Shown: piece by piece, positions 1 through 64,000 of the stretch
Layout: every line of letters starts with the position of its first letter
Numbering within the stretch: position 1 is the stretch's first letter
Source of the DNA: Crossiella sp. CA-258035
Lineage (GTDB): Bacteria; Actinomycetota; Actinomycetes; Mycobacteriales; Pseudonocardiaceae
Assembly: GCF_030064675.1 (NCBI RefSeq)
Contig: NZ_CP116413.1
Coordinates: 4,372,001 to 4,436,000 of the forward strand
Reading direction: 5' to 3'
Length of the DNA stretch: 64,000 nucleotides
Notes under the pieces: generated by a model
Database searches by the model: none
What the model saw: only the letters and a program-made list of their open reading frames with translations
What the model was told of the DNA's origin: nothing
Translations under genes and position numbers: made by a program

Positions 1-108
1 GCGCGCGTCCACCCCGATCGCCGCGCCGAGCACCGCCCACGGGGCCCGGGGCGCGAGCTGCAACGCCTCGACGAGCATGAGGTCGGATTCGCCCAGCGGA
101 GTCGGCAC
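1..108 (-). CDS. AsnC/Lrp-type regulator, N-terminus only (cut by window edge)
   Basis: The complement strand opens with a GTG at 108 and reads without a stop to the window edge, giving 36 residues. The stretch LVEALQLAPRAPWAVLG followed by a GVDA motif is typical of the first helices of the AsnC-type winged helix found in actinobacterial Lrp/AsnC regulators, where ALQ, PRAPW and LGVDA are recurrent. The rest of the gene lies outside the window, so the ligand domain cannot be seen. It is divergent from the LuxR-family gene at 284, with about 175 bases between the two starts that must hold both promoters. The identification rests on a short segment. Confidence 0.6.
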   Translation of the reverse strand, partial: MPTPLGESDLMLVEALQLAPRAPWAVLGAAIGVDAR

Positions 109-283
109 CCGGGCAGTGTGCCGCCATCCGGCCGGTGCCGGACACCGGCGTTGGTCGGGGCGGTGCTGAGCGCTTTCCGGCATCACCCGGACCGGAATTG
201 GCGCAATGGCGCAAACCCGGTGGTCACTGTGGCCGGTGCCGCATTGTCGTACTCGTCAGTAGACCTGGTGGAAGGACGGTGCG

Positions 284-3109
284 GTGATGGCGACCTCCGG
301 GCGTGCGGCCGAGCTGGCCGCGCTCACCTCGGCACTGCGGGCCACCCCCTCCCTGGTGCTGGTCAGCGGAGAGGCGGGCATCGGCAAGACGCACCTGATC
401 AGCGCCGCGCTCGCGGAACTGGACCGGCGCTCGGTCGCCGTGGTGCTCGGCCGCTGCCAGCCGGGCACGCCGTTCCGCTACGGCGTGCTGGTCGAGGGAC
501 TGCGCTCCTGCCTGCGGGAACGGCCGCGGCCCTCGATGTTCGGCTCCGCCGCCGCGGGCGCGCTCGCCGTGCTCCTGCCGGAGCTGGCCGACCGCCTGCC
601 ACCACCGCCGGACCGCGCCGATCCGGCCGAGCTGGCGCACCTGGTGTGCCGGGGGGTGCGCGATGTGCTGGCCGCCCTCGGCCGGGTGGTGCTGGTCGCC
701 GAGGACGTGCAGTGGGCCGATCCGGACTCCCGCACCGTACTCCGGCACCTGCTGGCCGCGCCGCCGCCCGGCCTGTCGGTGGTGCTGAGCCACCGGCCGG
801 CCGAACTGCCCCAGCCGCTGGTCCGCCCCGCGCCGGGGACCACGGTGCTGCGGATCGCGGTGGGACCGCTGGCCGAGCCGGAGGTGGCGAAGCTGGTCCA
901 GGACCGCCTCGGCCCGGCCGCCGGCCTGGCCGGTGAGCTGGCCGCGCACACCGCGGGCATCCCGGCGGTGCTGACCGAGGCGCTCACCGAGCTCGCGCGC
1001 ACCGGCTGGCCACCCGCCGACGGCCGCACCGCCGCCGAACTGCTCGGCGCGCTGGAACTGCCAGGGGTGCGCGAGCAGCTGGACGCGGCCCTGCACGCCG
1101 TGCCCCGGCACGCCCGGCTGGTCGCCGAGGCCGCGGCCGTGCTGGCCGGGCCGGCCACCGCCGAGGACCTCGGTTCGGTCGCGGGCCTGCCCGTGGGCCG
1201 GGCCAGGGCGGGGGTGGCCGCGCTGCTGGCCGCCGGGGTGCTGCGCGAGGAGTCCGCCTGCCACTACACCCTGCGGCACCCGCTGGCCCGGCGCGCGGTG
1301 TACCGGTCGCTGGCCGGGCCACACCGGCAGGAGCTGCACCGCAGGGCGATCCGCCTGCTGGCGCGGGCCGATCCGCTACCGCTGCGGCGGCTGACCGAAC
1401 ACAGCGGGCAGGCGGGGGAGTCCGCGCTGGCGCTGCGCTACGGACGGGAGCTCATCGAGGCGGCCCAGCGGGTGGGTGACCTGAGCACGGCGATCGAGGT
1501 GCTCACCACCCTGCTGGCGGCCGATCTCGGCGGCGCCGACCGCGCGGGCCTGGTGCGGTCCCTGTGCCGGCTCGCTCCGGCGGGCACCCACCAGCGGCAG
1601 GCGGCTGCGACGGTGCGGCGGCTGCTGGCCGACCCCTGCCTGTCCGAGGAGCTGCGCGCGGAGGTGCGGCTGTGCCACGGGCTGCTGCTGGTCCGCCAGG
1701 CCGAGGGCATCGAGAGCGGCCGGACCCAGCTGACGGCCGCGGTCCGGGACCTGGACCACGGCGGCGCGCGACTGCGCGGGATGTCCCTGCTCGCCCTGCC
1801 CTGGCTGGGCGCCACCCCGGTCGCCGAGCACCGGGCCTGGGTGCGGCGGGTCGAACGGGACACCCCGGCCGCCACCGAGCCGGAGCTGCGCCTGGGCCTG
1901 CTGGCCAACACCCTGGCCTGCCGGGTGCACCTGGGCGAGCTCGACACCGAGAGCGCCGTGGCGGCCGCGCCCGAGCACGCCACCGAGGCCGGGGCGCGCA
2001 GGCAGCTGGCCCGGCTGCACGTCAACCTCGCCGACGCCTTCTCCTGGACCGGCGCGAACGCCGCCGCGCGCCGGGCGCTCAACCGCTCCCGGCACCTGAC
2101 CACCGGGCTCGGCGCGTGCTATACCGCCGGTTCGGCCGAGGCGACCCGGTTGCGGCTGGACTGGGCCGAGGGCCACTGGCACGACCTGGACGCCCGCGCG
2201 GCCGACCTGCTGGCCGCGCACCCCGAGGTGTACCCGATGGCCAGCGAGGCCTGGCTGGTGCGCGCCTGGCTGGCGGTGGCCCGCGGCGACTGGCACGAGG
2301 CCGAGCGCTGCTTCCAGGCCACCCGCTGCGCCGAGGCGGCCAACGCGGTGTTCCCGGTGCTGCTGGGCGTGGCCGGCGGCACCATCCGGATGCTGCTGGA
2401 ACAGGAGCGCCTCGCCGAAGCCTGCGCGCAGGCCGACCGGGCCGCGGCACAGTTGCGCGCCAAGGGCGGCTGGACCTGGGCGGGGGAGTTCGTGCCGCAC
2501 GCGGTGGAGGCCTACTGCGCGCAGGGCCGGACCGGGGACGCGGCCGCGCTCACCGCCGACCTCGGCCGCGCCGTGCGGGCCCGGCACGCCCCGCTCGCCC
2601 AGGCCTCGGTGCTGGCCTGCCAGGCCCACCTGGCCCGGGCCCGCGGCGACCTGGCCGGCGCGGCCGAGCAGTTCGAGCGCGCCCGGCGGCGGCACGCCGA
2701 GCTCGGCTTCGCCTACCGCGCCGACCGCCTGGCCGAGCTCGCCCTGACCACCGGCCCGCCCGCCGATCCCGCCCACCTGGTCGGCCTGGTCGGCCGCTAC
2801 GAGCGGGCAGGCGCGGCCAGGGATGCCGCCCGGTGCCGGGACCACCTGCGCCGCAACGGGATCCGCACCCCGGCGCACCGGTCGGGGCGGGGCTACGGTG
2901 ACGCGATGTCCCCACGCGAACAGGAGATCGCCCGGCTGGTGGTGGCGGGCCACACCAACCGGGAGATCGCCGAGATCCTGTTCCTGTCCCGCCGGACGGT
3001 GGAGGAGCACGTGGGCAAGCTGCTGCGCAAGCACAACGTCCGCTCCCGCCACGACCTCCAGCTACCGGGCGCTCAGCTGGCCATGGCCTCGAAGCTGTCC
3101 GGCGCGTAG
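284..3109 (+). CDS. LuxR-family transcriptional regulator with N-terminal AAA/STAND ATPase (LAL type)
   Basis: A 941-residue cytoplasmic regulator with the architecture of large ATP-binding LuxR regulators (MalT/LAL group). A Walker A motif GEAGIGKT lies at residues 29-36 and a Walker B-like VVLVAEDVQWADP at about 145. A long alanine/leucine/arginine-rich helical middle resembles TPR arrays, and a C-terminal LuxR helix-turn-helix (SPREQEIARLV, then TNREIAEIL and RRTVEEHV) occupies roughly residues 885-935. Such proteins bind ATP and an inducer and then activate transcription; the inducer is unknown here. The start is GTG 284 or the adjacent ATG 287, both preceded by GAAGGA at 271-276. It converges on the protease operon, with a strong hairpin between them. 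Confidence 0.9.
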   Translation: MMATSGRAAELAALTSALRATPSLVLVSGEAGIGKTHLISAALAELDRRSVAVVLGRCQPGTPFRYGVLVEGLRSCLRERPRPSMFGSAAAGALAVLLPELADRLPPPPDRADPAELAHLVCRGVRDVLAALGRVVLVAEDVQWADPDSRTVLRHLLAAPPPGLSVVLSHRPAELPQPLVRPAPGTTVLRIAVGPLAEPEVAKLVQDRLGPAAGLAGELAAHTAGIPAVLTEALTELARTGWPPADGRTAAELLGALELPGVREQLDAALHAVPRHARLVAEAAAVLAGPATAEDLGSVAGLPVGRARAGVAALLAAGVLREESACHYTLRHPLARRAVYRSLAGPHRQELHRRAIRLLARADPLPLRRLTEHSGQAGESALALRYGRELIEAAQRVGDLSTAIEVLTTLLAADLGGADRAGLVRSLCRLAPAGTHQRQAAATVRRLLADPCLSEELRAEVRLCHGLLLVRQAEGIESGRTQLTAAVRDLDHGGARLRGMSLLALPWLGATPVAEHRAWVRRVERDTPAATEPELRLGLLANTLACRVHLGELDTESAVAAAPEHATEAGARRQLARLHVNLADAFSWTGANAAARRALNRSRHLTTGLGACYTAGSAEATRLRLDWAEGHWHDLDARAADLLAAHPEVYPMASEAWLVRAWLAVARGDWHEAERCFQATRCAEAANAVFPVLLGVAGGTIRMLLEQERLAEACAQADRAAAQLRAKGGWTWAGEFVPHAVEAYCAQGRTGDAAALTADLGRAVRARHAPLAQASVLACQAHLARARGDLAGAAEQFERARRRHAELGFAYRADRLAELALTTGPPADPAHLVGLVGRYERAGAARDAARCRDHLRRNGIRTPAHRSGRGYGDAMSPREQEIARLVVAGHTNREIAEILFLSRRTVEEHVGKLLRKHNVRSRHDLQLPGAQLAMASKLSGA

Positions 3110-3143
3110 GCCCGGACGCGGATCACCCGGTCCCGGCGAGGCG

Positions 3144-3184
3144 CCTGGTGGGCCGCCTTTCCCTGCTACGGGCGGCCCACCAGG
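3144..3184. terminator. Bidirectional hairpin terminator
   Basis: A perfect 14-bp inverted repeat (3144-3157 with 3171-3184, arm CCTGGTGGGCCGCC) with a 13-base loop sits between the converging LuxR-family gene and the last protease gene. There is no clear U-tract, as is common in actinomycetes. Confidence 0.8.
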
Positions 3185-3204
3185 CCGGTGCCTCGGAGAT
3201 CCGG

Positions 3205-4746
3205 TCAGAACGTGATGGCGAAGCCCTCGATCGTGCCCGCGTCGAAGCGGTACACGTCCCGGGCGCTCAGCTTCCACGTGCCGTTGGCGTTCTCCGAGGA
3301 GGCGTCCACGGTGAAGCTCTGGTGCACCCCGCCGGCGGAGCCGATCCCGCCGGAGTCCTTGAGCCGGTAGGACTTCCCGCTGGGGCCGATCAGGTCGAGC
3401 ACCAGGTCCGCGGTGTAGGCGTGGCTGATGTCCACCTTGACCGGCAGCGTCGCCGATGCCGTGCCCGGGCAGCCTTCCTGGGTGACCGAGCTGGTCACCG
3501 CGTCACCGGCGTCCGGGATGGGCACCGGTGTGATGTTGGTGCGGATCCCGCACTTGGGCCCCGGCCCGCCGCTGATCGCCGAGACGTTGAGCAGCTTGTT
3601 CGGCGAGCCGTTGCCCACGTTGCGGATGACGCCGTCGGTGGCGCCGTTGACCAGGGCGTCGCGGACCTGCTGCGGGGTCGCGCCGGGGTTGGCGGCCAGG
3701 TACAGCGCCGCCGCGCCGCCGACGTGCGGGGCCGCCATCGAGGTGCCGGTCATGTTCGTGCTGCCGCCACCGCTGTTGCCCTTGCTGATCGAGGTGACGT
3801 TCTCCCCGGGGGCGAAGATGTCCAGGCAGGTGCCGATGTTGGATCCCATGTACCGGTTGTCCGAGCTGTTGGTGCCGCCCACCGTGATCACCTCCGGCAC
3901 CCGGGCCGGGCTGGTGCCGCAGGCGTCGCTGGAGGCGTTGCCCGCCGCCACGGTGTAGACCACGCCCGAGGCCACCGAGGCCTTCACCGCGTCGTCGCCG
4001 ACCCCCGGGGCGTCCATGGTCAGGCTCATGTTGGCCACCGCGGGCTTCCGCGCGTTGGCGGTGACCCACTCGACCGCGTCGATGATGCCGGAGTCCGGCC
4101 CGGTGTTGTCGCAGCCGAGCACCTTCAGCCCGACGACCTTGATCTTCTTGGCCACGCCGTAGGTCTTGCTGCCCATGGTGCCCGCGGTGTGGCTGCCGTG
4201 CCCGTGGCAGTCGTAGCCGTTGCCGCCGAAGAAGTCCTTACCGAGGCTGGCCCTGCCCTCGTACTCCGGGTTGCCGGGGTCGATGCCGCTGTCGATGTCG
4301 TAGGCGGTGACCCCTTCGCCGGTGTTCGGGTAGGTGTAGGCGCGGTCCAGCGGCAGGTTCTTCTGGTCGACCCGGTCCAGGCCCCAGGTGGGGTTGGGCT
4401 GGGTGTCCGCGCCGCGTGCGGTGCCGTCCTGGTGCACCGACTTCACCGCCGGGTCGGCGGCCAGTCTGCGGGCCTGCTGCTCGGTCATGCTCCGCACCGA
4501 GAAGCCGCGCAGGGTGTGGGTGTAGGTGGAGCGCAGTTCGCCGCCGTAGCGCTGGGCCAGCGCGGCGGAGGCGGCCTGGCCGGTGGCCACATCCTCACGC
4601 AGCACGACGATGTACTGGTCGCCGTAGTGCTGCCGGGCCTGGACCACGGTGCCCTCCGCGGGCGCGGCCTGCGCCGCGGTGGCGCCGAGGGTGAGCGCCG
4701 GGGCCAGCAGCCCGAGCGCGAGCAGGGCTTGTGCCTTGGTGTGCAT
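3205..4746 (-). CDS. Secreted S8 (subtilisin-like) serine protease with C-terminal P-domain
   Basis: A 513-residue secreted protease. A signal peptide (MHTKAQ, then a hydrophobic core ending ATAAQA, about residues 1-27) is followed by an inhibitor I9 propeptide (about 43-108). The S8 catalytic domain has Asp152 (DIDSG), His183 (HGHGSHTAG), AAGN as the oxyanion-hole region and the catalytic Ser in GTSMAAPHVGG at about 345. The C-terminal ~115 residues, starting near KCGIRTN, match the proprotein-convertase P-domain fold (DLVLDLIGPSGKSYRL). I chose ATG 4746 because the signal peptide begins there. A GTG at 4773 overlaps the upstream stop as GTGA and would add nine residues, so translational coupling is possible. 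It is the last gene of a three-protease operon and ends at a hairpin terminator. Confidence 0.93.
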   Translation of the reverse strand: MHTKAQALLALGLLAPALTLGATAAQAAPAEGTVVQARQHYGDQYIVVLREDVATGQAASAALAQRYGGELRSTYTHTLRGFSVRSMTEQQARRLAADPAVKSVHQDGTARGADTQPNPTWGLDRVDQKNLPLDRAYTYPNTGEGVTAYDIDSGIDPGNPEYEGRASLGKDFFGGNGYDCHGHGSHTAGTMGSKTYGVAKKIKVVGLKVLGCDNTGPDSGIIDAVEWVTANARKPAVANMSLTMDAPGVGDDAVKASVASGVVYTVAAGNASSDACGTSPARVPEVITVGGTNSSDNRYMGSNIGTCLDIFAPGENVTSISKGNSGGGSTNMTGTSMAAPHVGGAAALYLAANPGATPQQVRDALVNGATDGVIRNVGNGSPNKLLNVSAISGGPGPKCGIRTNITPVPIPDAGDAVTSSVTQEGCPGTASATLPVKVDISHAYTADLVLDLIGPSGKSYRLKDSGGIGSAGGVHQSFTVDASSENANGTWKLSARDVYRFDAGTIEGFAITF

Positions 4747-4769
4747 GGGAATCCGCCTCGTTCCGCGGG

Positions 4770-6224
4770 TCACTGGACGGTCAGGGTGTAGACGGCGCTG
4801 GCCTTCTTGCCCGCGCTGTCGGTGGCGGTCACGGTGACCGGGTAGCTGCCGGGCTGGTGCGGCGCGAACACCTGCATGGTGGAGCTGCCGCCCGAGCTGA
4901 CCGTCCGCGGGTTGAACATCGGCTGGATCACCAGGCCGGTTCCACTGGCGGACAAGGTGATCGTGCCGGTGCCGCCGGTCACGGTGACCGTGGCGGCGAG
5001 CAGCGTGCTCGGCCTGCCGGAGCCGGAGCCGGGGTTCACCGCCACCGCGAGGTCGCCGGGCTGCCCGCCCTTGCCGACGGTGAGCGTCAGCGCGGTGCTC
5101 ACGGTGTCGGCCTTGCCCTTGCCGGACAAGGTGATCCGGTACTCCCGATCGGCCGTGCCCGGCGCGGTCTCGATGGTGAGCTTGGCGGTCTCGCCGGTGG
5201 TGATGGTCGAAGGCTGGAAGGTCGCCGTGGCGCCCTCGGGCAGACCGGTGGCGCTGAGCGCGACCTGTTCGGCCCCGCCGTTGCCCGCCTTGCTGGTCAG
5301 GCTCACCGAGACGTGCTTGCCGGGTTCGACCTTGGCCGCGGCGGGCACCGCGGACAGGGTGAACGCGCCGGTGGGCGGCGGGTCGCCGATCTGCTCCCGG
5401 ACCCAGTCGCCCATCTCGTTGTTGAGCCGGGCGTAGATGCTGTACCAGCGGAAGTCACTGCGGCTCCAGGACGCCACGCCGATCACCTTGCCGTCGGCGA
5501 CCAGCGGCCCGCCGCTGTCACCGGGCAGGACGGTCTTGCGGCCGTCGGGGTAACCGGCGCAGATCATCGTCTTCGGGTCCGCGCCCTGCTCGACCCCGGT
5601 GCACTGCCGGTGGTCCACGATCGGCAGGGTCAGCTTGTGCAGACTGGCATCCGGCGGGTTGTCGCTGTGGCTCTTCTTGCCGTAGCCGAGGCTGAACACG
5701 GTCCGGCCCGGCTGCTCCAGCCCGGTGTCGGCGGAACTGGCGATCGTGGCGTACCCCCCGGCAGGCACCGGGATGTCGGCGTCGGTGGTGATCACCGCGA
5801 CGTCGTAGCCGCTGGCGAAGTGGCGGTAGCTGGGGTGGGTCTTGTAGTCCACCACGTTGAGCTGGGTGCCGCCGGGCTTTGCCACGTCGTCCAGGCCGTA
5901 GAGCACGGTCTTGCGGCCCTGGAGTTCCTTGCAGTGCGCGGCCACGAGGACCTTGCGCGGTGCGATCACCGAGCCGGAACAGCTCTGCCCGCGCGGCCTG
6001 CTGCCGCCCTCGCGCAGCGCGGCGATGACGTACGGGTGCTCGCGCACCGAGGCCGGTTCACCGCCGATGCTCTGCCCCTGCGCGCCATCGGGCACCCGGG
6101 CCAGGTCGGTCGGCGTCGCACCGGAGAGGCCCCCGCCCGGTGCGGCGAGCGCGGAGCCCACGGTCAGCGGCAGCGCCAGCAGCACCGCGGCGAGGCCGAG
6201 CAGCCTGTTTCTGGGTCTGGTCAT
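4770..6224 (-). CDS. Secreted S1 (trypsin-like) serine protease with Ig-like C-terminal domains
   Basis: A 484-residue secreted protease. The start ATG 6224 follows GGAAGGA and opens a signal peptide (MTRPRNRLLG, cleaved near ALA-APG, residue 28). The chymotrypsin-fold domain has His97 in VAAHC, Asp141 in YDVAV and the catalytic Ser in PGDSGGPLV at about 232. From about residue 270 there are two beta-rich Ig/PKD-like modules (VEPGKHVSVSLTS, then TLTVGKGGQPGD onward), probably for substrate or cell-wall attachment. The stop at 4770 overlaps a possible GTG start of the downstream S8 gene, and the upstream S8 stop lies 25 bases before this start, so the three genes form one operon. An upstream-extended start at 6299 would bury the signal peptide and is unlikely. 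Confidence 0.92.
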   Translation of the reverse strand: MTRPRNRLLGLAAVLLALPLTVGSALAAPGGGLSGATPTDLARVPDGAQGQSIGGEPASVREHPYVIAALREGGSRPRGQSCSGSVIAPRKVLVAAHCKELQGRKTVLYGLDDVAKPGGTQLNVVDYKTHPSYRHFASGYDVAVITTDADIPVPAGGYATIASSADTGLEQPGRTVFSLGYGKKSHSDNPPDASLHKLTLPIVDHRQCTGVEQGADPKTMICAGYPDGRKTVLPGDSGGPLVADGKVIGVASWSRSDFRWYSIYARLNNEMGDWVREQIGDPPPTGAFTLSAVPAAAKVEPGKHVSVSLTSKAGNGGAEQVALSATGLPEGATATFQPSTITTGETAKLTIETAPGTADREYRITLSGKGKADTVSTALTLTVGKGGQPGDLAVAVNPGSGSGRPSTLLAATVTVTGGTGTITLSASGTGLVIQPMFNPRTVSSGGSSTMQVFAPHQPGSYPVTVTATDSAGKKASAVYTLTVQ

Positions 6225-6249
6225 GGTGTTCGTCCTTCCGGGAAGCGGG

Positions 6250-7413
6250 TCAGCGCGCTGACAGGGACGCGGTGTGCAGCAGCTTGTTGGGCGAACCACG
6301 ACCGTCGGTGATCTTGCCCGCGGTCGCGCCGCCGGTCAGCGCCGAGCTGACCTGGCTCGGACTGGCGCCCGGGTTGCCGCCCAGGTACAGCGCCGCCGCG
6401 CCCGCCACGTGCGGGGTGGCCATGGAGGTGCCGTTCATCTGCTGGATGCCGCCGCCGTTGCGCAGCGAGGTGATGTTGCTGCCCGGCGCGAAGAGGTCCG
6501 TGCAGCGCCCGAAGTTCGAGGACTGGCCTCCGCTGAAGATCGAGCGCCGGTCCTGGCTGTCGCTGGCCGCCACGGTGATCGCCTCGGGCACCCTGGCCGG
6601 TGAGACGCCGCACGCGTCCTGCCCGCTGTTGCCCGCGGCCACCGTCGCGGTCACCCCGGCCCGGATCGCGCCCTGCACCGCCTGGTCCACTGTGGACGTC
6701 ACGCCGCCGCCGAGACTGAGCGAGATCACCGCTGGCTTGCGGGCGTTCTTGGCCACCCAGTCGATGCCCTTGACGATGGTCGACCACGGCCCGCTGTTGT
6801 TGCAGCCCAGCACTCGCACCGAGACCACCTTGACGCCCTTGGCCACGCCGTAGGTGTTGCTGCCCACGGTGCCCGCCACGTGCGTGCCGTGCCCGGCGCA
6901 GTCGGCGGCGTCGGCGTCGTTGTCGATGAAGTCGTACCCGCTGGAGGCCCGCCCGCCGAAGTCGGACTGCCGGTAGTCCACCCCGGAGTCCACCACGTAG
7001 ACGGTGACCCCGTCGCCCTTGCCGCGGTAGCTGTACTCGCGGTCCAGCGGCAGGTCCCGCTGGTCCACCCGGTCCAGCCCCCAGGTCGGGTTCAGCTGGG
7101 TCTCCTGCCCGCGGGCGATCCCGTCCGGCTCGACCAGCGCCACCGCCGGATCACCGGCCAGGGCCCTGGCCCGCTGCGGCGACATCCGCGCGGCGAACCC
7201 GCGCACCGCGGTGTCATAGGTGTGCCCGACCGCGAGGCCGTAGCGCTGGGCCAGCCCGGCCGCGGCGGCCGACGCCGCCTCCGCCTGGCCGTCGCGCAAC
7301 AGCACGAGGTACCCGGTCTCGGCGGAGGCGGCGGCAGGGCCCGGCGCCGCGACACCGGCCATCACGGCGAACCCGGCGACGAGCACGCCGAGGACGCGTT
7401 TGTTCCTGGACAT
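6250..7413 (-). CDS. Secreted S8 (subtilisin-like) serine protease, alkaline-serine-protease type
   Basis: A 387-residue secreted protease. The start ATG 7413 is preceded by CGGAGCTG. It has a signal peptide (about 1-30, ending AAAS), an I9 propeptide (35-97) and a compact S8 domain with Asp142 (VVDSGVD), His175 (GHGTHVAGT), Asn262 (AAGN) and Ser330 (NGTSMATPHV). It is close to the S8 gene at the other end of the operon (shared WGLDRVDQ and LPLDR) but has no P-domain, so the two look like diverged duplicates. It is the promoter-proximal gene of the three-protease operon. The propeptide implies autocatalytic maturation outside the cell. The 154 bases upstream to 7567 hold the likely operon promoter, but I see no confident -10/-35 pair there. 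Confidence 0.93.
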   Translation of the reverse strand: MSRNKRVLGVLVAGFAVMAGVAAPGPAAASAETGYLVLLRDGQAEAASAAAAGLAQRYGLAVGHTYDTAVRGFAARMSPQRARALAGDPAVALVEPDGIARGQETQLNPTWGLDRVDQRDLPLDREYSYRGKGDGVTVYVVDSGVDYRQSDFGGRASSGYDFIDNDADAADCAGHGTHVAGTVGSNTYGVAKGVKVVSVRVLGCNNSGPWSTIVKGIDWVAKNARKPAVISLSLGGGVTSTVDQAVQGAIRAGVTATVAAGNSGQDACGVSPARVPEAITVAASDSQDRRSIFSGGQSSNFGRCTDLFAPGSNITSLRNGGGIQQMNGTSMATPHVAGAAALYLGGNPGASPSQVSSALTGGATAGKITDGRGSPNKLLHTASLSAR

Positions 7414-7567
7414 GAGCAGCTCCGATACAGGGGGGAACTGGTGGAGTGGGCCGCCCGCCGACGCGTGCTGGCCCGCCGGCAACTCTCCGGCGGGACGCAC
7501 GGGCGGACAATTGTGGTGGGCACCCGTAGACCACCCAGTAGTCCCCGAGGTGGAGCCGCTCAGTCAG

Positions 7568-8023
7568 TCAGGGAGAGGGCGTCCGGCCGATGCCGCGGTA
7601 GGGCAGCGGCTGGCTGTAGACGATGTTGGTCGTGGTGCTGCCGAACGCGGTCAGCTCGTTGACCACCTGCTCCAGGTGTGGCATCGAGGTGGCCGCGACC
7701 TTGAGGGTGTAGCAGTCCTCGCCGGTGATCCGCAGGCACTCCAGGATCTCGCCGCGCTGGGCGAGCAGCCGGTGCAGCGGCTGGTGCTGGTGGCCGGGGT
7801 ACTTCAGGCGCACCACGGCCAGCACGTGGTAGCCCACCTTGTCGAGGTCGACCACGGCGCGGTAGCCGGTGATCACCCCGGCGTGCTCCAGCCGCTTGAC
7901 CCGTTCGGTGGTGGCCGAGGCGCTGAGGTTGACCCGGCGACCGAGCTCGGTGAGCGCGAGGCGGCCGTCCTGCTGCAGCTCCGCGACGATCATCCAGTCG
8001 GTGAGGTCCATGGTCTCGGCCAT
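7568..8023 (-). CDS. Lrp/AsnC-family transcriptional regulator
   Basis: A 151-residue regulator of standard Lrp/AsnC length. An N-terminal winged helix-turn-helix (about 5-60: DGRLALTELGRRVNLS, ATTERVKRLEHAG) is followed by a RAM/AsnC ligand domain (about 65-145: VLAVVRLKYPG, CLRITGEDCYTLKV, TTTNIVYSQPLP). The family senses amino acids or small metabolites and usually regulates the divergent neighbour, here the LLM oxidoreductase/deaminase pair. The ATG has no Shine-Dalgarno sequence. On its own strand TAGTTT (8035-8030) lies six bases before it, which suggests a leaderless transcript. Confidence 0.92.
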   Translation of the reverse strand: MAETMDLTDWMIVAELQQDGRLALTELGRRVNLSASATTERVKRLEHAGVITGYRAVVDLDKVGYHVLAVVRLKYPGHQHQPLHRLLAQRGEILECLRITGEDCYTLKVAATSMPHLEQVVNELTAFGSTTTNIVYSQPLPYRGIGRTPSP

Positions 8024-8029
8024 GGCCCG

Positions 8030-8117
8030 AAACTACCGTGAGATCCACGGCGAGGAGGGCCAAATGCCGTGGACAGTCCCTTCTGCGGGGCTGGCTGATC
8101 AGCATAGTCTCGATCAC
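8030..8117. promoter_or_regulatory. Divergent promoters, both apparently leaderless
   Basis: The 94-base gap between the Lrp gene and the LLM oxidoreductase has a -10-like hexamer close to each start codon: TAGTTT (complement of 8030-8035) six bases before the Lrp ATG, and TAGTCT (8105-8110) seven bases before the ATG at 8118. For the second, a weak -35 candidate TTCTGC lies at 8081-8086 (18-base spacer). Neither start has a Shine-Dalgarno sequence. Placement from sequence only. Confidence 0.5.
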
Positions 8118-8960
8118 ATGTTGCTCGGTGTGAACGTCCCGAACTTCGGCCCCGGCACCACCCCGGCGGTCTTGCGAGACTGGGCGCGGACGGTGGAGGG
8201 CCTGGGTTTCGACCTGCTGATGGTCTCCGACCACGTGTCGGTGACGCCCGATGTGGCCGAGCAGTACCCCGCGCCGTTCTACGAACCGTTCACCACGCTG
8301 TCCTGGCTCGCCGGGGTCACCGAGCGGATCACCCTGGGCACCACCGTGCTGATCGCGCCGTACCGGCATCCGCTGCTGGTCGCGCGGATGGCGGCGAACC
8401 TGAGCGAGCTCAGCGGCGGCCGCCTCGTGCTCGGCGTCGGGGTCGGCTGGGCGCGGCAGGAGTTCGCGGTACTCGGAGTTCCGTTCCACCGCAGGGGAAA
8501 GCTGACCGACGAGCTGATCACCACGGTACGCGCGGCCTGGCAGGACGAGGGCTACCGCGCGGGCGCCATCCCGATCTGGGTGGGCGGGCAGAGCGACGGC
8601 GCACTGCGGCGCGCGATCCGGCTCGGCGACGCCTGGCACCCGCTGCGGCAGACCCCCGACGGCTGGCGGGAGTCGGTGACCCGGCTGAAGAACCTCGCCG
8701 CCGAGGAAGAGCGCCCACTGCCCGGCTTGACGCCACGCATCCTGCTCCGGCTGACCGACGAGCCCGTGCCGGACCGACGACTGGGCGAGGGCACGATCGA
8801 GCAGGTCGTCGAGGACCTGCACCGGCTTCGCGCCGACGGAGCGCGGGCCGTGGTGCTGGACCCGTTCATCGGCGACCCGACGGAGACCCACCACCCCGAG
8901 CTCGCCTGGCACGCCCTGGCCACGGTGCGGAAAGAGTTGCTGCGAAAGGATTTTGCATGA
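8118..8960 (+). CDS. LLM-class (luciferase-like) F420-dependent oxidoreductase
   Basis: A 280-residue TIM-barrel flavin/F420-dependent oxidoreductase of the luciferase-like monooxygenase superfamily. Family signatures are the N-terminal strand LGVNVPNFG, DLLMVSDHVSV (about 40), ITLGTTVLIAPYRHP (about 75), GRLVLGVGVGWARQEF (about 105) and PIWVGGQSDGALRRAI (about 155). It probably carries out hydride transfer to or from an unidentified substrate. ATG 8118 is chosen because the fold begins there and a -10-like element lies just upstream; the longer open frame is not coding-like. The stop overlaps the next start as ATGA, so it is translationally coupled to the deaminase. The divergent Lrp regulator is the likely controller. 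Confidence 0.88.
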   Translation: MLLGVNVPNFGPGTTPAVLRDWARTVEGLGFDLLMVSDHVSVTPDVAEQYPAPFYEPFTTLSWLAGVTERITLGTTVLIAPYRHPLLVARMAANLSELSGGRLVLGVGVGWARQEFAVLGVPFHRRGKLTDELITTVRAAWQDEGYRAGAIPIWVGGQSDGALRRAIRLGDAWHPLRQTPDGWRESVTRLKNLAAEEERPLPGLTPRILLRLTDEPVPDRRLGEGTIEQVVEDLHRLRADGARAVVLDPFIGDPTETHHPELAWHALATVRKELLRKDFA

Positions 8961-9373
8961 ACGAGGAACACCTGCTCCGGGCGATCGAGCTGGCCGCGGA
9001 GGCGCGGGCGGGCGGGAACCCGCCGTTCGGGTCCCTGCTCGTCGGCCCGGACGGCTCCGTGCTGGCCGAAGAGCGCAACTCCAGCCTCACCGACGGCGAC
9101 ATCACCGCCCACCCCGAGCTGAAACTGGCCCGCTGGGCAGCCCGCTCCCTGGACGCCACCACGGCGGCCGGCACCACGATGTACACCAGCTGCGAGCCTT
9201 GCGGAATGTGCGCGGGGGCACTGGCGAGGTCCGGCATCGGACACGTGGTGTTCGCACTGTCGGGCGAGCAGCTCAACGGGCTCAAGACCACCGGCGGCTT
9301 CCCCGAGGTGCCGACCGACGGCCCGCACCTCTACGACAAGGCGAAGCTCCCGGTCGAAGGCTACTACCCCTAG
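8957..9373 (+). CDS. Nucleoside/guanine-type deaminase (cytidine deaminase fold)
   Basis: A 138-residue zinc deaminase of the CDA/tRNA-adenosine/guanine deaminase superfamily. The zinc and proton-shuttle motif is His52-Pro-Glu54 (H-P-E instead of the usual H-A-E), and the second motif is Cys82-Gly-Met-Cys85 within SCEPCGMCAGAL. PPFGSLLVGPDG (22-33) is the usual N-terminal strand pair. Substrate candidates are guanine, cytosine or a modified nucleobase; the sequence alone does not decide. It starts at an ATGA overlap with the LLM oxidoreductase, so the two probably act on one pathway, for example deamination and redox steps of a heterocycle. Confidence 0.85.
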   Translation: MNEEHLLRAIELAAEARAGGNPPFGSLLVGPDGSVLAEERNSSLTDGDITAHPELKLARWAARSLDATTAAGTTMYTSCEPCGMCAGALARSGIGHVVFALSGEQLNGLKTTGGFPEVPTDGPHLYDKAKLPVEGYYP

Positions 9374-9518
9374 CTTTCCCGCAGATGCGCCCGCTGGGCC
9401 AGCTCCTCAGCGCTGACCACGGTCAGCACCGGGCTGCCCGGCGGGGCGAACATGGTCACCACCAGCTGGGCCTGCCGGTCGGGCAGGTTGTTCGCGCCTT
9501 GGAGGTGGATCACGGGGC
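9374..9518 (-). pseudogene. C-terminal remnant of an unidentified gene
   Basis: On the complement strand a coding-like tail of about 45 codons (VIHLQGANNLPDRQ, then LVVTMFAPPGSP and EELAQRAHLRES) ends at a TAG immediately next to the deaminase stop. Upstream of about 9518 the frame degenerates into proline/arginine runs and no start is present. It looks like the 3' end of a gene whose 5' part was replaced when the 9552 gene arrived. Family not recognised. Confidence 0.35.
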
Positions 9519-9551
9519 GCGGAGGTCGAGGCGCGCAACGCGGCGGGGGAG

Positions 9552-10217
9552 ATGGCGCTGCGCGGTGACCTGGCCCCGTTGTTCGCCGAGTTGCCCGGTG
9601 CGCTGGTGCTGAGCGAGCTGGAACGCGCGCGCCAGGCGGAGGCGGACGCCCTCATCGCGGGGTACGAGGGGCTGGAACGCCTGCTGTACCTGGCGATCGC
9701 GGTCGTGGTCGGGGCGGACCTGGGCACGGTCATCCGGCGTATGGGCGCGGATCCGGCGGACTGTCCCGAGGCTGGCCTCCGCGCCTACGAGGAGGTCACC
9801 TGGGTGGCTTTGGAGAGCAGGGTGCAGCTGGCCGGGATCATCCCGATCGGCGAGGCGTTCAGCCGCGCGGTGAGCGCCGACGGCGGGATCGTGGCGTCCC
9901 ACTTCGACACGTCCGGTTTGGCGGAGCGGTCCGGGCTGTCGCCGGAGTCCCCGCGGGCGCGGGAGATCGCCGAGCTCACCGCCGGCGCCACCGGTGCGCC
10001 CCTCAACGAGCACGACCTCGCCGAGCTGCGGCACTCGATGACCAACCCCGATCCCACCAGCGCAGCCCACCGGCACGCCGCGCGGGCTGTCATCGGGTTC
10101 ACCGGCCTGCTCAACAGATACCTGTCGTTGATGGCCACCATCAACGGAACGCCGCAACCGGATGCGGAGGACACGGGGGTGAGCGAGGAGTGGCTCGCCG
10201 CCGCCCTCGGCCGCTGA
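9552..10217 (+). CDS. Hypothetical protein, helical, unrecognised
   Basis: A 221-residue soluble protein I do not recognise. It is mostly helical and alanine/leucine/glutamate-rich, with no signal peptide and no Cys cluster. One hydrophobic stretch (LLYLAIAVVVGADLGTVI, about 44-61) is probably a buried helix rather than a membrane span. The same reading frame continues upstream of the ATG with coding-like residues (EVEARNAAGE) but no start codon, so the gene may be truncated at its 5' end; the GGGGGA before the ATG is very close to it. It converges on the transglutaminase-like gene with a 10-base gap. Confidence 0.55.
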   Translation: MALRGDLAPLFAELPGALVLSELERARQAEADALIAGYEGLERLLYLAIAVVVGADLGTVIRRMGADPADCPEAGLRAYEEVTWVALESRVQLAGIIPIGEAFSRAVSADGGIVASHFDTSGLAERSGLSPESPRAREIAELTAGATGAPLNEHDLAELRHSMTNPDPTSAAHRHAARAVIGFTGLLNRYLSLMATINGTPQPDAEDTGVSEEWLAAALGR

Positions 10218-10227
10218 TCACGATCCG

Positions 10228-11079
10228 CTACCGCAAGGGAACCAGCGCCTCCGGCCCCAGTGCCGAGCCGATCGGCTCCGGCACGCGCAGGTCCTCGTGC
10301 GCGTAGAGCGCGCGCACGGCCGGGGGATGGTCGGCGGCGCACACCCTGGCCAGCTCGTCGAGCAGGGCGTCGTAGTCCGGGCCGGTCGTGCCCGCGTAGG
10401 CCTCGGTCATGCGGCCCCATTCGTCCCAGGGCAGCATCTCGACCTTGTTCAGCGCGGCGAGGTCCCGCACGGCGTTGCCGCTGATCTCGGCGGGCCCCCA
10501 GTTCTCGGTGCCGTCCACGCCGAACCGGGACGCGTCGATCTCGCCGCGCCGATGGGCCAGCCACGCCTCACCGCCGGTGAGGAAGTCCCCTGGGCGCAGG
10601 TCGTGCAGGTGGGGCCGCGCGTTCCCGCAGAGGTGCTCGGTGTCGACGCGGACCCAGCGCGTGCCGTTCCAGTACTCGGTGATCCAGTGGTCGACGGCCC
10701 TCCCCGGCTGGAAGTAGGTGGCGAAACCACAGCGGGCGCGCGCGGCGATCCCCCGGTGACGCAGCAGCGCACAGCCCAGCACCGCGAAGTGCCGGCAGCT
10801 GCCGACCACGCGTTTCCGGGGTTCGCGCGGGACGGTCAACGGCGCGGGATCAAGTGTGAGCAGCTGCTGGAGGAGTGAATTCACCGGCCGAATTTGGTTG
10901 TCCTCGAAGCGGTCGGCGGACAGGTTCAACTCGGGTGTGTCCATGGGGTGAATTACCAGGTTGCGGACCGGTCGGCAGATGTCCACCGGATCAGTGGCCG
11001 CCGACTCCAATGCGCGGGGGTCCACACCGTTCAGGCTGGTGAACGGGCCGGGGGACACGTAGTCGATGTTTGCCGCCAT
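10228..11079 (-). CDS. Transglutaminase-like (papain-fold) domain protein
   Basis: A 283-residue cytoplasmic protein with a transglutaminase-like core. Cys95 lies in GSCRHFAVLGCALLR, His131 in AVDHWITEYW and Asp146 in WVRVDTE, which is the expected Cys-His-Asp order and spacing. Flanking regions (DRFEDNQIRPVNSLLQQLL before, a helical tail after) match bacterial stand-alone proteins of this type. Such proteins act as proteases, amidases or acyl-transferring enzymes; the substrate is unknown. No signal peptide is seen, so it probably acts in the cytoplasm. It is divergent from the flavoprotein gene at 11161, with an AT-rich 81-base spacer between starts. Confidence 0.78.
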   Translation of the reverse strand: MAANIDYVSPGPFTSLNGVDPRALESAATDPVDICRPVRNLVIHPMDTPELNLSADRFEDNQIRPVNSLLQQLLTLDPAPLTVPREPRKRVVGSCRHFAVLGCALLRHRGIAARARCGFATYFQPGRAVDHWITEYWNGTRWVRVDTEHLCGNARPHLHDLRPGDFLTGGEAWLAHRRGEIDASRFGVDGTENWGPAEISGNAVRDLAALNKVEMLPWDEWGRMTEAYAGTTGPDYDALLDELARVCAADHPPAVRALYAHEDLRVPEPIGSALGPEALVPLR

Positions 11080-11160
11080 GCGGTTGACGGTAGCGGCTAT
11101 AGGGGTTAATTCGCCATATTCGGCGGCATCTGGCCGGAAGTATTGCTATTTACTGTGCGA

Positions 11161-12531
11161 ATGAATATCCACGCGGTGGTCCTGGGCGGCGTGCTGGCCG
11201 GGATGCTCGCCGCGTCCGCACTCACCGGCTTCGCCGACCGGGTCACCATCATCGAACGCGACCAGTATCCCGACGGACCGGTTGACCGCAAAGGCATTCC
11301 CCAGGCCAGCCACACGCACGTGCTGATCGCCGGTGGCGCGCACGCGATCGACCAACTGCTGCCGGGCACCATCGACACCCTCATCGCGCACGGCGCCCAG
11401 CGCATCGGCCTGCCGAGCAGGTTCCTGGCCCTGGCCTCCCGTGGCTGGCTGCGGCGCTTCGACGAAGCCCAGTTCCTGATCAGCTGCTCCCGCGCCTTGC
11501 TCGACTGGGTGGTCCGCGACAAAGTGCTGCGGGACAAGAAGATCGCGGCCCGGGAGGGCACCGAGGCGATCGGCCTGCTCGGCGACGCCCAGCGGATCAC
11601 CGGTGCACGGTTGCGCGACCGCGACACCGAGGCCGACCTCGACGCCGACTTCATCATCGACGCCACCGGGAACTCCTCCCGCGCCCCGCGCTGGCTCGCC
11701 GACCTCGGTCTGCCCGCGGTCACCGAAGAGAAGATCGACCCGGACATCTTCTACGCCACCCGCCTCTACCGCGCCCCCGAAGACGCCAGGCACGACTTCC
11801 CCGAGATCAACATCGCCTCCGACCCGACGGTCAGCCCGGTGTTGCAAGCCGGTGTCCTGCTGCCCATCGAGGACCACCGGTGGATCGTCACGCTGGTCGG
11901 CCCCCGCTCAGCCAAGCCGCCGGTGGACGACGAGGGCTTCGCCCGCTTCGCCAGGAACCTGCGCCACCCGGTCATCGCCAACCTCATCGCCCGCGCCGAA
12001 CCACTGACCGCGCCACGGCAGTACCGCATACCCGGCAACCGCCGACGGCACTACGAACGCATCAAGCCCTGGCCCACCGGCTTCCTCGTACTCGGTGACG
12101 CCGCCTGCACCTTCAACCCCGTCTACGGCCACGGCATGGCCATCGCCGCCCGCAGCGCCCTCGCCGTCCGCAACGGATTGCGGTGCAACGGAATCGACCG
12201 CGGCGGCCCAATCATCCAACGCGCCGTCGCACGCCAGGCTGACCTCGCCTGGACGATGGCCACCACCCAGGACCTCCGCTACCCCAACACAACCGGCCCC
12301 CGCCCCGGCCGCTTCTCCGGCCTGCGCCAGGCATTCCTGGACCGCCTCTCCTGGGCGGCCACCGGACGTCCCGCGGTGGCCGCGGCACAGTTCGACGTCT
12401 ACACCCTCGCCGCGTCCCCGCTGCGGCTGCTGGCACCGCGGGTCCTGCTCGGCGCTCTGCTCGGCCCGGGTCGCCCGCCCTTGACCGAACCGCCGCTGAC
12501 GTCCGAGGAGTGGCGGGCTTGCCGGGGATGA
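11161..12531 (+). CDS. FAD-dependent monooxygenase/oxidoreductase
   Basis: A 456-residue flavoprotein of the PHBH/geranylgeranyl-reductase-like group. The N-terminal dinucleotide-binding strand is VVLGGVLAGMLAAS, with Ala and Leu replacing some canonical glycines, then VTIIERDQYP with the ribose-binding Glu. IDATGNSSRAPRWL (about 170) and the FAD-pyrophosphate GD motif LVLGDAACTFNPVYGHGMA (about 312-330) are clear. QASHTHVLIAGGAHAI near residue 50 is typical of actinobacterial members. The ATG at 11161 gives the natural Rossmann start; a TTG at 11143 is in frame. The upstream bases (TATTTACTGTGCGA) are AT-rich with no Shine-Dalgarno sequence. Its 3' end abuts the decayed FHA gene on the opposite strand. 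Confidence 0.82.
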   Translation: MNIHAVVLGGVLAGMLAASALTGFADRVTIIERDQYPDGPVDRKGIPQASHTHVLIAGGAHAIDQLLPGTIDTLIAHGAQRIGLPSRFLALASRGWLRRFDEAQFLISCSRALLDWVVRDKVLRDKKIAAREGTEAIGLLGDAQRITGARLRDRDTEADLDADFIIDATGNSSRAPRWLADLGLPAVTEEKIDPDIFYATRLYRAPEDARHDFPEINIASDPTVSPVLQAGVLLPIEDHRWIVTLVGPRSAKPPVDDEGFARFARNLRHPVIANLIARAEPLTAPRQYRIPGNRRRHYERIKPWPTGFLVLGDAACTFNPVYGHGMAIAARSALAVRNGLRCNGIDRGGPIIQRAVARQADLAWTMATTQDLRYPNTTGPRPGRFSGLRQAFLDRLSWAATGRPAVAAAQFDVYTLAASPLRLLAPRVLLGALLGPGRPPLTEPPLTSEEWRACRG

Positions 12532-13315
12532 GCGGCGCTGACCACCCCAGCACGGCCAGGTCCGGCGGCACCAGCGTGGTGGAGTTGACCAGCTCGCGGA
12601 TCGCGTAGTCGTTCAGCGCGTTGCCGACCGGCTGGCCGACCTCCTGACGGGTCGGGAACGGTACGCCGCTGCGGGAGAGCCGGGTGCGCACGTTGATCAC
12701 CATGTGTTCGACGCGTTTGGGCTGCCAGCGTGCTCCGGTTGGAGGTTGGCGAGCTGGGCGGCGGTTTCCTTCCAGGTCAGGGGTTGCGGCCGTGGGTCGT
12801 ACGGCAGGTAGCGCTCGCCGAGCACGATCAGCACCAGCCGCTCGTCCTGGGTGAGTGACCAGACCCGCGGTGGCCTGGTGACGTCACCGGGCAGCGTCGC
12901 GGGCGGGCGCCGTCGCCAGTGACGAAGGCCTCCAGCAGGTGCTGCCGCCTGCCGAGCCGCGGATGAACAGCGGCGTGTAGCCGTCGCTGAGCAGCACCGG
13001 GTCCTCGTCCTTGAACAGCTGGCGGTCCGGTGGCACCCGGATCAGCATCTGGCCGGTGTTGGTGACCCACCACAGGCCGTCGCCGTGCCTGCGGCTGACC
13101 TGGGGGTAGTCCTCGCCGAGGCGGACGCGCACCTCCGGGCGGTTGCGGCCGAACAGCAGGATGCGGCCTTCTCGTGGGCCGAAGACGAGTCCACCGTGGA
13201 CGGTCAGCACGGGCACGCTGCCCGGCACCGCGCCCGCGACGCCCCTGGTCAGGCTGCCGTGCGACCGCGGCAGCAGGGTTCCCTCGTTCTCCCGCACCGT
13301 TGGCACCTCCGTCAC
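12532..13315 (-). pseudogene. Frameshifted FHA-domain protein
   Basis: From GTG 13315 the complement reads as an FHA protein (GREGRILLFGRN-type core: ILLFGRNRPEVRVRL, then QVSRRHGDGLWWV, then LSDGYTPLFIRGS). The natural continuation jumps frame near 12950 (HLLEAFVTGDGARP), near 12900 (PATLPGDVTRPPRVWSLTQ, then DERLVLIVLGERYLP) and near 12725 (VEHMVINVRTRLSRSG, then VGNALNDYAIRELV and TTLVPPDLAVLGWS). The C-terminal part is the winged helix-like tail common in actinobacterial FHA proteins. At least three single-base shifts are needed to restore one frame. The start overlaps the stop of the kinase-like remnant as GTGA, so the pair was an operon. No natural stop is seen before the neighbouring gene. 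Confidence 0.7.
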
Positions 13316-14150
13316 TTCGGCAGCTTCGCGGCCATCGCCGCGGCGAAGTCCTTGCGACCTCGCACAGCGACATCTCCGCCTCGCCGATCGTCTCGATCAG
13401 CACCTGCTCGGCCTTCCGCAGTCCCTCGGGACTGGTGTAGGGGCGGTACTCGAGCCAGAGCCTGCACATGCCGCCCCCGTCGAACTCCCTGCGCACCGCC
13501 TTGCGGCCGTTGACCTCCAGCTGTTCGCCCTCCCGCAGCGAGATCGGCGCGTCCCGGTGGAACACCACACCGCGGCGGGCTGTGTCGCGGCAGGCCGGTC
13601 CAGGACGATGATCCGTTCGCAGCTGTCCTCGGTCTTGGGTCCGCTGAGCACGGTGGGCGCGCCGATCTTCTTGCTCAGCCAGCCGGAGGTGACTTCCGGC
13701 GACTTGTCCAGCAGTTGGGCCTGGACGTTGGCGATCCCGTTCTGGTCGCGCCGGATGGTCACGTCGCAGTGGTCGAAGTCGCCGTAGTCGCTCTCCAGCT
13801 TCGGCTCGCCGAACCCGCGCAGCGCGGCGGCGTTGAGTTGCCCGCACGGGTCCATCGAGTGCTGCTGGTCCGGCGGCGGCTCGGCGCCCGGTGCGGGGGA
13901 GGGGGGAGGGGGGAGTCCGGACTGAAGAACACCACGCCCGCGACGACCAGGGGCACCACCGAGGCCGCGGCGCCGGCCAGCAGCAAGGTGCGCCGCCGGG
14001 ACCGCCGGATGGCGCCGGGTTCGGCCAGCAGTTCGCGCGCCTGCTCGGCCGTCGGTCGCTGCTTCGGGTCCACGGCCAGCAACCGGGTGAGCGTAGTTCG
14101 ACTCTGGACCCCGCTCCCAGCATTCGAAGGGCAGCAGGACGTGGACTCGC
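13312..14150 (-). pseudogene. Truncated, frameshifted Ser/Thr protein kinase-like membrane protein
   Basis: The complement strand carries kinase subdomain XI (LTRLLAVDPKQRPTAEQAREL), then a basic stretch and a transmembrane helix (TLLLAGAAASVVPLVVAGVV). An extracellular part follows (MDPCGQLNAAALRGFGEP, then YGDFDHCDVTIRRDQNG, then REGEQLEVNGRKAVRREFDG and LCEVA...DFAAAMAAKLPK). These pieces lie in different frames, with shifts near 14100, 13890 (a G-rich run), 13580 and 13345. The catalytic lobe with HRD/DFG is missing altogether. It is therefore the tail of a PknB-like receptor kinase. The final TGA at 13312-13314 overlaps the FHA start. Confidence 0.7.
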
Positions 14151-14461
14151 TCCTGTAGGCCGACGTGCCCGGTGCGGAGCCCTCGGTCGCAGAAACCGTC
14201 CCCACGCCGATGCGGCACCGTGGAGCGACCGGACGAACGACGGGTCGTGCACTTCGCAGAGTCCGCGGCAATCCGACGTGCTGTGGCCAGCATGTTCGCC
14301 GAATGTTATCGGCATCAGCGATCTGTCCGTAACGAACCGCCGGTGACCTACGACGTGAAGATCGTCCGCTCGGACCGACGAATAGCGGAACTCGGTGGTC
14401 CACCTATCCGGCGTTCCGTTTCTCCTGCGGACCCTCGGCGGTGAACCGTAGGTCCAGTGGC

Positions 14462-14476
14462 TAGGATGGAGGTGAT
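14462..14476 (+). promoter_or_regulatory. Candidate -10 and strong Shine-Dalgarno for the dpd operon
   Basis: TAGGAT at 14462-14467 is a -10-like hexamer. GGAGGTGAT at 14468-14476 is a near-perfect Shine-Dalgarno sequence six bases before the ATG at 14483. A TTGACA-like -35 is not convincing (GTGAAC at 14441-14446 gives a short 15-base spacer), and if TAGGAT were the -10 the leader would be only a few bases. The 330 bases from 14150 to 14482 show no other gene I can support. Confidence 0.45.
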
Positions 14477-14482
14477 GTCACC

Positions 14483-17400
14483 ATGTCGAACGGGCGCACG
14501 GGTTTGCTGAAGAGTTCGCCATCGAGCAGATATGTCGGGAACTGGGTCCAAGTCGAAGGTAACGGTCTAGGCTTCGGCTTCTGCAAGGCGAAGCTTCCGA
14601 ACGGTGCGCAGGTCGTCTACGTCGATATACCTGGAGTGGCGGAAAAGCAGGTCGTCGTCCCGCTTGAGGAGATCACTTTTCCCAGGTTCTCGCTCGGCAC
14701 CCCGGTGTGGATCAAGGGTGCCCATTACGGTTGGGTTGCGGCCGAGATCGTCGCGCAAGCTGGCTTCGGCGAGTACTGGGTTCGGGTCAGCGGGTCGGGT
14801 ACTGACGTGCGACTACCGGGCGCTCGCCTGATGGTGCGTTGGAACAAGCCGCTGTGTGACCCGGTCGAGGCGTTGGCGAGCGGACTCTGCGACTCTCCCG
14901 AGTACTACACGACCCGCAGAGACTTCTTCGAGCACTTGGTCCGCCAGCGCGGTGCCTCCCGGGGCCTGACCGCTGCGATGTCCGCACCGATCAAGCTTTA
15001 CCAGCACCAGTTGGACACCGCGGCCCGTGTGCTCGGCGACCCGGTCATGCGCTATCTGCTCGCTGACGAGGTCGGGTTGGGCAAGACCATCGAGGCTGGA
15101 CTCGTTCTACGGCAGTTGCTGCTCGACGATCCCAAGATGGTTGCACTGGTGTCTGTGCCGGCCACGCTCGTCGAGCAATGGCAGGAGGAACTGACCGAGC
15201 GCTTGGCTCTTGGCACTGCCATCAAGCAGGGTCGAGTTCTGATCACCCGGCATGAGGAACTTCCCCGCCGAAAGGACCTGGGCCGCTACGGCCTAGTGAT
15301 CGTTGACGAAGCGCACAAGACGATCCGTCCACTGCGGGAGGCACCGAGGATATGGGAGTTGTTGCAGCACACCCGTGCATTGCTGTTGCTGTCGGCTACC
15401 CCGATGCGGGGCGACCTGACGACCTTCCTGGGGCTGTTGAACCTTATCGACCCAGTCGCCTTCCCCATCGACAACGTGACGGCATTGCGAGAGCGGATGG
15501 AGCACCGTGCGTCCTCGGCCAACAGTGTGCGCGTGCTGGGGCTGCGGCGCGCCACACCCCGACAGCGCCGCAACGCTCTCGCAGATCTGGAGTCGCTGCA
15601 CGGATCGGATCAGGTCTTCACCCGGATGGCGCAGCAGTGCCGCGCTGCCGATGAATCAGACATCGAAGTATGGCGGACCTTGGCTGAGTACGTCCGGGAG
15701 ACCTATCGGATCAGCAGGCGGATGATCCGCCATCGTCGGGGCGGCGAGTCCGCGCGCGGCTATCCGGTCGCCGGACGGCGGGCAACCTACCTCCAACTCG
15801 CCGACCCAGCTCGAGAGATCGTTGACCAATATTTGGAAAGCCTGCGGGAACGGTGTACCGGTTCGGACGATGGCGAGAAGTTCGCGAAGGTGGTGAACGT
15901 CGCCCTGGCCGGCCCGCAGGCGTTGGCACACTACCTTCGGAATGATCTGGCGGCGGACCCGGCGGCCGGCCGACCTGCCCACCTGCGTGCCCTCGCCGAG
16001 CGGGCCGCTGCGCGACTCGCCATGGCGGACATCGAAACAAGACAGCGAACGGCGCTCGACGTCGTCGACGATCGCGTGCGTGACGGGCACAAGGTCGTGG
16101 TCGTCGGTACTGCAACGGCCGTCGTCGCGGACTTTCTGGCGGCAGCGTCCGACCGGTGGGGAGACAAGGTTCGCGGTCATCTGGTCAACATGTCGCAGCC
16201 GGACCGGAACACCGCGGTGGAGGATTTTCTGGAGTCGCGGGTCGTGCAGGTGCTCGTCGGCGACTTCACCCTGGAGGAGGGCCGGAACCTGCAGCGGGCG
16301 CAAGTGCTGGTGAATCTGGATCTGCCCCTGGACGTCAACCGGCTGGAGCAGCGGATCGGTCGACTCGATCGGTTCACCGAACGCGGCGATCGGGCCGAGG
16401 TGGTGGTGTTCGAGGAGCCGGACAGCGACTGGCAGACGCGGCAGGTCGAGTTGCTTCGTGACGGAGTCGGGATCTTTGATGATTCGGTGGCCACACTGCA
16501 AATCAGGCTGAACCGCATGCGGGCAGACATGATCGACTCCTTGATCGAGCGCGGCAGCCAGGCGTTGGCTCCCGACCTGCAAGCGCTGAGGACGGACTTC
16601 GAGAACGAACGGGAACAGGTCGACTTGCTCGAGGAATTGGAGTCGGTCACCACCGCGACCGACTTCGACGACGCCGGGATGGCCGAGTTGACTGCGACCG
16701 ACGACGACGCTGCCGGACTTCGTGCGGCTTTCAAGCGACTGACCTCGTCACCACGGGGCGGGATCTGGCTCAAGCCCGTCGACGGGAAGCCGGAAGGGCT
16801 GGTGCAGTTCCAGGCCGACAACGGCAGGTCCGGACAGGCTCGAACCCGCCGAGTACCCGGACTCTCCGAGGTCGCCTCCCGAGAAGTCATTCCGCTCCTC
16901 GGCACTCCACGCGCCTATGCTCGGGATGTGGCGGTGTCCCAGCGGGCACCGTTGTTACGCGTCGGCGAACCATTGGTGGATTGGCTCGATCAACACTTGC
17001 GTATGGACGAACGCGGCCGTACCCGGGCGATCGTCCGCAAGACCAGTGCGGTCGAACTCCCTGAATTGTGGTTGGCCTGTGACTTCTTGGTGGAGTTCGA
17101 CGCGGCGTACCTCGACGCGGAGACCCCTGCGGTCCGGCGACGCCTGCGCAGGCGAGGTGACGCACTGCTTCCACCGGAGGTCATTCGAACCTGGACCAGC
17201 ATCGACGGTGTCGCCACTCCGCGCCTGGCCGCCGATGTGCTCGACACGCCGTTCACCGAAGGCGTCGACCACGTGCTGCGTGGGCCGAACTGGGCTCACG
17301 TGCTGCGTGCGTTGCCGGACTGGGCAGGCCAATGCCGGGCAAGTTTCCAGTTCGCCGAGCAACACCTGCGTGCGCAACCAGGGCTTACTGAACGCCCAGC

Positions 17401-17614
17401 CGAGGCCGAGCGGCGAGCCCAGGTGGAAGTCAACGCCCGACTCAAAGTCCTGCTGGCCCGATCGCACCGGTTGCCCACAGCAGCTGAGCGCAAGGGCGCC
17501 AAGCACGACATGGATCGGGAGGAGACATTGGGCGCGGCGCTCGTGAAAGGCATCGCCCGCCCGGCGGTGTCGGTAGTCGCATGTGGCGGGGTCGTGCTCT
17601 GGCCGGCGTCATGA
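14483..17614 (+). CDS. dpdE: DpdE-like SNF2-family (RapA-like) helicase
   Basis: A 1043-residue SF2/SNF2 ATPase. The N-terminal ~120 residues are beta-rich and resemble the Tudor-like modules of RapA. The SNF2 core has Walker A DEVGLGKT (195-202), VPATLVEQW, the DEAH box VDEAH (274-278) and SATPMRGD (304-311). The second RecA lobe carries VLVNLDLPLDVNRLEQRIG with an arginine finger in GRLDRFTERG (about 630). A long C-terminal region is specific to the family. In the Dpd system DpdE belongs to the set needed for restriction of DNA lacking 7-deazaguanine, presumably by translocating on DNA. It is the first gene of eight, and its TGA overlaps the next ATG. The assignment comes from domain type plus gene set and order. 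Confidence 0.82.
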   Translation: MSNGRTGLLKSSPSSRYVGNWVQVEGNGLGFGFCKAKLPNGAQVVYVDIPGVAEKQVVVPLEEITFPRFSLGTPVWIKGAHYGWVAAEIVAQAGFGEYWVRVSGSGTDVRLPGARLMVRWNKPLCDPVEALASGLCDSPEYYTTRRDFFEHLVRQRGASRGLTAAMSAPIKLYQHQLDTAARVLGDPVMRYLLADEVGLGKTIEAGLVLRQLLLDDPKMVALVSVPATLVEQWQEELTERLALGTAIKQGRVLITRHEELPRRKDLGRYGLVIVDEAHKTIRPLREAPRIWELLQHTRALLLLSATPMRGDLTTFLGLLNLIDPVAFPIDNVTALRERMEHRASSANSVRVLGLRRATPRQRRNALADLESLHGSDQVFTRMAQQCRAADESDIEVWRTLAEYVRETYRISRRMIRHRRGGESARGYPVAGRRATYLQLADPAREIVDQYLESLRERCTGSDDGEKFAKVVNVALAGPQALAHYLRNDLAADPAAGRPAHLRALAERAAARLAMADIETRQRTALDVVDDRVRDGHKVVVVGTATAVVADFLAAASDRWGDKVRGHLVNMSQPDRNTAVEDFLESRVVQVLVGDFTLEEGRNLQRAQVLVNLDLPLDVNRLEQRIGRLDRFTERGDRAEVVVFEEPDSDWQTRQVELLRDGVGIFDDSVATLQIRLNRMRADMIDSLIERGSQALAPDLQALRTDFENEREQVDLLEELESVTTATDFDDAGMAELTATDDDAAGLRAAFKRLTSSPRGGIWLKPVDGKPEGLVQFQADNGRSGQARTRRVPGLSEVASREVIPLLGTPRAYARDVAVSQRAPLLRVGEPLVDWLDQHLRMDERGRTRAIVRKTSAVELPELWLACDFLVEFDAAYLDAETPAVRRRLRRRGDALLPPEVIRTWTSIDGVATPRLAADVLDTPFTEGVDHVLRGPNWAHVLRALPDWAGQCRASFQFAEQHLRAQPGLTERPAEAERRAQVEVNARLKVLLARSHRLPTAAERKGAKHDMDREETLGAALVKGIARPAVSVVACGGVVLWPAS

Positions 17615-20163
17615 GGTCATCGCACACCAAGTCCTTGCGCCCCCTTGAGGAAGACCAACTCCGCGCGGTCCTGTTGGATCCCGCAACCGGCGTGGACTCC
17701 TTCACGGACGACCTGTATTCGCGGGTCGCCCATCTGTGTCGCGTGCCGGACGACGGGAGTGATCTGGACGTGGCTGTCCTTATCCGACACCTGTTGCGCC
17801 GGTGGAGCCGGGCGGGCAACCGGCCGGAGCAGGTGGTCACCTCACCCAGCCTGTCCTTTCGGCTGCGGGCGGCGAAGGCGACGGACTTGGTCGAGAGCAC
17901 CCCCGATCACTGGCGAGCGAGGCCGTGGCAGCCCCCCTGGCTTGCTGACACTGCCGACAAGCACAGTGGCGGACCAGACGGCGCTGTACTCGCCGGCACT
18001 CCCGGCGAGGCCCGCTTCAGTCAAGCCGGCCTCCCTGCTGATCCGTTCTTCTTCGACATCACCGGATTCACGTCGTACCGGACACCCGGCCAGCAGGCTG
18101 CGGTGCGCGCCGCGATGACCGCGGCTCCGGGTAGCACGATCACCGCGATGCTGCCGACCAGTTCCGGCAAGACCGAGGTCGCCCTGTGTCTCGCCGAGCG
18201 ATGGAAGTACAGCGTCTGCCTCATCGTCGTGCCGACCGTGGCGTTGGCGCAGGACTTCGAGCGGCGGTTCCGCGACCACTACGCGAGCCGGAACGAGCGG
18301 ATCAACCGAGACGACCTCGTATTCGCCTGGACCGCTGATACCCCTGAGGCCACCCGGCAGCGCATTCGCCTCGCGGTCACTGAAGGCAGGCAGCGCATCT
18401 TGGTGACTTCGCCGGAGTCGGTGACCCGGTCGCTGAGCCACACGTTGAAGCAGGCCGCAGGACGGGGCCGCCTCGGCGGGCTGGTCATCGACGAAGCACA
18501 TCTGGTCACCCAGTGGGGGCGCGACTTCCGGCCAGAGTTTCGTACCCTGGCCAGCCTCAGGCGGGAGTTGTTGGACGAAGCTAAGTCGGCGGCCGTCCGG
18601 CTCCCGGTGACCCTGCTGCTCAGTGCGACTCTCGGCGCAGCGGAACTCAACGATCTGCAGCTGCTGTTTGGATCCCCTGGCCCGACCGCGCTTATCGCGG
18701 CGAACGCCCTGCGCCAGGAACCCGACGTGTGGCTTGCGGAGTCCGGGAGCACCGAGGACAGGGACGCCAAGGTCTTGGAGACTCTCGCCCACGTGCCGCG
18801 TCCGGCCATTCTCTACGTCACCAGTCCGGAGGATGCGGACCGATGGGCGACGCGACTCCGCGAGATCGGATATCAACGCCTGTCGGTTGTCAGCAGCAAG
18901 ACGACCAATGACAACCGCGCCCAGGTGTTGGCCGCCCTTCGAAGCACGCCCGAGCAACCCGCGCGTACCGACCTGGTAGTGGCCACCTCCGCGTTCGGCC
19001 TGGGCATCGACTACGCCCATATCCGCACCGTGGTGCACGCCTGTCTGCCCGAGACCGTCGACCGTTGGTATCAGGAGTTGGGTCGCGGTGGTCGCGACGG
19101 CCACGCGTGCGCGGGTTTCCTGCTGACTGGCCCGGAGGATCTCCATCAAGCCGAGCAACTTGCCACGAAGGTCCTGTCAGCGAAGGTCGCGCAGAGGCGC
19201 TGGCGCGACCTATGGGCACACCGCAGGGAACTCCCGCACGGGCACTTCCTTGACCTAGAGGGCAGTAGCGGTGCGGCCGAGGAGGGTAGTTACAACCGCA
19301 AGTGGAACGTGCAACTGGTGCAGGGACTGGTGGAGTTGGGTGCTGTCGAACACCGCCGGGTCGACTTCGACGACATCCTCGAGTTGCGCGGGGAAGGTGA
19401 GGCACGACCGGACTGGGTGGCTGTCGAGCTGATCCGGTCCGACCTTGCCGAGGAGGAATTCTGGAAGGTTCACTGGAGCCCTTGGCAGCGAGAGCAGCGG
19501 AAGCGATCGATGGCGTCGCTGACCACCATGTGTCGAGTGGTCTCGGGGGAGGTCTCCGCGTGTGCTGGCATCGCGGACTCCTACCAACCGGATGAACGGG
19601 TCTGGGAACGGCACGGCGATGCGGCTCGGTGGGTCGCACCTGAGGCCAAGTGTGGTCGCTGCCCGCGGTGTCGGCAGGACAGGGTCGCGCCGCCCGGTGA
19701 TCCCGCCCCGCGCCCCTTGCAGAAGTGGGTACTGGGCGAGGAGGACCTCAACCTCGACGACCTAAAAGCGGTGGCCGAAACCTACCCGGGACTGATCGTT
19801 CTTGCCGCCGCTGATCCCGTGGCGATCGCCCCTCGCCTGGCGAAATCGCTCGTCCGACGGGGGATCAGGCACCTGGCTGGACCTGTCGGCGAGTTCGGTG
19901 CCGAGGACAGGTTGTTCGTCGACCCCGCTCCGACATCTCCCTGGGCGCTCACCCCCCGCGGCGTGTTCGTCGTCTACCCACCCGGAGTGCGGATCACTGC
20001 TTCCTGGTTCAACCGCGCCACTCGGCTGCGAGCCCGAGATCCGGCGCGGCCACCCGTGGACATCCTCCTCGTCCCGTCGGATGCCAGGATTGACGGCAAG
20101 GACGTGGTGAGGCACCTGCGTGCACTCGATGCAAACATCGCCTTGCAGATTCTCGGAGACTGA
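17611..20163 (+). CDS. dpdF: DpdF-like RecQ-type ATP-dependent DNA helicase
   Basis: An 850-residue RecQ-like SF2 helicase. A Q-motif-like YRTPGQQAAV (156-165) precedes Walker A LPTSSGKT (181-188), LIVVPTVAL, the DEAH box IDEAHLVTQWGRDFRPEF (293-310; the W-G-x-D-F-R-P signature is typical of RecQ) and LLLSATLG. Lobe 2 has VVATSAFGLGIDYAHIRTVVH and motif VI ELGRGGRDGHACAG. A later Cys cluster (KCGRCPRCRQ, about 695) may bind zinc. I start at ATG 17611, which overlaps the DpdE stop as ATGA; the 17581 start is ten codons longer and lies inside dpdE. Role: inferred DNA unwinding during restriction in the Dpd pathway. Confidence 0.82.
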   Translation: MRSSHTKSLRPLEEDQLRAVLLDPATGVDSFTDDLYSRVAHLCRVPDDGSDLDVAVLIRHLLRRWSRAGNRPEQVVTSPSLSFRLRAAKATDLVESTPDHWRARPWQPPWLADTADKHSGGPDGAVLAGTPGEARFSQAGLPADPFFFDITGFTSYRTPGQQAAVRAAMTAAPGSTITAMLPTSSGKTEVALCLAERWKYSVCLIVVPTVALAQDFERRFRDHYASRNERINRDDLVFAWTADTPEATRQRIRLAVTEGRQRILVTSPESVTRSLSHTLKQAAGRGRLGGLVIDEAHLVTQWGRDFRPEFRTLASLRRELLDEAKSAAVRLPVTLLLSATLGAAELNDLQLLFGSPGPTALIAANALRQEPDVWLAESGSTEDRDAKVLETLAHVPRPAILYVTSPEDADRWATRLREIGYQRLSVVSSKTTNDNRAQVLAALRSTPEQPARTDLVVATSAFGLGIDYAHIRTVVHACLPETVDRWYQELGRGGRDGHACAGFLLTGPEDLHQAEQLATKVLSAKVAQRRWRDLWAHRRELPHGHFLDLEGSSGAAEEGSYNRKWNVQLVQGLVELGAVEHRRVDFDDILELRGEGEARPDWVAVELIRSDLAEEEFWKVHWSPWQREQRKRSMASLTTMCRVVSGEVSACAGIADSYQPDERVWERHGDAARWVAPEAKCGRCPRCRQDRVAPPGDPAPRPLQKWVLGEEDLNLDDLKAVAETYPGLIVLAAADPVAIAPRLAKSLVRRGIRHLAGPVGEFGAEDRLFVDPAPTSPWALTPRGVFVVYPPGVRITASWFNRATRLRARDPARPPVDILLVPSDARIDGKDVVRHLRALDANIALQILGD

Positions 20164-20167
20164 CCTC

Positions 20168-21040
20168 GTGGACTTCCTGAAGACCCATGTCCGCGCAAGC
20201 GCGCAGGCACTACTGATCATCTGTCGTCGACTCGGCACCCGACCAGAAGGGCGGACCACCGTCGAGTTGCAACGTGACCTACAGCCGGAACTGCTGGTGC
20301 GGCAGAGCAGTCCCAAAGAAAGCGCATTGCTGCCCTCGTTGAAGGTGGGGGAGCACCTGGGGATGGTGACTGCGAGCGGGGGCTCGCCTGAAGTGTGGTC
20401 GCTTGGTCCGAACGTCGACACCGGGCTATTGGTCGACTCGCCGGAACGAACCAACGCCTTTTATGCGGCCGTATTGCGAGCCATCGGGTCCACTGCGATC
20501 GCGGACCTGGAGTCCGGGACGAAGCCCTCGGACGTGGCGATGGGGCTCGCGTGGTGGTGTGCCCTCGATCCGTACGAGCGGCTCCCCACCGCTTGGGCCG
20601 AGGCCGAAGCGGTAGTGAAGGCCGCGCAGATGGAGTCCGCGATCGGCAACAGCTCCCAGTGGCCGCAGTTCACCCGGTGGGCTAGGACGCTCGGCCTCGT
20701 GACAACGACGGAGTTTAGCCGGAAGCCACAGTTGGCCCCCGATTGCACTCGCGCGTTGCGCCATGCGTTGCCTGCTCTGCCTCGCCATGCGGAGGCGAAC
20801 CAGTGGCTCCACCAGGCACAAGAGCTAGTACCGGTACTGAGCCCACGGTTGGCTGCCAGACTTCCGCAGCCCCCTGACACGGCTTATGTCGGTGGTTCTC
20901 TCGCGCTCGCGCTGAACAAACTTGCACACATCAAGAAGATCGAGTTGTTGGCTACTGCGGACGCCACATCCAGTGTGGTCGTGCGGTTGGGTGAGCGGGA
21001 CCGCGTCGTCAGTCACATCCGGGTCCTGGAGGCAACATGA
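20168..21040 (+). CDS. dpdG: DpdG-like protein
   Basis: A 290-residue soluble protein without a recognisable enzyme motif. Its position between the RecQ-like helicase and the large P-loop ATPase, and its size, match DpdG of the Dpd cluster. The GTG at 20168 is chosen because GGAG (20155-20158) lies nine bases before it; it sits four bases after the dpdF stop. The N-terminal third (LLIICRRLGTRPEGRTTVELQ) and middle (WPQFTRWARTLGLVTTTE) have the look of winged-helix segments, so a DNA-binding or adaptor role is possible (inference). The stop overlaps the dpdH ATG. Confidence 0.65.
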   Translation: MDFLKTHVRASAQALLIICRRLGTRPEGRTTVELQRDLQPELLVRQSSPKESALLPSLKVGEHLGMVTASGGSPEVWSLGPNVDTGLLVDSPERTNAFYAAVLRAIGSTAIADLESGTKPSDVAMGLAWWCALDPYERLPTAWAEAEAVVKAAQMESAIGNSSQWPQFTRWARTLGLVTTTEFSRKPQLAPDCTRALRHALPALPRHAEANQWLHQAQELVPVLSPRLAARLPQPPDTAYVGGSLALALNKLAHIKKIELLATADATSSVVVRLGERDRVVSHIRVLEAT

Positions 21041-24000
21041 CCACGCTCAAGGGATTCCGCTGCTGGACGGCGGAATCGGTCCGCAGCACTGTCTACTCCG
21101 ACATCGGCGCGCTGCCCAGCGATGCCGACGCCCTGTTCCTCGCCGCGCACACTCCGATGGTCCTGTCCCACCTGAGTGGAGTGGAGATCGCTGAGGGCGA
21201 CGGCTCCGAGCGGGACGTGCTGCGGGCGCTACGGGCTGGGTTGGGCGACGCGAATCGCAACACCCTTATCGCGGTGACCGGCGAGTCCGGAGCAGGCAAG
21301 AGCCATGTCGTGCGCTGGGTACATGCTCATTGGCCTGCGGACCTGGCCAACTGCCACGTCTTGTACGTGCCCCGCGCTGTACAGACCATTCGCGACCTTC
21401 TCCGTAGCATCGTCGATGGGCTGCCCACCGCCGGCGGCAGCGAGCTCTTGGCCCGGGTGGAGAACGCGGTTGCCGGAACTAGCCCGGAGCAGTTGCGCGA
21501 CCGACTGCTGGAGGAAACGCGGTTTGCTCTCACCTGGACACTCGAAACAGAACAAGGCCATCCGAACGAGACGAACGACGAGCGTAACGTCCGCATCGAA
21601 CGCAACATGTTGCTGGGTGAGCCAGATGCCAACGGCAAACGCAGACATGGACTGGCCGATCTGCTGCAGGTGACCAAGGTCAACGAAACGCTCCTGCAGC
21701 CCGGCGGAACCCTTGACGTCATCGTCAACTCGTTGCTGGACAAGGTATCCCGACGCGACACAGTTGAGTTCCAGCGCAGCGACCTCCCGCTGGGCAAGCC
21801 TGGCGTCCGCAGCGCGGTCGCCAAGTTCGATGAACTGGCCGAACTGTGGGACATTGTCTCCCACGAGCCGCAGCAAGCGCTGGAAGTGCTCAACCAGGCC
21901 GTCCAACGTGGTTTGTCCGCGGCCATTGGGCTGCGTGCGCCCGATGGCGAGAACCTCGACGACCTGTTCCGCGAGGCCCGCCAAACCCTGCGCAGGCAGG
22001 GCAGGGAGTTGGTCCTGTTGTTTGAGGACCTCGCTCAGTTCGGCCTTATCGGCGGTGAGTTGTACGACCAGCTCGCCACCCAGCCAGACGAGGACATGGC
22101 GCCGTTGAGGGCCGTCTTCGCTGTCACGGACGGCCCGTTCAAGAAGATCGTCCGTACGGTCGGCACCCGGATCACCCACCAGTTCGCGGTCTCCGAGGAC
22201 GCCCTGCCACAGCGCGAGGCATTCATCGCGCGCTACCTCAACCTGGTGCGGTTGGGCAATGACCGAGTCGACGCGTTGTGGCGCCGTGCCGATCGGGACG
22301 ACGACACCTGGCTGCCCAACGCCTGCGACAGTGGTCCGGACGGCGCACCATGCCCGATGCGATCGCGCTGCCACGCCGGCTTCGGCGCCGTGGAGATCGA
22401 CGGCCTGGGCCAGGTCGGTCTTTATCCGTACAACGAGGCGGCGCTGAAACGGGCACTGGAGCGACCTACTACTCCGGACAAACCCAGGACGCCGCGCAGC
22501 GACATCAACGAGTGCGTTTCCGATACCCTTATTGAGGCGTACGCGCACCTGGGGCGGGGAACCTTCCCGCATGAGCGGGCCTTCACACGGTTCGACCACC
22601 AGCACAAGCTGCCGAAGTCGGCGTTGCTCAACGGTAGGACCGGGGAGGAAGGCGATCGGTATTTCCGAGCCGCGGTATTGTGGGGTGCCGAGCAACACCC
22701 GAATTCCGTGGTGCTGGAGGCATTTGGCCTAGCGGACAAGTCCGGTTCGGATCCGGTTGAACAGGCGCGGCCTGTTGTCGTTGCGAAGCCAGTTTCACGG
22801 ACCCAAGCCGGCGCGGTCCCAACGAACTCGCCACCGCAAAAGCCATCGCTGCCGAGCCCACTCCAATCGCTGTTCCAGTGGGAGACTGGATCGCAACTGT
22901 CGGAACGGGACGTCAAGATGTATCGTCCCATTCTGTACACACTGGTTCTTATGCGGCTTGACCTGGAGCGTGATCTCGTTCACCGCCGGTCGAGCGGCCT
23001 CATTGACGACCTGTTCGGCAACTACTTCAAGCAGACGTCATTCTACTTCGGTCCTGACGCCTATGGTCAGCGGGCAGGCGAGGGCAGCATCACCTTCACC
23101 CTCGAACGCTGTTCCGAGGACGTCAACGTCCTTGCTGCCGCCAAGTGGTATGTCGACCATGGGCACTGGGATCGGTACAGCGGAAACTGGGATTGGCCAA
23201 GGGGCCTCGAGCCACACGACCTCATGCTCAGCCTGGAGACCCGGCTCGACGACTGGGCCGAGCAGGTTCGCGCTGGATTTCTCGCCAAGGTGCGGGTGAA
23301 GGAGTTGGCACGGGCCGCCGTCGGAGTTCGGGCCATCGCGTTGATGTGTTGTGGGGAGGATCCACGGAATCTCACCACGCTAAGGGATGCGCTCGCCGAG
23401 GCGGTGACATTGGATATCGCCGATGGCTGGGAAGACGCGGCCGTGGCCGCCCGGGCGCTGTTGGACCACCACGTGCTCACCGACATCGTCGCCGGGTTCG
23501 CCAGCGCGCGCCAGGGCACAGGCGAGCCTCAGTTGCTCGACTTCGTCACGCTCGAGACGGACCTGCACGATGCCGTTACGACTCCGACGGCGTTCCTCGA
23601 GTCGGTAGCGGAGGACATGCAGGCAATCGCGCCGCAGTTGGCCAAAGATGCAAAGGGCTTGCTTACCGCCATTCAACAGTCTGGGGCCGAATTCATGGAA
23701 TCGGTCATCGAAGCGCAGGCTACGTTGGCCGACACACTCGAGGGTGCTAAGCCTCGGGCAGTGGTGGCACCTGCGGAGGAATTGGCTAGGCAAGCAGTGA
23801 AAAGCGGGTTCTTCCGGCCCGCCGACGGAAAGAACGCGTTCTTGTCCGCCCTTGAGGTCCTCCGCAGCACTCCGGACCGCCTCCCCTTGACCTGGCGTCC
23901 GTCGGCCGGGGTCGACTTCCTCGACAGCGCCGTCCGCGTCCAGTCTTGGGCGGGTGCGACGATCCGCGCCGCCGTAGCGATGAGAGTGGTCCGCGACGCC

Positions 24001-24147
24001 GTGGCGCGGACCGAGGAAGAGTGCCGGCGGAACACGCCTGAATCCAGCGACGTGGAAGAACTGGAACAGCGCGTGCGAACGGAGCTGGACAACCTGAGCC
24101 AGTCGTTGCAGGCACTGAGTAATGAGGCGGGTGCTGTCGATGTCTAG
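21037..24147 (+). CDS. dpdH: DpdH-like large P-loop ATPase
   Basis: A 1036-residue ATPase. Walker A GESGAGKS is at residues 82-89, and a Walker B-like LVLLFEDLAQFG at about 325 follows a long helical insert. A cysteine-bearing segment (CDSGPDGAPCPMRSRCHAGF, about 430) may bind zinc. The C-terminal half is helical with no catalytic motif I recognise. Its size and place between DpdG and DpdI fit DpdH, a restriction-side component of the Dpd system; the architecture resembles AAA+/STAND ATPases that hold DNA or partner subunits. The ATG overlaps the dpdG stop (ATGA), and the gene ends eight bases inside dpdI. The ATPase call is firm; the DpdH name rests on context. Confidence 0.75.
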   Translation: MTTLKGFRCWTAESVRSTVYSDIGALPSDADALFLAAHTPMVLSHLSGVEIAEGDGSERDVLRALRAGLGDANRNTLIAVTGESGAGKSHVVRWVHAHWPADLANCHVLYVPRAVQTIRDLLRSIVDGLPTAGGSELLARVENAVAGTSPEQLRDRLLEETRFALTWTLETEQGHPNETNDERNVRIERNMLLGEPDANGKRRHGLADLLQVTKVNETLLQPGGTLDVIVNSLLDKVSRRDTVEFQRSDLPLGKPGVRSAVAKFDELAELWDIVSHEPQQALEVLNQAVQRGLSAAIGLRAPDGENLDDLFREARQTLRRQGRELVLLFEDLAQFGLIGGELYDQLATQPDEDMAPLRAVFAVTDGPFKKIVRTVGTRITHQFAVSEDALPQREAFIARYLNLVRLGNDRVDALWRRADRDDDTWLPNACDSGPDGAPCPMRSRCHAGFGAVEIDGLGQVGLYPYNEAALKRALERPTTPDKPRTPRSDINECVSDTLIEAYAHLGRGTFPHERAFTRFDHQHKLPKSALLNGRTGEEGDRYFRAAVLWGAEQHPNSVVLEAFGLADKSGSDPVEQARPVVVAKPVSRTQAGAVPTNSPPQKPSLPSPLQSLFQWETGSQLSERDVKMYRPILYTLVLMRLDLERDLVHRRSSGLIDDLFGNYFKQTSFYFGPDAYGQRAGEGSITFTLERCSEDVNVLAAAKWYVDHGHWDRYSGNWDWPRGLEPHDLMLSLETRLDDWAEQVRAGFLAKVRVKELARAAVGVRAIALMCCGEDPRNLTTLRDALAEAVTLDIADGWEDAAVAARALLDHHVLTDIVAGFASARQGTGEPQLLDFVTLETDLHDAVTTPTAFLESVAEDMQAIAPQLAKDAKGLLTAIQQSGAEFMESVIEAQATLADTLEGAKPRAVVAPAEELARQAVKSGFFRPADGKNAFLSALEVLRSTPDRLPLTWRPSAGVDFLDSAVRVQSWAGATIRAAVAMRVVRDAVARTEEECRRNTPESSDVEELEQRVRTELDNLSQSLQALSNEAGAVDV

Positions 24148-24850
24148 CCAGTTGCCTGAGTGGCTCACCCGTGCGGCGCAGATGGTGAACCGAGCGAGCA
24201 ACGAGAAAGCCATGCAGGACCGGATGAACGATCTGCAGCAGGTGGATGTCGATCTGACCAGGTTGACCCGCAGGGTGACCAAGTTGGTTGCTGCCGCCGA
24301 GGTCGGCCGGAGCGAGTGGTGGCCAGGCACGAACCTGCCAGATGACGTCTTCGACCTAGTGGCGGCCGTGCGCAAGTCGTTTGAGCAGCGTCCGTGGCGG
24401 AAGGCGGAGAAGGAACTGGACAAGTTGGTCGGGAGGCTCGAGGCCGAGGTGAAGTCGGCGTGGGGAGCGTTTGTCGGTCGATTGGCGGGAAGCAGCGCGA
24501 ACTTGAGCGGCCTCGTCCACGTGACGAGGGCGGCTCTCGGGCTCGCCGAGATCGCGGCGGAGGTGGAGAGCGCGCTGACCGCCCTGTCCAGGGTGCAAAC
24601 GGCGCTGCCAGACGAGAAAGCGATGGAGATCGTGGCCACCGCGGCCGCGGCCCTCGAACGGCTGGCGACCAGGCTGCCCGACGAGGTCCACGTGTTCCTG
24701 GACGCCGCGACCCGGAGCGAGGGGGTCGAACTGTCCGCGCTGACCCCAGCGGTAGTGTCCTGGCTCACGGCGAACGGGGTCGCCGGGGAGTTCCGCATTG
24801 TCGCGGGCCGGCAGTCCGCAAGTAGGGGGCGAGGACAGAACCGTGGTTGA
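24140..24850 (+). CDS. dpdI: DpdI-like helical protein
   Basis: A 236-residue protein dominated by amphipathic helices with strong coiled-coil character (MQDRMNDLQQVDVDLTRLTR, then KAEKELDKLVGRLEAEVKS and EIAAEVESALTALSRVQ). It has no enzymatic motif, signal peptide or Cys cluster. Length and location between the ATPase and the giant helicase match DpdI. ATG 24140 is favoured: GAGGCGGG lies upstream, and the overlap with the dpdH stop is eight bases. ATG 24122 would add six residues. It probably acts as a structural or bridging subunit for DpdH and DpdJ (inference from coiled coil and context). Confidence 0.62.
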   Translation: MSSQLPEWLTRAAQMVNRASNEKAMQDRMNDLQQVDVDLTRLTRRVTKLVAAAEVGRSEWWPGTNLPDDVFDLVAAVRKSFEQRPWRKAEKELDKLVGRLEAEVKSAWGAFVGRLAGSSANLSGLVHVTRAALGLAEIAAEVESALTALSRVQTALPDEKAMEIVATAAAALERLATRLPDEVHVFLDAATRSEGVELSALTPAVVSWLTANGVAGEFRIVAGRQSASRGRGQNRG

Positions 24851-27800
24851 CGAACAGCTCCGACGTGATCTGGACGCGTTGTCGCGGCTGGAACTACGCG
24901 AGGCCGAGTTGCTCGCCTGGGGGGCAGTCGGGGCAGAGTGGACAGCCAAGGAGATCCAACAGCTACTCGACGAGACTGAGGCCGACCCAGACGTGCTGGC
25001 ACGTCTGGAGGAGAAGGCTTTGGTGGTGCGCACGCCGAACCAGGGCTACCGCACTCGCAGTGCTGAGACGGTGCGGTTGATGGCGACGTTACGCCAAGCG
25101 TTCCGTCACGAACGGGTCACCGAAGGCAAGCCCCTCGTGCTCGATCACCGCTTCCTGCACCGGCCACGCCGGCGCCCGAAGCGGGACCTGCCTGCGGACA
25201 AGGCGCTCGCTGGCGCCCGCCAGTACCTCGATGAAGCGGGCGAGGCGGTCGCGCGGGCCATCGCGCCACCTCACATCTCCGGGTTCCAGCAGCGCAGCGC
25301 CGAGAACGTGTTGAAGGCCTTGTGCGGGAACGGCCCGGCCGGGGTGATCGTGACGGCCGGAACGGGTAGTGGGAAGACGCTGGCTTTCTACCTCCCGCTG
25401 CTGGCGTGGCTCGCCGATCGGGCAACCAAACAGCGCGCACCCGGCACGCTCGCCCTGGCTCTGTACCCACGCAATGAACTGCTCAAGGACCAACTGCGCG
25501 CTCTGCTGCGGCACCTGGAGACCGCGGCGCACGCGGGCGCGGGGCCGACGCTCAGCGTGGCGACATGGTTCGGCCCGACGCCCGCGGACGCGCGCAGTGT
25601 CAAGTTCGTGTGGCAGCGCAAGGGAAAGGACTACATCTGCCCGTACCTGCGTTGCCTCCAATGCAACAGCGATCTCGTCTGGCGCAACTCGGACATCTCG
25701 GCCAGGCCTGCCCGCGAAGGCCTGGAGTGCACAAACGATGATTGCGGCGCCCGCGTTGACGGGAGTGTGCTTAGGCTGACCCGCGACAGCGCGCAGCGGA
25801 ATCCCGCGCACGTCATGTTGACCACCACGGAGTCGCTCAACCGGCAACTGTCGGCACCGGGCAACCTCGTGGCATTCGGTGTGGTGCCGCCTCCGGGGAC
25901 GGCGGGCGTTGCACCGCTCGCTGCGGTGTTGCTGGACGAGGTGCACACCTACGAGGGGCCGAGCGGCGCGCAGAACGCCATCCTGTTCCGGAGGCTCAAG
26001 CACCGTTTGCGCCGCGACCCCGTCTGGGTCGGGCTCTCCGCGACTCTGCGTGCCCCCGAGTCGTTCCTGGCCCGATTGGTCAACCTGGCGCCGTCTACCG
26101 TGCAGGCGGTGCACCCGCAGCCGAGCGAGATGGAAGTCACCGGCGCCGAGTACCTGGTCGCCCTGCGGCACAACCCGCATTCCCGGACAGGGCCGCTGTC
26201 CCTGAGCATCCAGTCGGCCATGGTGCTGGCCCGATGCCTGGACAATCCGGTTCGCGACCCCATGAATCCGGCCCTGTCGTCCGAGGGTGTCTTCGGCAGC
26301 AAGGTGTTCGTGTTCACCGACAAGTTGGACAGCACGAACCGGCTGTACTGGGACCTGTGCGACGCGGAAGGGCATGGCATCCCGTCGAGGCAGCCCACTT
26401 CCCTGGCACACCTGAGGTCAGCTGAACAGAGCAGGATGAAGGCAGACCTCCGAGAACCGGAGGATGCGCGCGACGAGACAGGTCAGCGTTGGTGGCTCCC
26501 CGACATCCTCGGCCATGAGCTCGAGGCCGACCGGTCACTGATGATCGGCCGGACCAGTTCGCAGGACCGAGGGGTGGCCACCTTGGCGCAGGTCGTGGTG
26601 GCCACGGCGACCTTGGAGGTCGGTTTCGACGACGACCAGGTCGGCGCGGTGATCCAGCACAAGGCTCCGCACGACGCCGCGCAGTTCCTGCAGCGCAAGG
26701 GGCGCGCCGGCCGAAGCGTGCAGACCCGGCCGTGGACCGTCGTTGTGTTGAGCGACTGGGGCCGTGACCGGCAGGCGTGGGACGCATATGACGCCATGTT
26801 CGACCCCGAGTTGCCGCCGCGCACGATCCCGGTGGAGAACCTCTACGTCCTGCGCATCCAGGCGGTGTACGCGCTGCTGGACTGGCTCGCGATGGAGTTG
26901 CGGTACAAGGAGCGGGAGTCGACCTGGACCGACCTATCAGGTTCCGCGGCCCAACTGTTCCCGAACAACGCCTCCGCACAGGCGGCAACCGAGAAGCGCC
27001 AGTTGCGACTGCAGGCCGAACTGCGCCAGCTACTGGAGAGCGGCACTAAGCGGAGCATGCTGCGCAGGCACCTGCAGCACGCCCTCGGACTCGGCCACGA
27101 CGACCTGGCTGAGTCCATCGTGGACACTTTGTTGTGGGAATCGCCTCGCCCTCTACTGGTCGCGGTCATCCCGACGATGCTGCGCAGGCTCGAGGACAAC
27201 TGGCAAGGCGAACCGGTCGGCATGGACAACGGTCTGCAAACCCGGACCCCGCTGCGCGATTTCGTTCCAGGCAACCTGTTCGACGACCTGTTGGTGCCGG
27301 ATGTGGAGTTCACCGTGCCGGGACAGCGCGGGAAGAACGAGACCGAGCACTTGCCGGCGCTCCGCGCGTTGCGCGAGTTCTGCCCGGGGAACGTGAGCAG
27401 GCATTTCGGGGTCCACGCCGACAACAAGCGGCACTGGATCCCGCTGCCGACTCTGGCCCCCGGCGAACCACGGCGTCGGGTGGATGTGACCACGGCATAC
27501 CAGGCTAGGTTCGTCGACCGCGTCGACACGGGTGACACCCCGGTCGATGTCTACTCGCCCGTGAGCGCGACACTCGAAGCAGTCGACCGCGACGTGAAGG
27601 ACGCGTCGTCGATGACCCCGGACTGGGAGTTCCACGTCAGCAGACTCGGCTCGGGCAATGGGATCCGACTCGGTCGAGGTGCGGAGCGGCTGCTCGCGGA
27701 GATGACTGCCCACCTGCACGTTCAGGGTGGCGGCGTGCGCGCGATCCGGTTCGCGCGCACCGCGCACGGTACCCTGTGGAATCCCACTGCCGAGCCGGTT

Positions 27801-29249
27801 CAGCTCGAGTTCGGTATCGGCGGTGCCGAGTGGGTACCCGCCGCGATCGGTGTCGACCTGCACTGTGACGCGCTGGAGGCAGTGGTCAAGGTCCCCGTCG
27901 AACCCGGCGAGCCCACACCCACGGAGCGGACGACTAGGCTCCGGTACGCCGTACTCGTCGAGGCGGACCTGCCGAAGACTATGACGGTCTTCCACCGCGA
28001 GTCGCTGGTGAAGATCCTTGTGGCTGCGGTCCTCCACTCCCACGCTGGCGGGCCTGGTCTGCGTGAGAGCGAAGACTGGTCAATCGCGTTGATCTCGGCC
28101 GCTGCAACCCTGGGTATCGTCGGGAAGGCGCAAGACGACGCAACGGGTGCGGCGACCTGGCGGGAGTGGCTCACCGACCACGATGTCGTCGCGGCAGTGC
28201 GCGAGGCAGCTGCTGAGGTGCTCGCCGTCGACCGATCGCCTGAGTGGGTTGCCTGGTGGCGTCGCACTTACACGGTGACCGCAGCCCACTTGGTTCTGGA
28301 CGCGCTGGCGGCCTGCTGCCCGGGCATCGATCCCGACGAAGTAGCAATTGACCTAGATCCTGAGCACGACGACCGGTTCTGGCTTTCGGAGCGCTCGCCG
28401 GGTGGCACTGGTCAGATCGAGGCATTCCAACGTGCACTGGCGCAGGACCCGAACGCGTTCAGCCGTGCACTTGAGGACACGATGCTGCCCAGTTCCGTGG
28501 AAATCGTCGACGAGCAACTGTCCGCGTTGTTGCGCGCACCGTCACCGGAGGTGTCCGCCAGCCTCGACGCACTGCGCCGAGCTTGGCGCAACGGGCACGA
28601 GGCGGTGAGCGATGCCGTGCTGGAGGTTGAGCGGGTCGCCCGAGAGAACGACATCGTGCTCGATGGCCCCGCACGCTCCACGTTGAGCACCCGGGTCGCA
28701 GGTCCCGGCGCGCACCCGGACCTGGTCTCCCGGCTCAAGTCTTGGTTGGAGTTGCGCGACCAGATCACCGATTCGGCCCAACTTGCGGTCGACCCGCAGA
28801 CCTTCGGGGTGCTCGTTGCCGCAGACAAGAGCATCGACGCATTACTGCACCTCGGCGCGGAAACTGAGGAGGCCAGGCGGGCCAGGGCGGTGAGCAACGT
28901 GCTGTGGCCGTGGGGCACGGCACCCGGCTCGCCGTCGTCGCTGTACGGGACTGTGCCGGAGATCGCGCCGCACTTGATCCGCGAGCATGTCCGGCTCGCT
29001 CCAGACGTCGTCGAACTGTCCACTTGGGATGAGCAGACTCGCGTTTCGGTACACGCGTTGCTGGTAGACCTGGGCGAGGTGGTGTTGGCGGTGCGGCAGT
29101 CGGAGCGAGACCTGCTCCGATCGGTGCTGCTTGACTTGCAGACTCGGCCGATCGAGGTGGGCGCCCTGCTGGTGCACCCGGTGACCGTCGGGCTGCGCGA
29201 GAATACCCACTCTGTCGAGGTCCGCGTACTGCTGCGGGAGGCGCTGTGA
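24843..29249 (+). CDS. dpdJ: DpdJ-like giant DEAD/DEAH (DEVH) helicase with zinc-binding insert
   Basis: A 1468-residue SF2 helicase, the largest protein in the window. Walker A AGTGSGKT is at 172-179. An insertion between motifs Ia and II has a Cys array (C-x5-C-x2-C, then C-x4-C, about 265-300) that should bind zinc. The DEVH box VLLDEVHTYEGP is at about 362, GLSATLRAP at about 398, VVATATLEVGFDDDQVG at about 590 and motif VI FLQRKGRAGRSVQ at about 620. The C-terminal ~800 residues are family-specific. I start at GTG 24843, with GAGGA seven bases upstream and an eight-base overlap with dpdI; 24798 is in frame but lacks these. The DEVH box plus Cys array also resembles DISARM DrmA/DrmB-type proteins. 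Inferred role: DNA translocation in restriction. Confidence 0.8.
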   Translation: MVDEQLRRDLDALSRLELREAELLAWGAVGAEWTAKEIQQLLDETEADPDVLARLEEKALVVRTPNQGYRTRSAETVRLMATLRQAFRHERVTEGKPLVLDHRFLHRPRRRPKRDLPADKALAGARQYLDEAGEAVARAIAPPHISGFQQRSAENVLKALCGNGPAGVIVTAGTGSGKTLAFYLPLLAWLADRATKQRAPGTLALALYPRNELLKDQLRALLRHLETAAHAGAGPTLSVATWFGPTPADARSVKFVWQRKGKDYICPYLRCLQCNSDLVWRNSDISARPAREGLECTNDDCGARVDGSVLRLTRDSAQRNPAHVMLTTTESLNRQLSAPGNLVAFGVVPPPGTAGVAPLAAVLLDEVHTYEGPSGAQNAILFRRLKHRLRRDPVWVGLSATLRAPESFLARLVNLAPSTVQAVHPQPSEMEVTGAEYLVALRHNPHSRTGPLSLSIQSAMVLARCLDNPVRDPMNPALSSEGVFGSKVFVFTDKLDSTNRLYWDLCDAEGHGIPSRQPTSLAHLRSAEQSRMKADLREPEDARDETGQRWWLPDILGHELEADRSLMIGRTSSQDRGVATLAQVVVATATLEVGFDDDQVGAVIQHKAPHDAAQFLQRKGRAGRSVQTRPWTVVVLSDWGRDRQAWDAYDAMFDPELPPRTIPVENLYVLRIQAVYALLDWLAMELRYKERESTWTDLSGSAAQLFPNNASAQAATEKRQLRLQAELRQLLESGTKRSMLRRHLQHALGLGHDDLAESIVDTLLWESPRPLLVAVIPTMLRRLEDNWQGEPVGMDNGLQTRTPLRDFVPGNLFDDLLVPDVEFTVPGQRGKNETEHLPALRALREFCPGNVSRHFGVHADNKRHWIPLPTLAPGEPRRRVDVTTAYQARFVDRVDTGDTPVDVYSPVSATLEAVDRDVKDASSMTPDWEFHVSRLGSGNGIRLGRGAERLLAEMTAHLHVQGGGVRAIRFARTAHGTLWNPTAEPVQLEFGIGGAEWVPAAIGVDLHCDALEAVVKVPVEPGEPTPTERTTRLRYAVLVEADLPKTMTVFHRESLVKILVAAVLHSHAGGPGLRESEDWSIALISAAATLGIVGKAQDDATGAATWREWLTDHDVVAAVREAAAEVLAVDRSPEWVAWWRRTYTVTAAHLVLDALAACCPGIDPDEVAIDLDPEHDDRFWLSERSPGGTGQIEAFQRALAQDPNAFSRALEDTMLPSSVEIVDEQLSALLRAPSPEVSASLDALRRAWRNGHEAVSDAVLEVERVARENDIVLDGPARSTLSTRVAGPGAHPDLVSRLKSWLELRDQITDSAQLAVDPQTFGVLVAADKSIDALLHLGAETEEARRARAVSNVLWPWGTAPGSPSSLYGTVPEIAPHLIREHVRLAPDVVELSTWDEQTRVSVHALLVDLGEVVLAVRQSERDLLRSVLLDLQTRPIEVGALLVHPVTVGLRENTHSVEVRVLLREAL

Positions 29250-29776
29250 ACCGGGTCGTCCGGAAGTCGCGGGTGCAGAGTTCAGTTGAGGTCTTCGACC
29301 TGCTGATCGCCCTGTTCACCGCCGAGTTGGTGCGGCCGAGCAAGTGCCTGTGGCTGGTATCGCCGTGGATCAGCAATGTGGACCTGATTGACAACTCGGC
29401 AGGCACCTACCCGGTGCTGTCGCGGTTTGGGCGCCGCCCGATCCGGCTCGCCGAGATCGTGATTACGCTCGCCGCACGAGGCACCCACGTGGTCGTCGGC
29501 ACCACGACCGACAAGCACAACGAGGCGTTCGAGTACCAGGTACGGACGCTGGCTGAAGACCTCGATGTCGCGCACAGAGTGACGATTGACAACGCCCCGC
29601 CCCGGACCAGGCACGCGAAGGCGGTGACCGGAGACGACTATGCGCTGGCCGGGAGCATGAACATCACCTTCAACGGCATCCACATCCTGGAAGAGGATGT
29701 GGAGCTGAAGACCGACCCGGCCTACGTCGCGCAAGCCAGGATGGACGCGTACAGCCGGTTCGGAGGGTTGCTGTGA
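29246..29776 (+). CDS. dpdK: DpdK-like phospholipase D-family nuclease
   Basis: A 176-residue PLD-superfamily protein with one HKD motif: His123-x-Lys125-x4-Asp130, then Ser137 and Asn139 in GSMNITFNG. Earlier PLD-fold strands include CLWLVSPWISNVD (34-46) and HVVVGTTTDKHNEA (81-94). Single-motif PLD proteins work as dimers, and in defence systems they act as nucleases; this is the only clear nuclease candidate in the operon. The GTG start overlaps the dpdJ stop (GTGA), and the stop overlaps the next GTG (GTGA). It fits DpdK by size and position, and is analogous to DrmC of DISARM. Confidence 0.82.
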   Translation: MNRVVRKSRVQSSVEVFDLLIALFTAELVRPSKCLWLVSPWISNVDLIDNSAGTYPVLSRFGRRPIRLAEIVITLAARGTHVVVGTTTDKHNEAFEYQVRTLAEDLDVAHRVTIDNAPPRTRHAKAVTGDDYALAGSMNITFNGIHILEEDVELKTDPAYVAQARMDAYSRFGGLL

Positions 29777-31950
29777 TCAACGCGGACGAGTTGCGCCAGT
29801 GCGCGGGCGATCTCAGCGTGTACAGGGCCTTCCAGGACAGCTTCGAGGTGTTGATCGAAGAGCAGCTCCGAAAACTCACCGGGACGCCCGGTGAGTGGGT
29901 CGTCATCCCGCTGCATGAGCGCGAGCCCAAGGGTTTCTACCTGGTGTCGGCCGACCTCGAGGGACAGCGCCGCGGCCGGGAGGTGCTCGATGCGTTTCTC
30001 GGACCGACGACGGCGGCGTTGGCGAGCACCCGGCTGGGCAAGCTGCAATTGATCGACGGACAACTTATGGCCGCTGGGGCAAGACACCTGACGTACGTTC
30101 GCCGGGTCGCCGAACAACAGAAGTTGGTGGATCGGGTCCGGACCGCAGTGTCGACCGTAACGTCGAATGACGCACGGCCGCGCCCTACCCTGGTTCCCCA
30201 CCTGCACCGGCTTCGAGATTTCCGCCTCGCCTTGCTGCAGCACAACGCAGCGGAGGCGAGCGCTGCGCTGGCGGATCTCCGGCTCAGCGGGCAGTTGAGC
30301 GCGGAGAACTTGCGGTTCCTCACGGTCGAATTGCACGGGCGCCTCGGCCGCTGGTCGGAGCTGCGGCAGTTGCCCTACTTCCGCGACCTGCTCAAGGCCC
30401 GCAGGCCGCGTGCGATCAACGAGCTCCTGCTGGAGATGATCTGGCAGGTCGACATCGCTGCGCTAGGCGCTGACCGGTCGCTGACAGAGATCGCCGCCGA
30501 GGCTGACCTGATCTCGCAGTTCGGCACGGTGATCGGCGCAGTGGATGTGCCCGGTAGCGCGCTCGGCCGCAAGGTCGCGGTGATCGCCGCTGCCACGGCG
30601 GGCGACGAGCGGCGACTCGCCCGGATCCTTGAGGCGACAACTCTTGACGAACGCCAGGATCTCGATCGGTTGCTGGCACGGCACGAGGTCACGCCGCCCA
30701 GTGTGAGTCTGGACGCGAACCTGCACGAACTGCTTGCTGGTGGCCAGTTCAGCAACGTCATCCACGCGTATCTCGAGAACCCAGAACCGGGTACCTCTAT
30801 CGCGGCGGTGCACGCTGTCTTGGATAGCAACGACACTGAGCATGCGGCGGCGGTTCTTACGGAGATTGAGCGTTTCCGGGCAGCAGGTCGATTGCCCGCG
30901 TTGACGCGTCGCACCAAGCAGGATCTCGATAGCTTGCGAGGGCTCATCGAGTCCACTTGTTCGGATTGGGGTGCGTGGCTGCGTCGAGTGGCGGTCGGTC
31001 CCTGGCCGGATGCCGAGCGCATCCTGCGGGCCAGCCACCATGACTGGCCTGAGCTAACGACGCTTACTGCTGCCGAGGCCGAACGGGCTGCGGAAGATCT
31101 GCTCGAGGCAGCCACGGTCACCAATCAGGAACGAGTCGTCGCTGCGCTTGACCTACTTTGTCTGGCGGCGGCACGCGCGGCGGCCAGTCCGCATCTGGCG
31201 CAGTTCTGTGAACTGGTGCTCGATGTGCTCGCGAGTCAGCAGAACGTGAGCGGACCGGTCCGTCATGCCTACCTGGACTTGCTCGGCAACATCCTGGAGA
31301 GCGGTCCGTCCCCCGAGCGCTACGCGAATGCAGTGCTAGGCGCGGGCAAGTTGTGGGCGAAGATCGCTGCCCCCAGCGTGGTTGACTGGGCTATAGATCT
31401 GGTTGACCTGCTGATGGATACCTCGGTGCCGGAACGCGGAGCGTTGATCAGCGTCGTCAGCGCCGTGCTTGGACAGATCCGGGACTTCCCCGCGGAACGG
31501 CTGAGCCTGCGGCAGCGAACCGAGATCGACCACTTGGCTGAGCACGCGGGCCTACCCACGACGTCGGCTCCCGTACCGACCAGCGGAGCCGACACCGTTT
31601 GGTCAAATCTCGCCGAACGCGAGATCGGCATCTACACCCTTCAAACTGGGGCTGTCGGTCACTTCCGCGAGCGACTGCAGCGGATGCAGGTTCCCAAGAC
31701 AGTGACAGTGACCGGCAACAGCGACAAGGTAGCGACCCCAACGTTGCGAGCACTGGTCGCCCGCGCGGACTACATGATCGTGGATACCTGGCACGCCGCC
31801 CATGCCGCAACCGATGCGATCGACGAGGTGTTGCCGCGCGATCAGCAACTGCTCCCACAGGGCCGTGGTGTGTCTGGATATATCCGGGTATTGGAGGATG
31901 CGCTGTCGCGGCAGGTCATGAGCTCTCGGGGGTATCCAGAGACTTCTTGA
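29773..31950 (+). CDS. dpdD: DpdD-like protein, last gene of the operon
   Basis: A 725-residue protein with no classical catalytic motif I can name. An N-terminal domain contains EWVVIPLHEREPKGFYLVS and VLDAFLGPTTAALAS (70-85). A long helical region (LRLSGQLSAENLRFLTVELH, repeated alpha-hairpins) and a C-terminal segment with RADYMIVDTWHAAHAATDAI follow. The size and the AFLGPT-type N-terminal motif suggest DpdD. In Salmonella-type Dpd clusters dpdD precedes dpdE, so here it would have moved to the end; an unrelated accessory gene is the alternative. The GTG overlaps the dpdK stop. No terminator hairpin is visible after the TGA at 31950. Confidence 0.6.
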   Translation: MINADELRQCAGDLSVYRAFQDSFEVLIEEQLRKLTGTPGEWVVIPLHEREPKGFYLVSADLEGQRRGREVLDAFLGPTTAALASTRLGKLQLIDGQLMAAGARHLTYVRRVAEQQKLVDRVRTAVSTVTSNDARPRPTLVPHLHRLRDFRLALLQHNAAEASAALADLRLSGQLSAENLRFLTVELHGRLGRWSELRQLPYFRDLLKARRPRAINELLLEMIWQVDIAALGADRSLTEIAAEADLISQFGTVIGAVDVPGSALGRKVAVIAAATAGDERRLARILEATTLDERQDLDRLLARHEVTPPSVSLDANLHELLAGGQFSNVIHAYLENPEPGTSIAAVHAVLDSNDTEHAAAVLTEIERFRAAGRLPALTRRTKQDLDSLRGLIESTCSDWGAWLRRVAVGPWPDAERILRASHHDWPELTTLTAAEAERAAEDLLEAATVTNQERVVAALDLLCLAAARAAASPHLAQFCELVLDVLASQQNVSGPVRHAYLDLLGNILESGPSPERYANAVLGAGKLWAKIAAPSVVDWAIDLVDLLMDTSVPERGALISVVSAVLGQIRDFPAERLSLRQRTEIDHLAEHAGLPTTSAPVPTSGADTVWSNLAEREIGIYTLQTGAVGHFRERLQRMQVPKTVTVTGNSDKVATPTLRALVARADYMIVDTWHAAHAATDAIDEVLPRDQQLLPQGRGVSGYIRVLEDALSRQVMSSRGYPETS

Positions 31951-32083
31951 TCATCGTTAGAGTGAGTGGTTGCCACGCTGGCTGGCTGCGCTCGACGGTC
32001 TCTCGCGGCGTGTATCCCTCGGTAAGTGTGTTAGAGAGCCGATTCCTGAGTATGCGGACCGTCCACTGTGGTCAGGGTGGTGG

Positions 32084-32880
32084 GTGCGTTTGCGGTTCGC
32101 CGCGTCGGCAGTTCACGGTCACGCCTATCCCTCGGTGCCACTCGCGCTGGCCGCGGTCCGCGCCGGTCATGAGGCCGTTTTCGCCGTGGGGAAGCAATTC
32201 GAGCCGCAGTTGCGCTCGGCTGGCCTGGACGTGGTGGCCAACGCAATGGATCTGACCGAGGCCATGGCTGGCGCTGCGGTGGCAGACATCCCGGCCGACG
32301 AACGAGAATCGCACGTCGGACGTCCGCTGGAAGCGGTGATGGCCCAGCGGCGGGCCGACGACCTGGCTGCCCCGCTCTCGGCTGCTCACTGCCGGGCTCT
32401 CGGCCGTCCCTGCCATCGGCGTCGCGCGGGCGGCCGCTGGTGTACCTGAATGTTGGGACTGCCTTCGTCACGATCGAAATGCTGTGGCGATGCGTGGACG
32501 GCCTGGTGAAGCTGTCGGTCGACGCGCTCGGCTCGACCGGGCCTGCGTGCCGGCCGCGGCACTAGGCGCGGTGCCGGACAGGGTGCGGGTGGAGTCCTGG
32601 GGCACGTCGCTGGAGACCGCTGCCTCGGGTCGACCTGGTCATGCACCACGGCGGCAGCGGGCAGCATGCTGGGCGTGCCACGGCCGCTCCTGCCCGCAGG
32701 GGACGGAGCAGTTCACCACGGCCGAGGCCGTGCTGGCTGTCGGCGTGGGCTATCGCTGTTACTGGGGGACCTGATCAGCCGGGCCGTCGCCGACGAGATC
32801 GAAGTCATCCACGGACCATGTTGTCGAGAAACTGGCCAGCTTCCGGTCGCCGGTTTGAGCCAACCGTTTGGCTGAATCCC
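32084..32880 (+). pseudogene. Decayed GT1-family glycosyltransferase (macrolide/antibiotic type)
   Basis: A GTG at 32084 opens a typical GT1 N-terminus (GHAYPSVPLALAAVRAGHEA, then FEPQLRSAGLDVV). The rest is scattered over frames: VYLNVGTAFVTIEM near 32450, ALGAVPDRVRVESWGTS near 32565-32610, the nucleotide-sugar motif DLVMHHGGSG near 32632-32660, PQGTEQFTTAEAVLAVGVG near 32697-32750, and LLLGDLISRAVADEIEVI after that. About a third of a normal gene is missing, and at least four frame changes are needed. It abuts the end of the dpd operon. The following 32881-33151 stretch shows no gene. Confidence 0.75.
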
Positions 32881-33151
32881 CGCCAAAGTCGCTACCGCAG
32901 GGCTTTTTGGCAATGTGAGGGTCGCCGCGTTGGTGGACCCCCGGCGTGGCCACTGCCGTCGGCAAGCCGGACTGACCAGCGGTTCCGTCCTGGCGGCCGG
33001 TCGCCGGATTCGTCGTAAAGGACAGGCCGAACGGGGGGTATGCAGAACTATGCATATGTGACGGAATAGGCGGGCATGGAAATTCGAAAAAGGGCCTTCG
33101 TGGACCTCGTTCCAGCATTGCCGCACTTACCCTGCAAGTGAGGACATCGCT

Positions 33152-33727
33152 ATGATCAGTAAGCTCATCTTTCGGTACGGGTTGATAGCCGCGGCCGTCT
33201 CGGCCATGGCGTTCGTGGGTCCGGCCACCCAGACGGGTGTCGTGTTCGAAGGCCAGGCGACCTCGGCCGCGCTGCCGCTGGCCAACCCGCAGGCGGACGC
33301 CTCCCTGGGCCACCCGACCTCGGTCATCGACGTCCAGCCCGGCCAGCGCGACACCGCCGCCGAACCGGCCGCGGGCATCCTGGCCTGGCCCGCGCCGACC
33401 CGGCGCAGCTTCCACCTCACCAGCTCCTGTCAGCCCTACGCCGCGACGATCAGGCGGGGCGCGGCCGCGTGGAGCGGGCTGACCGAGGGCGCGGGCACGC
33501 CGGTGGAGTGCACCAACAGCTACATCACCAACTGCGGTGGCGGCTCCAGGGTCGTCGGCTGCAACTGGGGCCAGGGACAGCGGATCGCGCTGTTCATGCG
33601 CGGAGTCGGCGACGGCGCCCTGCTCGCCGCGCACGAGTTCGGCCACAACTGGTACGGGCACTCGTCCTACCGGTGCGCGGGCTGGGGCAGCCCGCAGGAG
33701 GTCATGGCACCCTCCATCTGCAACTAG
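33152..33727 (+). CDS. Secreted snapalysin-like (M7) zinc metalloprotease
   Basis: A 191-residue secreted protein. The start ATG 33152 has GTGAGGA six bases upstream and opens a signal peptide (MISKLIFRYGLIAAAVSAMA). A short propeptide (about 30-85) precedes a small catalytic domain with His161-Glu162-x2-His165. The usual snapalysin motif is HExxHxxGxxD; here the residues after His165 are Asn-Trp-Tyr-Gly-His, so Gly is displaced by one and the third ligand would be His170 or another residue. The Cys pairs (Cys93/Cys120, Cys128/Cys137, Cys175/Cys190) suit a secreted enzyme. The C-terminal PQEVMAPSICN resembles the SELM-type ending of M7 enzymes. It ends at a strong hairpin. Probable secreted peptidase. 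Confidence 0.75.
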   Translation: MISKLIFRYGLIAAAVSAMAFVGPATQTGVVFEGQATSAALPLANPQADASLGHPTSVIDVQPGQRDTAAEPAAGILAWPAPTRRSFHLTSSCQPYAATIRRGAAAWSGLTEGAGTPVECTNSYITNCGGGSRVVGCNWGQGQRIALFMRGVGDGALLAAHEFGHNWYGHSSYRCAGWGSPQEVMAPSICN

Positions 33728-33736
33728 CGCACCAGA

Positions 33737-33781
33737 GGACCGCATCGGTGTGGCGGTTCGTCGCCACACCGATGCGAGTCC
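33737..33781. terminator. Strong bidirectional hairpin terminator
   Basis: A perfect 15-bp inverted repeat (33741-33755 with 33762-33776, arm CGCATCGGTGTGGCG) with a six-base loop is extended by GGAC/GTCC after a one-base bulge. It lies between the converging metalloprotease and P450 genes. Confidence 0.88.
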
Positions 33782-34969
33782 TCACCACCGCACGAGCACC
33801 TTCTCCACGCCGCCGGTGAGGTCGCCGGTCACCAGGGGCAGGTCGTCCACGCCGGTGACCAGGTCCAGGGCCGGGAAGCGGCGGAACAGGGCGGGGAAGA
33901 CGATCCGGAGCTGGATGCGGGCCAGGTTGAGGCCGAGGCAGACGTGCCTGCCGCCGCCGAAGGCCAGGTGCGGGTTGGGTTTGCGGTCGGGGCGGAACTC
34001 CTCGGGGTCGGCGAACACCGTCTCGTCCCGGTTGGCGGAGTCGTTGCAGACCAGCACCAGGTCGCCGCGGCTGATGGTGACGCCGCCGATCTCCACGTCC
34101 TCTCGGGCGTAGCGGACCAGGCCGAGCCCGTGCGGCGCGGACAGGCGCAGGACCTCCTCCACCGTGGACTGGACCTGGCCCTCGGGGTCGGCGGCGAAGG
34201 CCGCCCGCCGGGACGGCTCGGACAGCAGGTACAGCAGGCCGAAGTCGATGCGGGTCGCGGTGGTCTCGTGGCCGGCGAACAGCAGCGCGATGACCAGCTG
34301 GGCCACCACCTCGTCGGTGATGGTGGCATCGCCGGCCTGCGCGGCGACCAGGTCGGAGATGACGTCGGGACCCGGGTCCGCGCGTTTCGCGGCGGCCAGG
34401 CCGAAGGTGTACTCGACGAACTCGCCGAACGCGGCCTGGCTGGCCGCCCCGTCGTCGATGAGGCCGAGGTTCCTGGACAGGCGGCTGAAGTGGTCCTGGT
34501 CCGCGGCGGGCACCCCGAGCAGTTCGCTGATCGCCAGTGCGGGCAACGGAAACGACACCAGCTCGTGCAGGTCGGCCGGTGCGCCAGCGGCCGCCAGGTC
34601 GTCGAGGCACTGCTCGGTCAGCTGGTGGATCCGGTCGGTCAGCCTGCGCATCCGGGGCGCGGCGAAGGCGGGGGTCAGCACCGTGCGCAGGCGGGCGTGC
34701 TCGGCCTGCTCGGTCTCGTAGTCGCCGCTGGCCCCGCCACCCATCGCCGACTGCGACAACCGCGCCGCCTGCTCGGGATCGGGGTGCGAGCGGCCGAACC
34801 GCGGATCGGTGAACGCCTGCTTCACCGCCTCGTAGCCGAGCACCAGCCAGGCCGGATCACCTGCCGGGGTGGTCACCCGCACTACTGGCGCTTCCCGGCG
34901 CAGCGCCTGGTACTGCGGCGGCAGCGCCAACGGGCTGGGCCGGTCGAGCGGTAGTTGGAGTCCGGACAC
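33782..34969 (-). CDS. Cytochrome P450 monooxygenase
   Basis: A 395-residue class I bacterial P450. The I-helix oxygen-activation motif AGHETTATR is at about 237-245, the K-helix ExxR in EEVLRLSAP at about 282, and the heme-thiolate loop [15 protein letters not shown] has its Cys ligand at about 343. The length is normal and no membrane anchor is present, so it is soluble and needs a ferredoxin not seen nearby. GTG 34969 has GGGGAGGAAG upstream. It lies 87 bases downstream of the ABC ATPase on the same strand and may be co-transcribed with the metal-chelate transporter genes or use its own promoter. The substrate is unknown; tailoring of a small molecule handled by the neighbouring transporters is plausible. 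Confidence 0.92.
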
Positions 34970-35056
34970 GCGCTTCCTCCCCAGGTCGTGGGCATGCCAG
35001 AGCCATAGTGGCCAAAACTGGAGAAGTTACAAGCTTTCGCGATTCGCGGGATTCTG

Positions 35057-35845
35057 TTAATGAGCGGGGCTGCGGAGGCGATCCGTCGTGCCCCGGTACA
35101 CCACCGCCAGGTTGCCCGCGCTGTCGCAGCCGACCTCGGCGTCGACCTCGAACACCTCGGCAAGCCGTTGCGCGGTCAGCACTTCCGACGGTGGACCGGC
35201 CGCGATGAGCCTGCCCTGGTGCAGCAGCACGAGCTGGTCGCAGAAGCGGGCGGCCAGGGACAGGTCGTGCAGGGCGGTCAGCACGGTCTGCTCGGTGCTG
35301 GCGAGCAGGGCCAGCAGGTCCAGCTGGTGGCGGATGTCGAGGTGGTTGGTCGGTTCGTCGAGCAGGATCGCCCAGGGTTGCTGGGCCAGGGCGCGGGCGA
35401 TGTGGGCGCGCTGGCGTTCGCCGCCGGAGAGGGTCTTCCAGTGCCGGTCCCGGAAGTCGGTGAGGTCCAGCCGGTCCAGCGCGGCCTCGACGATCGCGTC
35501 ATCGGTGGCGCTGGCCGCCCGCCAGCCGGGGCGGAACGGGGTGCGGCCCAGGGCGACCACGTCGGCCACGCGCAGGTCGCTCTCGGTCTCGGTGGCCTGT
35601 TCGACGAAGGCGATGTGCTGGGCGATCTTGCGCACGCGCCAGCCGGAGATGTCCCGCTCGTCGTAGCGCACCGTGCCCTGCGTGGGCGCGCGCAGACCGG
35701 CCAGGCAGCGCAGCAGCGAGGACTTGCCGGAGCCGTTGGGACCGATCAGGCCCACCGTCTGTCCTGAGTGGACGGTGAAGGTGATGTCGTCGACGATGGT
35801 GCGGCCGGGCACCGACCAGGTGACCGCCTCGGCGCTGATCCTCAC
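35057..35845 (-). CDS. Metal-chelate (FecE-type) ABC transporter ATP-binding protein
   Basis: A 262-residue ABC ATPase. Walker A GPNGSGKSS is at about 35-43, the Q-loop in IAFVEQATE, the signature LSGGERQRAHIARAL at about 140-154, Walker B AILLDEPTNHLD at about 160-171 and the switch His in ALHDLSLA at about 193. The sequence type (NHLDI, dimeric importer) is that of iron-siderophore/vitamin B12/heme importers. The ATG overlaps the permease stop (ATGA). It energises uptake through the permease encoded by the upstream gene. Confidence 0.92.
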   Translation of the reverse strand: MRISAEAVTWSVPGRTIVDDITFTVHSGQTVGLIGPNGSGKSSLLRCLAGLRAPTQGTVRYDERDISGWRVRKIAQHIAFVEQATETESDLRVADVVALGRTPFRPGWRAASATDDAIVEAALDRLDLTDFRDRHWKTLSGGERQRAHIARALAQQPWAILLDEPTNHLDIRHQLDLLALLASTEQTVLTALHDLSLAARFCDQLVLLHQGRLIAAGPPSEVLTAQRLAEVFEVDAEVGCDSAGNLAVVYRGTTDRLRSPAH

Positions 35846-36930
35846 AGCTCACCCCGCCTGCGCAGCACCAGCAGGAACAGCGGCACGCCGACCAGCGCGG
35901 TGAACACCCCGACCGGCACCTCGCGCGGGGCGAAGGCGACCCTTGCCAGCGCGTCGGTCCAGACCAGGAACACCGCACCGGCCACCGCGGTGAACGGCAG
36001 CAGCACCCGGTGCAGCGGGCCGACCAGGAAGCGCACGCCGTGCGGCACGATCAGGCCGACGAAGCCGATCGCGCCGACCGAGGCCACCGCCACCGAGGTC
36101 AGCAGCGCGGTGGCGACCAGCAGCACCAGCCGGGTGGTGCGCACGTCCACGCCCACCGAGGCGGCGGTGTCCGAGCCGAAGGCGAACCCGTCCAGAGCGC
36201 CCGCGCACAACCAGATCACCACCAGGCCCACCGCGCCCGCGATCGCGCACACCAGCACCGCGTCCCAGCGGGCCGAGGCCATCGAGCCCAGCAGCCAGTA
36301 GGTGATCGCCCTGGTGGTGTCCGGATCCGCGGAGGCCATCAGGATCAACGAGGTCACCGCGGCGAAGAGCTGACCGACGATCACGCCGGTGAGCACGATC
36401 CGCGCGGTGTGCATCCCGCTGCGCCGCAACAACAGCATCATCAGCCCGAAGGACAGCAGCGCGCCGGCCAGCGCGCCGCCGGTCACCCCGAGCGCGCCCG
36501 CGCCGGCCCCGATGACCACCACCGCGACCGCGCCCGCCGAGGCGCCGTTGGACACGCCCAGCAGGTACGGATCGGCCAGCGCGTTGCGGGTCACGCCCTG
36601 CAACGCGGCCCCGCAGACCGCCAGCAGGGCCCCGACCAGCGCGGCCAGCAGCACCCTGGGGACGCGCAGCTCCCAGATCACCGAGTCCAGCAGCCTGGGG
36701 AGCGGGGTCACCGGCAGGCCGAGCCGGACGCCGAGGGTGCGGCCGATCTCGGCGAAGCCCACGCCGCTGACCCCGATCCGGACCGCGAGCCCCATCGAGA
36801 CCACCAGGACCGCCAGGCCGATGAGGAACACCGCGGCGGTGGACCACCCGGCGCGCCCGCGTGGCCGTTTCGCCTGCGGCGGCTCGGTGTGCGAGCGGGC
36901 GCCGGGGTGCAGCAGGTCAGCCGAGGACAC
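35842..36930 (-). CDS. Metal-chelate (FecCD-type) ABC transporter permease
   Basis: A 362-residue integral membrane protein of the FecCD/BtuC family with about ten predicted helices (for example AAVFLIGLAVLVVSMGLAV, then VLLAALVGALLAVCGAALQG). Family signatures are GAALQGVTRNALADPYLLGVSNGAS, IGFVGLIVPHGVRFLVGP and LVWTDALARVAFAPREVPVG. The N-terminal 30 residues are a hydrophilic extension. The ORF starts at 36930, 14 bases inside the substrate-binding protein gene, and ends overlapping the ATPase start. It forms the channel of the importer; the ligand is a siderophore, corrinoid or similar chelate. Some actinobacterial systems of this type are annotated as F420-0 transporters. Confidence 0.92.
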   Translation of the reverse strand: MSSADLLHPGARSHTEPPQAKRPRGRAGWSTAAVFLIGLAVLVVSMGLAVRIGVSGVGFAEIGRTLGVRLGLPVTPLPRLLDSVIWELRVPRVLLAALVGALLAVCGAALQGVTRNALADPYLLGVSNGASAGAVAVVVIGAGAGALGVTGGALAGALLSFGLMMLLLRRSGMHTARIVLTGVIVGQLFAAVTSLILMASADPDTTRAITYWLLGSMASARWDAVLVCAIAGAVGLVVIWLCAGALDGFAFGSDTAASVGVDVRTTRLVLLVATALLTSVAVASVGAIGFVGLIVPHGVRFLVGPLHRVLLPFTAVAGAVFLVWTDALARVAFAPREVPVGVFTALVGVPLFLLVLRRRGEL

Positions 36931-37912
36931 CGAGCGCCTTCATCCCCTCGGTCACCAGGCGCAGCGTGTTGGCGCTGCGCACGGTGGGGTCCAGCTCGAT
37001 GCCGGGCACCTGGATGATCCGGTTCTGCTTCACCGCGCTCAGCTGGGAGACCACCGGGTGCTCGCGCATCATCTTGAGCTTCTCCGCGGCGCTGTCGCCG
37101 GGAGAGTCGCGGTCGGAGAGGTCGCCGACCACGATCACGGTGGGGTCGCGCCGGGCGATCTCCTCCCACGGCACCTCCGGCCACGCCTGGTCGATGTCGT
37201 CAAAAGCGTTGGGCGCGCTCAGGATCCGGCTCATGTCGCTGGGCATTCCGGTGCGGCCCGCGACATACGGCAGGCCCTTGAACACCGAGTACAGGTAGAC
37301 CACGGTCGGCTTGGTGGCGCGCCCGGCGCCCGCGGCCTCGGCCTGCTTGACCACCTCGCGCTGCTGGGCGATCAGCTCGGCGGCTCGGTCGGGCACGCCG
37401 AAGACCTTGCCGTAGTTCTCGTAGTCGCGGAACAGCCGCTCGAACGGGGTGACCCCCGGCAGGTCCTTCGGGCAGTCGACCGCGCTGACGTAGGAGGGCA
37501 GGCCCAATGTCCGCAGCTCCTCGCGGGTGCCCACCTTGTCCTTGGTGAAGTTGGCCGCGAAGGAGCTCACCGCCAGGTCCGGGTTGGCCGCGCGGAGCTG
37601 TTCGCCGGTGAGCGCCTTGGGGTTGAGCACCGGGATCTTGTCGTAGGCCGCCTGGTACTCGGGCCGGACCTTGGTCACCCGGTAGGCGGTGCCCGCCATC
37701 CGCTCACCGAGGCCCAGCGCCAGCAGCGTCTCGGTGGAGGACTGCTCCAGCGTCACCACGCGCTCCGGCGGCCGGTCGAAGCGGAGCTCCTGGCCGCAGC
37801 TGGACACGGTGACGGCGTGCTGGCCGGGCGCGGCGCTGTCCGCGGGCGTCGCGCACGCGGTCGCCAAGGCCACCGCGGCGAGTGCGCAGCCCATCCGGGC
37901 GTGGTGCGGCAA
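36917..37912 (-). CDS. Metal-chelate ABC transporter substrate-binding lipoprotein
   Basis: A 331-residue periplasmic-binding-fold protein (class III, BtuF/FepB type). A lipoprotein signal peptide ends in LATAC with the lipidated Cys at about residue 20. The hallmark PPERVVTLEQSSTETLLALGLGERMAG (split here by function: PERVV, then LLALGLGERM) is at 48-72, LRAANPDLAVSSF at about 118 and PWEEIARRDPTVIVVGD at about 252. The start is TTG 37912, supported by GGAGG five bases upstream; an ATG six codons later would remove the positively charged N-terminus. It is the first gene of the transporter operon and is divergent from the MFS gene. The specific ligand cannot be read from the sequence. Confidence 0.88.
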   Translation of the reverse strand: MPHHARMGCALAAVALATACATPADSAAPGQHAVTVSSCGQELRFDRPPERVVTLEQSSTETLLALGLGERMAGTAYRVTKVRPEYQAAYDKIPVLNPKALTGEQLRAANPDLAVSSFAANFTKDKVGTREELRTLGLPSYVSAVDCPKDLPGVTPFERLFRDYENYGKVFGVPDRAAELIAQQREVVKQAEAAGAGRATKPTVVYLYSVFKGLPYVAGRTGMPSDMSRILSAPNAFDDIDQAWPEVPWEEIARRDPTVIVVGDLSDRDSPGDSAAEKLKMMREHPVVSQLSAVKQNRIIQVPGIELDPTVRSANTLRLVTEGMKALGVLG

Positions 37913-37943
37913 GCGGGCCTCCTGTTGGGTGTGCTGCGAGCTG

Positions 37944-37957
37944 CTTGCAACCGCAAG
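37944..37957. promoter_or_regulatory. Palindromic operator candidate between transporter operons
   Basis: CTTGCAACCGCAAG is a 5+4+5 inverted repeat in the 107-base gap between the divergent substrate-binding protein and MFS genes. Its position would allow control of both. The sequence does not match the actinobacterial IdeR/DmdR iron box. TAGTCT at 38001-38006 may be a -10 for the rightward promoter. Confidence 0.4.
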
Positions 37958-38019
37958 GGAGTTGCGATAGACACCCTAGGGCACCGACAACGGTTTTCAA
38001 TAGTCTGAGGAGCGGCACC

Positions 38020-39207
38020 CTGTCCACCGCCACCGTCCTGCGGGACCGGACCTTCCTACGGCTCTGGACGGGAACCACCGCCTCCGGCCTGGCCACCTGG
38101 GCGCTGCCCTTCATCCTCGGCCTGGCCGTGCTCGACCGGAGCCTGAGCGCGGTCTCCCTCGGCATCGTGCTGGCCGCGCGGACCGCGGGCTTCCTGGTCG
38201 CGGTGCCGCTGGGCGGGGTGCTCGCCGACCGGCACTCCCGGCGCGGTGTGGTGCTGTGGTCGGGCCTGCTCGCCGCCGCGGCCACCCCGGTGATCGCCTG
38301 GGGCCTCGGCGAGTCGCTCACGCTGACCGCGGTCGCCGCCGCCCTGGTCGGCGCGGGCCAGGGCGCGTGCCGACCGGCGTTCCAAGCCCTGACCGCGGAG
38401 GTGGTGGACCCCGGCCGCCGCCAGCAGGCCAACGCGGCGATGACCCTGGCCGTGCGGGTGAGCACCCTGCTCGGACCGGGCCTGACCGCGCTGCTGGCCA
38501 CCGTGCTGGACATCCCCGCCCTGCTGTGGGGCACCGCCGCGCTGTGGCTGCTCGCCGCCCTGCTCCCGCCGTCCGGCACCGCGGATCACGCGCCGACCGG
38601 CCGCGCGTCCCTGGCCGCCGAGTTCGCCGAGGGCCTGCGGGAAGCGCGCAGGCATCCCTGGTTCGTGGCCGGACTGGGCGCGCTGACCGCCGTGATCGCC
38701 ACCGGCTACTCCGCCACCGGCGTGGCCCTGCCGCTGGTCAGCCGGGACCGGTACGGCTCGGAGGTGGTGCTGGCCGCCGCGCTCACCGCCTACACCGCTG
38801 GCGCCCTGGTCGGCGCGCTGATCATCGCGCGCTGGCGGCCGCGGTCCCAGGGCTGGGCCGCGCTGGCCGGGCTGGGTTGTTACGGCCTGGCCCCGTTGAG
38901 CCTGATCGCCGAGGTGCACCCCGCGGTGGTCATCGTCGCCTACGTGGTGACCGGGATCGGCATCGAGCTGTTCAACGTGCCCTGGTTCACCGCAACCCAG
39001 CGCGAGGTCGACCCGCGCCTGCTAGCCCGAGTGTCCTCTGTGGACTTCCTGTTCTCCTACGGCCTGGCCCCGGTGGGCCTGGCCCTGATCGCACCGGCCA
39101 TCAACGCCTTAGGCCTGACCGCCGTGCTCGCCGGGTGCGCCGTCGTCTGCTTCGCCGCGCCGGGCCTGGCGGCCCTGGTGCCCAGCTCCAGGAGGTTCGC
39201 CCGATGA
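38020..39207 (+). CDS. MFS transporter (exporter type)
   Basis: A 395-residue major facilitator with about twelve hydrophobic segments. The N-terminal FLRLWTGTTASGLATWALPF and the motif A-like loop GVLADRHSRRGVV (about 68-80) are typical of the enterobactin-exporter/macrolide-efflux group (MFS_3-like). No ATG, GTG or TTG lies in frame between the upstream noncoding region and the first helix. CTG 38020, eight bases after GAGGAG, is the best start, so this is probably a rare CTG initiation. It is coupled to the dioxygenase by ATGA. Next to a chelate importer it may export the apo-ligand or an antibiotic. Confidence 0.85.
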   Translation: MSTATVLRDRTFLRLWTGTTASGLATWALPFILGLAVLDRSLSAVSLGIVLAARTAGFLVAVPLGGVLADRHSRRGVVLWSGLLAAAATPVIAWGLGESLTLTAVAAALVGAGQGACRPAFQALTAEVVDPGRRQQANAAMTLAVRVSTLLGPGLTALLATVLDIPALLWGTAALWLLAALLPPSGTADHAPTGRASLAAEFAEGLREARRHPWFVAGLGALTAVIATGYSATGVALPLVSRDRYGSEVVLAAALTAYTAGALVGALIIARWRPRSQGWAALAGLGCYGLAPLSLIAEVHPAVVIVAYVVTGIGIELFNVPWFTATQREVDPRLLARVSSVDFLFSYGLAPVGLALIAPAINALGLTAVLAGCAVVCFAAPGLAALVPSSRRFAR

Positions 39208-39950
39208 CCGCCCTTGGCGTGCTGCCCCAGCGCCACCACTTCGACGCGGTGTCCGAGGCCCGCGCCGCACTGGCCGCCGACGGCGCGGTCCTGCTCACCG
39301 GCCTGCCCGCCACCGCGGACGGCCTGATCGTCGGCGCGGCCAGCCTGCTCGGTCCCCGGCTGCGGCAGTTGTTCCCGTTGCGGGAGCGGGCCAGCCAGGA
39401 CGGCGGTCCGGTGGACCTGCACGCCGACAGCTTCAGCATCGTGGTCGACATCGCCGGAACCCCCATCCGCAGAAGGGATCCCGACGAGGACTTCGTGTTC
39501 GTGCAATGCGTCCAGCCCGCCCCCAGCGGCGGTGACTCCTTCGTCGCCGACGCCTACCGCTTCGTCGACGAGCACGCCACCCCCGAGCTCCGCGAGTTCC
39601 TCACCACCGCCGACGTCGACCTCTACGGCCAGTGGGGCGACATCCGCGGCGTGCCCGCGATGCCGCTGGTGGCCCGGCACGTCGAGCACACCCGCACCGG
39701 CCGCCGGATCGTCCGCCGCACCGACGGCGCGCTGCCGCTGCACCGCGACCCGGACGCCGAGCACATCAACGACATGCTCGGCGTCTTCACCGAGGCCGTG
39801 CGGGAGATCCAGCCCGGCCTACCGCGGTTCCGGCCGGCGGCGGGGGAGGTCCTGGCCATCGACAACTACCGCTGCTGGCACGGCCGGGACCCGCACACCG
39901 GCGACCGCATGGTCCGGATCCTCACCGTCCGCACCGCCGACGCCCGGTAG
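39204..39950 (+). CDS. TauD/TfdA-like Fe(II)/2-oxoglutarate dioxygenase
   Basis: A 248-residue non-heme iron oxygenase. The metal triad is His73-x-Asp75 in DLHADSF and a distal His in CWHGRDPHTGDRMVRIL at about 223, followed by the 2-oxoglutarate-binding Arg at about 235. FVFVQCVQPAPSGGDSFVADAYRF (split: FVFVQCVQPAP, then GGDSFVADA) is the usual core region. This type hydroxylates amino acids or peptide intermediates in antibiotic and siderophore pathways, as in clavaminate-synthase-like enzymes. It starts in an ATGA overlap with the MFS gene. No biosynthetic megaenzyme lies in the window. Its 3' end overlaps the convergent secreted-protein gene by 132 bases. Confidence 0.85.
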   Translation: MTALGVLPQRHHFDAVSEARAALAADGAVLLTGLPATADGLIVGAASLLGPRLRQLFPLRERASQDGGPVDLHADSFSIVVDIAGTPIRRRDPDEDFVFVQCVQPAPSGGDSFVADAYRFVDEHATPELREFLTTADVDLYGQWGDIRGVPAMPLVARHVEHTRTGRRIVRRTDGALPLHRDPDAEHINDMLGVFTEAVREIQPGLPRFRPAAGEVLAIDNYRCWHGRDPHTGDRMVRILTVRTADAR

Positions 39951-40937
39951 CGCGGCACAGGGCAGGGTGCCGCCGCGCAGGGCGTGCCCGCCGGTGTTGC
40001 CGTCATCGGCCCACAGCACCGGTTTCCGGCCCGCGGCACAGCTCTCCGGCGGCGCGATCGCGAAACCCTCGTTGTTCAGGTTGGACATCCGGGCCGGGCG
40101 CTCGTACAGGGTGGTGGCGGTGAACCGGCCGCCGGTCACGGTCAGCGTGCTGGCACGGCCCTGGCAGGTGTTGTCGCAGACCGCCCACAGCCGCCCGGTA
40201 GCGGTCTCGAACTCCAGGCCCATGATCTTCGGCAGACCACTCGGGATGGTGGCGACCCTGGTGTACTTGCCGCCTGCCTGGTCCAGCGCGTAGGCGTAGA
40301 TGGTGCCGTTGTCCTCAAGCCCGACGAAGTACAGGCCGCTGCCGTGGCCGGGGTAGGCGGCGGGGTTGTAGGCCGCCTTGGTGCGCTCGTCGAGGAAGCC
40401 GGCGGCGGTGAGCGCGGTGTCCGGGACCCAGGTGATGGCCTCGGGCCCGCTGTTGGCGGAGACCTTCGGCAGGTCCGCGGTGAGGTCCCATTCGGCGGTC
40501 GCGTTGAGCGTGCGGGCGGCGGCGGCAGGGTCGAAGCGCAGGACCTTCGCCGAGCTGACCCCGCTGTTGTCGCCGTCGCGCTCGGTGGCCGCGAACACCC
40601 CGTCCGGCGTGGCCACCACGCCCTCGGCATCGGGATCGCCACGGCCGTCGCGGTAGCGCAACGCCCAGCCACCACTGGGATCGGGCCGCCACCTGGACCC
40701 GTCCGGCACCAGGCGGTAGAGCGTGCCGGGGCCGTTTCGCACTGCCCACAACACGTTGGGGCCCTGGAAGGCCAGGCCGCTGAGGTTCGAGCCGAAGACG
40801 TTCGAGGCGTCGACGGTGCTGATCTCCGCGCTGCCCGGCCACTTGGCGATCGGCGGTGCGGCCAGCGCGGGCGCGGCGGGCAGGGCCACGGCGAGCACGG
40901 ACAGGGCGGCGAGCAGGGAGCTGACTGGGGCACGCAT
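39819..40937 (-). CDS. Secreted propeller-like protein of unknown function
   Basis: A 372-residue secreted protein. The start ATG 40937 has AAGGAGAG seven bases upstream and opens a signal peptide (MRAPVSSLLAALSVLAVALP, cleaved after ALA). The mature part shows repeated blades (LSGLAFQGPNVLWAVRNG, then GDPDAEGVVATPDGVFAATE, NSGPEAITWVPD, PKIMGLEFETATGRLWAVCD), which resemble the phytase-esterase-like or SdiA-regulated beta-propellers. The natural end is probably GGTLPC near residue 327. The frame runs on for about 45 residues of low-quality sequence over the dioxygenase gene, so a stop codon may have been lost. The function is not known. Confidence 0.75.
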   Translation of the reverse strand: MRAPVSSLLAALSVLAVALPAAPALAAPPIAKWPGSAEISTVDASNVFGSNLSGLAFQGPNVLWAVRNGPGTLYRLVPDGSRWRPDPSGGWALRYRDGRGDPDAEGVVATPDGVFAATERDGDNSGVSSAKVLRFDPAAAARTLNATAEWDLTADLPKVSANSGPEAITWVPDTALTAAGFLDERTKAAYNPAAYPGHGSGLYFVGLEDNGTIYAYALDQAGGKYTRVATIPSGLPKIMGLEFETATGRLWAVCDNTCQGRASTLTVTGGRFTATTLYERPARMSNLNNEGFAIAPPESCAAGRKPVLWADDGNTGGHALRGGTLPCAALPGVGGADGEDPDHAVAGVRVPAVPAAVVVDGQDLPRRRPEPR

Positions 40938-40975
40938 GGCGAACTCTCCTTGGCGCAGGGGGCCACGGCAAGCTA

Positions 40976-41010
40976 CGAGAACCAGTTAGGAAAGACAGTT
41001 AACTAAAGGC
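40976..41010. promoter_or_regulatory. AT-rich operator-like repeats upstream of the propeller gene
   Basis: The otherwise GC-rich strand holds AACCAGTTAGG (40979-40989) and AGTTAACT (40997-41004), repeated AGTTA elements that include a perfect 8-bp palindrome. A related element (AGTTAGAAGCTAT, and AACCAGTT at 41640) lies upstream of the broken SRPBCC gene and after it. A TetR- or MarR-type repressor site is a reasonable guess only. Confidence 0.3.
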
Positions 41011-41013
41011 ACT

Positions 41014-41527
41014 CTAGCTTCCGCCGGCCGCCTGGTCCACGGTGGAAAACCCGGGACCCGTCTCGCAGCCCTGGGCTTCGGCCGCGGTCTTGAGGTCGCG
41101 GAGCCAGGCTTCCAGGCCCATGTCGGAGCCGGGGTGGGCCTGCGGGCCGGTGTGGCTCTCCTCGGTGCGGACCAGGACGCCGCCGCGGACCTTCTACCGT
41201 TCCGCCGGGCGGGGGCACCTGGATGGTCGCCTGGAACCGCGAGCGCTTGCGCAGCGGCCCCGGGTCCAGGCGCTTGATGGTCATGGGGGCGGCGGGTTTC
41301 TGCCAGGAGGGCCAGTTCTCCACGTCGGTCTGCAGGTTCCAGATGGTGTGCAGCGGGGCCTGGATGAGGACCTCGGTGCGGTAGCGGGCCGCGGCGGACC
41401 GGTCGACGCCTTTGCCTTGGCAGGTCAGGGAAGCCGGGCCGGCGGTGGTGGCGGCCTGGGCGGTGCCGGCGAGGAGGGCGGCGGCCAGTGGGACGGCGAG
41501 CAGGGTGGCCGAGCGAGTCGCGACCAT
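41014..41527 (-). pseudogene. Secreted SRPBCC-fold protein with internal deletion and frameshift
   Basis: From ATG 41527 (GGAG upstream) a signal peptide (MVATRSATLLAVPLAAALLA, ending AQA) leads into a START/SRPBCC domain (RTEVLIQAPLHTIWNLQTDV, then WPSWQKPAAP). Near 41190 the frame breaks. The true C-terminus, GGVLVRTEESHTGPQA then AWLRDLKTAAEAQG, continues in another frame to the TAG at 41014. The segment between VPPPGG and VRGGVLV normally holds about 30 more residues (the GRRIAWGG part of the fold), so roughly 100 bases have been lost. The gene is therefore probably inactive. Confidence 0.72.
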
Positions 41528-41652
41528 GATCGGTTTCTCCGTTCACCGGCTGATCCTGCCAGCCTGGTTAGGTCCACTAGCGATAGTTAGAAGCTATAGC
41601 GGACCTGCGGTGAGTGTCAATCAGGAAAGTGAGAAGCTCTAACCAGTTCCGG

Positions 41653-42771
41653 TCAGCGGAGGTCGCGGATGAGGGTGCCGATGATCGAGTCCACCTTGGC
41701 CGAGTCGAAGCTCTCCGTGCCGATCAGCAGGGTCACCGCCCGTCGGCCGTCATCGGTGATGGCGTTGCGGAACTTGTGGCCGCTGGGCATGCTGCCGCTG
41801 TGGCCCCAGGCGAGCAGGCCAGGGGCGGGGCGGTAGCGCTCGACGCCCAGGCCGTAGCCGTCGGACAGCTCGTCCGGCACGGTCCGCTTCAGCTCGGCCA
41901 GCTGCGCCGGGGCCAGCAGTTCTCCGGTCAGCAGCGCGGTCCAGAACGTGGTCGCGTCCGCGCCGGTGGAGATCAGCGCGCCGGAGGCGTCGGCCTCGGA
42001 GGTGTTCCACTCCGTCCGGTCCACCAAGGTCCCGGACCGCCGCACGTAGCCGCGCAGGTCCGGCTTGGGGAGCGTGGTCCGGTCGCCGGGCCAGTAGGTC
42101 TCGCGCAGGCCGAGCCGCTTGATGATCCGCCGGTTGATCTCGGTGCCGATGCCGCGGCCGGTGACCTTCGTGACGATGAGTCCGGCCAGGTTGTAGTTGG
42201 TGTTGGCGTAGGCGAAACCGGACGGGTTCCGGCGGGGCGGGGGCAGGGTGAGCGCCTGCCTGACCGTGCGCAGCGGCTCGATGTGGTCCCAGCGGCGCTT
42301 CTCCTCGTCCCGCCAGAACGGCGCGTCCAGGTACTCGGGCAGGCCGCTGGTGTGCTGCAGGAGCTGCCGGATGGTGATCTTGCGCCCGTCGTAGCGCTTG
42401 GTGCGGATGAGGCCCGGCAGGTGGTCCTCGACGGTGTCCGCCAGCTTGAGCCTGCCTTCGCCGACGAGCTGGAGCACGACCGTGGCCGTCCATGCCTTGG
42501 TGTTGCTGCCGATCCGGCTGTGCTCATCACCGAGGACTTCACGGCCCGTCCTGCGGTCGGCGAGGCCGACGCCGCGCCGCGCGAGGCCGCAGCGCGGACT
42601 CCGCACGGTCAGCGCGATCCCGGTCGCACCGACCTGCCGCAGCGCGTCCAGCGCCGTCCGGATGGGCTTGGTGTCGCACCGCGGTGTCGCGGTCGAGACG
42701 GCGGGCAGCAGCACGAGTGAGGTGGTGATCGCCAGGACCACGGCGGCCTTCGACTTGCCTCGCAACGGCAT
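41653..42771 (-). CDS. Secreted D-Ala-D-Ala carboxypeptidase / class C-type serine hydrolase
   Basis: A 372-residue exported serine hydrolase. ATG 42771 starts a signal peptide (MPLRGKSKAAVVLAITTSLV, cleaved near VSTA). Catalytic motifs are Ser89-Asn-Thr-Lys92 in GSNTKAWT, Tyr-Ala-Asn in FAYANTNYNLAG at about 178 and His-Ser-Gly in WGHSGSMPSG at about 322. This order and LLQHTSGLPEYL match R61-type DD-carboxypeptidases, which trim peptidoglycan stem peptides and can be beta-lactam targets. The upstream-extended start at 42831 would precede the signal peptide with 20 weak residues. It is divergent from the PucR regulator. Confidence 0.88.
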   Translation of the reverse strand: MPLRGKSKAAVVLAITTSLVLLPAVSTATPRCDTKPIRTALDALRQVGATGIALTVRSPRCGLARRGVGLADRRTGREVLGDEHSRIGSNTKAWTATVVLQLVGEGRLKLADTVEDHLPGLIRTKRYDGRKITIRQLLQHTSGLPEYLDAPFWRDEEKRRWDHIEPLRTVRQALTLPPPRRNPSGFAYANTNYNLAGLIVTKVTGRGIGTEINRRIIKRLGLRETYWPGDRTTLPKPDLRGYVRRSGTLVDRTEWNTSEADASGALISTGADATTFWTALLTGELLAPAQLAELKRTVPDELSDGYGLGVERYRPAPGLLAWGHSGSMPSGHKFRNAITDDGRRAVTLLIGTESFDSAKVDSIIGTLIRDLR

Positions 42772-42888
42772 CCCCTTTCCGGGCAGGGCGGCGGTTGTGG
42801 TCAGCGTTGTGGCTGTGGCGCTCGGGCGCATACGGTGCGCAGCCAGAGATTCCGCGCAGGCTTTGTGCGTCTGGCCAAAGAGGTGAGG

Positions 42889-44451
42889 ATGCTCGACACC
42901 GCCCTACCCGAGCTCAGCCAGGTCCTGGACGCGCTGGGCCCGTCGCTGCTGCGGCCGCTGACCGCGCTGCCCGAGCGGCCGGTGCCGGTCTCCGGCGTGC
43001 TGATCTTCGAGCCGCGCGCCCCGCTGCCGCCGGTCCGGGACGCGATCCTGCTCGCCGTCGGTGTCGGCACGGCAGAGGCGCGGGAGCTCGTGGGTTCGGC
43101 TGCCGGCGCCGGGCTCGCCTGCCTGGTGGTGAAGAGCTTCGGCGAGCCGGTCGCCGAACTGGTGGCAGCCGCGCGGCGCTGCGGTGTGGTGCTGCTCGCC
43201 GCCGACGAGACCGTGGCCTGGCACCACCTCGACGCCATGCTGTCCTCGGCCCTGGCCGCCACGGCGCGTCCCGGGCAGGCCGGTTTCGCCCCCGGCGGCG
43301 GTGACCTGTTCGCCCTGGCCAACGCGATCGCGGCGATGGTGGGCGGCGCCACCGTGATCGAGGATCCGCAGCGGCGCATCCTGGCGTACTCGACCGTGCC
43401 CGGCCAGGCCATCGACGAGGGCCGCCGTCAGGGCATCCTCGGCCGCCAGGTGCCGGCGGGCCCGGACTACGACGAGCAGTACCGGGCGCTGGCCCAGGTC
43501 GGGCGCATCCGCCGGTTCCCGGCCGTGCCCGGCGGTCTGCCGCGGCTCGGGGTCGCGGTGCGCGCGGGCGGCGAACAACTGGGATCGGTCTGGGTGGTCG
43601 ATGCCGAGGGCTGCCTGGACGCCGCTGCCGAACAGGCCCTTGCCGAGGTGGCCGACATCGTCTCGCTGCACCTGCTCGCCGCCCGCACCGCGGTCGACGC
43701 CGCCCGGCATCGGCGGGCCGGTCTGCTGCGGCGGCTGCTCGCCGACCCGGACAGCGTCACCGAGGTGGCCCCGCAGCTCGGCCTCGACCCGAACCGGCCC
43801 GTCGCGGTGGCCGCGTTCGCCGTCGACTCGGCACACGTGGCCACCCGCCTGGCCGACCTGGTGAGCCTGCACTGCGAGGCGCACTACGGCTGGCACAGCT
43901 GCGCGCTGATCGACGGCACGGTCTACGTGCTGCTGCCGGACGCGCACCGCGAGCTCCTCGCCGACATCGCCAGGCGAGCCCACAGCGCGTTGCGGGTGCC
44001 CATCCTGGCCGCGCTCGGCTCGCTCGCGCCGGAGCTGGGCTCGGTCGCGAGCTCACGCGCCGACGCGGACCTGGTCCTGCGCGCACTCGCCGACCGGCCC
44101 GGCGAGCCGGAACCCTGCCAGGTGGCCACGCTCGAGGAGGTCTGGGCCACCGCGGCGCTGTCCGCACTCGCCCAGACCCTGGCCGGGCACGAACTGCTGC
44201 GCCACCGGCTCGGACCGCCGATCCGCGCCCACGACCTGGACCACGGCACGACCTACGCGGCCACCATCCTCGCCTACCTGGACGCCAACAGCGATGTCTC
44301 CACCGCCGCCCACCGGCTGTCCGTGCACCCGAACACGGTGCGGTACCGGCTTTCCCGCGCCGAGCAGATCTTCGGGCTCGACCTCGCCGACCCGGACCAG
44401 CGGCTGGTGCTGTGGTTGCGGTTGCGGCTCGGCGACCAGCCCGGCTGGTGA
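42889..44451 (+). CDS. PucR-family transcriptional regulator
   Basis: A 520-residue regulator with the PucR/CdaR layout. The N-terminal sensor domain (about 1-110) is followed by a GAF-like middle (GATVIEDPQRRILAYSTVPG, about 155) and a GGDEF-like linker (about 300-400). The C-terminal HTH_30 domain contains YLDANSDVSTAAHRLSVHPN and TVRYRLSRAEQIFG (about 465-505). Such proteins activate purine, amino acid or other catabolic genes. ATG 42889 is preceded by AGAGGTGAGG, though very closely; an in-frame GTG at 42835 is the alternative. It is divergent from the DD-carboxypeptidase gene with a 117-base spacer, so that gene is a candidate target. Confidence 0.88.
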   Translation: MLDTALPELSQVLDALGPSLLRPLTALPERPVPVSGVLIFEPRAPLPPVRDAILLAVGVGTAEARELVGSAAGAGLACLVVKSFGEPVAELVAAARRCGVVLLAADETVAWHHLDAMLSSALAATARPGQAGFAPGGGDLFALANAIAAMVGGATVIEDPQRRILAYSTVPGQAIDEGRRQGILGRQVPAGPDYDEQYRALAQVGRIRRFPAVPGGLPRLGVAVRAGGEQLGSVWVVDAEGCLDAAAEQALAEVADIVSLHLLAARTAVDAARHRRAGLLRRLLADPDSVTEVAPQLGLDPNRPVAVAAFAVDSAHVATRLADLVSLHCEAHYGWHSCALIDGTVYVLLPDAHRELLADIARRAHSALRVPILAALGSLAPELGSVASSRADADLVLRALADRPGEPEPCQVATLEEVWATAALSALAQTLAGHELLRHRLGPPIRAHDLDHGTTYAATILAYLDANSDVSTAAHRLSVHPNTVRYRLSRAEQIFGLDLADPDQRLVLWLRLRLGDQPGW

Positions 44452-44452
44452 C

Positions 44453-44968
44453 TCAGAGCGCGCCCAGCACCGTCGCGCGCTCCTCCGCCGTCATCCGCAA
44501 CCCCACCTGGGAGCCATCGGCGAAGGTGAGCCGCAGGTAAGGCACATCGCCGCCGACGTCCTCGGCCCCGGGCCCGGAACCGGCCTCGCTGCGCCAGCAC
44601 ACGGTGAAGTCCTCGCCGTCCTCTTCCACCACCGCCACCGCGACACCGTCGCTGACCACCCACCGGTCCAGCTGGTCGATCTCCTCGTCGAAGCCGACGA
44701 ACCGGCCCGCGTCGGTGTGGATGAACCCGGCCGGCGGCGTGTGGCGACTCTCATCGGCTATGTCACTGGCGCCGCCGAACAGGCTTTCCACGAAGCCGAG
44801 CCCGACCGTGAACGCCATGCCCACCTTGCGCCGCAGGCCATGTCCGCTGCTGACCACCTCGGTGGAGGGCACCACGGTCAGCGGGGTGAGCACCACCGGT
44901 GGACCGAAGGTGGGCGTCAACTCCGCCAGGCAGGCGCGCACGCGCTCCGCTGTCCGCTGCGATTCCAT
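44453..44968 (-). CDS. Conserved hypothetical protein
   Basis: A 171-residue soluble protein I do not recognise. ATG 44968 is used; ATG 44977 is three codons earlier and equally possible. The N-terminal helix (AERVRACLAELTPTFGPPVV) is followed by beta-rich sequence with polar, acidic loops (GFDEEIDQLDRWVVSDGVAV, VAVVEEDGEDFTVCWRSE, VPYLRLTFADGSQVGLRM). A glycine-rich part (FTVGLGFVESLFGGA) might be a membrane-associating turn. The frame shows good coding bias and a plausible end one base after the PucR stop on the other strand. No function can be assigned. Confidence 0.6.
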   Translation of the reverse strand: MESQRTAERVRACLAELTPTFGPPVVLTPLTVVPSTEVVSSGHGLRRKVGMAFTVGLGFVESLFGGASDIADESRHTPPAGFIHTDAGRFVGFDEEIDQLDRWVVSDGVAVAVVEEDGEDFTVCWRSEAGSGPGAEDVGGDVPYLRLTFADGSQVGLRMTAEERATVLGAL

Positions 44969-45292
44969 GCCCACCATCCTGCCCGTGCCCCCCGGTGGCC
45001 GTCGCGACGGGACGCCAGCCCACGGATCGCGCTGTTGACCACGGTCACCCGACCCGGCCCTGCGCGCCGCGGCGGAAGCTCCCCTGCGCCAAGTCGCCAC
45101 GGCAGTGCGCGGCGAGCGGATCAGCGTGGCCGTCGCCGAATCACACGCGGGCCGCACCCTGATCGTCGGTGCGATCCGCGACCGCACCGGAGAGATCATC
45201 GCCACGCCGGCTCCAGGCGCCTGGCTGCCCGCACGGGCGTTCTCGGGGGCAACGCCGTTCACCGTGGCCGGTACGACCCTAGGGTGCCGATC
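44969..45292. other. Intergenic region with a possible decayed coding fragment
   Basis: On the plus strand 45045-45290 reads as coding-like sequence (DPALRAAAEAPLRQVATAVR, then GERISVAVAESHAGRTLIVG) but has no start and runs into the next gene without a natural end. I cannot place it in a family. TAGGGT at 45281-45286 lies six bases before the ATG at 45293 and may be a -10 for it. Confidence 0.35.
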
Positions 45293-48004
45293 ATGGGGAG
45301 GACGATGCGCGCCGCTCTGCTCGGAGTGCTGCTGGCCGGGTTCAGCCTGGCCGCGCCCACTTCCGCGGCGGCGGCGACGCCGATCGAGGTGTCGATCCAG
45401 CAAGGGGAAGACGCTCGCGGGTCAGCCGGGCTGACCATGACCGTCACCAACCGGGGTGACCGGCCGTGCACGCTGGCCGCGACCGCGGCGGGCACGGTCG
45501 AGGTGCTGTCGGTGACCCGGGACGGGCAGCCGGTCGAGCCGGAGTTCATCCAGACCGCCTACCACGCCGGGTTCGACGCGATGTTCGCCGCTGCGGCCCG
45601 GCAGGTGGCGGCCGGGCAGAGCCTGTCCTTCCCGCTGACCGCGGAGGCCGCGCTGGACGCGGTCAGCCCGGTTCCCGCTGGCGGCCTCGGCTCGCACTGG
45701 GCACTGGAGCAGCCCGGCCGCTACCTGGTGACCGCCGCCTACCGCATGCCAGCCGGAACGGAGGTCGGCGAAGGCCCGGTGTGCGCAGGCGCGAGCGCCC
45801 CGGTCACCGCGGCGCTGGAGGTCGGGTCAGGCGGCAACGGGTTGTCCTGGCTGGTGATCGCGGGGATCGCGGGTGGCGTGCTGGTGCTGGCGCTGCTGGT
45901 GGTCCTGGTGCTGCGGCGGCGCAGTCGCACCGGGGTGGCGGTGCTGGTGCTGCTGGCGGCGGTGGCCGGGCAGTTCGCGCCGCTGCGGGTGGCGCGGGCG
46001 GCCATCCAGGTCGTCGACGGCGGCGACGCCGGGTTCCGGGCCACGGCCGAGGGCTGCCTGTCGCTCTTCCGCGGCAACGACCCCAAGGGGCCGCCGCGCG
46101 GGCCGCTCGACCCGGCGAAGATCATGCCTTTCCTGGACGGTCCCTTCAAGGTGTGGATCAAACCGGCCAAGGGCGAGCTGAACGTCAAGGCGCACACCAC
46201 CCCGGACTGGGCCACCATCTACTGGGACCACGACAACCACAAACCGATGCACGGGGATCCCACCGTGGACTACGACCCGTGCTCGGCGCTCTACCACGAG
46301 CTGACCCACGCCTTCGACGGCGGGAACAACCAGCTCGCCGAGGGGGAGTGCGCCGCGGCCAAACCCGGCAAGTCCGGCAAACGGGTGCCCATCAGGGACG
46401 TCCGGGCGGTCCGGGCGGAGAACGAGTTCCGCGCCAGCCAGGGCCTGCCGCCGCGCAACAGCTACGGCCCCCGCCCACTGCCGCCCGGCAAGGAGCTGGA
46501 CGCGGCGAAGATCAAGGCCGACTGCGACAAGGGCAAGGACGGCAAACCGGCCAGGGGCGGGCCCAGCCGCGGCAACCTGGTGCCGGGGGGCAGCGTCGGC
46601 GACCCGCACCTGACCACCTTCGACCGCAGGGAGTACGACTTCCAGGCGGTCGGGGAGTTCGTGCTCGCGCGGGCCCCGCAATGGGAGGTGCAGGTCCGGC
46701 AGGCCCCGCTGGCCGGCAGCCGCACCGTCTCGGTCAACCAGCAGGCAGCCCTGCGCGTCGGCGCGGACCGGGTGGTCTTCGACCTGGCCGCCGACTCGGG
46801 CGCACAGCGGATCCTGCTCAACGGCAAGCAGATCCACCCCAACGACGAGCGGCTGCCCGGCGGGGGCCGGATCGTGGCCACCGAGGAGGGGCACACCGTG
46901 ACCTTCCCCGACGGCTCCGAGGCCGACATCGACCCGATCGGTCGCTGGGGCCTGCACGTCCTGCTGTTCCCCCGTCCGGAGCTGGCAGGCAAGCTCAGCG
47001 GCCTGCTCGGCGACCTCAACGGCGACCCGGGCAACGATCTGTCCACAAAGGACGGGAAGCCGCTGCCGGAGAAGCCGTCCCGGGAGCAGCTCTACGGCGA
47101 GTTCGCAGACCGCTGGCGGGTGGCGGCGAACGACCCGCTGCTGGACCATCCGGCCGGGCGCGGCACCGCCGACTACACCGACCGGTCCTTCCCGGACAAG
47201 GAGATCAGCGTCGCCGACCTGCCCGCGCCCCGGCGGGACGCCGCGCAACGCCGCTGCGCCGCCCTGGGGGTGTCCGGCCAGGCGCTGGACGGCTGCACGC
47301 TGGACCTGGCCCTCACCGGCCAGACCGCCTTCGCCCGCAGCGCGGCGGCGATGACCGAGACGATGACCCGTGGACCACAGCCGAGGCCCGGCGAGCAGGG
47401 CGTGCTGCGGGACGGCGCCACCGTCTCCGGCCGGGTGGACAAGCCGGGCACGGTGCGCACCTACCGCCTGGAACTGGGTGATGCCACGGTGTTCCGGCTG
47501 CACGACGTGCGCGGTGACCTGCACGACCGCGGCAAACTGGATGTCAACCTGGAAGGCCCGTACGACCCGGACTCACCCGGCTTCACCATCACCAGCGTGT
47601 ACCAGTACCGGGTGGTCAAGGGCGGCAAGTACACCTTGACGGTGACCGGGGACGACGGGGCGACCGGCAACTTCGCCTTCCGCCTCAACACCGCCAAGGA
47701 ACGCCGCATCCCGGCCGGCCTCGGCGACACCGTGCGCGGCACCCTGGACGTGCCGGGCCGGGTCGACCTGTACGGCTTCCAGGCCACCGCGGAGATGCAG
47801 CTGGTCCCCGCCGACGGCTCTGGCTGTGAGTTCACCATGGCCCTGGCCGAGGAGAGCGCGGCTTTGACGGCGCACACGCCGCACGGGGTGTGCTACGGGG
47901 TGGGGATGGGGCGGCTGGAACCGGGGAAGCGGTACGTGCTGGCCGTGTGGTCGAGCGAGGGGCGGACCGGGACGTACTCGTTCCGGCTGACCGGCGAGAG
48001 CTGA
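45293..48004 (+). CDS. Large secreted/membrane protein with zincin-like and VWF type D domains
   Basis: A 903-residue exported protein. A signal peptide (MRAALLGVLLAGFSLAAPTS) begins at 45305, after GGGGAGG; ATG 45293 is the alternative start. An Ig-like stalk precedes two hydrophobic helices (SWLVIAGIAGGVLVLALLVV at about 185 and VAVLVLLAAVAGQFAP at about 217). A putative metallopeptidase segment has His-Glu-Leu-Thr-His in LYHELTHAFDGG at about 335. A VWD-like domain spans about 435-610 (GDPHLTTFDRREYDF, GEFVLARAP, LSGLLGDLNGDPGND). Two C-terminal beta modules end the protein. It is probably surface-anchored, with the VWD module facing outward. The HExxH segment may be enzymatic, but no third zinc ligand is certain. 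Confidence 0.82.
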   Translation: MGRTMRAALLGVLLAGFSLAAPTSAAAATPIEVSIQQGEDARGSAGLTMTVTNRGDRPCTLAATAAGTVEVLSVTRDGQPVEPEFIQTAYHAGFDAMFAAAARQVAAGQSLSFPLTAEAALDAVSPVPAGGLGSHWALEQPGRYLVTAAYRMPAGTEVGEGPVCAGASAPVTAALEVGSGGNGLSWLVIAGIAGGVLVLALLVVLVLRRRSRTGVAVLVLLAAVAGQFAPLRVARAAIQVVDGGDAGFRATAEGCLSLFRGNDPKGPPRGPLDPAKIMPFLDGPFKVWIKPAKGELNVKAHTTPDWATIYWDHDNHKPMHGDPTVDYDPCSALYHELTHAFDGGNNQLAEGECAAAKPGKSGKRVPIRDVRAVRAENEFRASQGLPPRNSYGPRPLPPGKELDAAKIKADCDKGKDGKPARGGPSRGNLVPGGSVGDPHLTTFDRREYDFQAVGEFVLARAPQWEVQVRQAPLAGSRTVSVNQQAALRVGADRVVFDLAADSGAQRILLNGKQIHPNDERLPGGGRIVATEEGHTVTFPDGSEADIDPIGRWGLHVLLFPRPELAGKLSGLLGDLNGDPGNDLSTKDGKPLPEKPSREQLYGEFADRWRVAANDPLLDHPAGRGTADYTDRSFPDKEISVADLPAPRRDAAQRRCAALGVSGQALDGCTLDLALTGQTAFARSAAAMTETMTRGPQPRPGEQGVLRDGATVSGRVDKPGTVRTYRLELGDATVFRLHDVRGDLHDRGKLDVNLEGPYDPDSPGFTITSVYQYRVVKGGKYTLTVTGDDGATGNFAFRLNTAKERRIPAGLGDTVRGTLDVPGRVDLYGFQATAEMQLVPADGSGCEFTMALAEESAALTAHTPHGVCYGVGMGRLEPGKRYVLAVWSSEGRTGTYSFRLTGES

Positions 48005-48040
48005 GACCGTCCGGCCCCGAGGCGTTCCTCAGCCCCCTGA

Positions 48041-48058
48041 CCCCAGATTTCGTTGGGG
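48041..48058. terminator. Weak hairpin between converging genes
   Basis: CCCCA (48041-48045) pairs with TGGGG (48054-48058) over an eight-base loop in the 77-base gap between the VWD gene and the SDR gene. The stem is short, so this is only a candidate. Confidence 0.3.
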
Positions 48059-48081
48059 CGAAACCGCGACCGGAATCCTGA

Positions 48082-48894
48082 TCAGGCCGCGGTGTAGCCG
48101 CCGTCGATGGTCAGGATGCTGCCGCTGGCCCAGGATGCGTTGCCGGAGGCCAGGAACAGGGTCGCGTTGGCGACGTCCTCGGCGTGGCCGAGCTCCGGCC
48201 ACGGGGTCTTCTCGCGCAGGAGCTGGTTCAGTTCTGGGTCGTCGATGAGTGGGCGGAGCATCGCGGTGTGCAGGAATCCGGGGCAGACGGCGTTGATGTT
48301 GATGCGCTCGGCGGAGAAGTCGACGGCGAGCTGGCGGGTCAGGTTCACCACCGCGCCCTTGGCGGTGCAGTAGGCGGGCGCCTGTGGCAGGCCGACCAGG
48401 CCGCCGGTGGAGGCGATGTTGACGATCCGGCCGCGGGCGCCGTCGACGACGTCCTGCCTGCGCATCTGGGTGATCGCGGACTTGCAGCCCAGCCACACGC
48501 TCTTGCAGTTGATCAGCATGGTGCGGTCGAACTCGGCTTCGGTCTCCTCGACGATGGTGTGCGGGGCGTTCAGGATGCCCGCGTTGTTCACCATGATGTC
48601 CAGCCGTCCGAACGCCTGGACCGCGCGGTCGACGACGGCTTGCACGTCCCTGGCATTGCTCGCGTCGGCGTCGAGGTACTCGGCCGTGCCGCCGTTGGCC
48701 CGGATCACGTCATCGGTGTCCCGGTCCGCGTTGGCCTCGTAGCCACCGTCCTTTGTGGACTTCTGGAGGTCGGAGCAGACGACGCTGGCGCCCGCCGCGG
48801 CCAGGGCAAGGGCGATGGCGCGGCCGTTGCCGGAGCTCGAGCCGGTGACGGCGGCGGTACGTCCGGCCAGCCTCGCCAGGAACACATCGGTCAT
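48082..48894 (-). CDS. Short-chain dehydrogenase/reductase (SDR)
   Basis: A 270-residue classical SDR. The cofactor motif TGSSSGNGRAIA (17-28) deviates from the canonical TGxxxGxG only by spacing-neutral residues. NNAGILN lies at about 93, the catalytic Ser in NIASTGG at about 147, and Tyr-x3-Lys in YCTAKGA at about 160. The C-terminal SGSILTIDGGYTAA closes the fold. SDLQKST after beta-2 (an Asp) favours NAD(H). ATG 48894 is at the natural start of the fold; the longer frame to 49119 is noncoding-like. It is divergent from the PadR operon. The substrate is unknown, a hydroxy/keto compound. Confidence 0.9.
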   Translation of the reverse strand: MTDVFLARLAGRTAAVTGSSSGNGRAIALALAAAGASVVCSDLQKSTKDGGYEANADRDTDDVIRANGGTAEYLDADASNARDVQAVVDRAVQAFGRLDIMVNNAGILNAPHTIVEETEAEFDRTMLINCKSVWLGCKSAITQMRRQDVVDGARGRIVNIASTGGLVGLPQAPAYCTAKGAVVNLTRQLAVDFSAERININAVCPGFLHTAMLRPLIDDPELNQLLREKTPWPELGHAEDVANATLFLASGNASWASGSILTIDGGYTAA

Positions 48895-48977
48895 GAGTGG
48901 ACGGTAGAGCCGGTGCCGGGCTCGACCCCATGCGCCGGATTGCGGTGTGCCGGTGGGGAATTGCGGTGCACCGGGGC

Positions 48978-49036
48978 TTGCCAAGTCGCCAGTACTCTGT
49001 GCTACGTTGTAGTAGTACCCAGTGCCACTGAGTACT
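48978..49036 (+). promoter_or_regulatory. Promoter and PadR operator palindrome
   Basis: A near-perfect 23-bp palindrome lies at 49014-49036; its arms AGTACCCAGTG and CACTGAGTACT differ only at one symmetric pair and the centre. It is 24 bases before the PadR start. A further half-site AGTACT is at 48991-48996. TTGCCA (48978-48983) and TACGTT (49003-49008) could be -35 and -10 with a 19-base spacer, so binding would block initiation. PadR regulators commonly repress their own operons. Confidence 0.65.
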
Positions 49037-49060
49037 GGGCGGATCGAATGAGGACCCACG

Positions 49061-49387
49061 ATGGACGACCTGACGGAGATGCTGAAGGGCACGCTCGAGG
49101 GCTGTGTGCTGGAGATCATCGGCAGCGAGGAGACCTACGGGTATGCCATCACGCGTCGGCTGAACGAGCTCGGTTTCGCCGACGTGGTCGAGGGGACGGT
49201 GTACACCATCCTGTTGCGGCTGGAGAAGAACGGGCTCGTCGAGGTGACGAAACGACCGTCCGGGCAGGGCCCGCCGCGCAAGTTCTACGCGCTCAACGAC
49301 GCCGGGCGCGCGGAGCTCACGACGTTCTGGGCGAAATGGGAATACATCACATCGCGGATCGACAAGCTCAAGGAGGGCGGGGCATGA
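49061..49387 (+). CDS. PadR-family transcriptional regulator
   Basis: A 108-residue winged-helix regulator of PadR subfamily 2 length. The helix-turn-helix is in ETYGYAITRRLNELGF and the wing in VVEGTVYTILLRLEKNGLV; the GPPRKFYALNDAG strand pair is diagnostic. A short C-terminal helix (FWAKWEYITSRIDKLKEG) mediates dimerisation. These proteins typically respond to phenolics, antibiotics or other small molecules and repress neighbouring genes. The ATG follows GAGGA. Its stop overlaps the next gene as ATGA, and its own promoter carries a 23-bp palindrome. Confidence 0.93.
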   Translation: MDDLTEMLKGTLEGCVLEIIGSEETYGYAITRRLNELGFADVVEGTVYTILLRLEKNGLVEVTKRPSGQGPPRKFYALNDAGRAELTTFWAKWEYITSRIDKLKEGGA

Positions 49388-49740
49388 ACTTCTGGGAAAC
49401 CATCACCGGCAGCGATCTCACCAGGGAGTGGAAGGCGTTCGAGGCCAGGGCCGGGGCACTGCCCGCGGACTACCGGGCGGCGTGGGAAGAGATCAAGGGG
49501 CACCTTTCCCTCTACTCGGACTTCACCGGCCGCAACCTGACGCCGATCGTCGACGGTGCGCTGGGGCTGCTCGAGGAGACCGCGGCCGACGGGCAGAGCG
49601 TGCAGGAGGTGCTGGGTGAGGACATCGAGGGCTTCTGCGCCGCGCTGGCCGGCGGGGAACGGCGCCGAGGCTATCGCGACCGCTGGCGCGAGCAACTGAA
49701 CCGGAACGTGGCGCGGAAACTGAACCGGCTGGGAGGCTGA
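49384..49740 (+). CDS. DUF1048-family protein
   Basis: A 118-residue helical protein with the DUF1048 pattern: a tryptophan-rich N-terminal helix (FWETITGSDLTREWKAFEAR), LPADYRAAWEEIKGHLSLYS, and a four-helix-bundle tail. The structure is known for this family but its activity is not. Members usually sit directly after PadR regulators, as here (ATGA overlap), suggesting a shared signalling function such as sequestering the regulator (inference). Confidence 0.82.
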   Translation: MNFWETITGSDLTREWKAFEARAGALPADYRAAWEEIKGHLSLYSDFTGRNLTPIVDGALGLLEETAADGQSVQEVLGEDIEGFCAALAGGERRRGYRDRWREQLNRNVARKLNRLGG

Positions 49741-49741
49741 C

Positions 49742-50068
49742 GTGGGCATTCAGGACATCATCGAGGGCAAGAAGCAGTGGCGGGCACACCTGGCGCGGGT
49801 CAAGGCACTCCCGCCGGACTACCAGATCGTCTACAAGGAGATGCAGCGGTACCTGTTCAAGGTCGGGCCGGTCGACCTGCACGACGGGCCGCTGCTGCCG
49901 GGGATCGTCGACTTCTTCGAGGAGGGCGTCGCGGCGGGCAAGGGCGTCCTGGAGCTCATCGGCACCGACGTCGCCGCCTTCTGCGACGGCCTGATCAACG
50001 ACACGCCCACCTACGCGGACCTCTACCAGGAGTCCGTGAGCGGAAAGCCCGGCACGGCCAAGAAGTAG
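49742..50068 (+). CDS. DUF1048-family protein, second copy
   Basis: A 108-residue paralogue of the preceding gene (IEGKKQWRAHLARVKALPPD, then YKEMQRYLFKVGP and GVLELIGTDVAAFCDGL). The GTG start is one base after the previous stop, and GGGAGG precedes it. Two adjacent DUF1048 genes suggest a heterodimer or specialisation after duplication. Function unknown. The C-terminal tail (SGKPGTAKK) is basic and probably disordered. Confidence 0.82.
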   Translation: MGIQDIIEGKKQWRAHLARVKALPPDYQIVYKEMQRYLFKVGPVDLHDGPLLPGIVDFFEEGVAAGKGVLELIGTDVAAFCDGLINDTPTYADLYQESVSGKPGTAKK

Positions 50069-50104
50069 CACCCGTCGAACCAGCTCTCCGGAAAGGATTC
50101 CATT

Positions 50105-51337
50105 GTGGACACAGCAGACGGGTTGACCGAGGTCGAGCATGGCTGGGGAAAGGTCGCGGACGCCTTCCGCGCGAACTTCGACGGAAAACCCGGTGAGATC
50201 GGCGCGGCGTGCAGCGTGTACGTGGGCGGCCGCCCGGTGGTCAACCTGTGGGGCGGCTTCGCCGATCGGAAGGCGAACCGGTTGTGGCGCAAGGACACCG
50301 TCATCCAGGTCGCCTCCACGACGAAGGGCATGACCGCGATCTGCGCCCACCTGCTGGTGCAACGGGGTCAGCTGGACCTGGACGCCCCGGTGGCCAAGTA
50401 CTGGCCGGAGTTCGGGGCCAACGGCAAGGAAGGGATCCTGGTGCGCTGGTTGCTGTCGCACCAGGCCGGGCTGCCGATCGTCGACGGGCCGCTGACCTTC
50501 CAGCAGGCGTGCGCCTGGCACCCGGTCATCCGGGCGCTGGAGGCGCAGCAGCCGTTGTGGCGGCCGGGCACCGAGCACGTCTACCACAGCGTCACCTACG
50601 GGTTCCTGGTCGGCGAGGTCGTGCGCCGCATCACCGGCAAGTCACTGGGCCAGTTCTTCGCCGAGGAGGTGGTGCGCCCGCTCGGGCTGAGCGCCTGGAT
50701 CGGGTTGCCGGAGAAGGAAGAGCACCGGGTGGCGCGGATCGAGAACGCCGCTCCGTTCACCATGCCGGAGTTCATCGACGCGCTGATCAAGTTGACCGGG
50801 CTCGACCCGGACACGGTCACCGCGTGGGTCACCGCCCTGTGGGCGCCGGGCTCGGTCCAGGCCCGCGCGGGCGAGCTCGGCGGCGCGCTGGACAACACCT
50901 CCGACTACCCGGCCACCCGGGCCTGGCGCGCGGCGGAGTTTCCTGCTGCCAACGGAATCGCGGACGCGCGGTCGCTGGCCCGGATGTACGCGGCCACGGT
51001 GAGCCGCGTGGACGGGGTGCGGCTGCTGAACCCGGCGACGGTCCGGCAGGCGACGGTCGTGCAGACCGACAAGACGCCGATGCACGGACTGCCGGCGGGA
51101 CTGAACATCCCGGCTGACCGCTCCTTCTACATGTCGCTCGGGTTCTTCCGGGCCAGCCCGGTGGCCCCGATGCTCGGGCCGGGGTCCTTCGGTCACCCGG
51201 GTGCCGGCGGCTCGGTGGGCTTGGGCGACCCCGACGCCGGTGTGGGTTTCGGCTACGTCACCAACCTCTGGAACTTCCGGCCGGACGACCCGCGGGCGAC
51301 GAACCTGGTCAACGCGGTCCGGGCCTGCCTGGGCTGA
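50105..51337 (+). CDS. Beta-lactamase-fold serine hydrolase/esterase (EstB type)
   Basis: A 410-residue serine hydrolase of the class C beta-lactamase fold. The nucleophile motif is Ser71-Thr-Thr-Lys74 in QVASTTKGM, the second-motif Tyr in EHVYHSVTYGFLVGEV at about 160, and HPGAGGS at about 365 replaces the KTG triad. VGGRPVVNLWGGFAD near 40 is the EstB/LovD hallmark. No signal peptide is present, so it is cytoplasmic and probably hydrolyses or transfers small acyl esters rather than antibiotics. GTG 50105 follows GGAAAGGA. It is the last gene of the PadR-DUF1048-DUF1048 operon and so probably repressed by PadR. Confidence 0.88.
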   Translation: MDTADGLTEVEHGWGKVADAFRANFDGKPGEIGAACSVYVGGRPVVNLWGGFADRKANRLWRKDTVIQVASTTKGMTAICAHLLVQRGQLDLDAPVAKYWPEFGANGKEGILVRWLLSHQAGLPIVDGPLTFQQACAWHPVIRALEAQQPLWRPGTEHVYHSVTYGFLVGEVVRRITGKSLGQFFAEEVVRPLGLSAWIGLPEKEEHRVARIENAAPFTMPEFIDALIKLTGLDPDTVTAWVTALWAPGSVQARAGELGGALDNTSDYPATRAWRAAEFPAANGIADARSLARMYAATVSRVDGVRLLNPATVRQATVVQTDKTPMHGLPAGLNIPADRSFYMSLGFFRASPVAPMLGPGSFGHPGAGGSVGLGDPDAGVGFGYVTNLWNFRPDDPRATNLVNAVRACLG

Positions 51338-52284
51338 GGGCGAGAACTCCCGGCTCTCCGAGGTTTTCGGAACTTCGCTCGCGGTTCGCGGACTTGTGAT
51401 CGCCGGGGCGCTCGCGCTGCGGCAGTGCGCGGAGCTGGCGGGCGCGTTGCCCGAGATCGGTGCGGCGCTGACCTGACGGTGCACCGCGCGTCGTTGGCCC
51501 ACCGGTCCGGTTCAGCGCAGCGTCCGGTCCCGCTCGACCTCGTCGTCGCGCAGCCGCAGACCGTGCTTCGCCAGTAGTGCCACCACGATGGCGGGTCCAG
51601 CCGCTCGAGGACGTACCGCTTGAGGTTGATGTGCTCCACGAACACCTCGGTGACACCCGCTTCGACGAGCTGGCCGAACAGCTCGTCCAGCGGGTACGGG
51701 TCGGTGGCGAAGTGCGGCAGCAGCGGCCCGACAGCAGCGAAGGTCGGGATGCCCGCGTCGTGCAGTTTGGTGAGGCAGCGCAGGCGGTGGGCGGCCAGCG
51801 GTGCGCGGGCTTCGAGCCAGCGACTGACCTTGTCGCCGGAGGTGGTGACCGTCATGCCGACCTCGGCCCGCGGCAGGCTGGAGAGCAGGTCGATGTCCCG
51901 CACGACGACGGGCGACTTGGTCAGGATGCGCACCAGGCCGGGGTAGCGGATCGCGTTCAGCTCGCTCAGGATGCCGCGGGTGAGCTGGTACCGCACCTCA
52001 TGACCCTGGTAGGGGTCGGTGGTGGAGCTGAGCAGGAGGGGGCGGTGACGTTGGCGGTCGGACATATCGGCCAGTTCCTGGCGCGCGAGTTCGACCGCGT
52101 TCTTCTTGACGTAGAGGTAGTTCCCCCATTCCCGCACCGGCTGGCCGACCGCCCGGCCCGCGAAACTGGCGTAGCAGTAGGCGCAGCCGAGCGCGCAGCC
52201 GGTGTAGGGGTTGATGACGTAGCCGTTGGAGGGGGCTGGTGGCCGCTGGATCAGTGTTTTCGCGTCGATCTCGACGGGCTGCAT
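51253..52284 (-). CDS. Radical SAM protein (SPL-like/Rv2578c type) with frameshifted C-terminus
   Basis: A radical SAM protein with Cys30-x3-Cys34-x2-Cys37 in NPYTGCALGCAYCYA, SSTTDPYQGHE at about 97 and ILTKSPVVVRDIDLL at about 125. Up to about residue 235 it matches the actinobacterial Rv2578c-like group, related to spore-photoproduct lyase. After LERLDPP the frame changes near 51590. The proper tail, VALLAKHGLRLRDDEVER ending at a stop at 51514, lies in another frame. The present frame instead runs on over the esterase gene to 51253. The protein may thus be altered or the indel an assembly error. Reaction unknown; SAM cleavage and a 4Fe-4S cluster are expected. Confidence 0.78.
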   Translation of the reverse strand: MQPVEIDAKTLIQRPPAPSNGYVINPYTGCALGCAYCYASFAGRAVGQPVREWGNYLYVKKNAVELARQELADMSDRQRHRPLLLSSTTDPYQGHEVRYQLTRGILSELNAIRYPGLVRILTKSPVVVRDIDLLSSLPRAEVGMTVTTSGDKVSRWLEARAPLAAHRLRCLTKLHDAGIPTFAAVGPLLPHFATDPYPLDELFGQLVEAGVTEVFVEHINLKRYVLERLDPPSWWHYWRSTVCGCATTRSSGTGRCAEPDRWANDARCTVRSAPHRSRATRPPAPRTAAARAPRRSQVREPRAKFRKPRRAGSSRPQPRQARTALTRFVARGSSGRKFQRLVT

Positions 52285-52647
52285 CAGGTCCTCCTCACAA
52301 GCGCGGTCGCGTGGCGGACGTTACCGGCAGATCCGCGCGGATCAGGTGCCACCGAGCACGATTCCGCATTTTGCGGAAGACGTTCCGCGTCGGTTCTCGT
52401 GCCAGTCGGCCGCATTGGTGATGATTCTGTTGAGCTGCGTGGTGAGTTTGAGCGCTGGCGGGCAGGAGCAGCCCACTGGCCGCCGTCAGGAAAAGGTCTG
52501 AGCTCGGTCAGTGGCAGCGGACTAGTCGCGGAGTTTTCATCCCCCGAACCAACCCCGACTGCCGACGCCGAGCGTGAATCACTCGTTTGGCCTAGCATCG
52601 ACAGGAGTGATCCGTCCTGCCGGTCCCCGCCGTGGACGGAGGTCGAC
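52285..52647 (+). other. Intergenic region upstream of the DNA ligase gene
   Basis: 363 bases without a gene I can support. TAGCAT at 52593-52598 is a -10 candidate about 50 bases before the ligase ATG, without a convincing -35. The open frames across it have poor coding character. Confidence 0.35.
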
Positions 52648-53682
52648 ATGGCGTCAGCACGCCGGGGCCGCGGTGGCCTGCCCGAGGCGATCGAGCCCAT
52701 GCTCGCCAGTCCCGACGGCGGCCGGCTGGTCGATGAGCCGCGGTTCGCCTACGAGTTCAAGTGGGACGGGTACCGCGCGGTCATGCGGGTGGCCGGGGAC
52801 GGCGAGACCGCGTTGACCAGCCGCAACGGCAAGGACTTCACCGCCGAGTTCCCCGAGCTGACCACAGCCCTTGGCCCGGTGCTCGGCGGCCGGCCGGCGG
52901 TGCTCGACGGCGAGATCGTCGCCCTCAACCAGCGCGGACATCCGGACTTCTCCCTGTTGCAGAACCGGCGCACCGGGCGGCTGCGCGGCATCGATGTCCG
53001 CTACTTCGCCTTCGACCTGCTCCACCTCGGCGGCACCCGGCTGTTGGACGAGCCCTATGTCCGGCGGCGGGAGCTGCTGGGCGAACTGGCACCGCCCGAG
53101 GGCTCCCGTCTCTCGATCACCCCGTACTACCTCCGCGCCGATCTCGCCGAGCGCGGCATGACCCCGGCGGAGCTGCTGGGCGTCGCCGCGGCCTCGCACC
53201 TGGAAGGGTTGGTGGCCAAGGCCGTCGACTCCCGCTACGTCCCCGGCGTGCGCAGCAGGGCCTGGCTGAAACATCCTCTGATCCAGACCCTGGAGGTCGT
53301 CATCGGTGGCTGGCAGGCCGGGCAGGGCCGCCGCGAGGGCACGCTCGGCGCGCTGCTGCTCGGCGCGCACGATCCGGCCGGGAACCTGGTCTACATCGGG
53401 AACGTGGGCACCGGCTTCACCGACATCGCCCTGGATGATCTGCACCGTCGGCTCCGGCCGCTCACCCAGCCGAAGAGTCCTTTCACCGAGGTGCCCCGCG
53501 ACCGGTCCCGCCGGGCGCACTGGGTGCGGCCTGAGCTGGTCGGGGAGGTCGTCTACCGGCAGTTCACCCCGGGGGAGGGGCGGTTGCGGCACACCGCCTG
53601 GCGTGGTCTGCGGCCGGAGCGGCGGCCTGAGGAGGTCCTGCTGCCCCAAGGGCTGCGGCCGGAGGGAGAAGTCCGTGGCTGA
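52648..53682 (+). CDS. ATP-dependent DNA ligase (LigD ligase-domain type)
   Basis: A 344-residue ATP-dependent ligase. The adenylated lysine is Lys38 in the KWDG motif (FAYEFKWDGYRAVMRV); downstream nucleotidyltransferase motifs include LTSRNGKDFT, VLDGEIVAL, YFAFDLLHL, HLEGLVAKAVDSRY and SRAWLKHPL. An OB-fold C-terminal domain (GGWQAGQGRREGTLGALLLG onward) completes the core. It corresponds to the ligase module of LigD as a separate protein (LigC-like), used with Ku in bacterial non-homologous end joining; no ku gene is in the window. ATG 52648 follows GGAGG. It overlaps the polymerase-domain gene by eight bases. Confidence 0.92.
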   Translation: MASARRGRGGLPEAIEPMLASPDGGRLVDEPRFAYEFKWDGYRAVMRVAGDGETALTSRNGKDFTAEFPELTTALGPVLGGRPAVLDGEIVALNQRGHPDFSLLQNRRTGRLRGIDVRYFAFDLLHLGGTRLLDEPYVRRRELLGELAPPEGSRLSITPYYLRADLAERGMTPAELLGVAAASHLEGLVAKAVDSRYVPGVRSRAWLKHPLIQTLEVVIGGWQAGQGRREGTLGALLLGAHDPAGNLVYIGNVGTGFTDIALDDLHRRLRPLTQPKSPFTEVPRDRSRRAHWVRPELVGEVVYRQFTPGEGRLRHTAWRGLRPERRPEEVLLPQGLRPEGEVRG

Positions 53683-54586
53683 GCAGCGGGTCACCGTGCA
53701 GGTCGGCGCCAGGCGGCTGCGACTGTCCAATTTGGACAAGCAGCTGTATCCGGGGTTCAGCAAGGCGCGGGTGATCGACTACTACACGCGGATCGCCCCG
53801 GTGCTGCTGCCGCACCTGGCCGGGCGTCCGGTGACCTTCATCCGCTTCCCCGAGGGCGGCACCGGGCCGAGCTTCTTCGAGAAGGACGTCTCCCGGCACG
53901 CCCCGGACTGGCTGCCCACCGCGGCCCTGCCCTCCAGCGGTTCCCGGGGCAACGGCGAGATCATCCACTACCCGCTGCTGACGGACCTGCCCGCGCTGGT
54001 GTGGGCGGCCAACCTGGCCGCCCTCGAACTGCACGTTCCACAATGGACACTCCGCCGGGACGGAACCCGTGGCGCGCCGGACCGGCTGGTCTTCGACCTA
54101 GACCCGGGACCGGGCACCTCGATCGTGGAGTGCTGCCGGATCGCCGAGCGGCTGCGCGAGATCCTGCTCGCCGACGGCCTGACACCGGTGGCCAAGACCT
54201 CCGGCTCCAAGGGCTTGCAGTTGTACTGCGGTGTGCGCACCCGGACGCCGGAGCGGACTTCGGCCTACGCCAAGGCATTGGCCGAACAACTGGCCCAGGA
54301 AACGCCGCAGCTGGTCACCGCGAAGATGGCCAAAGCCCTGCGCGGCGGGCGGGTGCTCATTGACTGGAGCCAGAACAACCCGGCCAAGACCACCGTCGCT
54401 CCCTACTCCCTGCGCGGGCGGGCGCGCCCGACGGTGTCCACACCGGTCACCTGGGCGGAGGTCCAGGGCTGCCGCCATGCCGAAGACCTGGTCTTCACCG
54501 CCGACGAGGTCCTGGACCGGGTTGCCGAGGCGGGTGACCTGTTCGCCGACCTCGCCGCCACACGCGCGGCCCTCCCAGCGCGCTGA
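53675..54586 (+). CDS. LigD-type DNA polymerase/primase domain protein
   Basis: A 303-residue archaeo-eukaryotic primase-like polymerase (LigD_N polymerase/PolDom, PrimC-like). Signatures are LSNLDKQLYPGFSKARVIDY, GRPVTFIRFPEG, WTLRRDGTRGAPDRLVFDLD (metal-binding DLDPG), KTSGSKGLQLY and RVLIDWSQNNPAKTTVAPYS. The GTG start overlaps the ligase gene, with GGAGGGAG upstream. The products fill or extend ends before ligation, adding nucleotides (often ribonucleotides) during NHEJ. A split ligase/polymerase arrangement is common in actinomycetes. Confidence 0.92.
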   Translation: MAEQRVTVQVGARRLRLSNLDKQLYPGFSKARVIDYYTRIAPVLLPHLAGRPVTFIRFPEGGTGPSFFEKDVSRHAPDWLPTAALPSSGSRGNGEIIHYPLLTDLPALVWAANLAALELHVPQWTLRRDGTRGAPDRLVFDLDPGPGTSIVECCRIAERLREILLADGLTPVAKTSGSKGLQLYCGVRTRTPERTSAYAKALAEQLAQETPQLVTAKMAKALRGGRVLIDWSQNNPAKTTVAPYSLRGRARPTVSTPVTWAEVQGCRHAEDLVFTADEVLDRVAEAGDLFADLAATRAALPAR

Positions 54587-54594
54587 GGCGGTGT

Positions 54595-55782
54595 TCAGTC
54601 GCGGCCGTGCCAGTCCAGGCACACCACCATCGCGTCGTCCTCGGCCACGGTGATCTGGGTCGGGTTGCGGTAGCCGACCAGCTCCTGCAGCAGCGAGCGC
54701 GGCACGTGGGTGGCCGGCAGCAGCCGGGTGGCGGTGATGGCCTTGGCCAGCGCGCGTTCGCCGTAGCGCTCGCCCTGCTGGGAAGCCACGTCGTAGACGC
54801 CGTCGGTGACGAACACCAGGCGGTCACCGGTTTGCAGCTCGAAGTGCTGGCTGACGTACGGGGTGCCGTCGAACATGCCCAGCGGCAGTTGAGCCTCGAA
54901 CTCCACCGGTCGCACCTCGCCGCCCCGCATCCGCCACAGCCGCGGCGAGCCCGCGTCGACCACCTCGGCCCGGCCGTCGGCCAGGTTCAGCCGGACCAGC
55001 AGGGCGGCCACGTGCTTGGCGCCGTGGTACTGGCCGAAGATCGCCTGGTCGGCCAGCATCGCCTGGTCGGCGAGGGGAATGCCGGCGCGGCGGGCGTTGC
55101 GCAGGGCGTTGATGGCCAGGTTGGTCAGCAGCGCGGCGTCGATGCCCTCGCCCATGCCGTTGGACACGGTCAGGGTGAGGTGGTCGGCGGAGGCGGACCA
55201 GTCGAAGTTGTCGCCGTGCACGGCGTAGGCCGGTTCCAGCTGCGCGCCGAGGGAGAACTCCGGCCGCGCGCAGGCCCGGCCCGGCAGCAGCTGCCACTGC
55301 ATCTCCGCGGCCAGGGTCAGCCGCTCGGCCCGGCGGGCCTGCACGTACAGGTCGGTGTCGCGTTCGGCAACGGTGATCTCGTGCGCCAGCACCCCGGCCA
55401 GCTCGGCCAACGTGGCCACCAGCTCCGCATCCGGCGGTTCCGGCAGCGCGACGCAGAGCACGCCGAGCCGGTCGCCACGCACGCTCACCGGCAGGTAGAC
55501 CGAGATGGTGCCGTCCTCGTGCCGCTCCAGGTGCGGTTCCTGCGCGCCGAAGGCCCGGCCGGGGGCGGTGTTGTGCACCGGCACCGGGGTGTTGGTGTAG
55601 GGCAGCACGGACACCGGCTGCAACCGCATGAGGCCGTAGTCGGCCATCAGCAGCTGCACCCCGGTCGCACCCGCCGAGGTGGCGAGGGCCTTGTGCAGGA
55701 TATCGAGCAGCTCGTGCGGCGCCGCGGCACGCAGCAGCCGTTCCACCGCAGGGTAGTCGACCACCGTGGCCCCGTTCCTCAT
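54595..55782 (-). CDS. GAF-PP2C (SpoIIE-type) phosphatase
   Basis: A 395-residue cytoplasmic protein. An N-terminal GAF sensor domain (about 1-155: DILHKALATSAGATGVQLLM, ISVYLPVSVRGDRLGVLCVA) is followed by a SpoIIE/PP2C domain (about 170-390: LPGRACARPEFSLGAQLEP, HGDNFDWSASADHLTLTV, VSNGMGEGIDAALLTNLA, VFVTDGVYDVASQQGERYG). The usual GGD(F/L) metal motif reads HGDNFDW, so Gly is replaced by His at one position. Such proteins dephosphorylate anti-sigma factor antagonists. ATG 55782 is the start of the GAF fold. It is divergent from a MarR gene, 56 bases away. Confidence 0.85.
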   Translation of the reverse strand: MRNGATVVDYPAVERLLRAAAPHELLDILHKALATSAGATGVQLLMADYGLMRLQPVSVLPYTNTPVPVHNTAPGRAFGAQEPHLERHEDGTISVYLPVSVRGDRLGVLCVALPEPPDAELVATLAELAGVLAHEITVAERDTDLYVQARRAERLTLAAEMQWQLLPGRACARPEFSLGAQLEPAYAVHGDNFDWSASADHLTLTVSNGMGEGIDAALLTNLAINALRNARRAGIPLADQAMLADQAIFGQYHGAKHVAALLVRLNLADGRAEVVDAGSPRLWRMRGGEVRPVEFEAQLPLGMFDGTPYVSQHFELQTGDRLVFVTDGVYDVASQQGERYGERALAKAITATRLLPATHVPRSLLQELVGYRNPTQITVAEDDAMVVCLDWHGRD

Positions 55783-55838
55783 TCTGGCCGCGTAGCGGCG
55801 GGAGGACAGCAAATCACAGAAGATGAGACAGTGGAGCC

Positions 55839-56306
55839 ATGACCCCGTCCGATGCTCTGACCGAGGTGACGGAGCTGCTGGAGGTGCTCTGGGAGCGCGG
55901 CGGCGGCCCGTCGCTGGCACCGTTGTCGGTGTCCCAGCTGCGGGCGCTGTACGTGCTGGAACGCGCCGGCTGCCTGAACCTCCGCGAACTGGGCGAGGCG
56001 CTGGGCTCCACCCCGCCCTCGATCAGCCGGTTGTGCGACCGGCTGCAGGCGGTCGGGTTCGTCGCGCGGACACCGAGCTCGGTGAGCAGGCGCGAGGTGG
56101 AGCTGCGCATCACCGAGACCGGGCTCGCCTACCTGGGCGAACTTCGGGCTCAACGGCGAGCGCAGCTGGCCGAGGTGCTCGACGCGATGCCCGCCTCCGC
56201 CAGGCGGTCCCTGCACACCGGGCTCTCCCAGTTCCTCGCGGCCGCCGACAAAGTCGCCGGAACCAGGTTTACCACCCCCCTGGAGCGGGGAACCGAAACC
56301 GCATAA
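55839..56306 (+). CDS. MarR-family transcriptional regulator
   Basis: A 155-residue MarR regulator of normal length. The helix-turn-helix is LNLRELGEALGSTPPSISRLCDRL (split: LNLRELGEALG, then PPSISRLCDRLQ) and the wing contains REVELRITETG. The N- and C-terminal helices form the dimer interface. It controls a stress-signalling neighbourhood: the GAF-PP2C gene on one side and the RsbR-type operon on the other. An ATGAGACA element just before its start and a TTGTC-GACAA palindrome downstream may be its sites. Confidence 0.88.
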   Translation: MTPSDALTEVTELLEVLWERGGGPSLAPLSVSQLRALYVLERAGCLNLRELGEALGSTPPSISRLCDRLQAVGFVARTPSSVSRREVELRITETGLAYLGELRAQRRAQLAEVLDAMPASARRSLHTGLSQFLAAADKVAGTRFTTPLERGTETA

Positions 56307-56364
56307 CCGCTGCCCGTGTGCTCGCCGGGTGCGTTTGTCTCCCTCTCGTCAGGTCAGCTAACAT

Positions 56365-56378
56365 TTGTCATGAGACAA
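56365..56378. promoter_or_regulatory. Palindromic operator candidate upstream of the rsbR-like operon
   Basis: TTGTCATGAGACAA (56365-56378) is a perfect 5-bp inverted repeat with a 4-base centre, 41 bases before the rsbR-like GTG. The half ATGAGACA also occurs at 55823-55830, just before the MarR gene. This suggests MarR control of both genes (inference). Confidence 0.45.
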
Positions 56379-56418
56379 TAGTTTGACCGATGAACGGCAG
56401 GCGAGAGGGGAACCACTG

Positions 56419-57282
56419 GTGGTGGCCAACGACGGTGACGCGGCCCGCAACCTGCTCAGCCAGGTGCTCTCCGGCAATGACGCCGAGGTGGCCAGTCGCT
56501 GGGTGGAGCTACAGGTCGAGCGCGGTGAGCAACCGCCCCGGCTGCACGAGGCCGACCTGCGCGCGGAAGCCGTCGCGGTGCTGGACGGACTGCGCACCGG
56601 GATGGCCTCCGCGCTGCCGTTGCCCGAGGTGGTCAGGGCGCACGAGCCGCTGCGGGAGGCGCTGGCCGACCTGTCGCTGCGCCGGGCCCGCACCGGCACG
56701 CCGCCCGCGGACACCGCCATGGCCGTGCTCGCGCTCAAGGAGGCGCTGCTGGCACAGGCGTCCCGGCTCGACGCCGATCCCGGCACGCTGCTCGCGGTGG
56801 CCGGTGAGATCAACCGGCTGCTGGACGCGGCCGCGGTGCTGACCTTCCAGGCCTACGTGGAAGGCCGGGAGGAGATCATCCGCTCCCAGCACCAGGAGAT
56901 GCTGGAGCTGTCCACCCCGGTGGTGCGGCTGTGGCGGCACGTGCTGGCCGTGCCGCTGATCGGCACCCTGGACAGCACCCGCACCCAGGTGGTGATGAAC
57001 GGGCTGCTGGAGGCCATCCAGGCGCACGAGGCCAGGGTCGCGATCATCGACATCACCGGCGTGCCGATGGTGGACACCGTGGTGGCCCAGCACCTGCTGC
57101 AGACCGTCAGCGCGGTCCGGCTGATGGGCGCGGACTGCCTGATCAGCGGCATCCGGCCGACCATCGCGCAGACCATCACCCAGCTGGGCATCGACCTGTC
57201 CGCCATCGTCACCAGGGCCACCCTGGCCGACGCGCTGGCCGACGCGATCCGGCTGACCGGCGACGAGCCGGTGCGGTCATGA
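56419..57282 (+). CDS. RsbR-like STAS-domain protein
   Basis: A 287-residue protein with a variable N-terminal sensor half (RsbR_N-like, about 1-150) and a C-terminal STAS domain (about 165-280: STPVVRLWRHVLAVPLIGTL, then ARVAIIDITGVPMVDTVVA and GADCLISGIRPTIAQTITQL). This is the stressosome scaffold type, where RsbR senses and RsbS/RsbT transmit. Phosphorylatable Thr/Ser residues are in TGVPMVDT and nearby. GTG 56419 is chosen because GAGAGGGG lies eight bases upstream; an in-frame TTG at 56383 is possible. ATGA overlap with the next gene. Confidence 0.87.
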   Translation: MVANDGDAARNLLSQVLSGNDAEVASRWVELQVERGEQPPRLHEADLRAEAVAVLDGLRTGMASALPLPEVVRAHEPLREALADLSLRRARTGTPPADTAMAVLALKEALLAQASRLDADPGTLLAVAGEINRLLDAAAVLTFQAYVEGREEIIRSQHQEMLELSTPVVRLWRHVLAVPLIGTLDSTRTQVVMNGLLEAIQAHEARVAIIDITGVPMVDTVVAQHLLQTVSAVRLMGADCLISGIRPTIAQTITQLGIDLSAIVTRATLADALADAIRLTGDEPVRS

Positions 57283-57662
57283 GCGCGCCGCGCTCCAGCG
57301 TGCCCATCCTGCGGCTGGGCGACATCCTGCTGACCGGGCTGCTGGAGGACCTCGACGACACGGCCGCGCTGCGGTTCACCGGCGAGCTCACCGACCGGAT
57401 CGCCGCCGAGGGGATCCGCGGCGTGGTCATCGACATCTCCCGGCTGGAGCTGCTCGACTCCTTCGCCGCCCGCCTGCTGATCGAGCTGGCGGGCACCGGC
57501 AGGCTGCTCGGCGCCCGGATGATTGTGGCGGGCATGCGGCCCGCGGTGGCCATCACGCTCTCCGAGCTCGGCTTGCAGCTCACCGGTGTGGAGACCGCGC
57601 TGGACGCCGAGGCCGCGATGGTCCGGCTGGGCTGGCAGCGAGCGCGGCGCCATGCTTCGTGA
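57279..57662 (+). CDS. RsbS-like STAS-domain protein
   Basis: A 127-residue minimal STAS protein (VPILRLGDILLTGLLEDLDD, then GVVIDISRLELLDSFAARLL and GARMIVAGMRPAVAITLSEL). Ser in DISRLELLDSF is the position phosphorylated by RsbT in stressosomes. It lacks an N-terminal sensor half, matching RsbS. It starts in an ATGA overlap with the RsbR-like gene and overlaps the next gene by 11 bases. Confidence 0.87.
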   Translation: MSAPRSSVPILRLGDILLTGLLEDLDDTAALRFTGELTDRIAAEGIRGVVIDISRLELLDSFAARLLIELAGTGRLLGARMIVAGMRPAVAITLSELGLQLTGVETALDAEAAMVRLGWQRARRHAS

Positions 57663-58080
57663 CCAGAGCGCACCGGCCCCGGCCGCGGAGACCTACCCGA
57701 TCCGCGCCGAGCACGACCTGCTGCGCACCCGGCACGCGGTGCGCGCGGCCGCGGTGGCCGCCGGGTTCGACCTGATCGGCCAGACGAAGATCGTCACCGC
57801 GGCCAGCGAGCTGGTGCGCAACGCCTACATCCACGGTGGCGGCGGTTCGCTGGTGGTGGAACAGGTGCGCTCGCTGACCGGCAGGCGCGGGCTGCGGCTG
57901 ACCGTGCGCGACTCCGGCCCGGGCATCCCCGACCTGACCTCGGCCTTCGCTGACGGCTACAGCACCGGGCCGGGACTGGGCCACGGGCTCGGCGGCGCCC
58001 GGCGGCTGGTGGACGAGTTCCACCTGGACACCGGGGCAGGGGCCGGGACCACCGTGACGGTGACCAGGTGGGCCACGTGA
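57652..58080 (+). CDS. RsbT-like serine/threonine kinase (HATPase)
   Basis: A 142-residue GHKL kinase. The N-box is Glu53-x3-Asn57 in ASELVRNAYIHGGG, the G1 box DSGPGIPDL at about 87-95 and the G2 loop GPGLGHGLGGARRL at about 105-118. It should phosphorylate STAS proteins, releasing or capturing partners in the partner-switching cascade. ATG 57652 overlaps the RsbS-like gene by 11 bases; its stop overlaps the next gene as GTGA. Confidence 0.87.
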   Translation: MLRDQSAPAPAAETYPIRAEHDLLRTRHAVRAAAVAAGFDLIGQTKIVTAASELVRNAYIHGGGGSLVVEQVRSLTGRRGLRLTVRDSGPGIPDLTSAFADGYSTGPGLGHGLGGARRLVDEFHLDTGAGAGTTVTVTRWAT

Positions 58081-59087
58081 TCAACGCCGCCGAGCAGCCC
58101 ACCCAGAGCTTCCGGGTGGACCACGCCAGCGCGGTGCACGGGATCGCCAAGGCCGCCCGCGCCGCCGCGCTGGCCGCCGGGCTGCCGGGGGCGATGCCGG
58201 AGCAGGCCGCGGTGATCGCCTCGGAGCTGGGCAGCAACCTGGACAAGCACGCCCGCGACGGGGTGATCGCGGTGCAGCCGCTGCTGCTCGGGCACGGCAT
58301 CGAGATCCTGGCCGCGGACGCCGGGCCGGGCATGGCCGACCTGGCGCGCTGCCTGGTGGACGGGCACTCCACCACCGGAACGCTCGGCGCCGGACTGGGC
58401 GCCATCCGGCGGATGGCCACCGAGCTGCACCTGCACTCCGAGCCCGGCACGGGCACGGTGGCCGCGGCCCGGCTCATCAACCCGGCCGGAACTTCCTTGC
58501 CGCACAAGGACTTCGGCTACGTCCGGGTGCCGGCCGACGGCGAACGGGTCAGCGGCGACGGCCTGGCCCTGCACCGGGCGGGCGAGGGCTGGACCGCGTT
58601 GCTGGTCGACGGCCTCGGCCACGGACCGGCCGCGGCCGAGGCCGCCGAGCAGGCCGTGCTGACCTTCCGGCGCGACCCCGAGCTGCCACCGGCGCGGCTG
58701 CTCACCGCGCTGCACCACCGGTTGCGGCTGACCAGGGGAGCGGCCGCCGCGGTGCTCCGGGTGGCCGGCGGTCGGGCGGAGTTCTGCGGGGTGGGCAACA
58801 TCCGCGGGCTGGTGCTCGGCGACGGCCCCCGGCGCAGCCTGCTCAGCCGGCCGGGCGTGGTCGGCCTGCACCTGATCACCCCGCAGGTCACCACCGTCGA
58901 CCTGAGCCTCGGCGGCACGGTGGTGCTGCACAGCGACGGCCTGGACGCCACGGCGGCGCTGCTGGAGACCGTGGGGCCGGTGCGGTTGCCGCCCGCGCTG
59001 CTGGCCACCGAGCTGGCCCACCGGCACCGCCAGCTCCGCGACGACGCCACGGTCCTCATCGCCAGGGCACGGGAAGGAGCCGGATGA
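58077..59087 (+). CDS. Fused GHKL ATPase-PP2C phosphatase (RsbX-like output)
   Basis: A 336-residue two-domain protein. The N-terminal 130 residues form a GHKL ATPase-like module (VIASELGSNLDKHARDG with N-box Glu and Asn; AADAGPGMADLAR; TGTLGAGLGAIRRMA). The rest is a PP2C/SpoIIE-type phosphatase (TALLVDGLGHGPAAAEAAEQ, FCGVGNIRGLVLGDG, VVLHSDGLDATAAL, RDDATVLIARAR). Together these give opposing kinase-like and phosphatase activities on STAS proteins, as in RsbT/RsbX-type switches. GTG 58077 is preferred for its GTGA overlap; GTG 58068 is in frame. Confidence 0.83.
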   Translation: MINAAEQPTQSFRVDHASAVHGIAKAARAAALAAGLPGAMPEQAAVIASELGSNLDKHARDGVIAVQPLLLGHGIEILAADAGPGMADLARCLVDGHSTTGTLGAGLGAIRRMATELHLHSEPGTGTVAAARLINPAGTSLPHKDFGYVRVPADGERVSGDGLALHRAGEGWTALLVDGLGHGPAAAEAAEQAVLTFRRDPELPPARLLTALHHRLRLTRGAAAAVLRVAGGRAEFCGVGNIRGLVLGDGPRRSLLSRPGVVGLHLITPQVTTVDLSLGGTVVLHSDGLDATAALLETVGPVRLPPALLATELAHRHRQLRDDATVLIARAREGAG

Positions 59088-60298
59088 ACAGGGACACCTC
59101 ACCCGTCCTCGACCTGAGCCAGCTCAAGGCCGGGTTGCGCGCTCGGTGCGCCGAACACGGCGTGCCGGTGGAGACCAGGGCCCGGCTGGTGCTGGCGGTC
59201 GCGCTGCTGGCCCGGCCGGTGCTCGCGGCCGGGCAGCCGGTGCGGGTGACCGATGAGGTGGACCCGAGCGGCCCGCTGCTCGTGATCACCTTGCGGCTCC
59301 CGGAGCACACCCCGGTCGCGGGCGCGGACCTGCCGCTGGTGCCCGAGCCCGGCGGCCCCGGCGTGGCGGTGTGGCGGATCCCGGTGCCGCAGGTGCCGCC
59401 CGCACCGGACTGCCCGGCCGAGACCGCGGCCGAGCAGGAGCTGGCCGCCGTGCTGGCCCGCCTCGACGGCCTGGAACGCGAGCAGTGGGAGCTCAAGCAC
59501 GAGCTGGCCGAGACCAACAGCGGCGTGCTGGCCATGTACGTGCAGCTGGAGGAGCGCGACGAGCAGCTGCGCCGCTCGCACGCGCAGATCTTCCGGCAGC
59601 TGGAGGACGCGCTGCGCCCGCCGCCGCCGGTGGTGCCGGGCGTGGACCTGGCCGTGCACTACACCCCGGCCGAGGCGGACGCGCCCACCGGCGGCGACCT
59701 CTACGACTGGTTCGTGCTGCCCGACGGCAGCCTGCACATCACCGTGGTGGACGCGGTCGGCCACGGCGTGGCCAGCACCCGCAACGCCCTGCACGTCACG
59801 CACGCGGTGCGCACGCTGTGCCTGGAGGGCTACCCGCTGGGGGAGCTGGTCGAGCGGACCGCGATCGCCCTGCGGATCACCGACCCGCGCCTGATGGCCA
59901 CCGTGCTGCTCGCGCGCCTCGACCCGCGCACCGGCAGGCTGGAGCTGGCCAACGGCAGCCACCCACCGGCCCTGCTGGTGCGCGCCGACGGGGCCGCCGA
60001 GTACCTCACCGTGCCCGGCCGGGGTGTGGGTTTCCCGCTGCCGGGCAGCTTCGAGGTGCGCACCGAGACCCTGGCCGAGGGCGACCTGCTGCTGTTGCAC
60101 ACCGACGGGCTGACCGAATGCCGCGGCGACGCCGAGGAGGGCGAGGCCCGCCTGCTGGCCGCGGCCACGGCGCACGCCGCGCTGCCGGTGGGGGAGCTGA
60201 CCGAGACCGTGGTGGCCGGGCTGCGCACCGTGGTCACCCACACCGACGACACCCTGCTGCTGGCCGCCCGCTACCGCACGGCGCCATCGCCCCGTTGA
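59084..60298 (+). CDS. SpoIIE-type PP2C phosphatase
   Basis: A 404-residue phosphatase. The N-terminal 180 residues include an alpha/beta module (LDLSQLKAGLRARCAEHGVP) and a coiled coil (LEREQWELKHELAETN, then LEERDEQLRRSHAQ). The C-terminal PP2C domain (about 195-400) has the metal motif GGDLYDWFVLPDG, VVDAVGHGVASTRNAL, LANGSHPPALLV and LLLHTDGLTECRGD. It ends the rsbR-like operon with an ATGA overlap and is the likely activating phosphatase for STAS antagonists. Its 3' end overlaps the convergent antiporter gene by 28 bases. Confidence 0.87.
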   Translation: MNRDTSPVLDLSQLKAGLRARCAEHGVPVETRARLVLAVALLARPVLAAGQPVRVTDEVDPSGPLLVITLRLPEHTPVAGADLPLVPEPGGPGVAVWRIPVPQVPPAPDCPAETAAEQELAAVLARLDGLEREQWELKHELAETNSGVLAMYVQLEERDEQLRRSHAQIFRQLEDALRPPPPVVPGVDLAVHYTPAEADAPTGGDLYDWFVLPDGSLHITVVDAVGHGVASTRNALHVTHAVRTLCLEGYPLGELVERTAIALRITDPRLMATVLLARLDPRTGRLELANGSHPPALLVRADGAAEYLTVPGRGVGFPLPGSFEVRTETLAEGDLLLLHTDGLTECRGDAEEGEARLLAAATAHAALPVGELTETVVAGLRTVVTHTDDTLLLAARYRTAPSPR

Positions 60299-61578
60299 GC
60301 GGACGGGGGCAGGACACCCGCTGACTTCGCGCGCGTCAGCCACCGCACGGTGGGACCCGCGCCGATGCCGTGCAGCAGCACACTGCCCAGCACCAAGGTC
60401 ACCGTGACGAGCAGGATGGTGTCGGCGGCAGGTCCCTCGGGCAGCCGGTTGAAGGCGAGCAGCCCGAACACCACCGAGGTGGTGCCGCGTGGCCCGAGCA
60501 CCCCGACCTGGAGGCGTTCCCGTTGGGAGAGCGCCGATCCGGCGAGGGAGAGGTGCACGGGGAGGATGCGCACCACGGTGATCGCGGCGAAGCAGAACAG
60601 CGCGACCTGCCACGGCAGCCCGGCGGAGAAGGCCAGCACGGCGCTGACGCCCACCACGAACCACAGCGTCATGGTCAGCAGCGTGGTGAAGTCCTCGAGC
60701 AGGCGGAAGTCCTCGTCCAGCACACCGGCGCGCAGCAGGTCGCGACCGGCGGGGGAGCGGTGGATGTGCCGGGCCTTGGCCAGCCGGTGGACGTAGCGGA
60801 AGGTGACGCCGCAGATGAAGGAGGCCACGAACCCGTTGCCGTCGATGGCCACCGTGGCGGTGTAGGTCAGCAGCGGCACCAGCAGCACGGCGATGCGCCC
60901 GGACTGTTCGGTGAGCCAGCCCGCGCGGTGGGCCGCGGTCAGCAGCAACGCCAGTGCCGCGCCGAAGAGCACCCCGACCAGCAGGGCCTTGAGCGCGAAG
61001 GGCAGCACGGTGGCCAGCGCGTCCAGCGGGGTCCGTTGCTGGGTCTGGTCGCCGGCCAGGATCAACGCGAACAGGAACAGCGGCGAGATGATGCCGTCGT
61101 TGTAGCCGCTTTCCACGTTGAGCACGCTGCGCACCCGCGAGGGCAGGCCGCGGTCGCGCACGACCCGTTCGGCCGGGGCGAAGTCGATCGGCACGACCAC
61201 CCCGGCGAGCAGCAGCAGCAGCATCGGCCACGGCAGGTCCGGGAACAGCAGCCAGCCCAGCAACACCGCCGCGAGCAGGCTCAGCGGCATCGCGATGAGC
61301 AGCACCCTGGCCACCAGGCCGGGCGAGCTGCCCCACAACCGCCCGCCACGGACCTCGGTGGCGTCCACGAACAGCAGCACGGCCAGCACGATCTCGGCCA
61401 CGTACAGGGTGGCCTCGGTGTTGAGCGCGAGCGCGATGGAGCTCTCGTTGACCAGGCCGATGACCACCCCGGCGGCGACCGTGACCACCGGTGCGCCGAG
61501 GTTCCACCGGTCCAGCCGGGCCGCGGCGAAGGAACGGACCGCGATGGCGACCGCGATCATGAGCAGTAGCGAGTTCAT
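60271..61578 (-). CDS. CPA1-family Na+/H+ antiporter (NhaP-like)
   Basis: A 435-residue membrane protein with about twelve hydrophobic helices. The ion-binding region VVVPIDFAPAERVV (about 127-140) and VLNVESGYNDGIISPLFLFA (about 153-172; the Asn-Asp pair in YND) mark the CPA1 exchanger fold. GPRGTTSVVFGLLAF near 365 is also typical. It exchanges monovalent cations for protons across the cell membrane. The ATG overlaps the sensor kinase stop as ATGA, coupling it to the two-component system, which suggests control by an envelope, pH or salt stress signal. Confidence 0.9.
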   Translation of the reverse strand: MNSLLLMIAVAIAVRSFAAARLDRWNLGAPVVTVAAGVVIGLVNESSIALALNTEATLYVAEIVLAVLLFVDATEVRGGRLWGSSPGLVARVLLIAMPLSLLAAVLLGWLLFPDLPWPMLLLLLAGVVVPIDFAPAERVVRDRGLPSRVRSVLNVESGYNDGIISPLFLFALILAGDQTQQRTPLDALATVLPFALKALLVGVLFGAALALLLTAAHRAGWLTEQSGRIAVLLVPLLTYTATVAIDGNGFVASFICGVTFRYVHRLAKARHIHRSPAGRDLLRAGVLDEDFRLLEDFTTLLTMTLWFVVGVSAVLAFSAGLPWQVALFCFAAITVVRILPVHLSLAGSALSQRERLQVGVLGPRGTTSVVFGLLAFNRLPEGPAADTILLVTVTLVLGSVLLHGIGAGPTVRWLTRAKSAGVLPPSAQRGDGAVR

Positions 61579-62666
61579 GTGACCGGAAGTCGCAGCCGGA
61601 GCTGGAAACCGCCGTCGGCCGTGGGACCGGCGTGGATCCGGCCGTCCAGCAGCGCGGCCCGCTCCTGCAATCCGATCAGCCCGTGGCGGGCGCTGGGCAG
61701 GGTGAGCGCGGGCCGGGTGGGCGGGGTGTTGGTGACGGTGATGGTCAGGTCGGTGTCGTCGTGGCTGAACTCCACCGTGGCCTGCGCGCCCGGGGCGTGT
61801 TTGCGGACGTTGGTCAGCGCCTCCTGGATGGTGCGGTAGATGGCCCGCTGCACCGGCGCCTCGACCCCGGGCGGCGCGCTGCCGACCAGCCGGGTGTCGA
61901 TGCCGCTGTTGTCGATGAGGCGTTCCAGGTCGGTCAGCGTGGGCTGGGGCGCGAGCTCGGTGGCCGGGGTGCCGGAGGCGCGCAGCAGGTTGACCATGTG
62001 CCGCAGCTCGTCGAGGGTGTTCACCGACAGCGTGCGGATGTGTTCCACCGCCTCCCGCACGGTCGGATCGGGGGTGCTCACCGTGACCACCGCGGCCTGC
62101 ACCGCGATCAGGCTGACCTGGTGGGAGACCACGTCGTGCATCTCGCGGGCCAGCTGGTTGCGTTCCTTGGTCAGGATCACCTGGGCGTCCAGCTGCCGCT
62201 CGTGCTCCCTGGCCTCCTTGACCTCGGCCAGCCGCAGCGCCAGCTCACGCCGGGTGTGCAGGAACCGGCCGAGCAGGATCGGCGCGCCCGCCGTCATCGT
62301 GGAGTAGATGATGTCCAGCACCAGGTCCGGGATCGGGATCGGCGCGCCGGGTTCGGAGAGCGGGAAGACCAGGCTGACCGCCGCGGCCAGTCCGCAGCCG
62401 CCGAGCAGCCACCAGCTCCGGTGCCGGGCGGCCACCGTGTAGAGGGTGACGATCACCGGGATGATCGCGCCCAGCAGCACCACGGCAGGCAGTGCGACCG
62501 CGAAGGCGGGCAGGGGCCAGCGGCGGCGCAGCACGAGCACCAGCACGGCGGCGGCGCCGAACGCGGCGGCCGTGCTGGACTCGGTGATCCCGGTGATGGC
62601 CGCCTCGACCGCGGCGACCGCCAGCACGGCGGTGTCGGTCAGCCAGCGGGGCAGCCGCGGTGTCAC
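61575..62666 (-). CDS. NarL-type sensor histidine kinase
   Basis: A 363-residue membrane kinase. Several N-terminal transmembrane helices (TDTAVLAVAAVEAAITG, then VALPAVVLLGAIIPVIVTLY and WWLLGGCGLAAAVSLVFP; about 10-130) are followed by a HisKA_3 dimerisation domain with the phosphoacceptor His in LAREMHDVVSHQ (about 190). The HATPase has N-box IYRTIQEALTNVRKHA (about 290) and a final G-box-like segment LIGLQERAALLDGRI. GTG 62666 overlaps the response-regulator stop as GTGA. Confidence 0.9.
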   Translation of the reverse strand: MTPRLPRWLTDTAVLAVAAVEAAITGITESSTAAAFGAAAVLVLVLRRRWPLPAFAVALPAVVLLGAIIPVIVTLYTVAARHRSWWLLGGCGLAAAVSLVFPLSEPGAPIPIPDLVLDIIYSTMTAGAPILLGRFLHTRRELALRLAEVKEAREHERQLDAQVILTKERNQLAREMHDVVSHQVSLIAVQAAVVTVSTPDPTVREAVEHIRTLSVNTLDELRHMVNLLRASGTPATELAPQPTLTDLERLIDNSGIDTRLVGSAPPGVEAPVQRAIYRTIQEALTNVRKHAPGAQATVEFSHDDTDLTITVTNTPPTRPALTLPSARHGLIGLQERAALLDGRIHAGPTADGGFQLRLRLPVT

Positions 62667-63322
62667 GGTCCGCGCTCCCCGTCGGCGAGCAGTCCGGCGC
62701 GCTCGGCGACCAGCGCCGCCTGCACCCTGCTGCCCACCCGCAGCTTGGTCAGGATGGCGCTGACGTGGTCCTTCACCGTGCCGACGCTGACGTGGATCCT
62801 GGCGCCGATCTCGGTGTTGGACAGTCCCTCCGCGATCAGCACGAGCACTCCGCGCTCCCGCTCGGTGAGCTGTCCGGCGCGCGCCACGGCCTCGCCGTCC
62901 GCGCCGCCACCGAGGTGGCCCTCCACCACCGTGCGGCTGACCTTCGAGGAGAGCACCACCCCGCCCGCGGCCAGGGTGCGCACCATCTGGGCGAGCTGAG
63001 CGGGCGCGGTGTCCTTGAGGATGAAGCCGGCCGCGCCCGAGCGCAGCGCCGTGACGATGTACTCGTCGGAGTCGAACGTGGTCAGCATGGCGACCACGGG
63101 CGGGGGTTTGAGGCCCTGGAGCTGGCGGAGCACGGTGAGCCCGTCCATGTCGGCCATCCGGATGTCCAGCAGCACCACGTCGGGCCGGTGCAGGCCCACC
63201 GCGCGCACCGCCTGCTCGCCGGTGGAGGTGGCGACGACCTCGATGTCCCCGGCCGCCTGGAGGATGAGCCGGAAGCCGGAGCGCACCAGCTCCTCGTCGT
63301 CCACGACGACCACCCGAATCAT
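62663..63322 (-). CDS. NarL/LuxR-family response regulator
   Basis: A 219-residue two-domain regulator. The receiver has acidic Asp8-Asp9-Glu10, phosphoacceptor Asp53 in VVLLDIRMADMDG and Lys in FILKDTAPAQL at about 104. The LuxR helix-turn-helix is LTERERGVLVLIAEGLSNTE with SVGTVKDHVSAILTKL (about 150-205). ATG 63322 follows AAGGAG. It is the first gene of the response regulator-kinase-antiporter operon; all junctions overlap by four bases. Confidence 0.93.
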   Translation of the reverse strand: MIRVVVVDDEELVRSGFRLILQAAGDIEVVATSTGEQAVRAVGLHRPDVVLLDIRMADMDGLTVLRQLQGLKPPPVVAMLTTFDSDEYIVTALRSGAAGFILKDTAPAQLAQMVRTLAAGGVVLSSKVSRTVVEGHLGGGADGEAVARAGQLTERERGVLVLIAEGLSNTEIGARIHVSVGTVKDHVSAILTKLRVGSRVQAALVAERAGLLADGERGP

Positions 63323-63403
63323 GCCACGCTCCTTTGTGGATCCTGTGTCCGTCCAGTGTGGTCACCACCGGCCTCCGGCGGCCACCCGGGGCCGGACCAG
63401 GGC

Positions 63404-63447
63404 GGCGCGGCAGGCGAGTTTCGGGGGAGGGGCCCGCCCGCCGCGCC
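63404..63447 (-). terminator. Hairpin after the GlsB-like gene
   Basis: GGCGCGGC (63404-63411) pairs with GCCGCGCC (63440-63447) over a 28-base, G-rich loop, just downstream of the GlsB-like gene on its strand. There is no clear U-tract, so this is a candidate only. Confidence 0.35.
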
Positions 63448-63459
63448 GGTTCTCGGGGG

Positions 63460-63729
63460 CTAGCCCTGTCTGCGGCCGTAGGTGCCCGCCAGCAGGCTCA
63501 CGCCACCGGCGGCGAGCCCGATCTGGATGATCAGCTCGATCCAGTCGATGCCCCTGGTGTCGCCGACGCCGAGCGCGTTGGCGATGACCGTGCCGAGCAG
63601 CGCCGCGCCGATGCCGATGAGCACGGTCAGCCAGATCGGGATGCGCTGCCTGCCGGGCACGACCAGCCTGCCCAGCGCGCCGATGAGCAGGCCGACGATG
63701 AGTGCGCTGACAATTCCGGAAATGGCCAT
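63460..63729 (-). CDS. GlsB/YeaQ/YmgE-family stress-response membrane protein
   Basis: An 89-residue membrane protein with about three hydrophobic helices and the family pattern GIVSALIVGLLIGALGRLVVPGRQ (split: SALIVGLLIGALGRL, then VVPGRQRIP), GIGAALLGTVIANALGV and DWIELIIQIGLAAGGVSLLAG. Members are small inner-membrane proteins induced by general stress; their biochemical role is unsettled. The ATG has AAGGAG upstream. Confidence 0.9.
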   Translation of the reverse strand: MAISGIVSALIVGLLIGALGRLVVPGRQRIPIWLTVLIGIGAALLGTVIANALGVGDTRGIDWIELIIQIGLAAGGVSLLAGTYGRRQG

Positions 63730-63755
63730 GGTCGCTCCTTATGTGGTCAGTTGGG

Positions 63756-64000
63756 TCACTCGTCGTCGCCGAACATCTCCTCGGCGACCTCGCCGAGCAC
63801 CACGCCGCCGACCACACCGGCCGCACCGGCGGCGAGCATGCCGCCCATGCCCGGCCCGCGCTGCTGCTGGCCGGGGTGGTCATATCCCTGGTGAGCGCCG
63901 TAACCGGGCTGGCCGTAACCGGGCTGGCTGCCGAAGGCCGGGTTGTGGCCGCCGTGCCCACCGCCGAAGGCCGGGTTCACCTGGCGGCGCTCGGCGGCCT
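63756..64000 (-). CDS. Gly/Pro/Tyr/Gln-rich protein, partial (start outside window)
   Basis: The complement strand reads open from the window edge. A GTG at 63980 has no Shine-Dalgarno sequence, and codons before it look coding (AAERRQ), so the start probably lies beyond the window. The visible ~80 residues hold repeats of NPAFG, GYGQPGYG and HQGYDHPGQQQ. A short hydrophobic glycine-rich segment follows (GGMLAAGAAGVVGGVVLGEV) with an acidic end (EEMFGDDE). Low-complexity repeats followed by one membrane-associated helix are common in small actinobacterial stress or envelope proteins. The function is not known. Confidence 0.6.
   Translation of the reverse strand, partial: AAERRQVNPAFGGGHGGHNPAFGSQPGYGQPGYGAHQGYDHPGQQQRGPGMGGMLAAGAAGVVGGVVLGEVAEEMFGDDE

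What the first reader, a model, noticed from the sequence alone, without database searches (positions are those of the whole stretch)
14483..31950. Complete Dpd restriction-side operon without DpdA/B/C
Eight consecutive genes give the domain series expected for DpdE-K plus DpdD: SNF2, RecQ-like, DpdG-type, P-loop ATPase, coiled-coil DpdI-type, giant DEVH helicase, PLD nuclease, DpdD-type. In described Dpd systems these proteins restrict DNA lacking 7-deazaguanine and act beside DpdA (a TGT-like transglycosylase), DpdB, DpdC and preQ0 synthesis genes. None of those is in the window. Either the modification genes are elsewhere in the genome, or this lineage uses a modification-independent version. 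In the second case the operon would be a new kind of helicase/nuclease defence system, with self/non-self recognition unexplained.
Basis: partly seen in the sequence, partly recalled or inferred. Interest (0 to 1): 0.9.

Follow-up and report, generated by a model that had tools for sequence, protein, structure and literature searches.

The report
Split Dpd DNA-defence system in Crossiella
The DNA-cutting half of a known bacterial defence system sits alone here because its DNA-marking half lies 3.2 million bases away on the same chromosome, and in related bacteria the two halves appear to be inherited separately and recombined.

Summary
In detail: window 14483-31950 is a complete dpdE-F-G-H-I-J-K-D operon with no DpdA/B/C or preQ0 gene in the window. 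The headline reading (modification-independent Dpd) is wrong for this genome. The same single-contig 9.17-Mb chromosome carries dpdC-B-A-B plus queC/E/D, folE2 and a YhhQ-like transporter at C1:1152349-1159942, 3.23 Mb away. A Pfam TGT search misses this DpdA; the DpdA-specific model gives 604.7 bits. It is a whole Dpd system in two pieces, in a Crossiella species. Among 390 genomes of its family the same 16 carry DpdD and DpdA over the curated cut-offs. In 7 of the 16 the halves are unlinked, two of them in single-contig genomes. Trees show two coherent blocks (DpdA with DpdB2; DpdD, F and J together) that disagree strongly with each other. One relative keeps a DpdD scrap of another subtype beside its modification genes while its complete operon lies elsewhere. 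The restriction operon thus behaves as an exchangeable cassette plugged into a resident modification module: a new arrangement of a known system, with a parallel in Dnd phosphorothioation. Activity was not tested.

The parts
14483..17614 (+). dpdE, SNF2-family helicase, 1043 aa
   Evidence: PADLOC PDLC02841 1187.7 bits, NCBIfam NF041062 774.8 (cut-off 500); DEAH motif
17581..20163 (+). dpdF, RecQ-like helicase, 860 aa
   Evidence: PDLC02872 699.4 bits, NF041063 605.3 (cut-off 550); DEAH motif
20120..21040 (+). dpdG, 306 aa
   Evidence: NF041064 83.0 bits (cut-off 80); PADLOC only 14.1 bits
21037..24147 (+). dpdH, AAA/P-loop ATPase, 1036 aa
   Evidence: PDLC02876 1153.3 bits; NF041065 379.1, below its cut-off of 450; Walker A GESGAGKS
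24122..24850 (+). dpdI, 242 aa
   Evidence: weak: PDLC02892 22.4 bits, NF041066 38.6 against cut-off 150; place in the operon
24798..29249 (+). dpdJ, large DEVH helicase, 1483 aa
   Evidence: PDLC02896 1307 bits, NF041067 1190.4 (cut-off 800); AGTGSGKT and DEVH
29246..29776 (+). dpdK, PLD-like nuclease, 176 aa
   Evidence: PDLC02901 157.6 bits, NF041068 171.5 (cut-off 100); one HKD motif HAKAVTGD
29773..31950 (+). dpdD, helical-repeat protein with C-terminal alpha/beta domain, 725 aa
   Evidence: PDLC02825 586.7 bits, NF041061 386.0 (cut-off 300); AlphaFold2 model mean pLDDT 86.2, only generic helical-repeat (TPR/PPR-like) matches in the PDB with low TM-scores

Best explanation
The window holds the restriction half of a complete but physically split Dpd system. 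The modification half (dpdC, dpdB1, dpdA, dpdB2, with queC, queE, queD, folE2 and a YhhQ-like transporter) lies at C1:1152349-1159942, 3.23 Mb away, 0.9 kb from a tRNA-Arg(CCG) gene. Most likely working: FolE2/QueD/QueE/QueC make preQ0, DpdA with DpdB exchanges it for guanine in chromosomal DNA, DpdC converts it to dADG, and the DpdE-K/D proteins (three SF2 helicases, an AAA ATPase, a PLD nuclease, a helical-repeat protein and two small ones) attack DNA without the mark. Shown here: all gene families present, key motifs found in E, F, H, J and K, purifying selection between two genomes, strict co-occurrence, separate inheritance of the two halves as blocks. Inferred: the chemistry (from the named families), the restriction activity, and that the restriction cassette reads the mark itself rather than its cognate DpdA/B/C proteins, which is what exchange of cassettes implies.
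For: DpdA NF041059 604.7 bits at C1:1157551-1158765. In the same locus DpdB twice (409.5 and 524.4, cut-off 300), DpdC (PADLOC 381.2), QueC 196.9, QueE 353.2 and QueD 106.3 over cut-off, FolE2 211.8 against 215, Vut_1/YhhQ-like 26.8 against 27.2. Family survey of 390 genomes: DpdD over cut-off in 16, DpdA over cut-off in 16, the same 16. Unlinked in 7 of 16: G000 and G465 (single contigs), G553, G338, G204, G455, G458 (at least 17 kb). The two Crossiella genomes are syntenic at both loci; dN/dS 0.14-0.46 for D-K and 0.03-0.13 for C, B1, A, B2. Normalised Robinson-Foulds distance: D-J 0.12, D-F 0.18, J-F 0.06, A-B2 0.12, but A against D, J or F 0.88. Pair G295/G189: 97% identical DNA through dpdA and, by gene length, to about the end of dpdB2, then cassettes of different clades. 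A DpdD scrap resembling one clade at the modification locus of A. pegani, whose complete cassette belongs to another clade and lies elsewhere.
Against: No biochemical or base-composition data. DpdI and DpdH fall below curated cut-offs. The DpdA alignment is short (424 columns), trees used the quick method, some rows have long branches (G372 in D and J; several in B2), and the groups for the AU tests were chosen after seeing the trees. For the window genome no clean pre-insertion site of the operon was found: its flanks are not syntenic in three congeners, and no cassette remnant lies at its modification locus. G458 is split by only 17 kb at least, and G014 could be linked across contig ends. 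G000 and G553 are one species cluster, so the 7 are not 7 independent events. Four of 13 DpdA genomes without cassette genes near DpdA have no DpdJ over cut-off anywhere, so the dependence runs one way only.
Confidence: 0.88

Rival explanations
1. Modification-independent Dpd: the D-K operon works alone as a helicase/nuclease defence with another way to tell self from non-self.
For: No modification gene in the window. A D-K operon stands without a detected DpdA on a Nostoc plasmid, p057_I. Phosphorothioate DndFGH has been proposed to act alone (PMC10853773, passages seen).
Against: Full modification operon on the same chromosome. DpdD over cut-off was accompanied by DpdA over cut-off in 22 of 22 genomes. 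The Nostoc chromosome could not be searched.
Confidence: 0.05
2. The two loci are independent: the 1.15-Mb locus marks DNA for another purpose (for example protection from other restriction), and the D-K operon is a decaying or unrelated passenger.
For: They are 3.23 Mb apart and have different phylogenies. DpdA without any DpdJ over cut-off occurs: 4 of 13 genomes whose DpdA locus lacks cassette genes in the fetched flanks (G403, an isolate; G405, G407, G409, metagenome bins that may be incomplete).
Against: The same 16 of 390 genomes carry both; key motifs found and dN/dS well under 1 in all eight genes; 67 of 80 DpdA loci have cassette genes within the fetched flanks.
Confidence: 0.05
3. 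Simple rearrangement: one ancestral linked island was broken by a chromosomal inversion or translocation in the Crossiella lineage, with no exchange of cassettes there.
For: For Crossiella and A. inagensis (G338) both halves are close relatives (DpdA 75%, cassette proteins 53-78%), so for this pair a broken ancestral island is possible.
Against: Across the family the two halves disagree (RF 0.88), one cassette clade sits unlinked in genomes whose DpdAs do not group (G204, G455, G458), and G592 carries two cassettes with one DpdA.
Confidence: 0.25

Closest known systems
Dpd 7-deazaguanine DNA modification-restriction system (Salmonella Montevideo, Kineococcus radiotolerans)
   Same: All gene families D-K and A-C plus preQ0 genes are present. 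[quoted passage not shown]
   Different: Here the two operons are 3.23 Mb apart, gene order is E-K then D, dpdB flanks dpdA on both sides, and in relatives the halves are inherited separately. That survey required dpdA and dpdB and used a 20-kb window extension, so I infer that a free-standing D-K operon would not be called and a split one would be scored as lacking restriction genes.
Dnd/Ssp phosphorothioate systems (DndABCDE with DndFGH; SspABCD with SspE or SspFGH)
   Same: Modification and restriction modules are separable and different restriction modules pair with one kind of modification (PMC10853773 abstract and passages; PMC8092258, start of abstract in the search listing).
   Different: Different chemistry and proteins. 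DndFGH is argued to be often decoupled from modification; here D-K was accompanied by DpdA in all 22 genomes with an over-cut-off DpdD.
BREX-Related Capture (BRC) systems with a TGT homologue
   Same: Mixes Dpd-derived parts with other defence modules (PMC12839542, passages seen).
   Different: Keeps the TGT and lacks DpdB/C; the passages seen name no DpdD-K operon.

Membership tests
Dpd system | restriction genes dpdD, E, F, G, H, I, J, K | tested here: met
   All eight matched; H and I under NCBIfam cut-offs, G weak in PADLOC
Dpd system | DpdA transglycosylase | tested here: met
   NF041059 604.7 bits (cut-off 200), C1:1157551-1158765; C367, C369, C372 and H394 invariant in 11 sequences, the TGT zinc site as I recall it
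Dpd system | DpdB and DpdC | tested here: met
   DpdB twice over cut-off; DpdC PADLOC 381.2 bits, no NCBIfam match at 1e-5
Dpd system | preQ0 supply (FolE/QueD/QueE/QueC or import) | tested here: met
   QueC, QueE, QueD over cut-off, FolE2 just under, YhhQ-like Vut_1 just under
Dpd system | modification and restriction operons in one island | tested here: not met
   3,226.5 kb apart in a single-contig genome. I take this as a typical but not a defining feature: the family's proteins, not their spacing, define it.
Dpd system | dPreQ0/dADG in DNA | not testable with these tools
   needs LC-MS
Dpd system | restriction of unmodified DNA | not testable with these tools
   needs transformation or phage assay
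Modification-independent (orphan) Dpd restriction operon | no DpdA anywhere in the genome | tested here: not met
   DpdA present; Pfam TGT alone misses it
DISARM / BREX / Druantia | proteins match these families better than Dpd | tested here: not met
   Best DISARM and BREX scores in DpdE are 126 and 118 bits against 1187.7 for Dpd; best Druantia score in DpdJ is 69 against 1307

The most novel reading that the evidence does not exclude
The dpdE-K-D operon is an autonomous, horizontally mobile restriction cassette that moves without its modification genes and settles in hosts that already carry a Dpd mark, replacing or adding to earlier cassettes. It therefore reads the 7-deazaguanine mark itself rather than partner proteins, and free-standing copies (such as the Nostoc plasmid one) act as selfish or defensive elements restricted to marked hosts.
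Probability: 0.5. Interest if true: 0.65.

Novelty: new variant of a known kind. Interest (0 to 1): 0.5.

Why it matters
How the Dpd restriction genes tell marked from unmarked DNA is open; [quoted passage not shown] Split, swappable modules give a direct test: cassettes of three deep clades can be paired with one modification module in trans. It also warns annotators twice: neighbourhood-based callers would score split systems as incomplete (inference), and a Pfam TGT search reports no DpdA where there is one. A restriction cassette that seems to spread without its antidote, yet came with it in all 22 genomes with an over-cut-off DpdD, is a clean natural case for the rules of restriction-modification linkage.

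Tried and rejected
Pfam PF01702 (TGT) over the own genome gave 0 matches and at first suggested a true orphan; the DpdA-specific model overturned this, and the own DpdA scores 20.7 bits against Pfam's cut-off of 26.3. Empty-site search for the restriction operon: right and left flanks lie in different places in three Crossiella congeners without Dpd, so no clean insertion site was found. No tRNA lies in the window. Promoter and terminator scan gave nothing beyond shuffles. Remnants of a cassette at the own modification locus: none at E 0.01. DpdD fold search: only generic helical-repeat matches with low TM-scores, so no catalytic function can be assigned; no PDB sequence match. DpdD in phages: none at 1e-5. 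Whether the Nostoc host of the free-standing plasmid cassette has DpdA on its chromosome could not be tested. One structure library was absent. The DpdJ model also rings below its cut-off on ordinary helicases (11 of 14 control genomes), so only over-cut-off DpdJ was counted.

Dropped rows and rough edges: G146 is missing from the DpdD tree and from the 20-taxon distances (no DpdD locus was used), G017 and G338 from the DpdB2 tree (not fetched; truncated at an assembly gap). G014 is counted as unresolved, not split. The count of 67 of 80 rests on tblastn with this genome's proteins and bit thresholds that I set. In some searches open frames were taken stop to stop, so N-termini are rough. The smallest possible distances in draft genomes were worked out by hand from contig positions and lengths.
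Full report
OBSERVATION. The eight ORFs at 14483-31950 lie on one strand, each overlapping the next. PADLOC and NCBIfam both name them DpdE, F, G, H, I, J, K, D in that order. DpdH and DpdI fall under NCBIfam's curated cut-offs and DpdG is weak in PADLOC, but no other family scores better. The genes have lower third-position G+C (0.74-0.86) than most flanking genes and overall G+C of 65.6% against 72-73% in the flanks, as expected of acquired DNA. The window has no hit to this genome's own DpdA, B, C, Que, FolE2 or YhhQ-like proteins.

WHERE THE MODIFICATION GENES ARE. The window is C1:4372001-4436000 of a single-contig genome of 9,170,171 bases. A Pfam TGT search found nothing in it. The NCBIfam DpdA model found DpdA at C1:1157551-1158765 with 604.7 bits against a cut-off of 200. 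Pfam's model scores the same protein 20.7 against 26.3, which explains the false negative. Around it lie, on the minus strand, a Vut_1/YhhQ-like transporter, FolE2, QueD, QueE and QueC, and on the plus strand DpdC (1155495-1156433), DpdB (1156430-1157554), DpdA, and a second DpdB (1158818-1159942). The gap to the restriction operon is 3,226.5 kb. The locus has 62% G+C against 71-72% around it.

WHOSE GENOME. The nearest DpdA in named genomes is 97% identical, from Crossiella sp. SN42; a genome with the same gene coordinates is labelled same species (G553). Both loci are syntenic between the two genomes. By a simple Nei-Gojobori count, dN/dS is 0.14-0.46 for the eight restriction genes and 0.03-0.13 for C, B1, A, B2, so both halves are maintained.

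THE MODIFICATION LOCUS IS A tRNA HOTSPOT. Conserved flanks end at 1151998 and resume at 1160852, at a tRNA-Arg(CCG). In two of three congeners without Dpd the same two flanks enclose other DNA (3.7 kb in G552, about 12.5 kb in G551); in the third (G550) the right flank was not in the stretch fetched. In Actinokineospora pegani the modification locus lies 8 kb from a tRNA-Arg(CCG) too. The restriction locus has no tRNA in the window and no syntenic counterpart in the three congeners.

CO-OCCURRENCE. In 397 genomes drawn from the order 11 have DpdD over cut-off and all 11 have DpdA over cut-off. In 390 genomes of the family DpdD passes its cut-off in 16 and DpdA passes its own in 16, and they are the same 16; under random placement the chance of identical sets would be about 1e-28, though relatedness makes that number far too small. 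In 394 genomes drawn from the class 3 have DpdD over cut-off, and all 3 have DpdA. Without double counting that is 22 of 22. Four more genomes have only short or weak DpdD pieces (G583, G718, G443, G985), and none of these has DpdA.

LINKAGE. Of the 16 family genomes, 8 have a linked cassette (G150, G393, G454, G490, G494, G546, G592, G658), 7 are split and 1 (G014) is unresolved because both loci end at contig ends. Split: G000 by 3.23 Mb and G465 by about 4.2 Mb, both single-contig; at least 143 kb in G553, 54 kb in G338, 41 kb in G204, 32 kb in G455 and 17 kb in G458, worked out by hand from contig positions. G592 also carries a second, complete, unlinked cassette on another contig. Of 80 named DpdA loci (the best 80 of 138 that were confirmed), 67 have cassette genes within the fetched flanks. 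Of the other 13, 8 have DpdJ over cut-off elsewhere in the genome, 4 have none over cut-off (three of them metagenome bins), and 1 (L115, G408) has a divergent partial DpdJ, with F- and H-like hits, on the contig of its DpdA just beyond the fetched flank, so it is probably linked. In three of the 8 (L044, L093, L103) contig ends leave linkage open.

TWO BLOCKS, SHUFFLED. Trees of DpdD, DpdJ and DpdF agree (normalised Robinson-Foulds 0.06-0.18), and DpdA agrees with DpdB2 (0.12, 19 taxa). DpdA against DpdD, J or F gives 0.88 (20 taxa), and DpdA or DpdB2 against DpdJ 0.94 (19 taxa). Cassettes fall into deep clades: the window's with G553, G338, G014, G393, G490, G494 and the second G592 one; another with G204, G455, G458 and G295; and the rest. 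G393, G454 and G458 have closely related DpdA (end branches 0.03-0.06) but cassettes in three clades, and DpdJ rejects their grouping (p-AU 1.7e-6); DpdA rejects the cassette groupings (7e-33, 4e-75). These groups were picked after seeing the trees, and some rows have long branches.

SNAPSHOTS OF EXCHANGE. G295 and G189 share 97% identical DNA over 2,044 bases that cover the fetched part of dpdA and, judged by gene length, all of dpdB2; similarity then stops, and cassettes of different clades follow in different arrangements. In A. pegani a 3' scrap of dpdD lies beside dpdB2 and resembles DpdD of G465, G454 and G150, not its own complete DpdD on another contig, which belongs to a different clade. 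Right after that complete dpdD lies a gene with an rve integrase core, and a serine recombinase lies about 10 kb on. A Nostoc plasmid, p057_I, carries dpdE-F-G-H-(I)-J...K-D with no DpdA on the plasmid at the threshold used; DpdJ was found on 5 plasmid records, and the other 4 also carry DpdA.

MECHANISM. Inferred from family knowledge: preQ0 is made by FolE2, QueD, QueE and QueC; DpdA with DpdB puts it into DNA; DpdC turns it into dADG; D-K restricts DNA without the mark. [quoted passage not shown] The predicted DpdD structure is an alpha-helical repeat array with a C-terminal alpha/beta domain; of 11 invariant alignment columns 7 lie in that domain (among them Y621, H677, T680 and G699). DpdD is thus more likely a scaffold or sensor than a nuclease, but this is weak. 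Exchange of cassettes over one modification block argues that recognition is of the mark and not of partner proteins. That step is inference.

KNOWN OR NEW. The Dpd system is known. In the papers held, I found no statement that its two operons occur unlinked or are exchanged (searches; passages). The paper that described the island, a 2024 review and a 2023 structural paper were not held, so they were not read and may say more. The GATOR-GC survey reports islands lacking the restriction operon but required dpdAB and used a 20-kb window extension, so split systems would probably be scored as lacking it. For phosphorothioation, separable modules are already described (PMC10853773).

Noticed in passing
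L207-L208 and L205-L206 (G592): One genome carries a single DpdA with two complete restriction cassettes of different subtype, one linked and one on another contig.
   Followed up: partly
L027:8743-9022 (A. pegani modification locus): A 3' scrap of dpdD of another subtype lies next to dpdB2, a trace of a replaced cassette.
   Followed up: yes
L216:5380-26695 (Nostoc sp. C057 plasmid p057_I): A complete dpdE-K-D cassette without a detected DpdA on the plasmid, with extra small genes including an HNH protein between dpdJ and dpdK.
   Followed up: partly
L203:11365-14796 (G465): A 1143-aa protein with a weak NACHT/AAA match lies directly downstream of the unlinked dpdD.
   Followed up: no
L146:9472-10011 (Saccharothrix obliqua): A Vut_1/YhhQ-like transporter gene follows an unlinked restriction cassette, whereas in the window's genome the transporter gene sits with the modification genes.
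   Followed up: no
L029:13596-17745 (Actinokineospora inagensis): The modification locus lacks queD, queE and dpdB1 hits, and dpdB2 is cut at a 10-N assembly gap; it may be reduced or misassembled.
   Followed up: no
L023:16430-19942: dpdB is present on both sides of dpdA; by my count 73 of the 80 DpdA loci show two separate DpdB-like hits.
   Followed up: no
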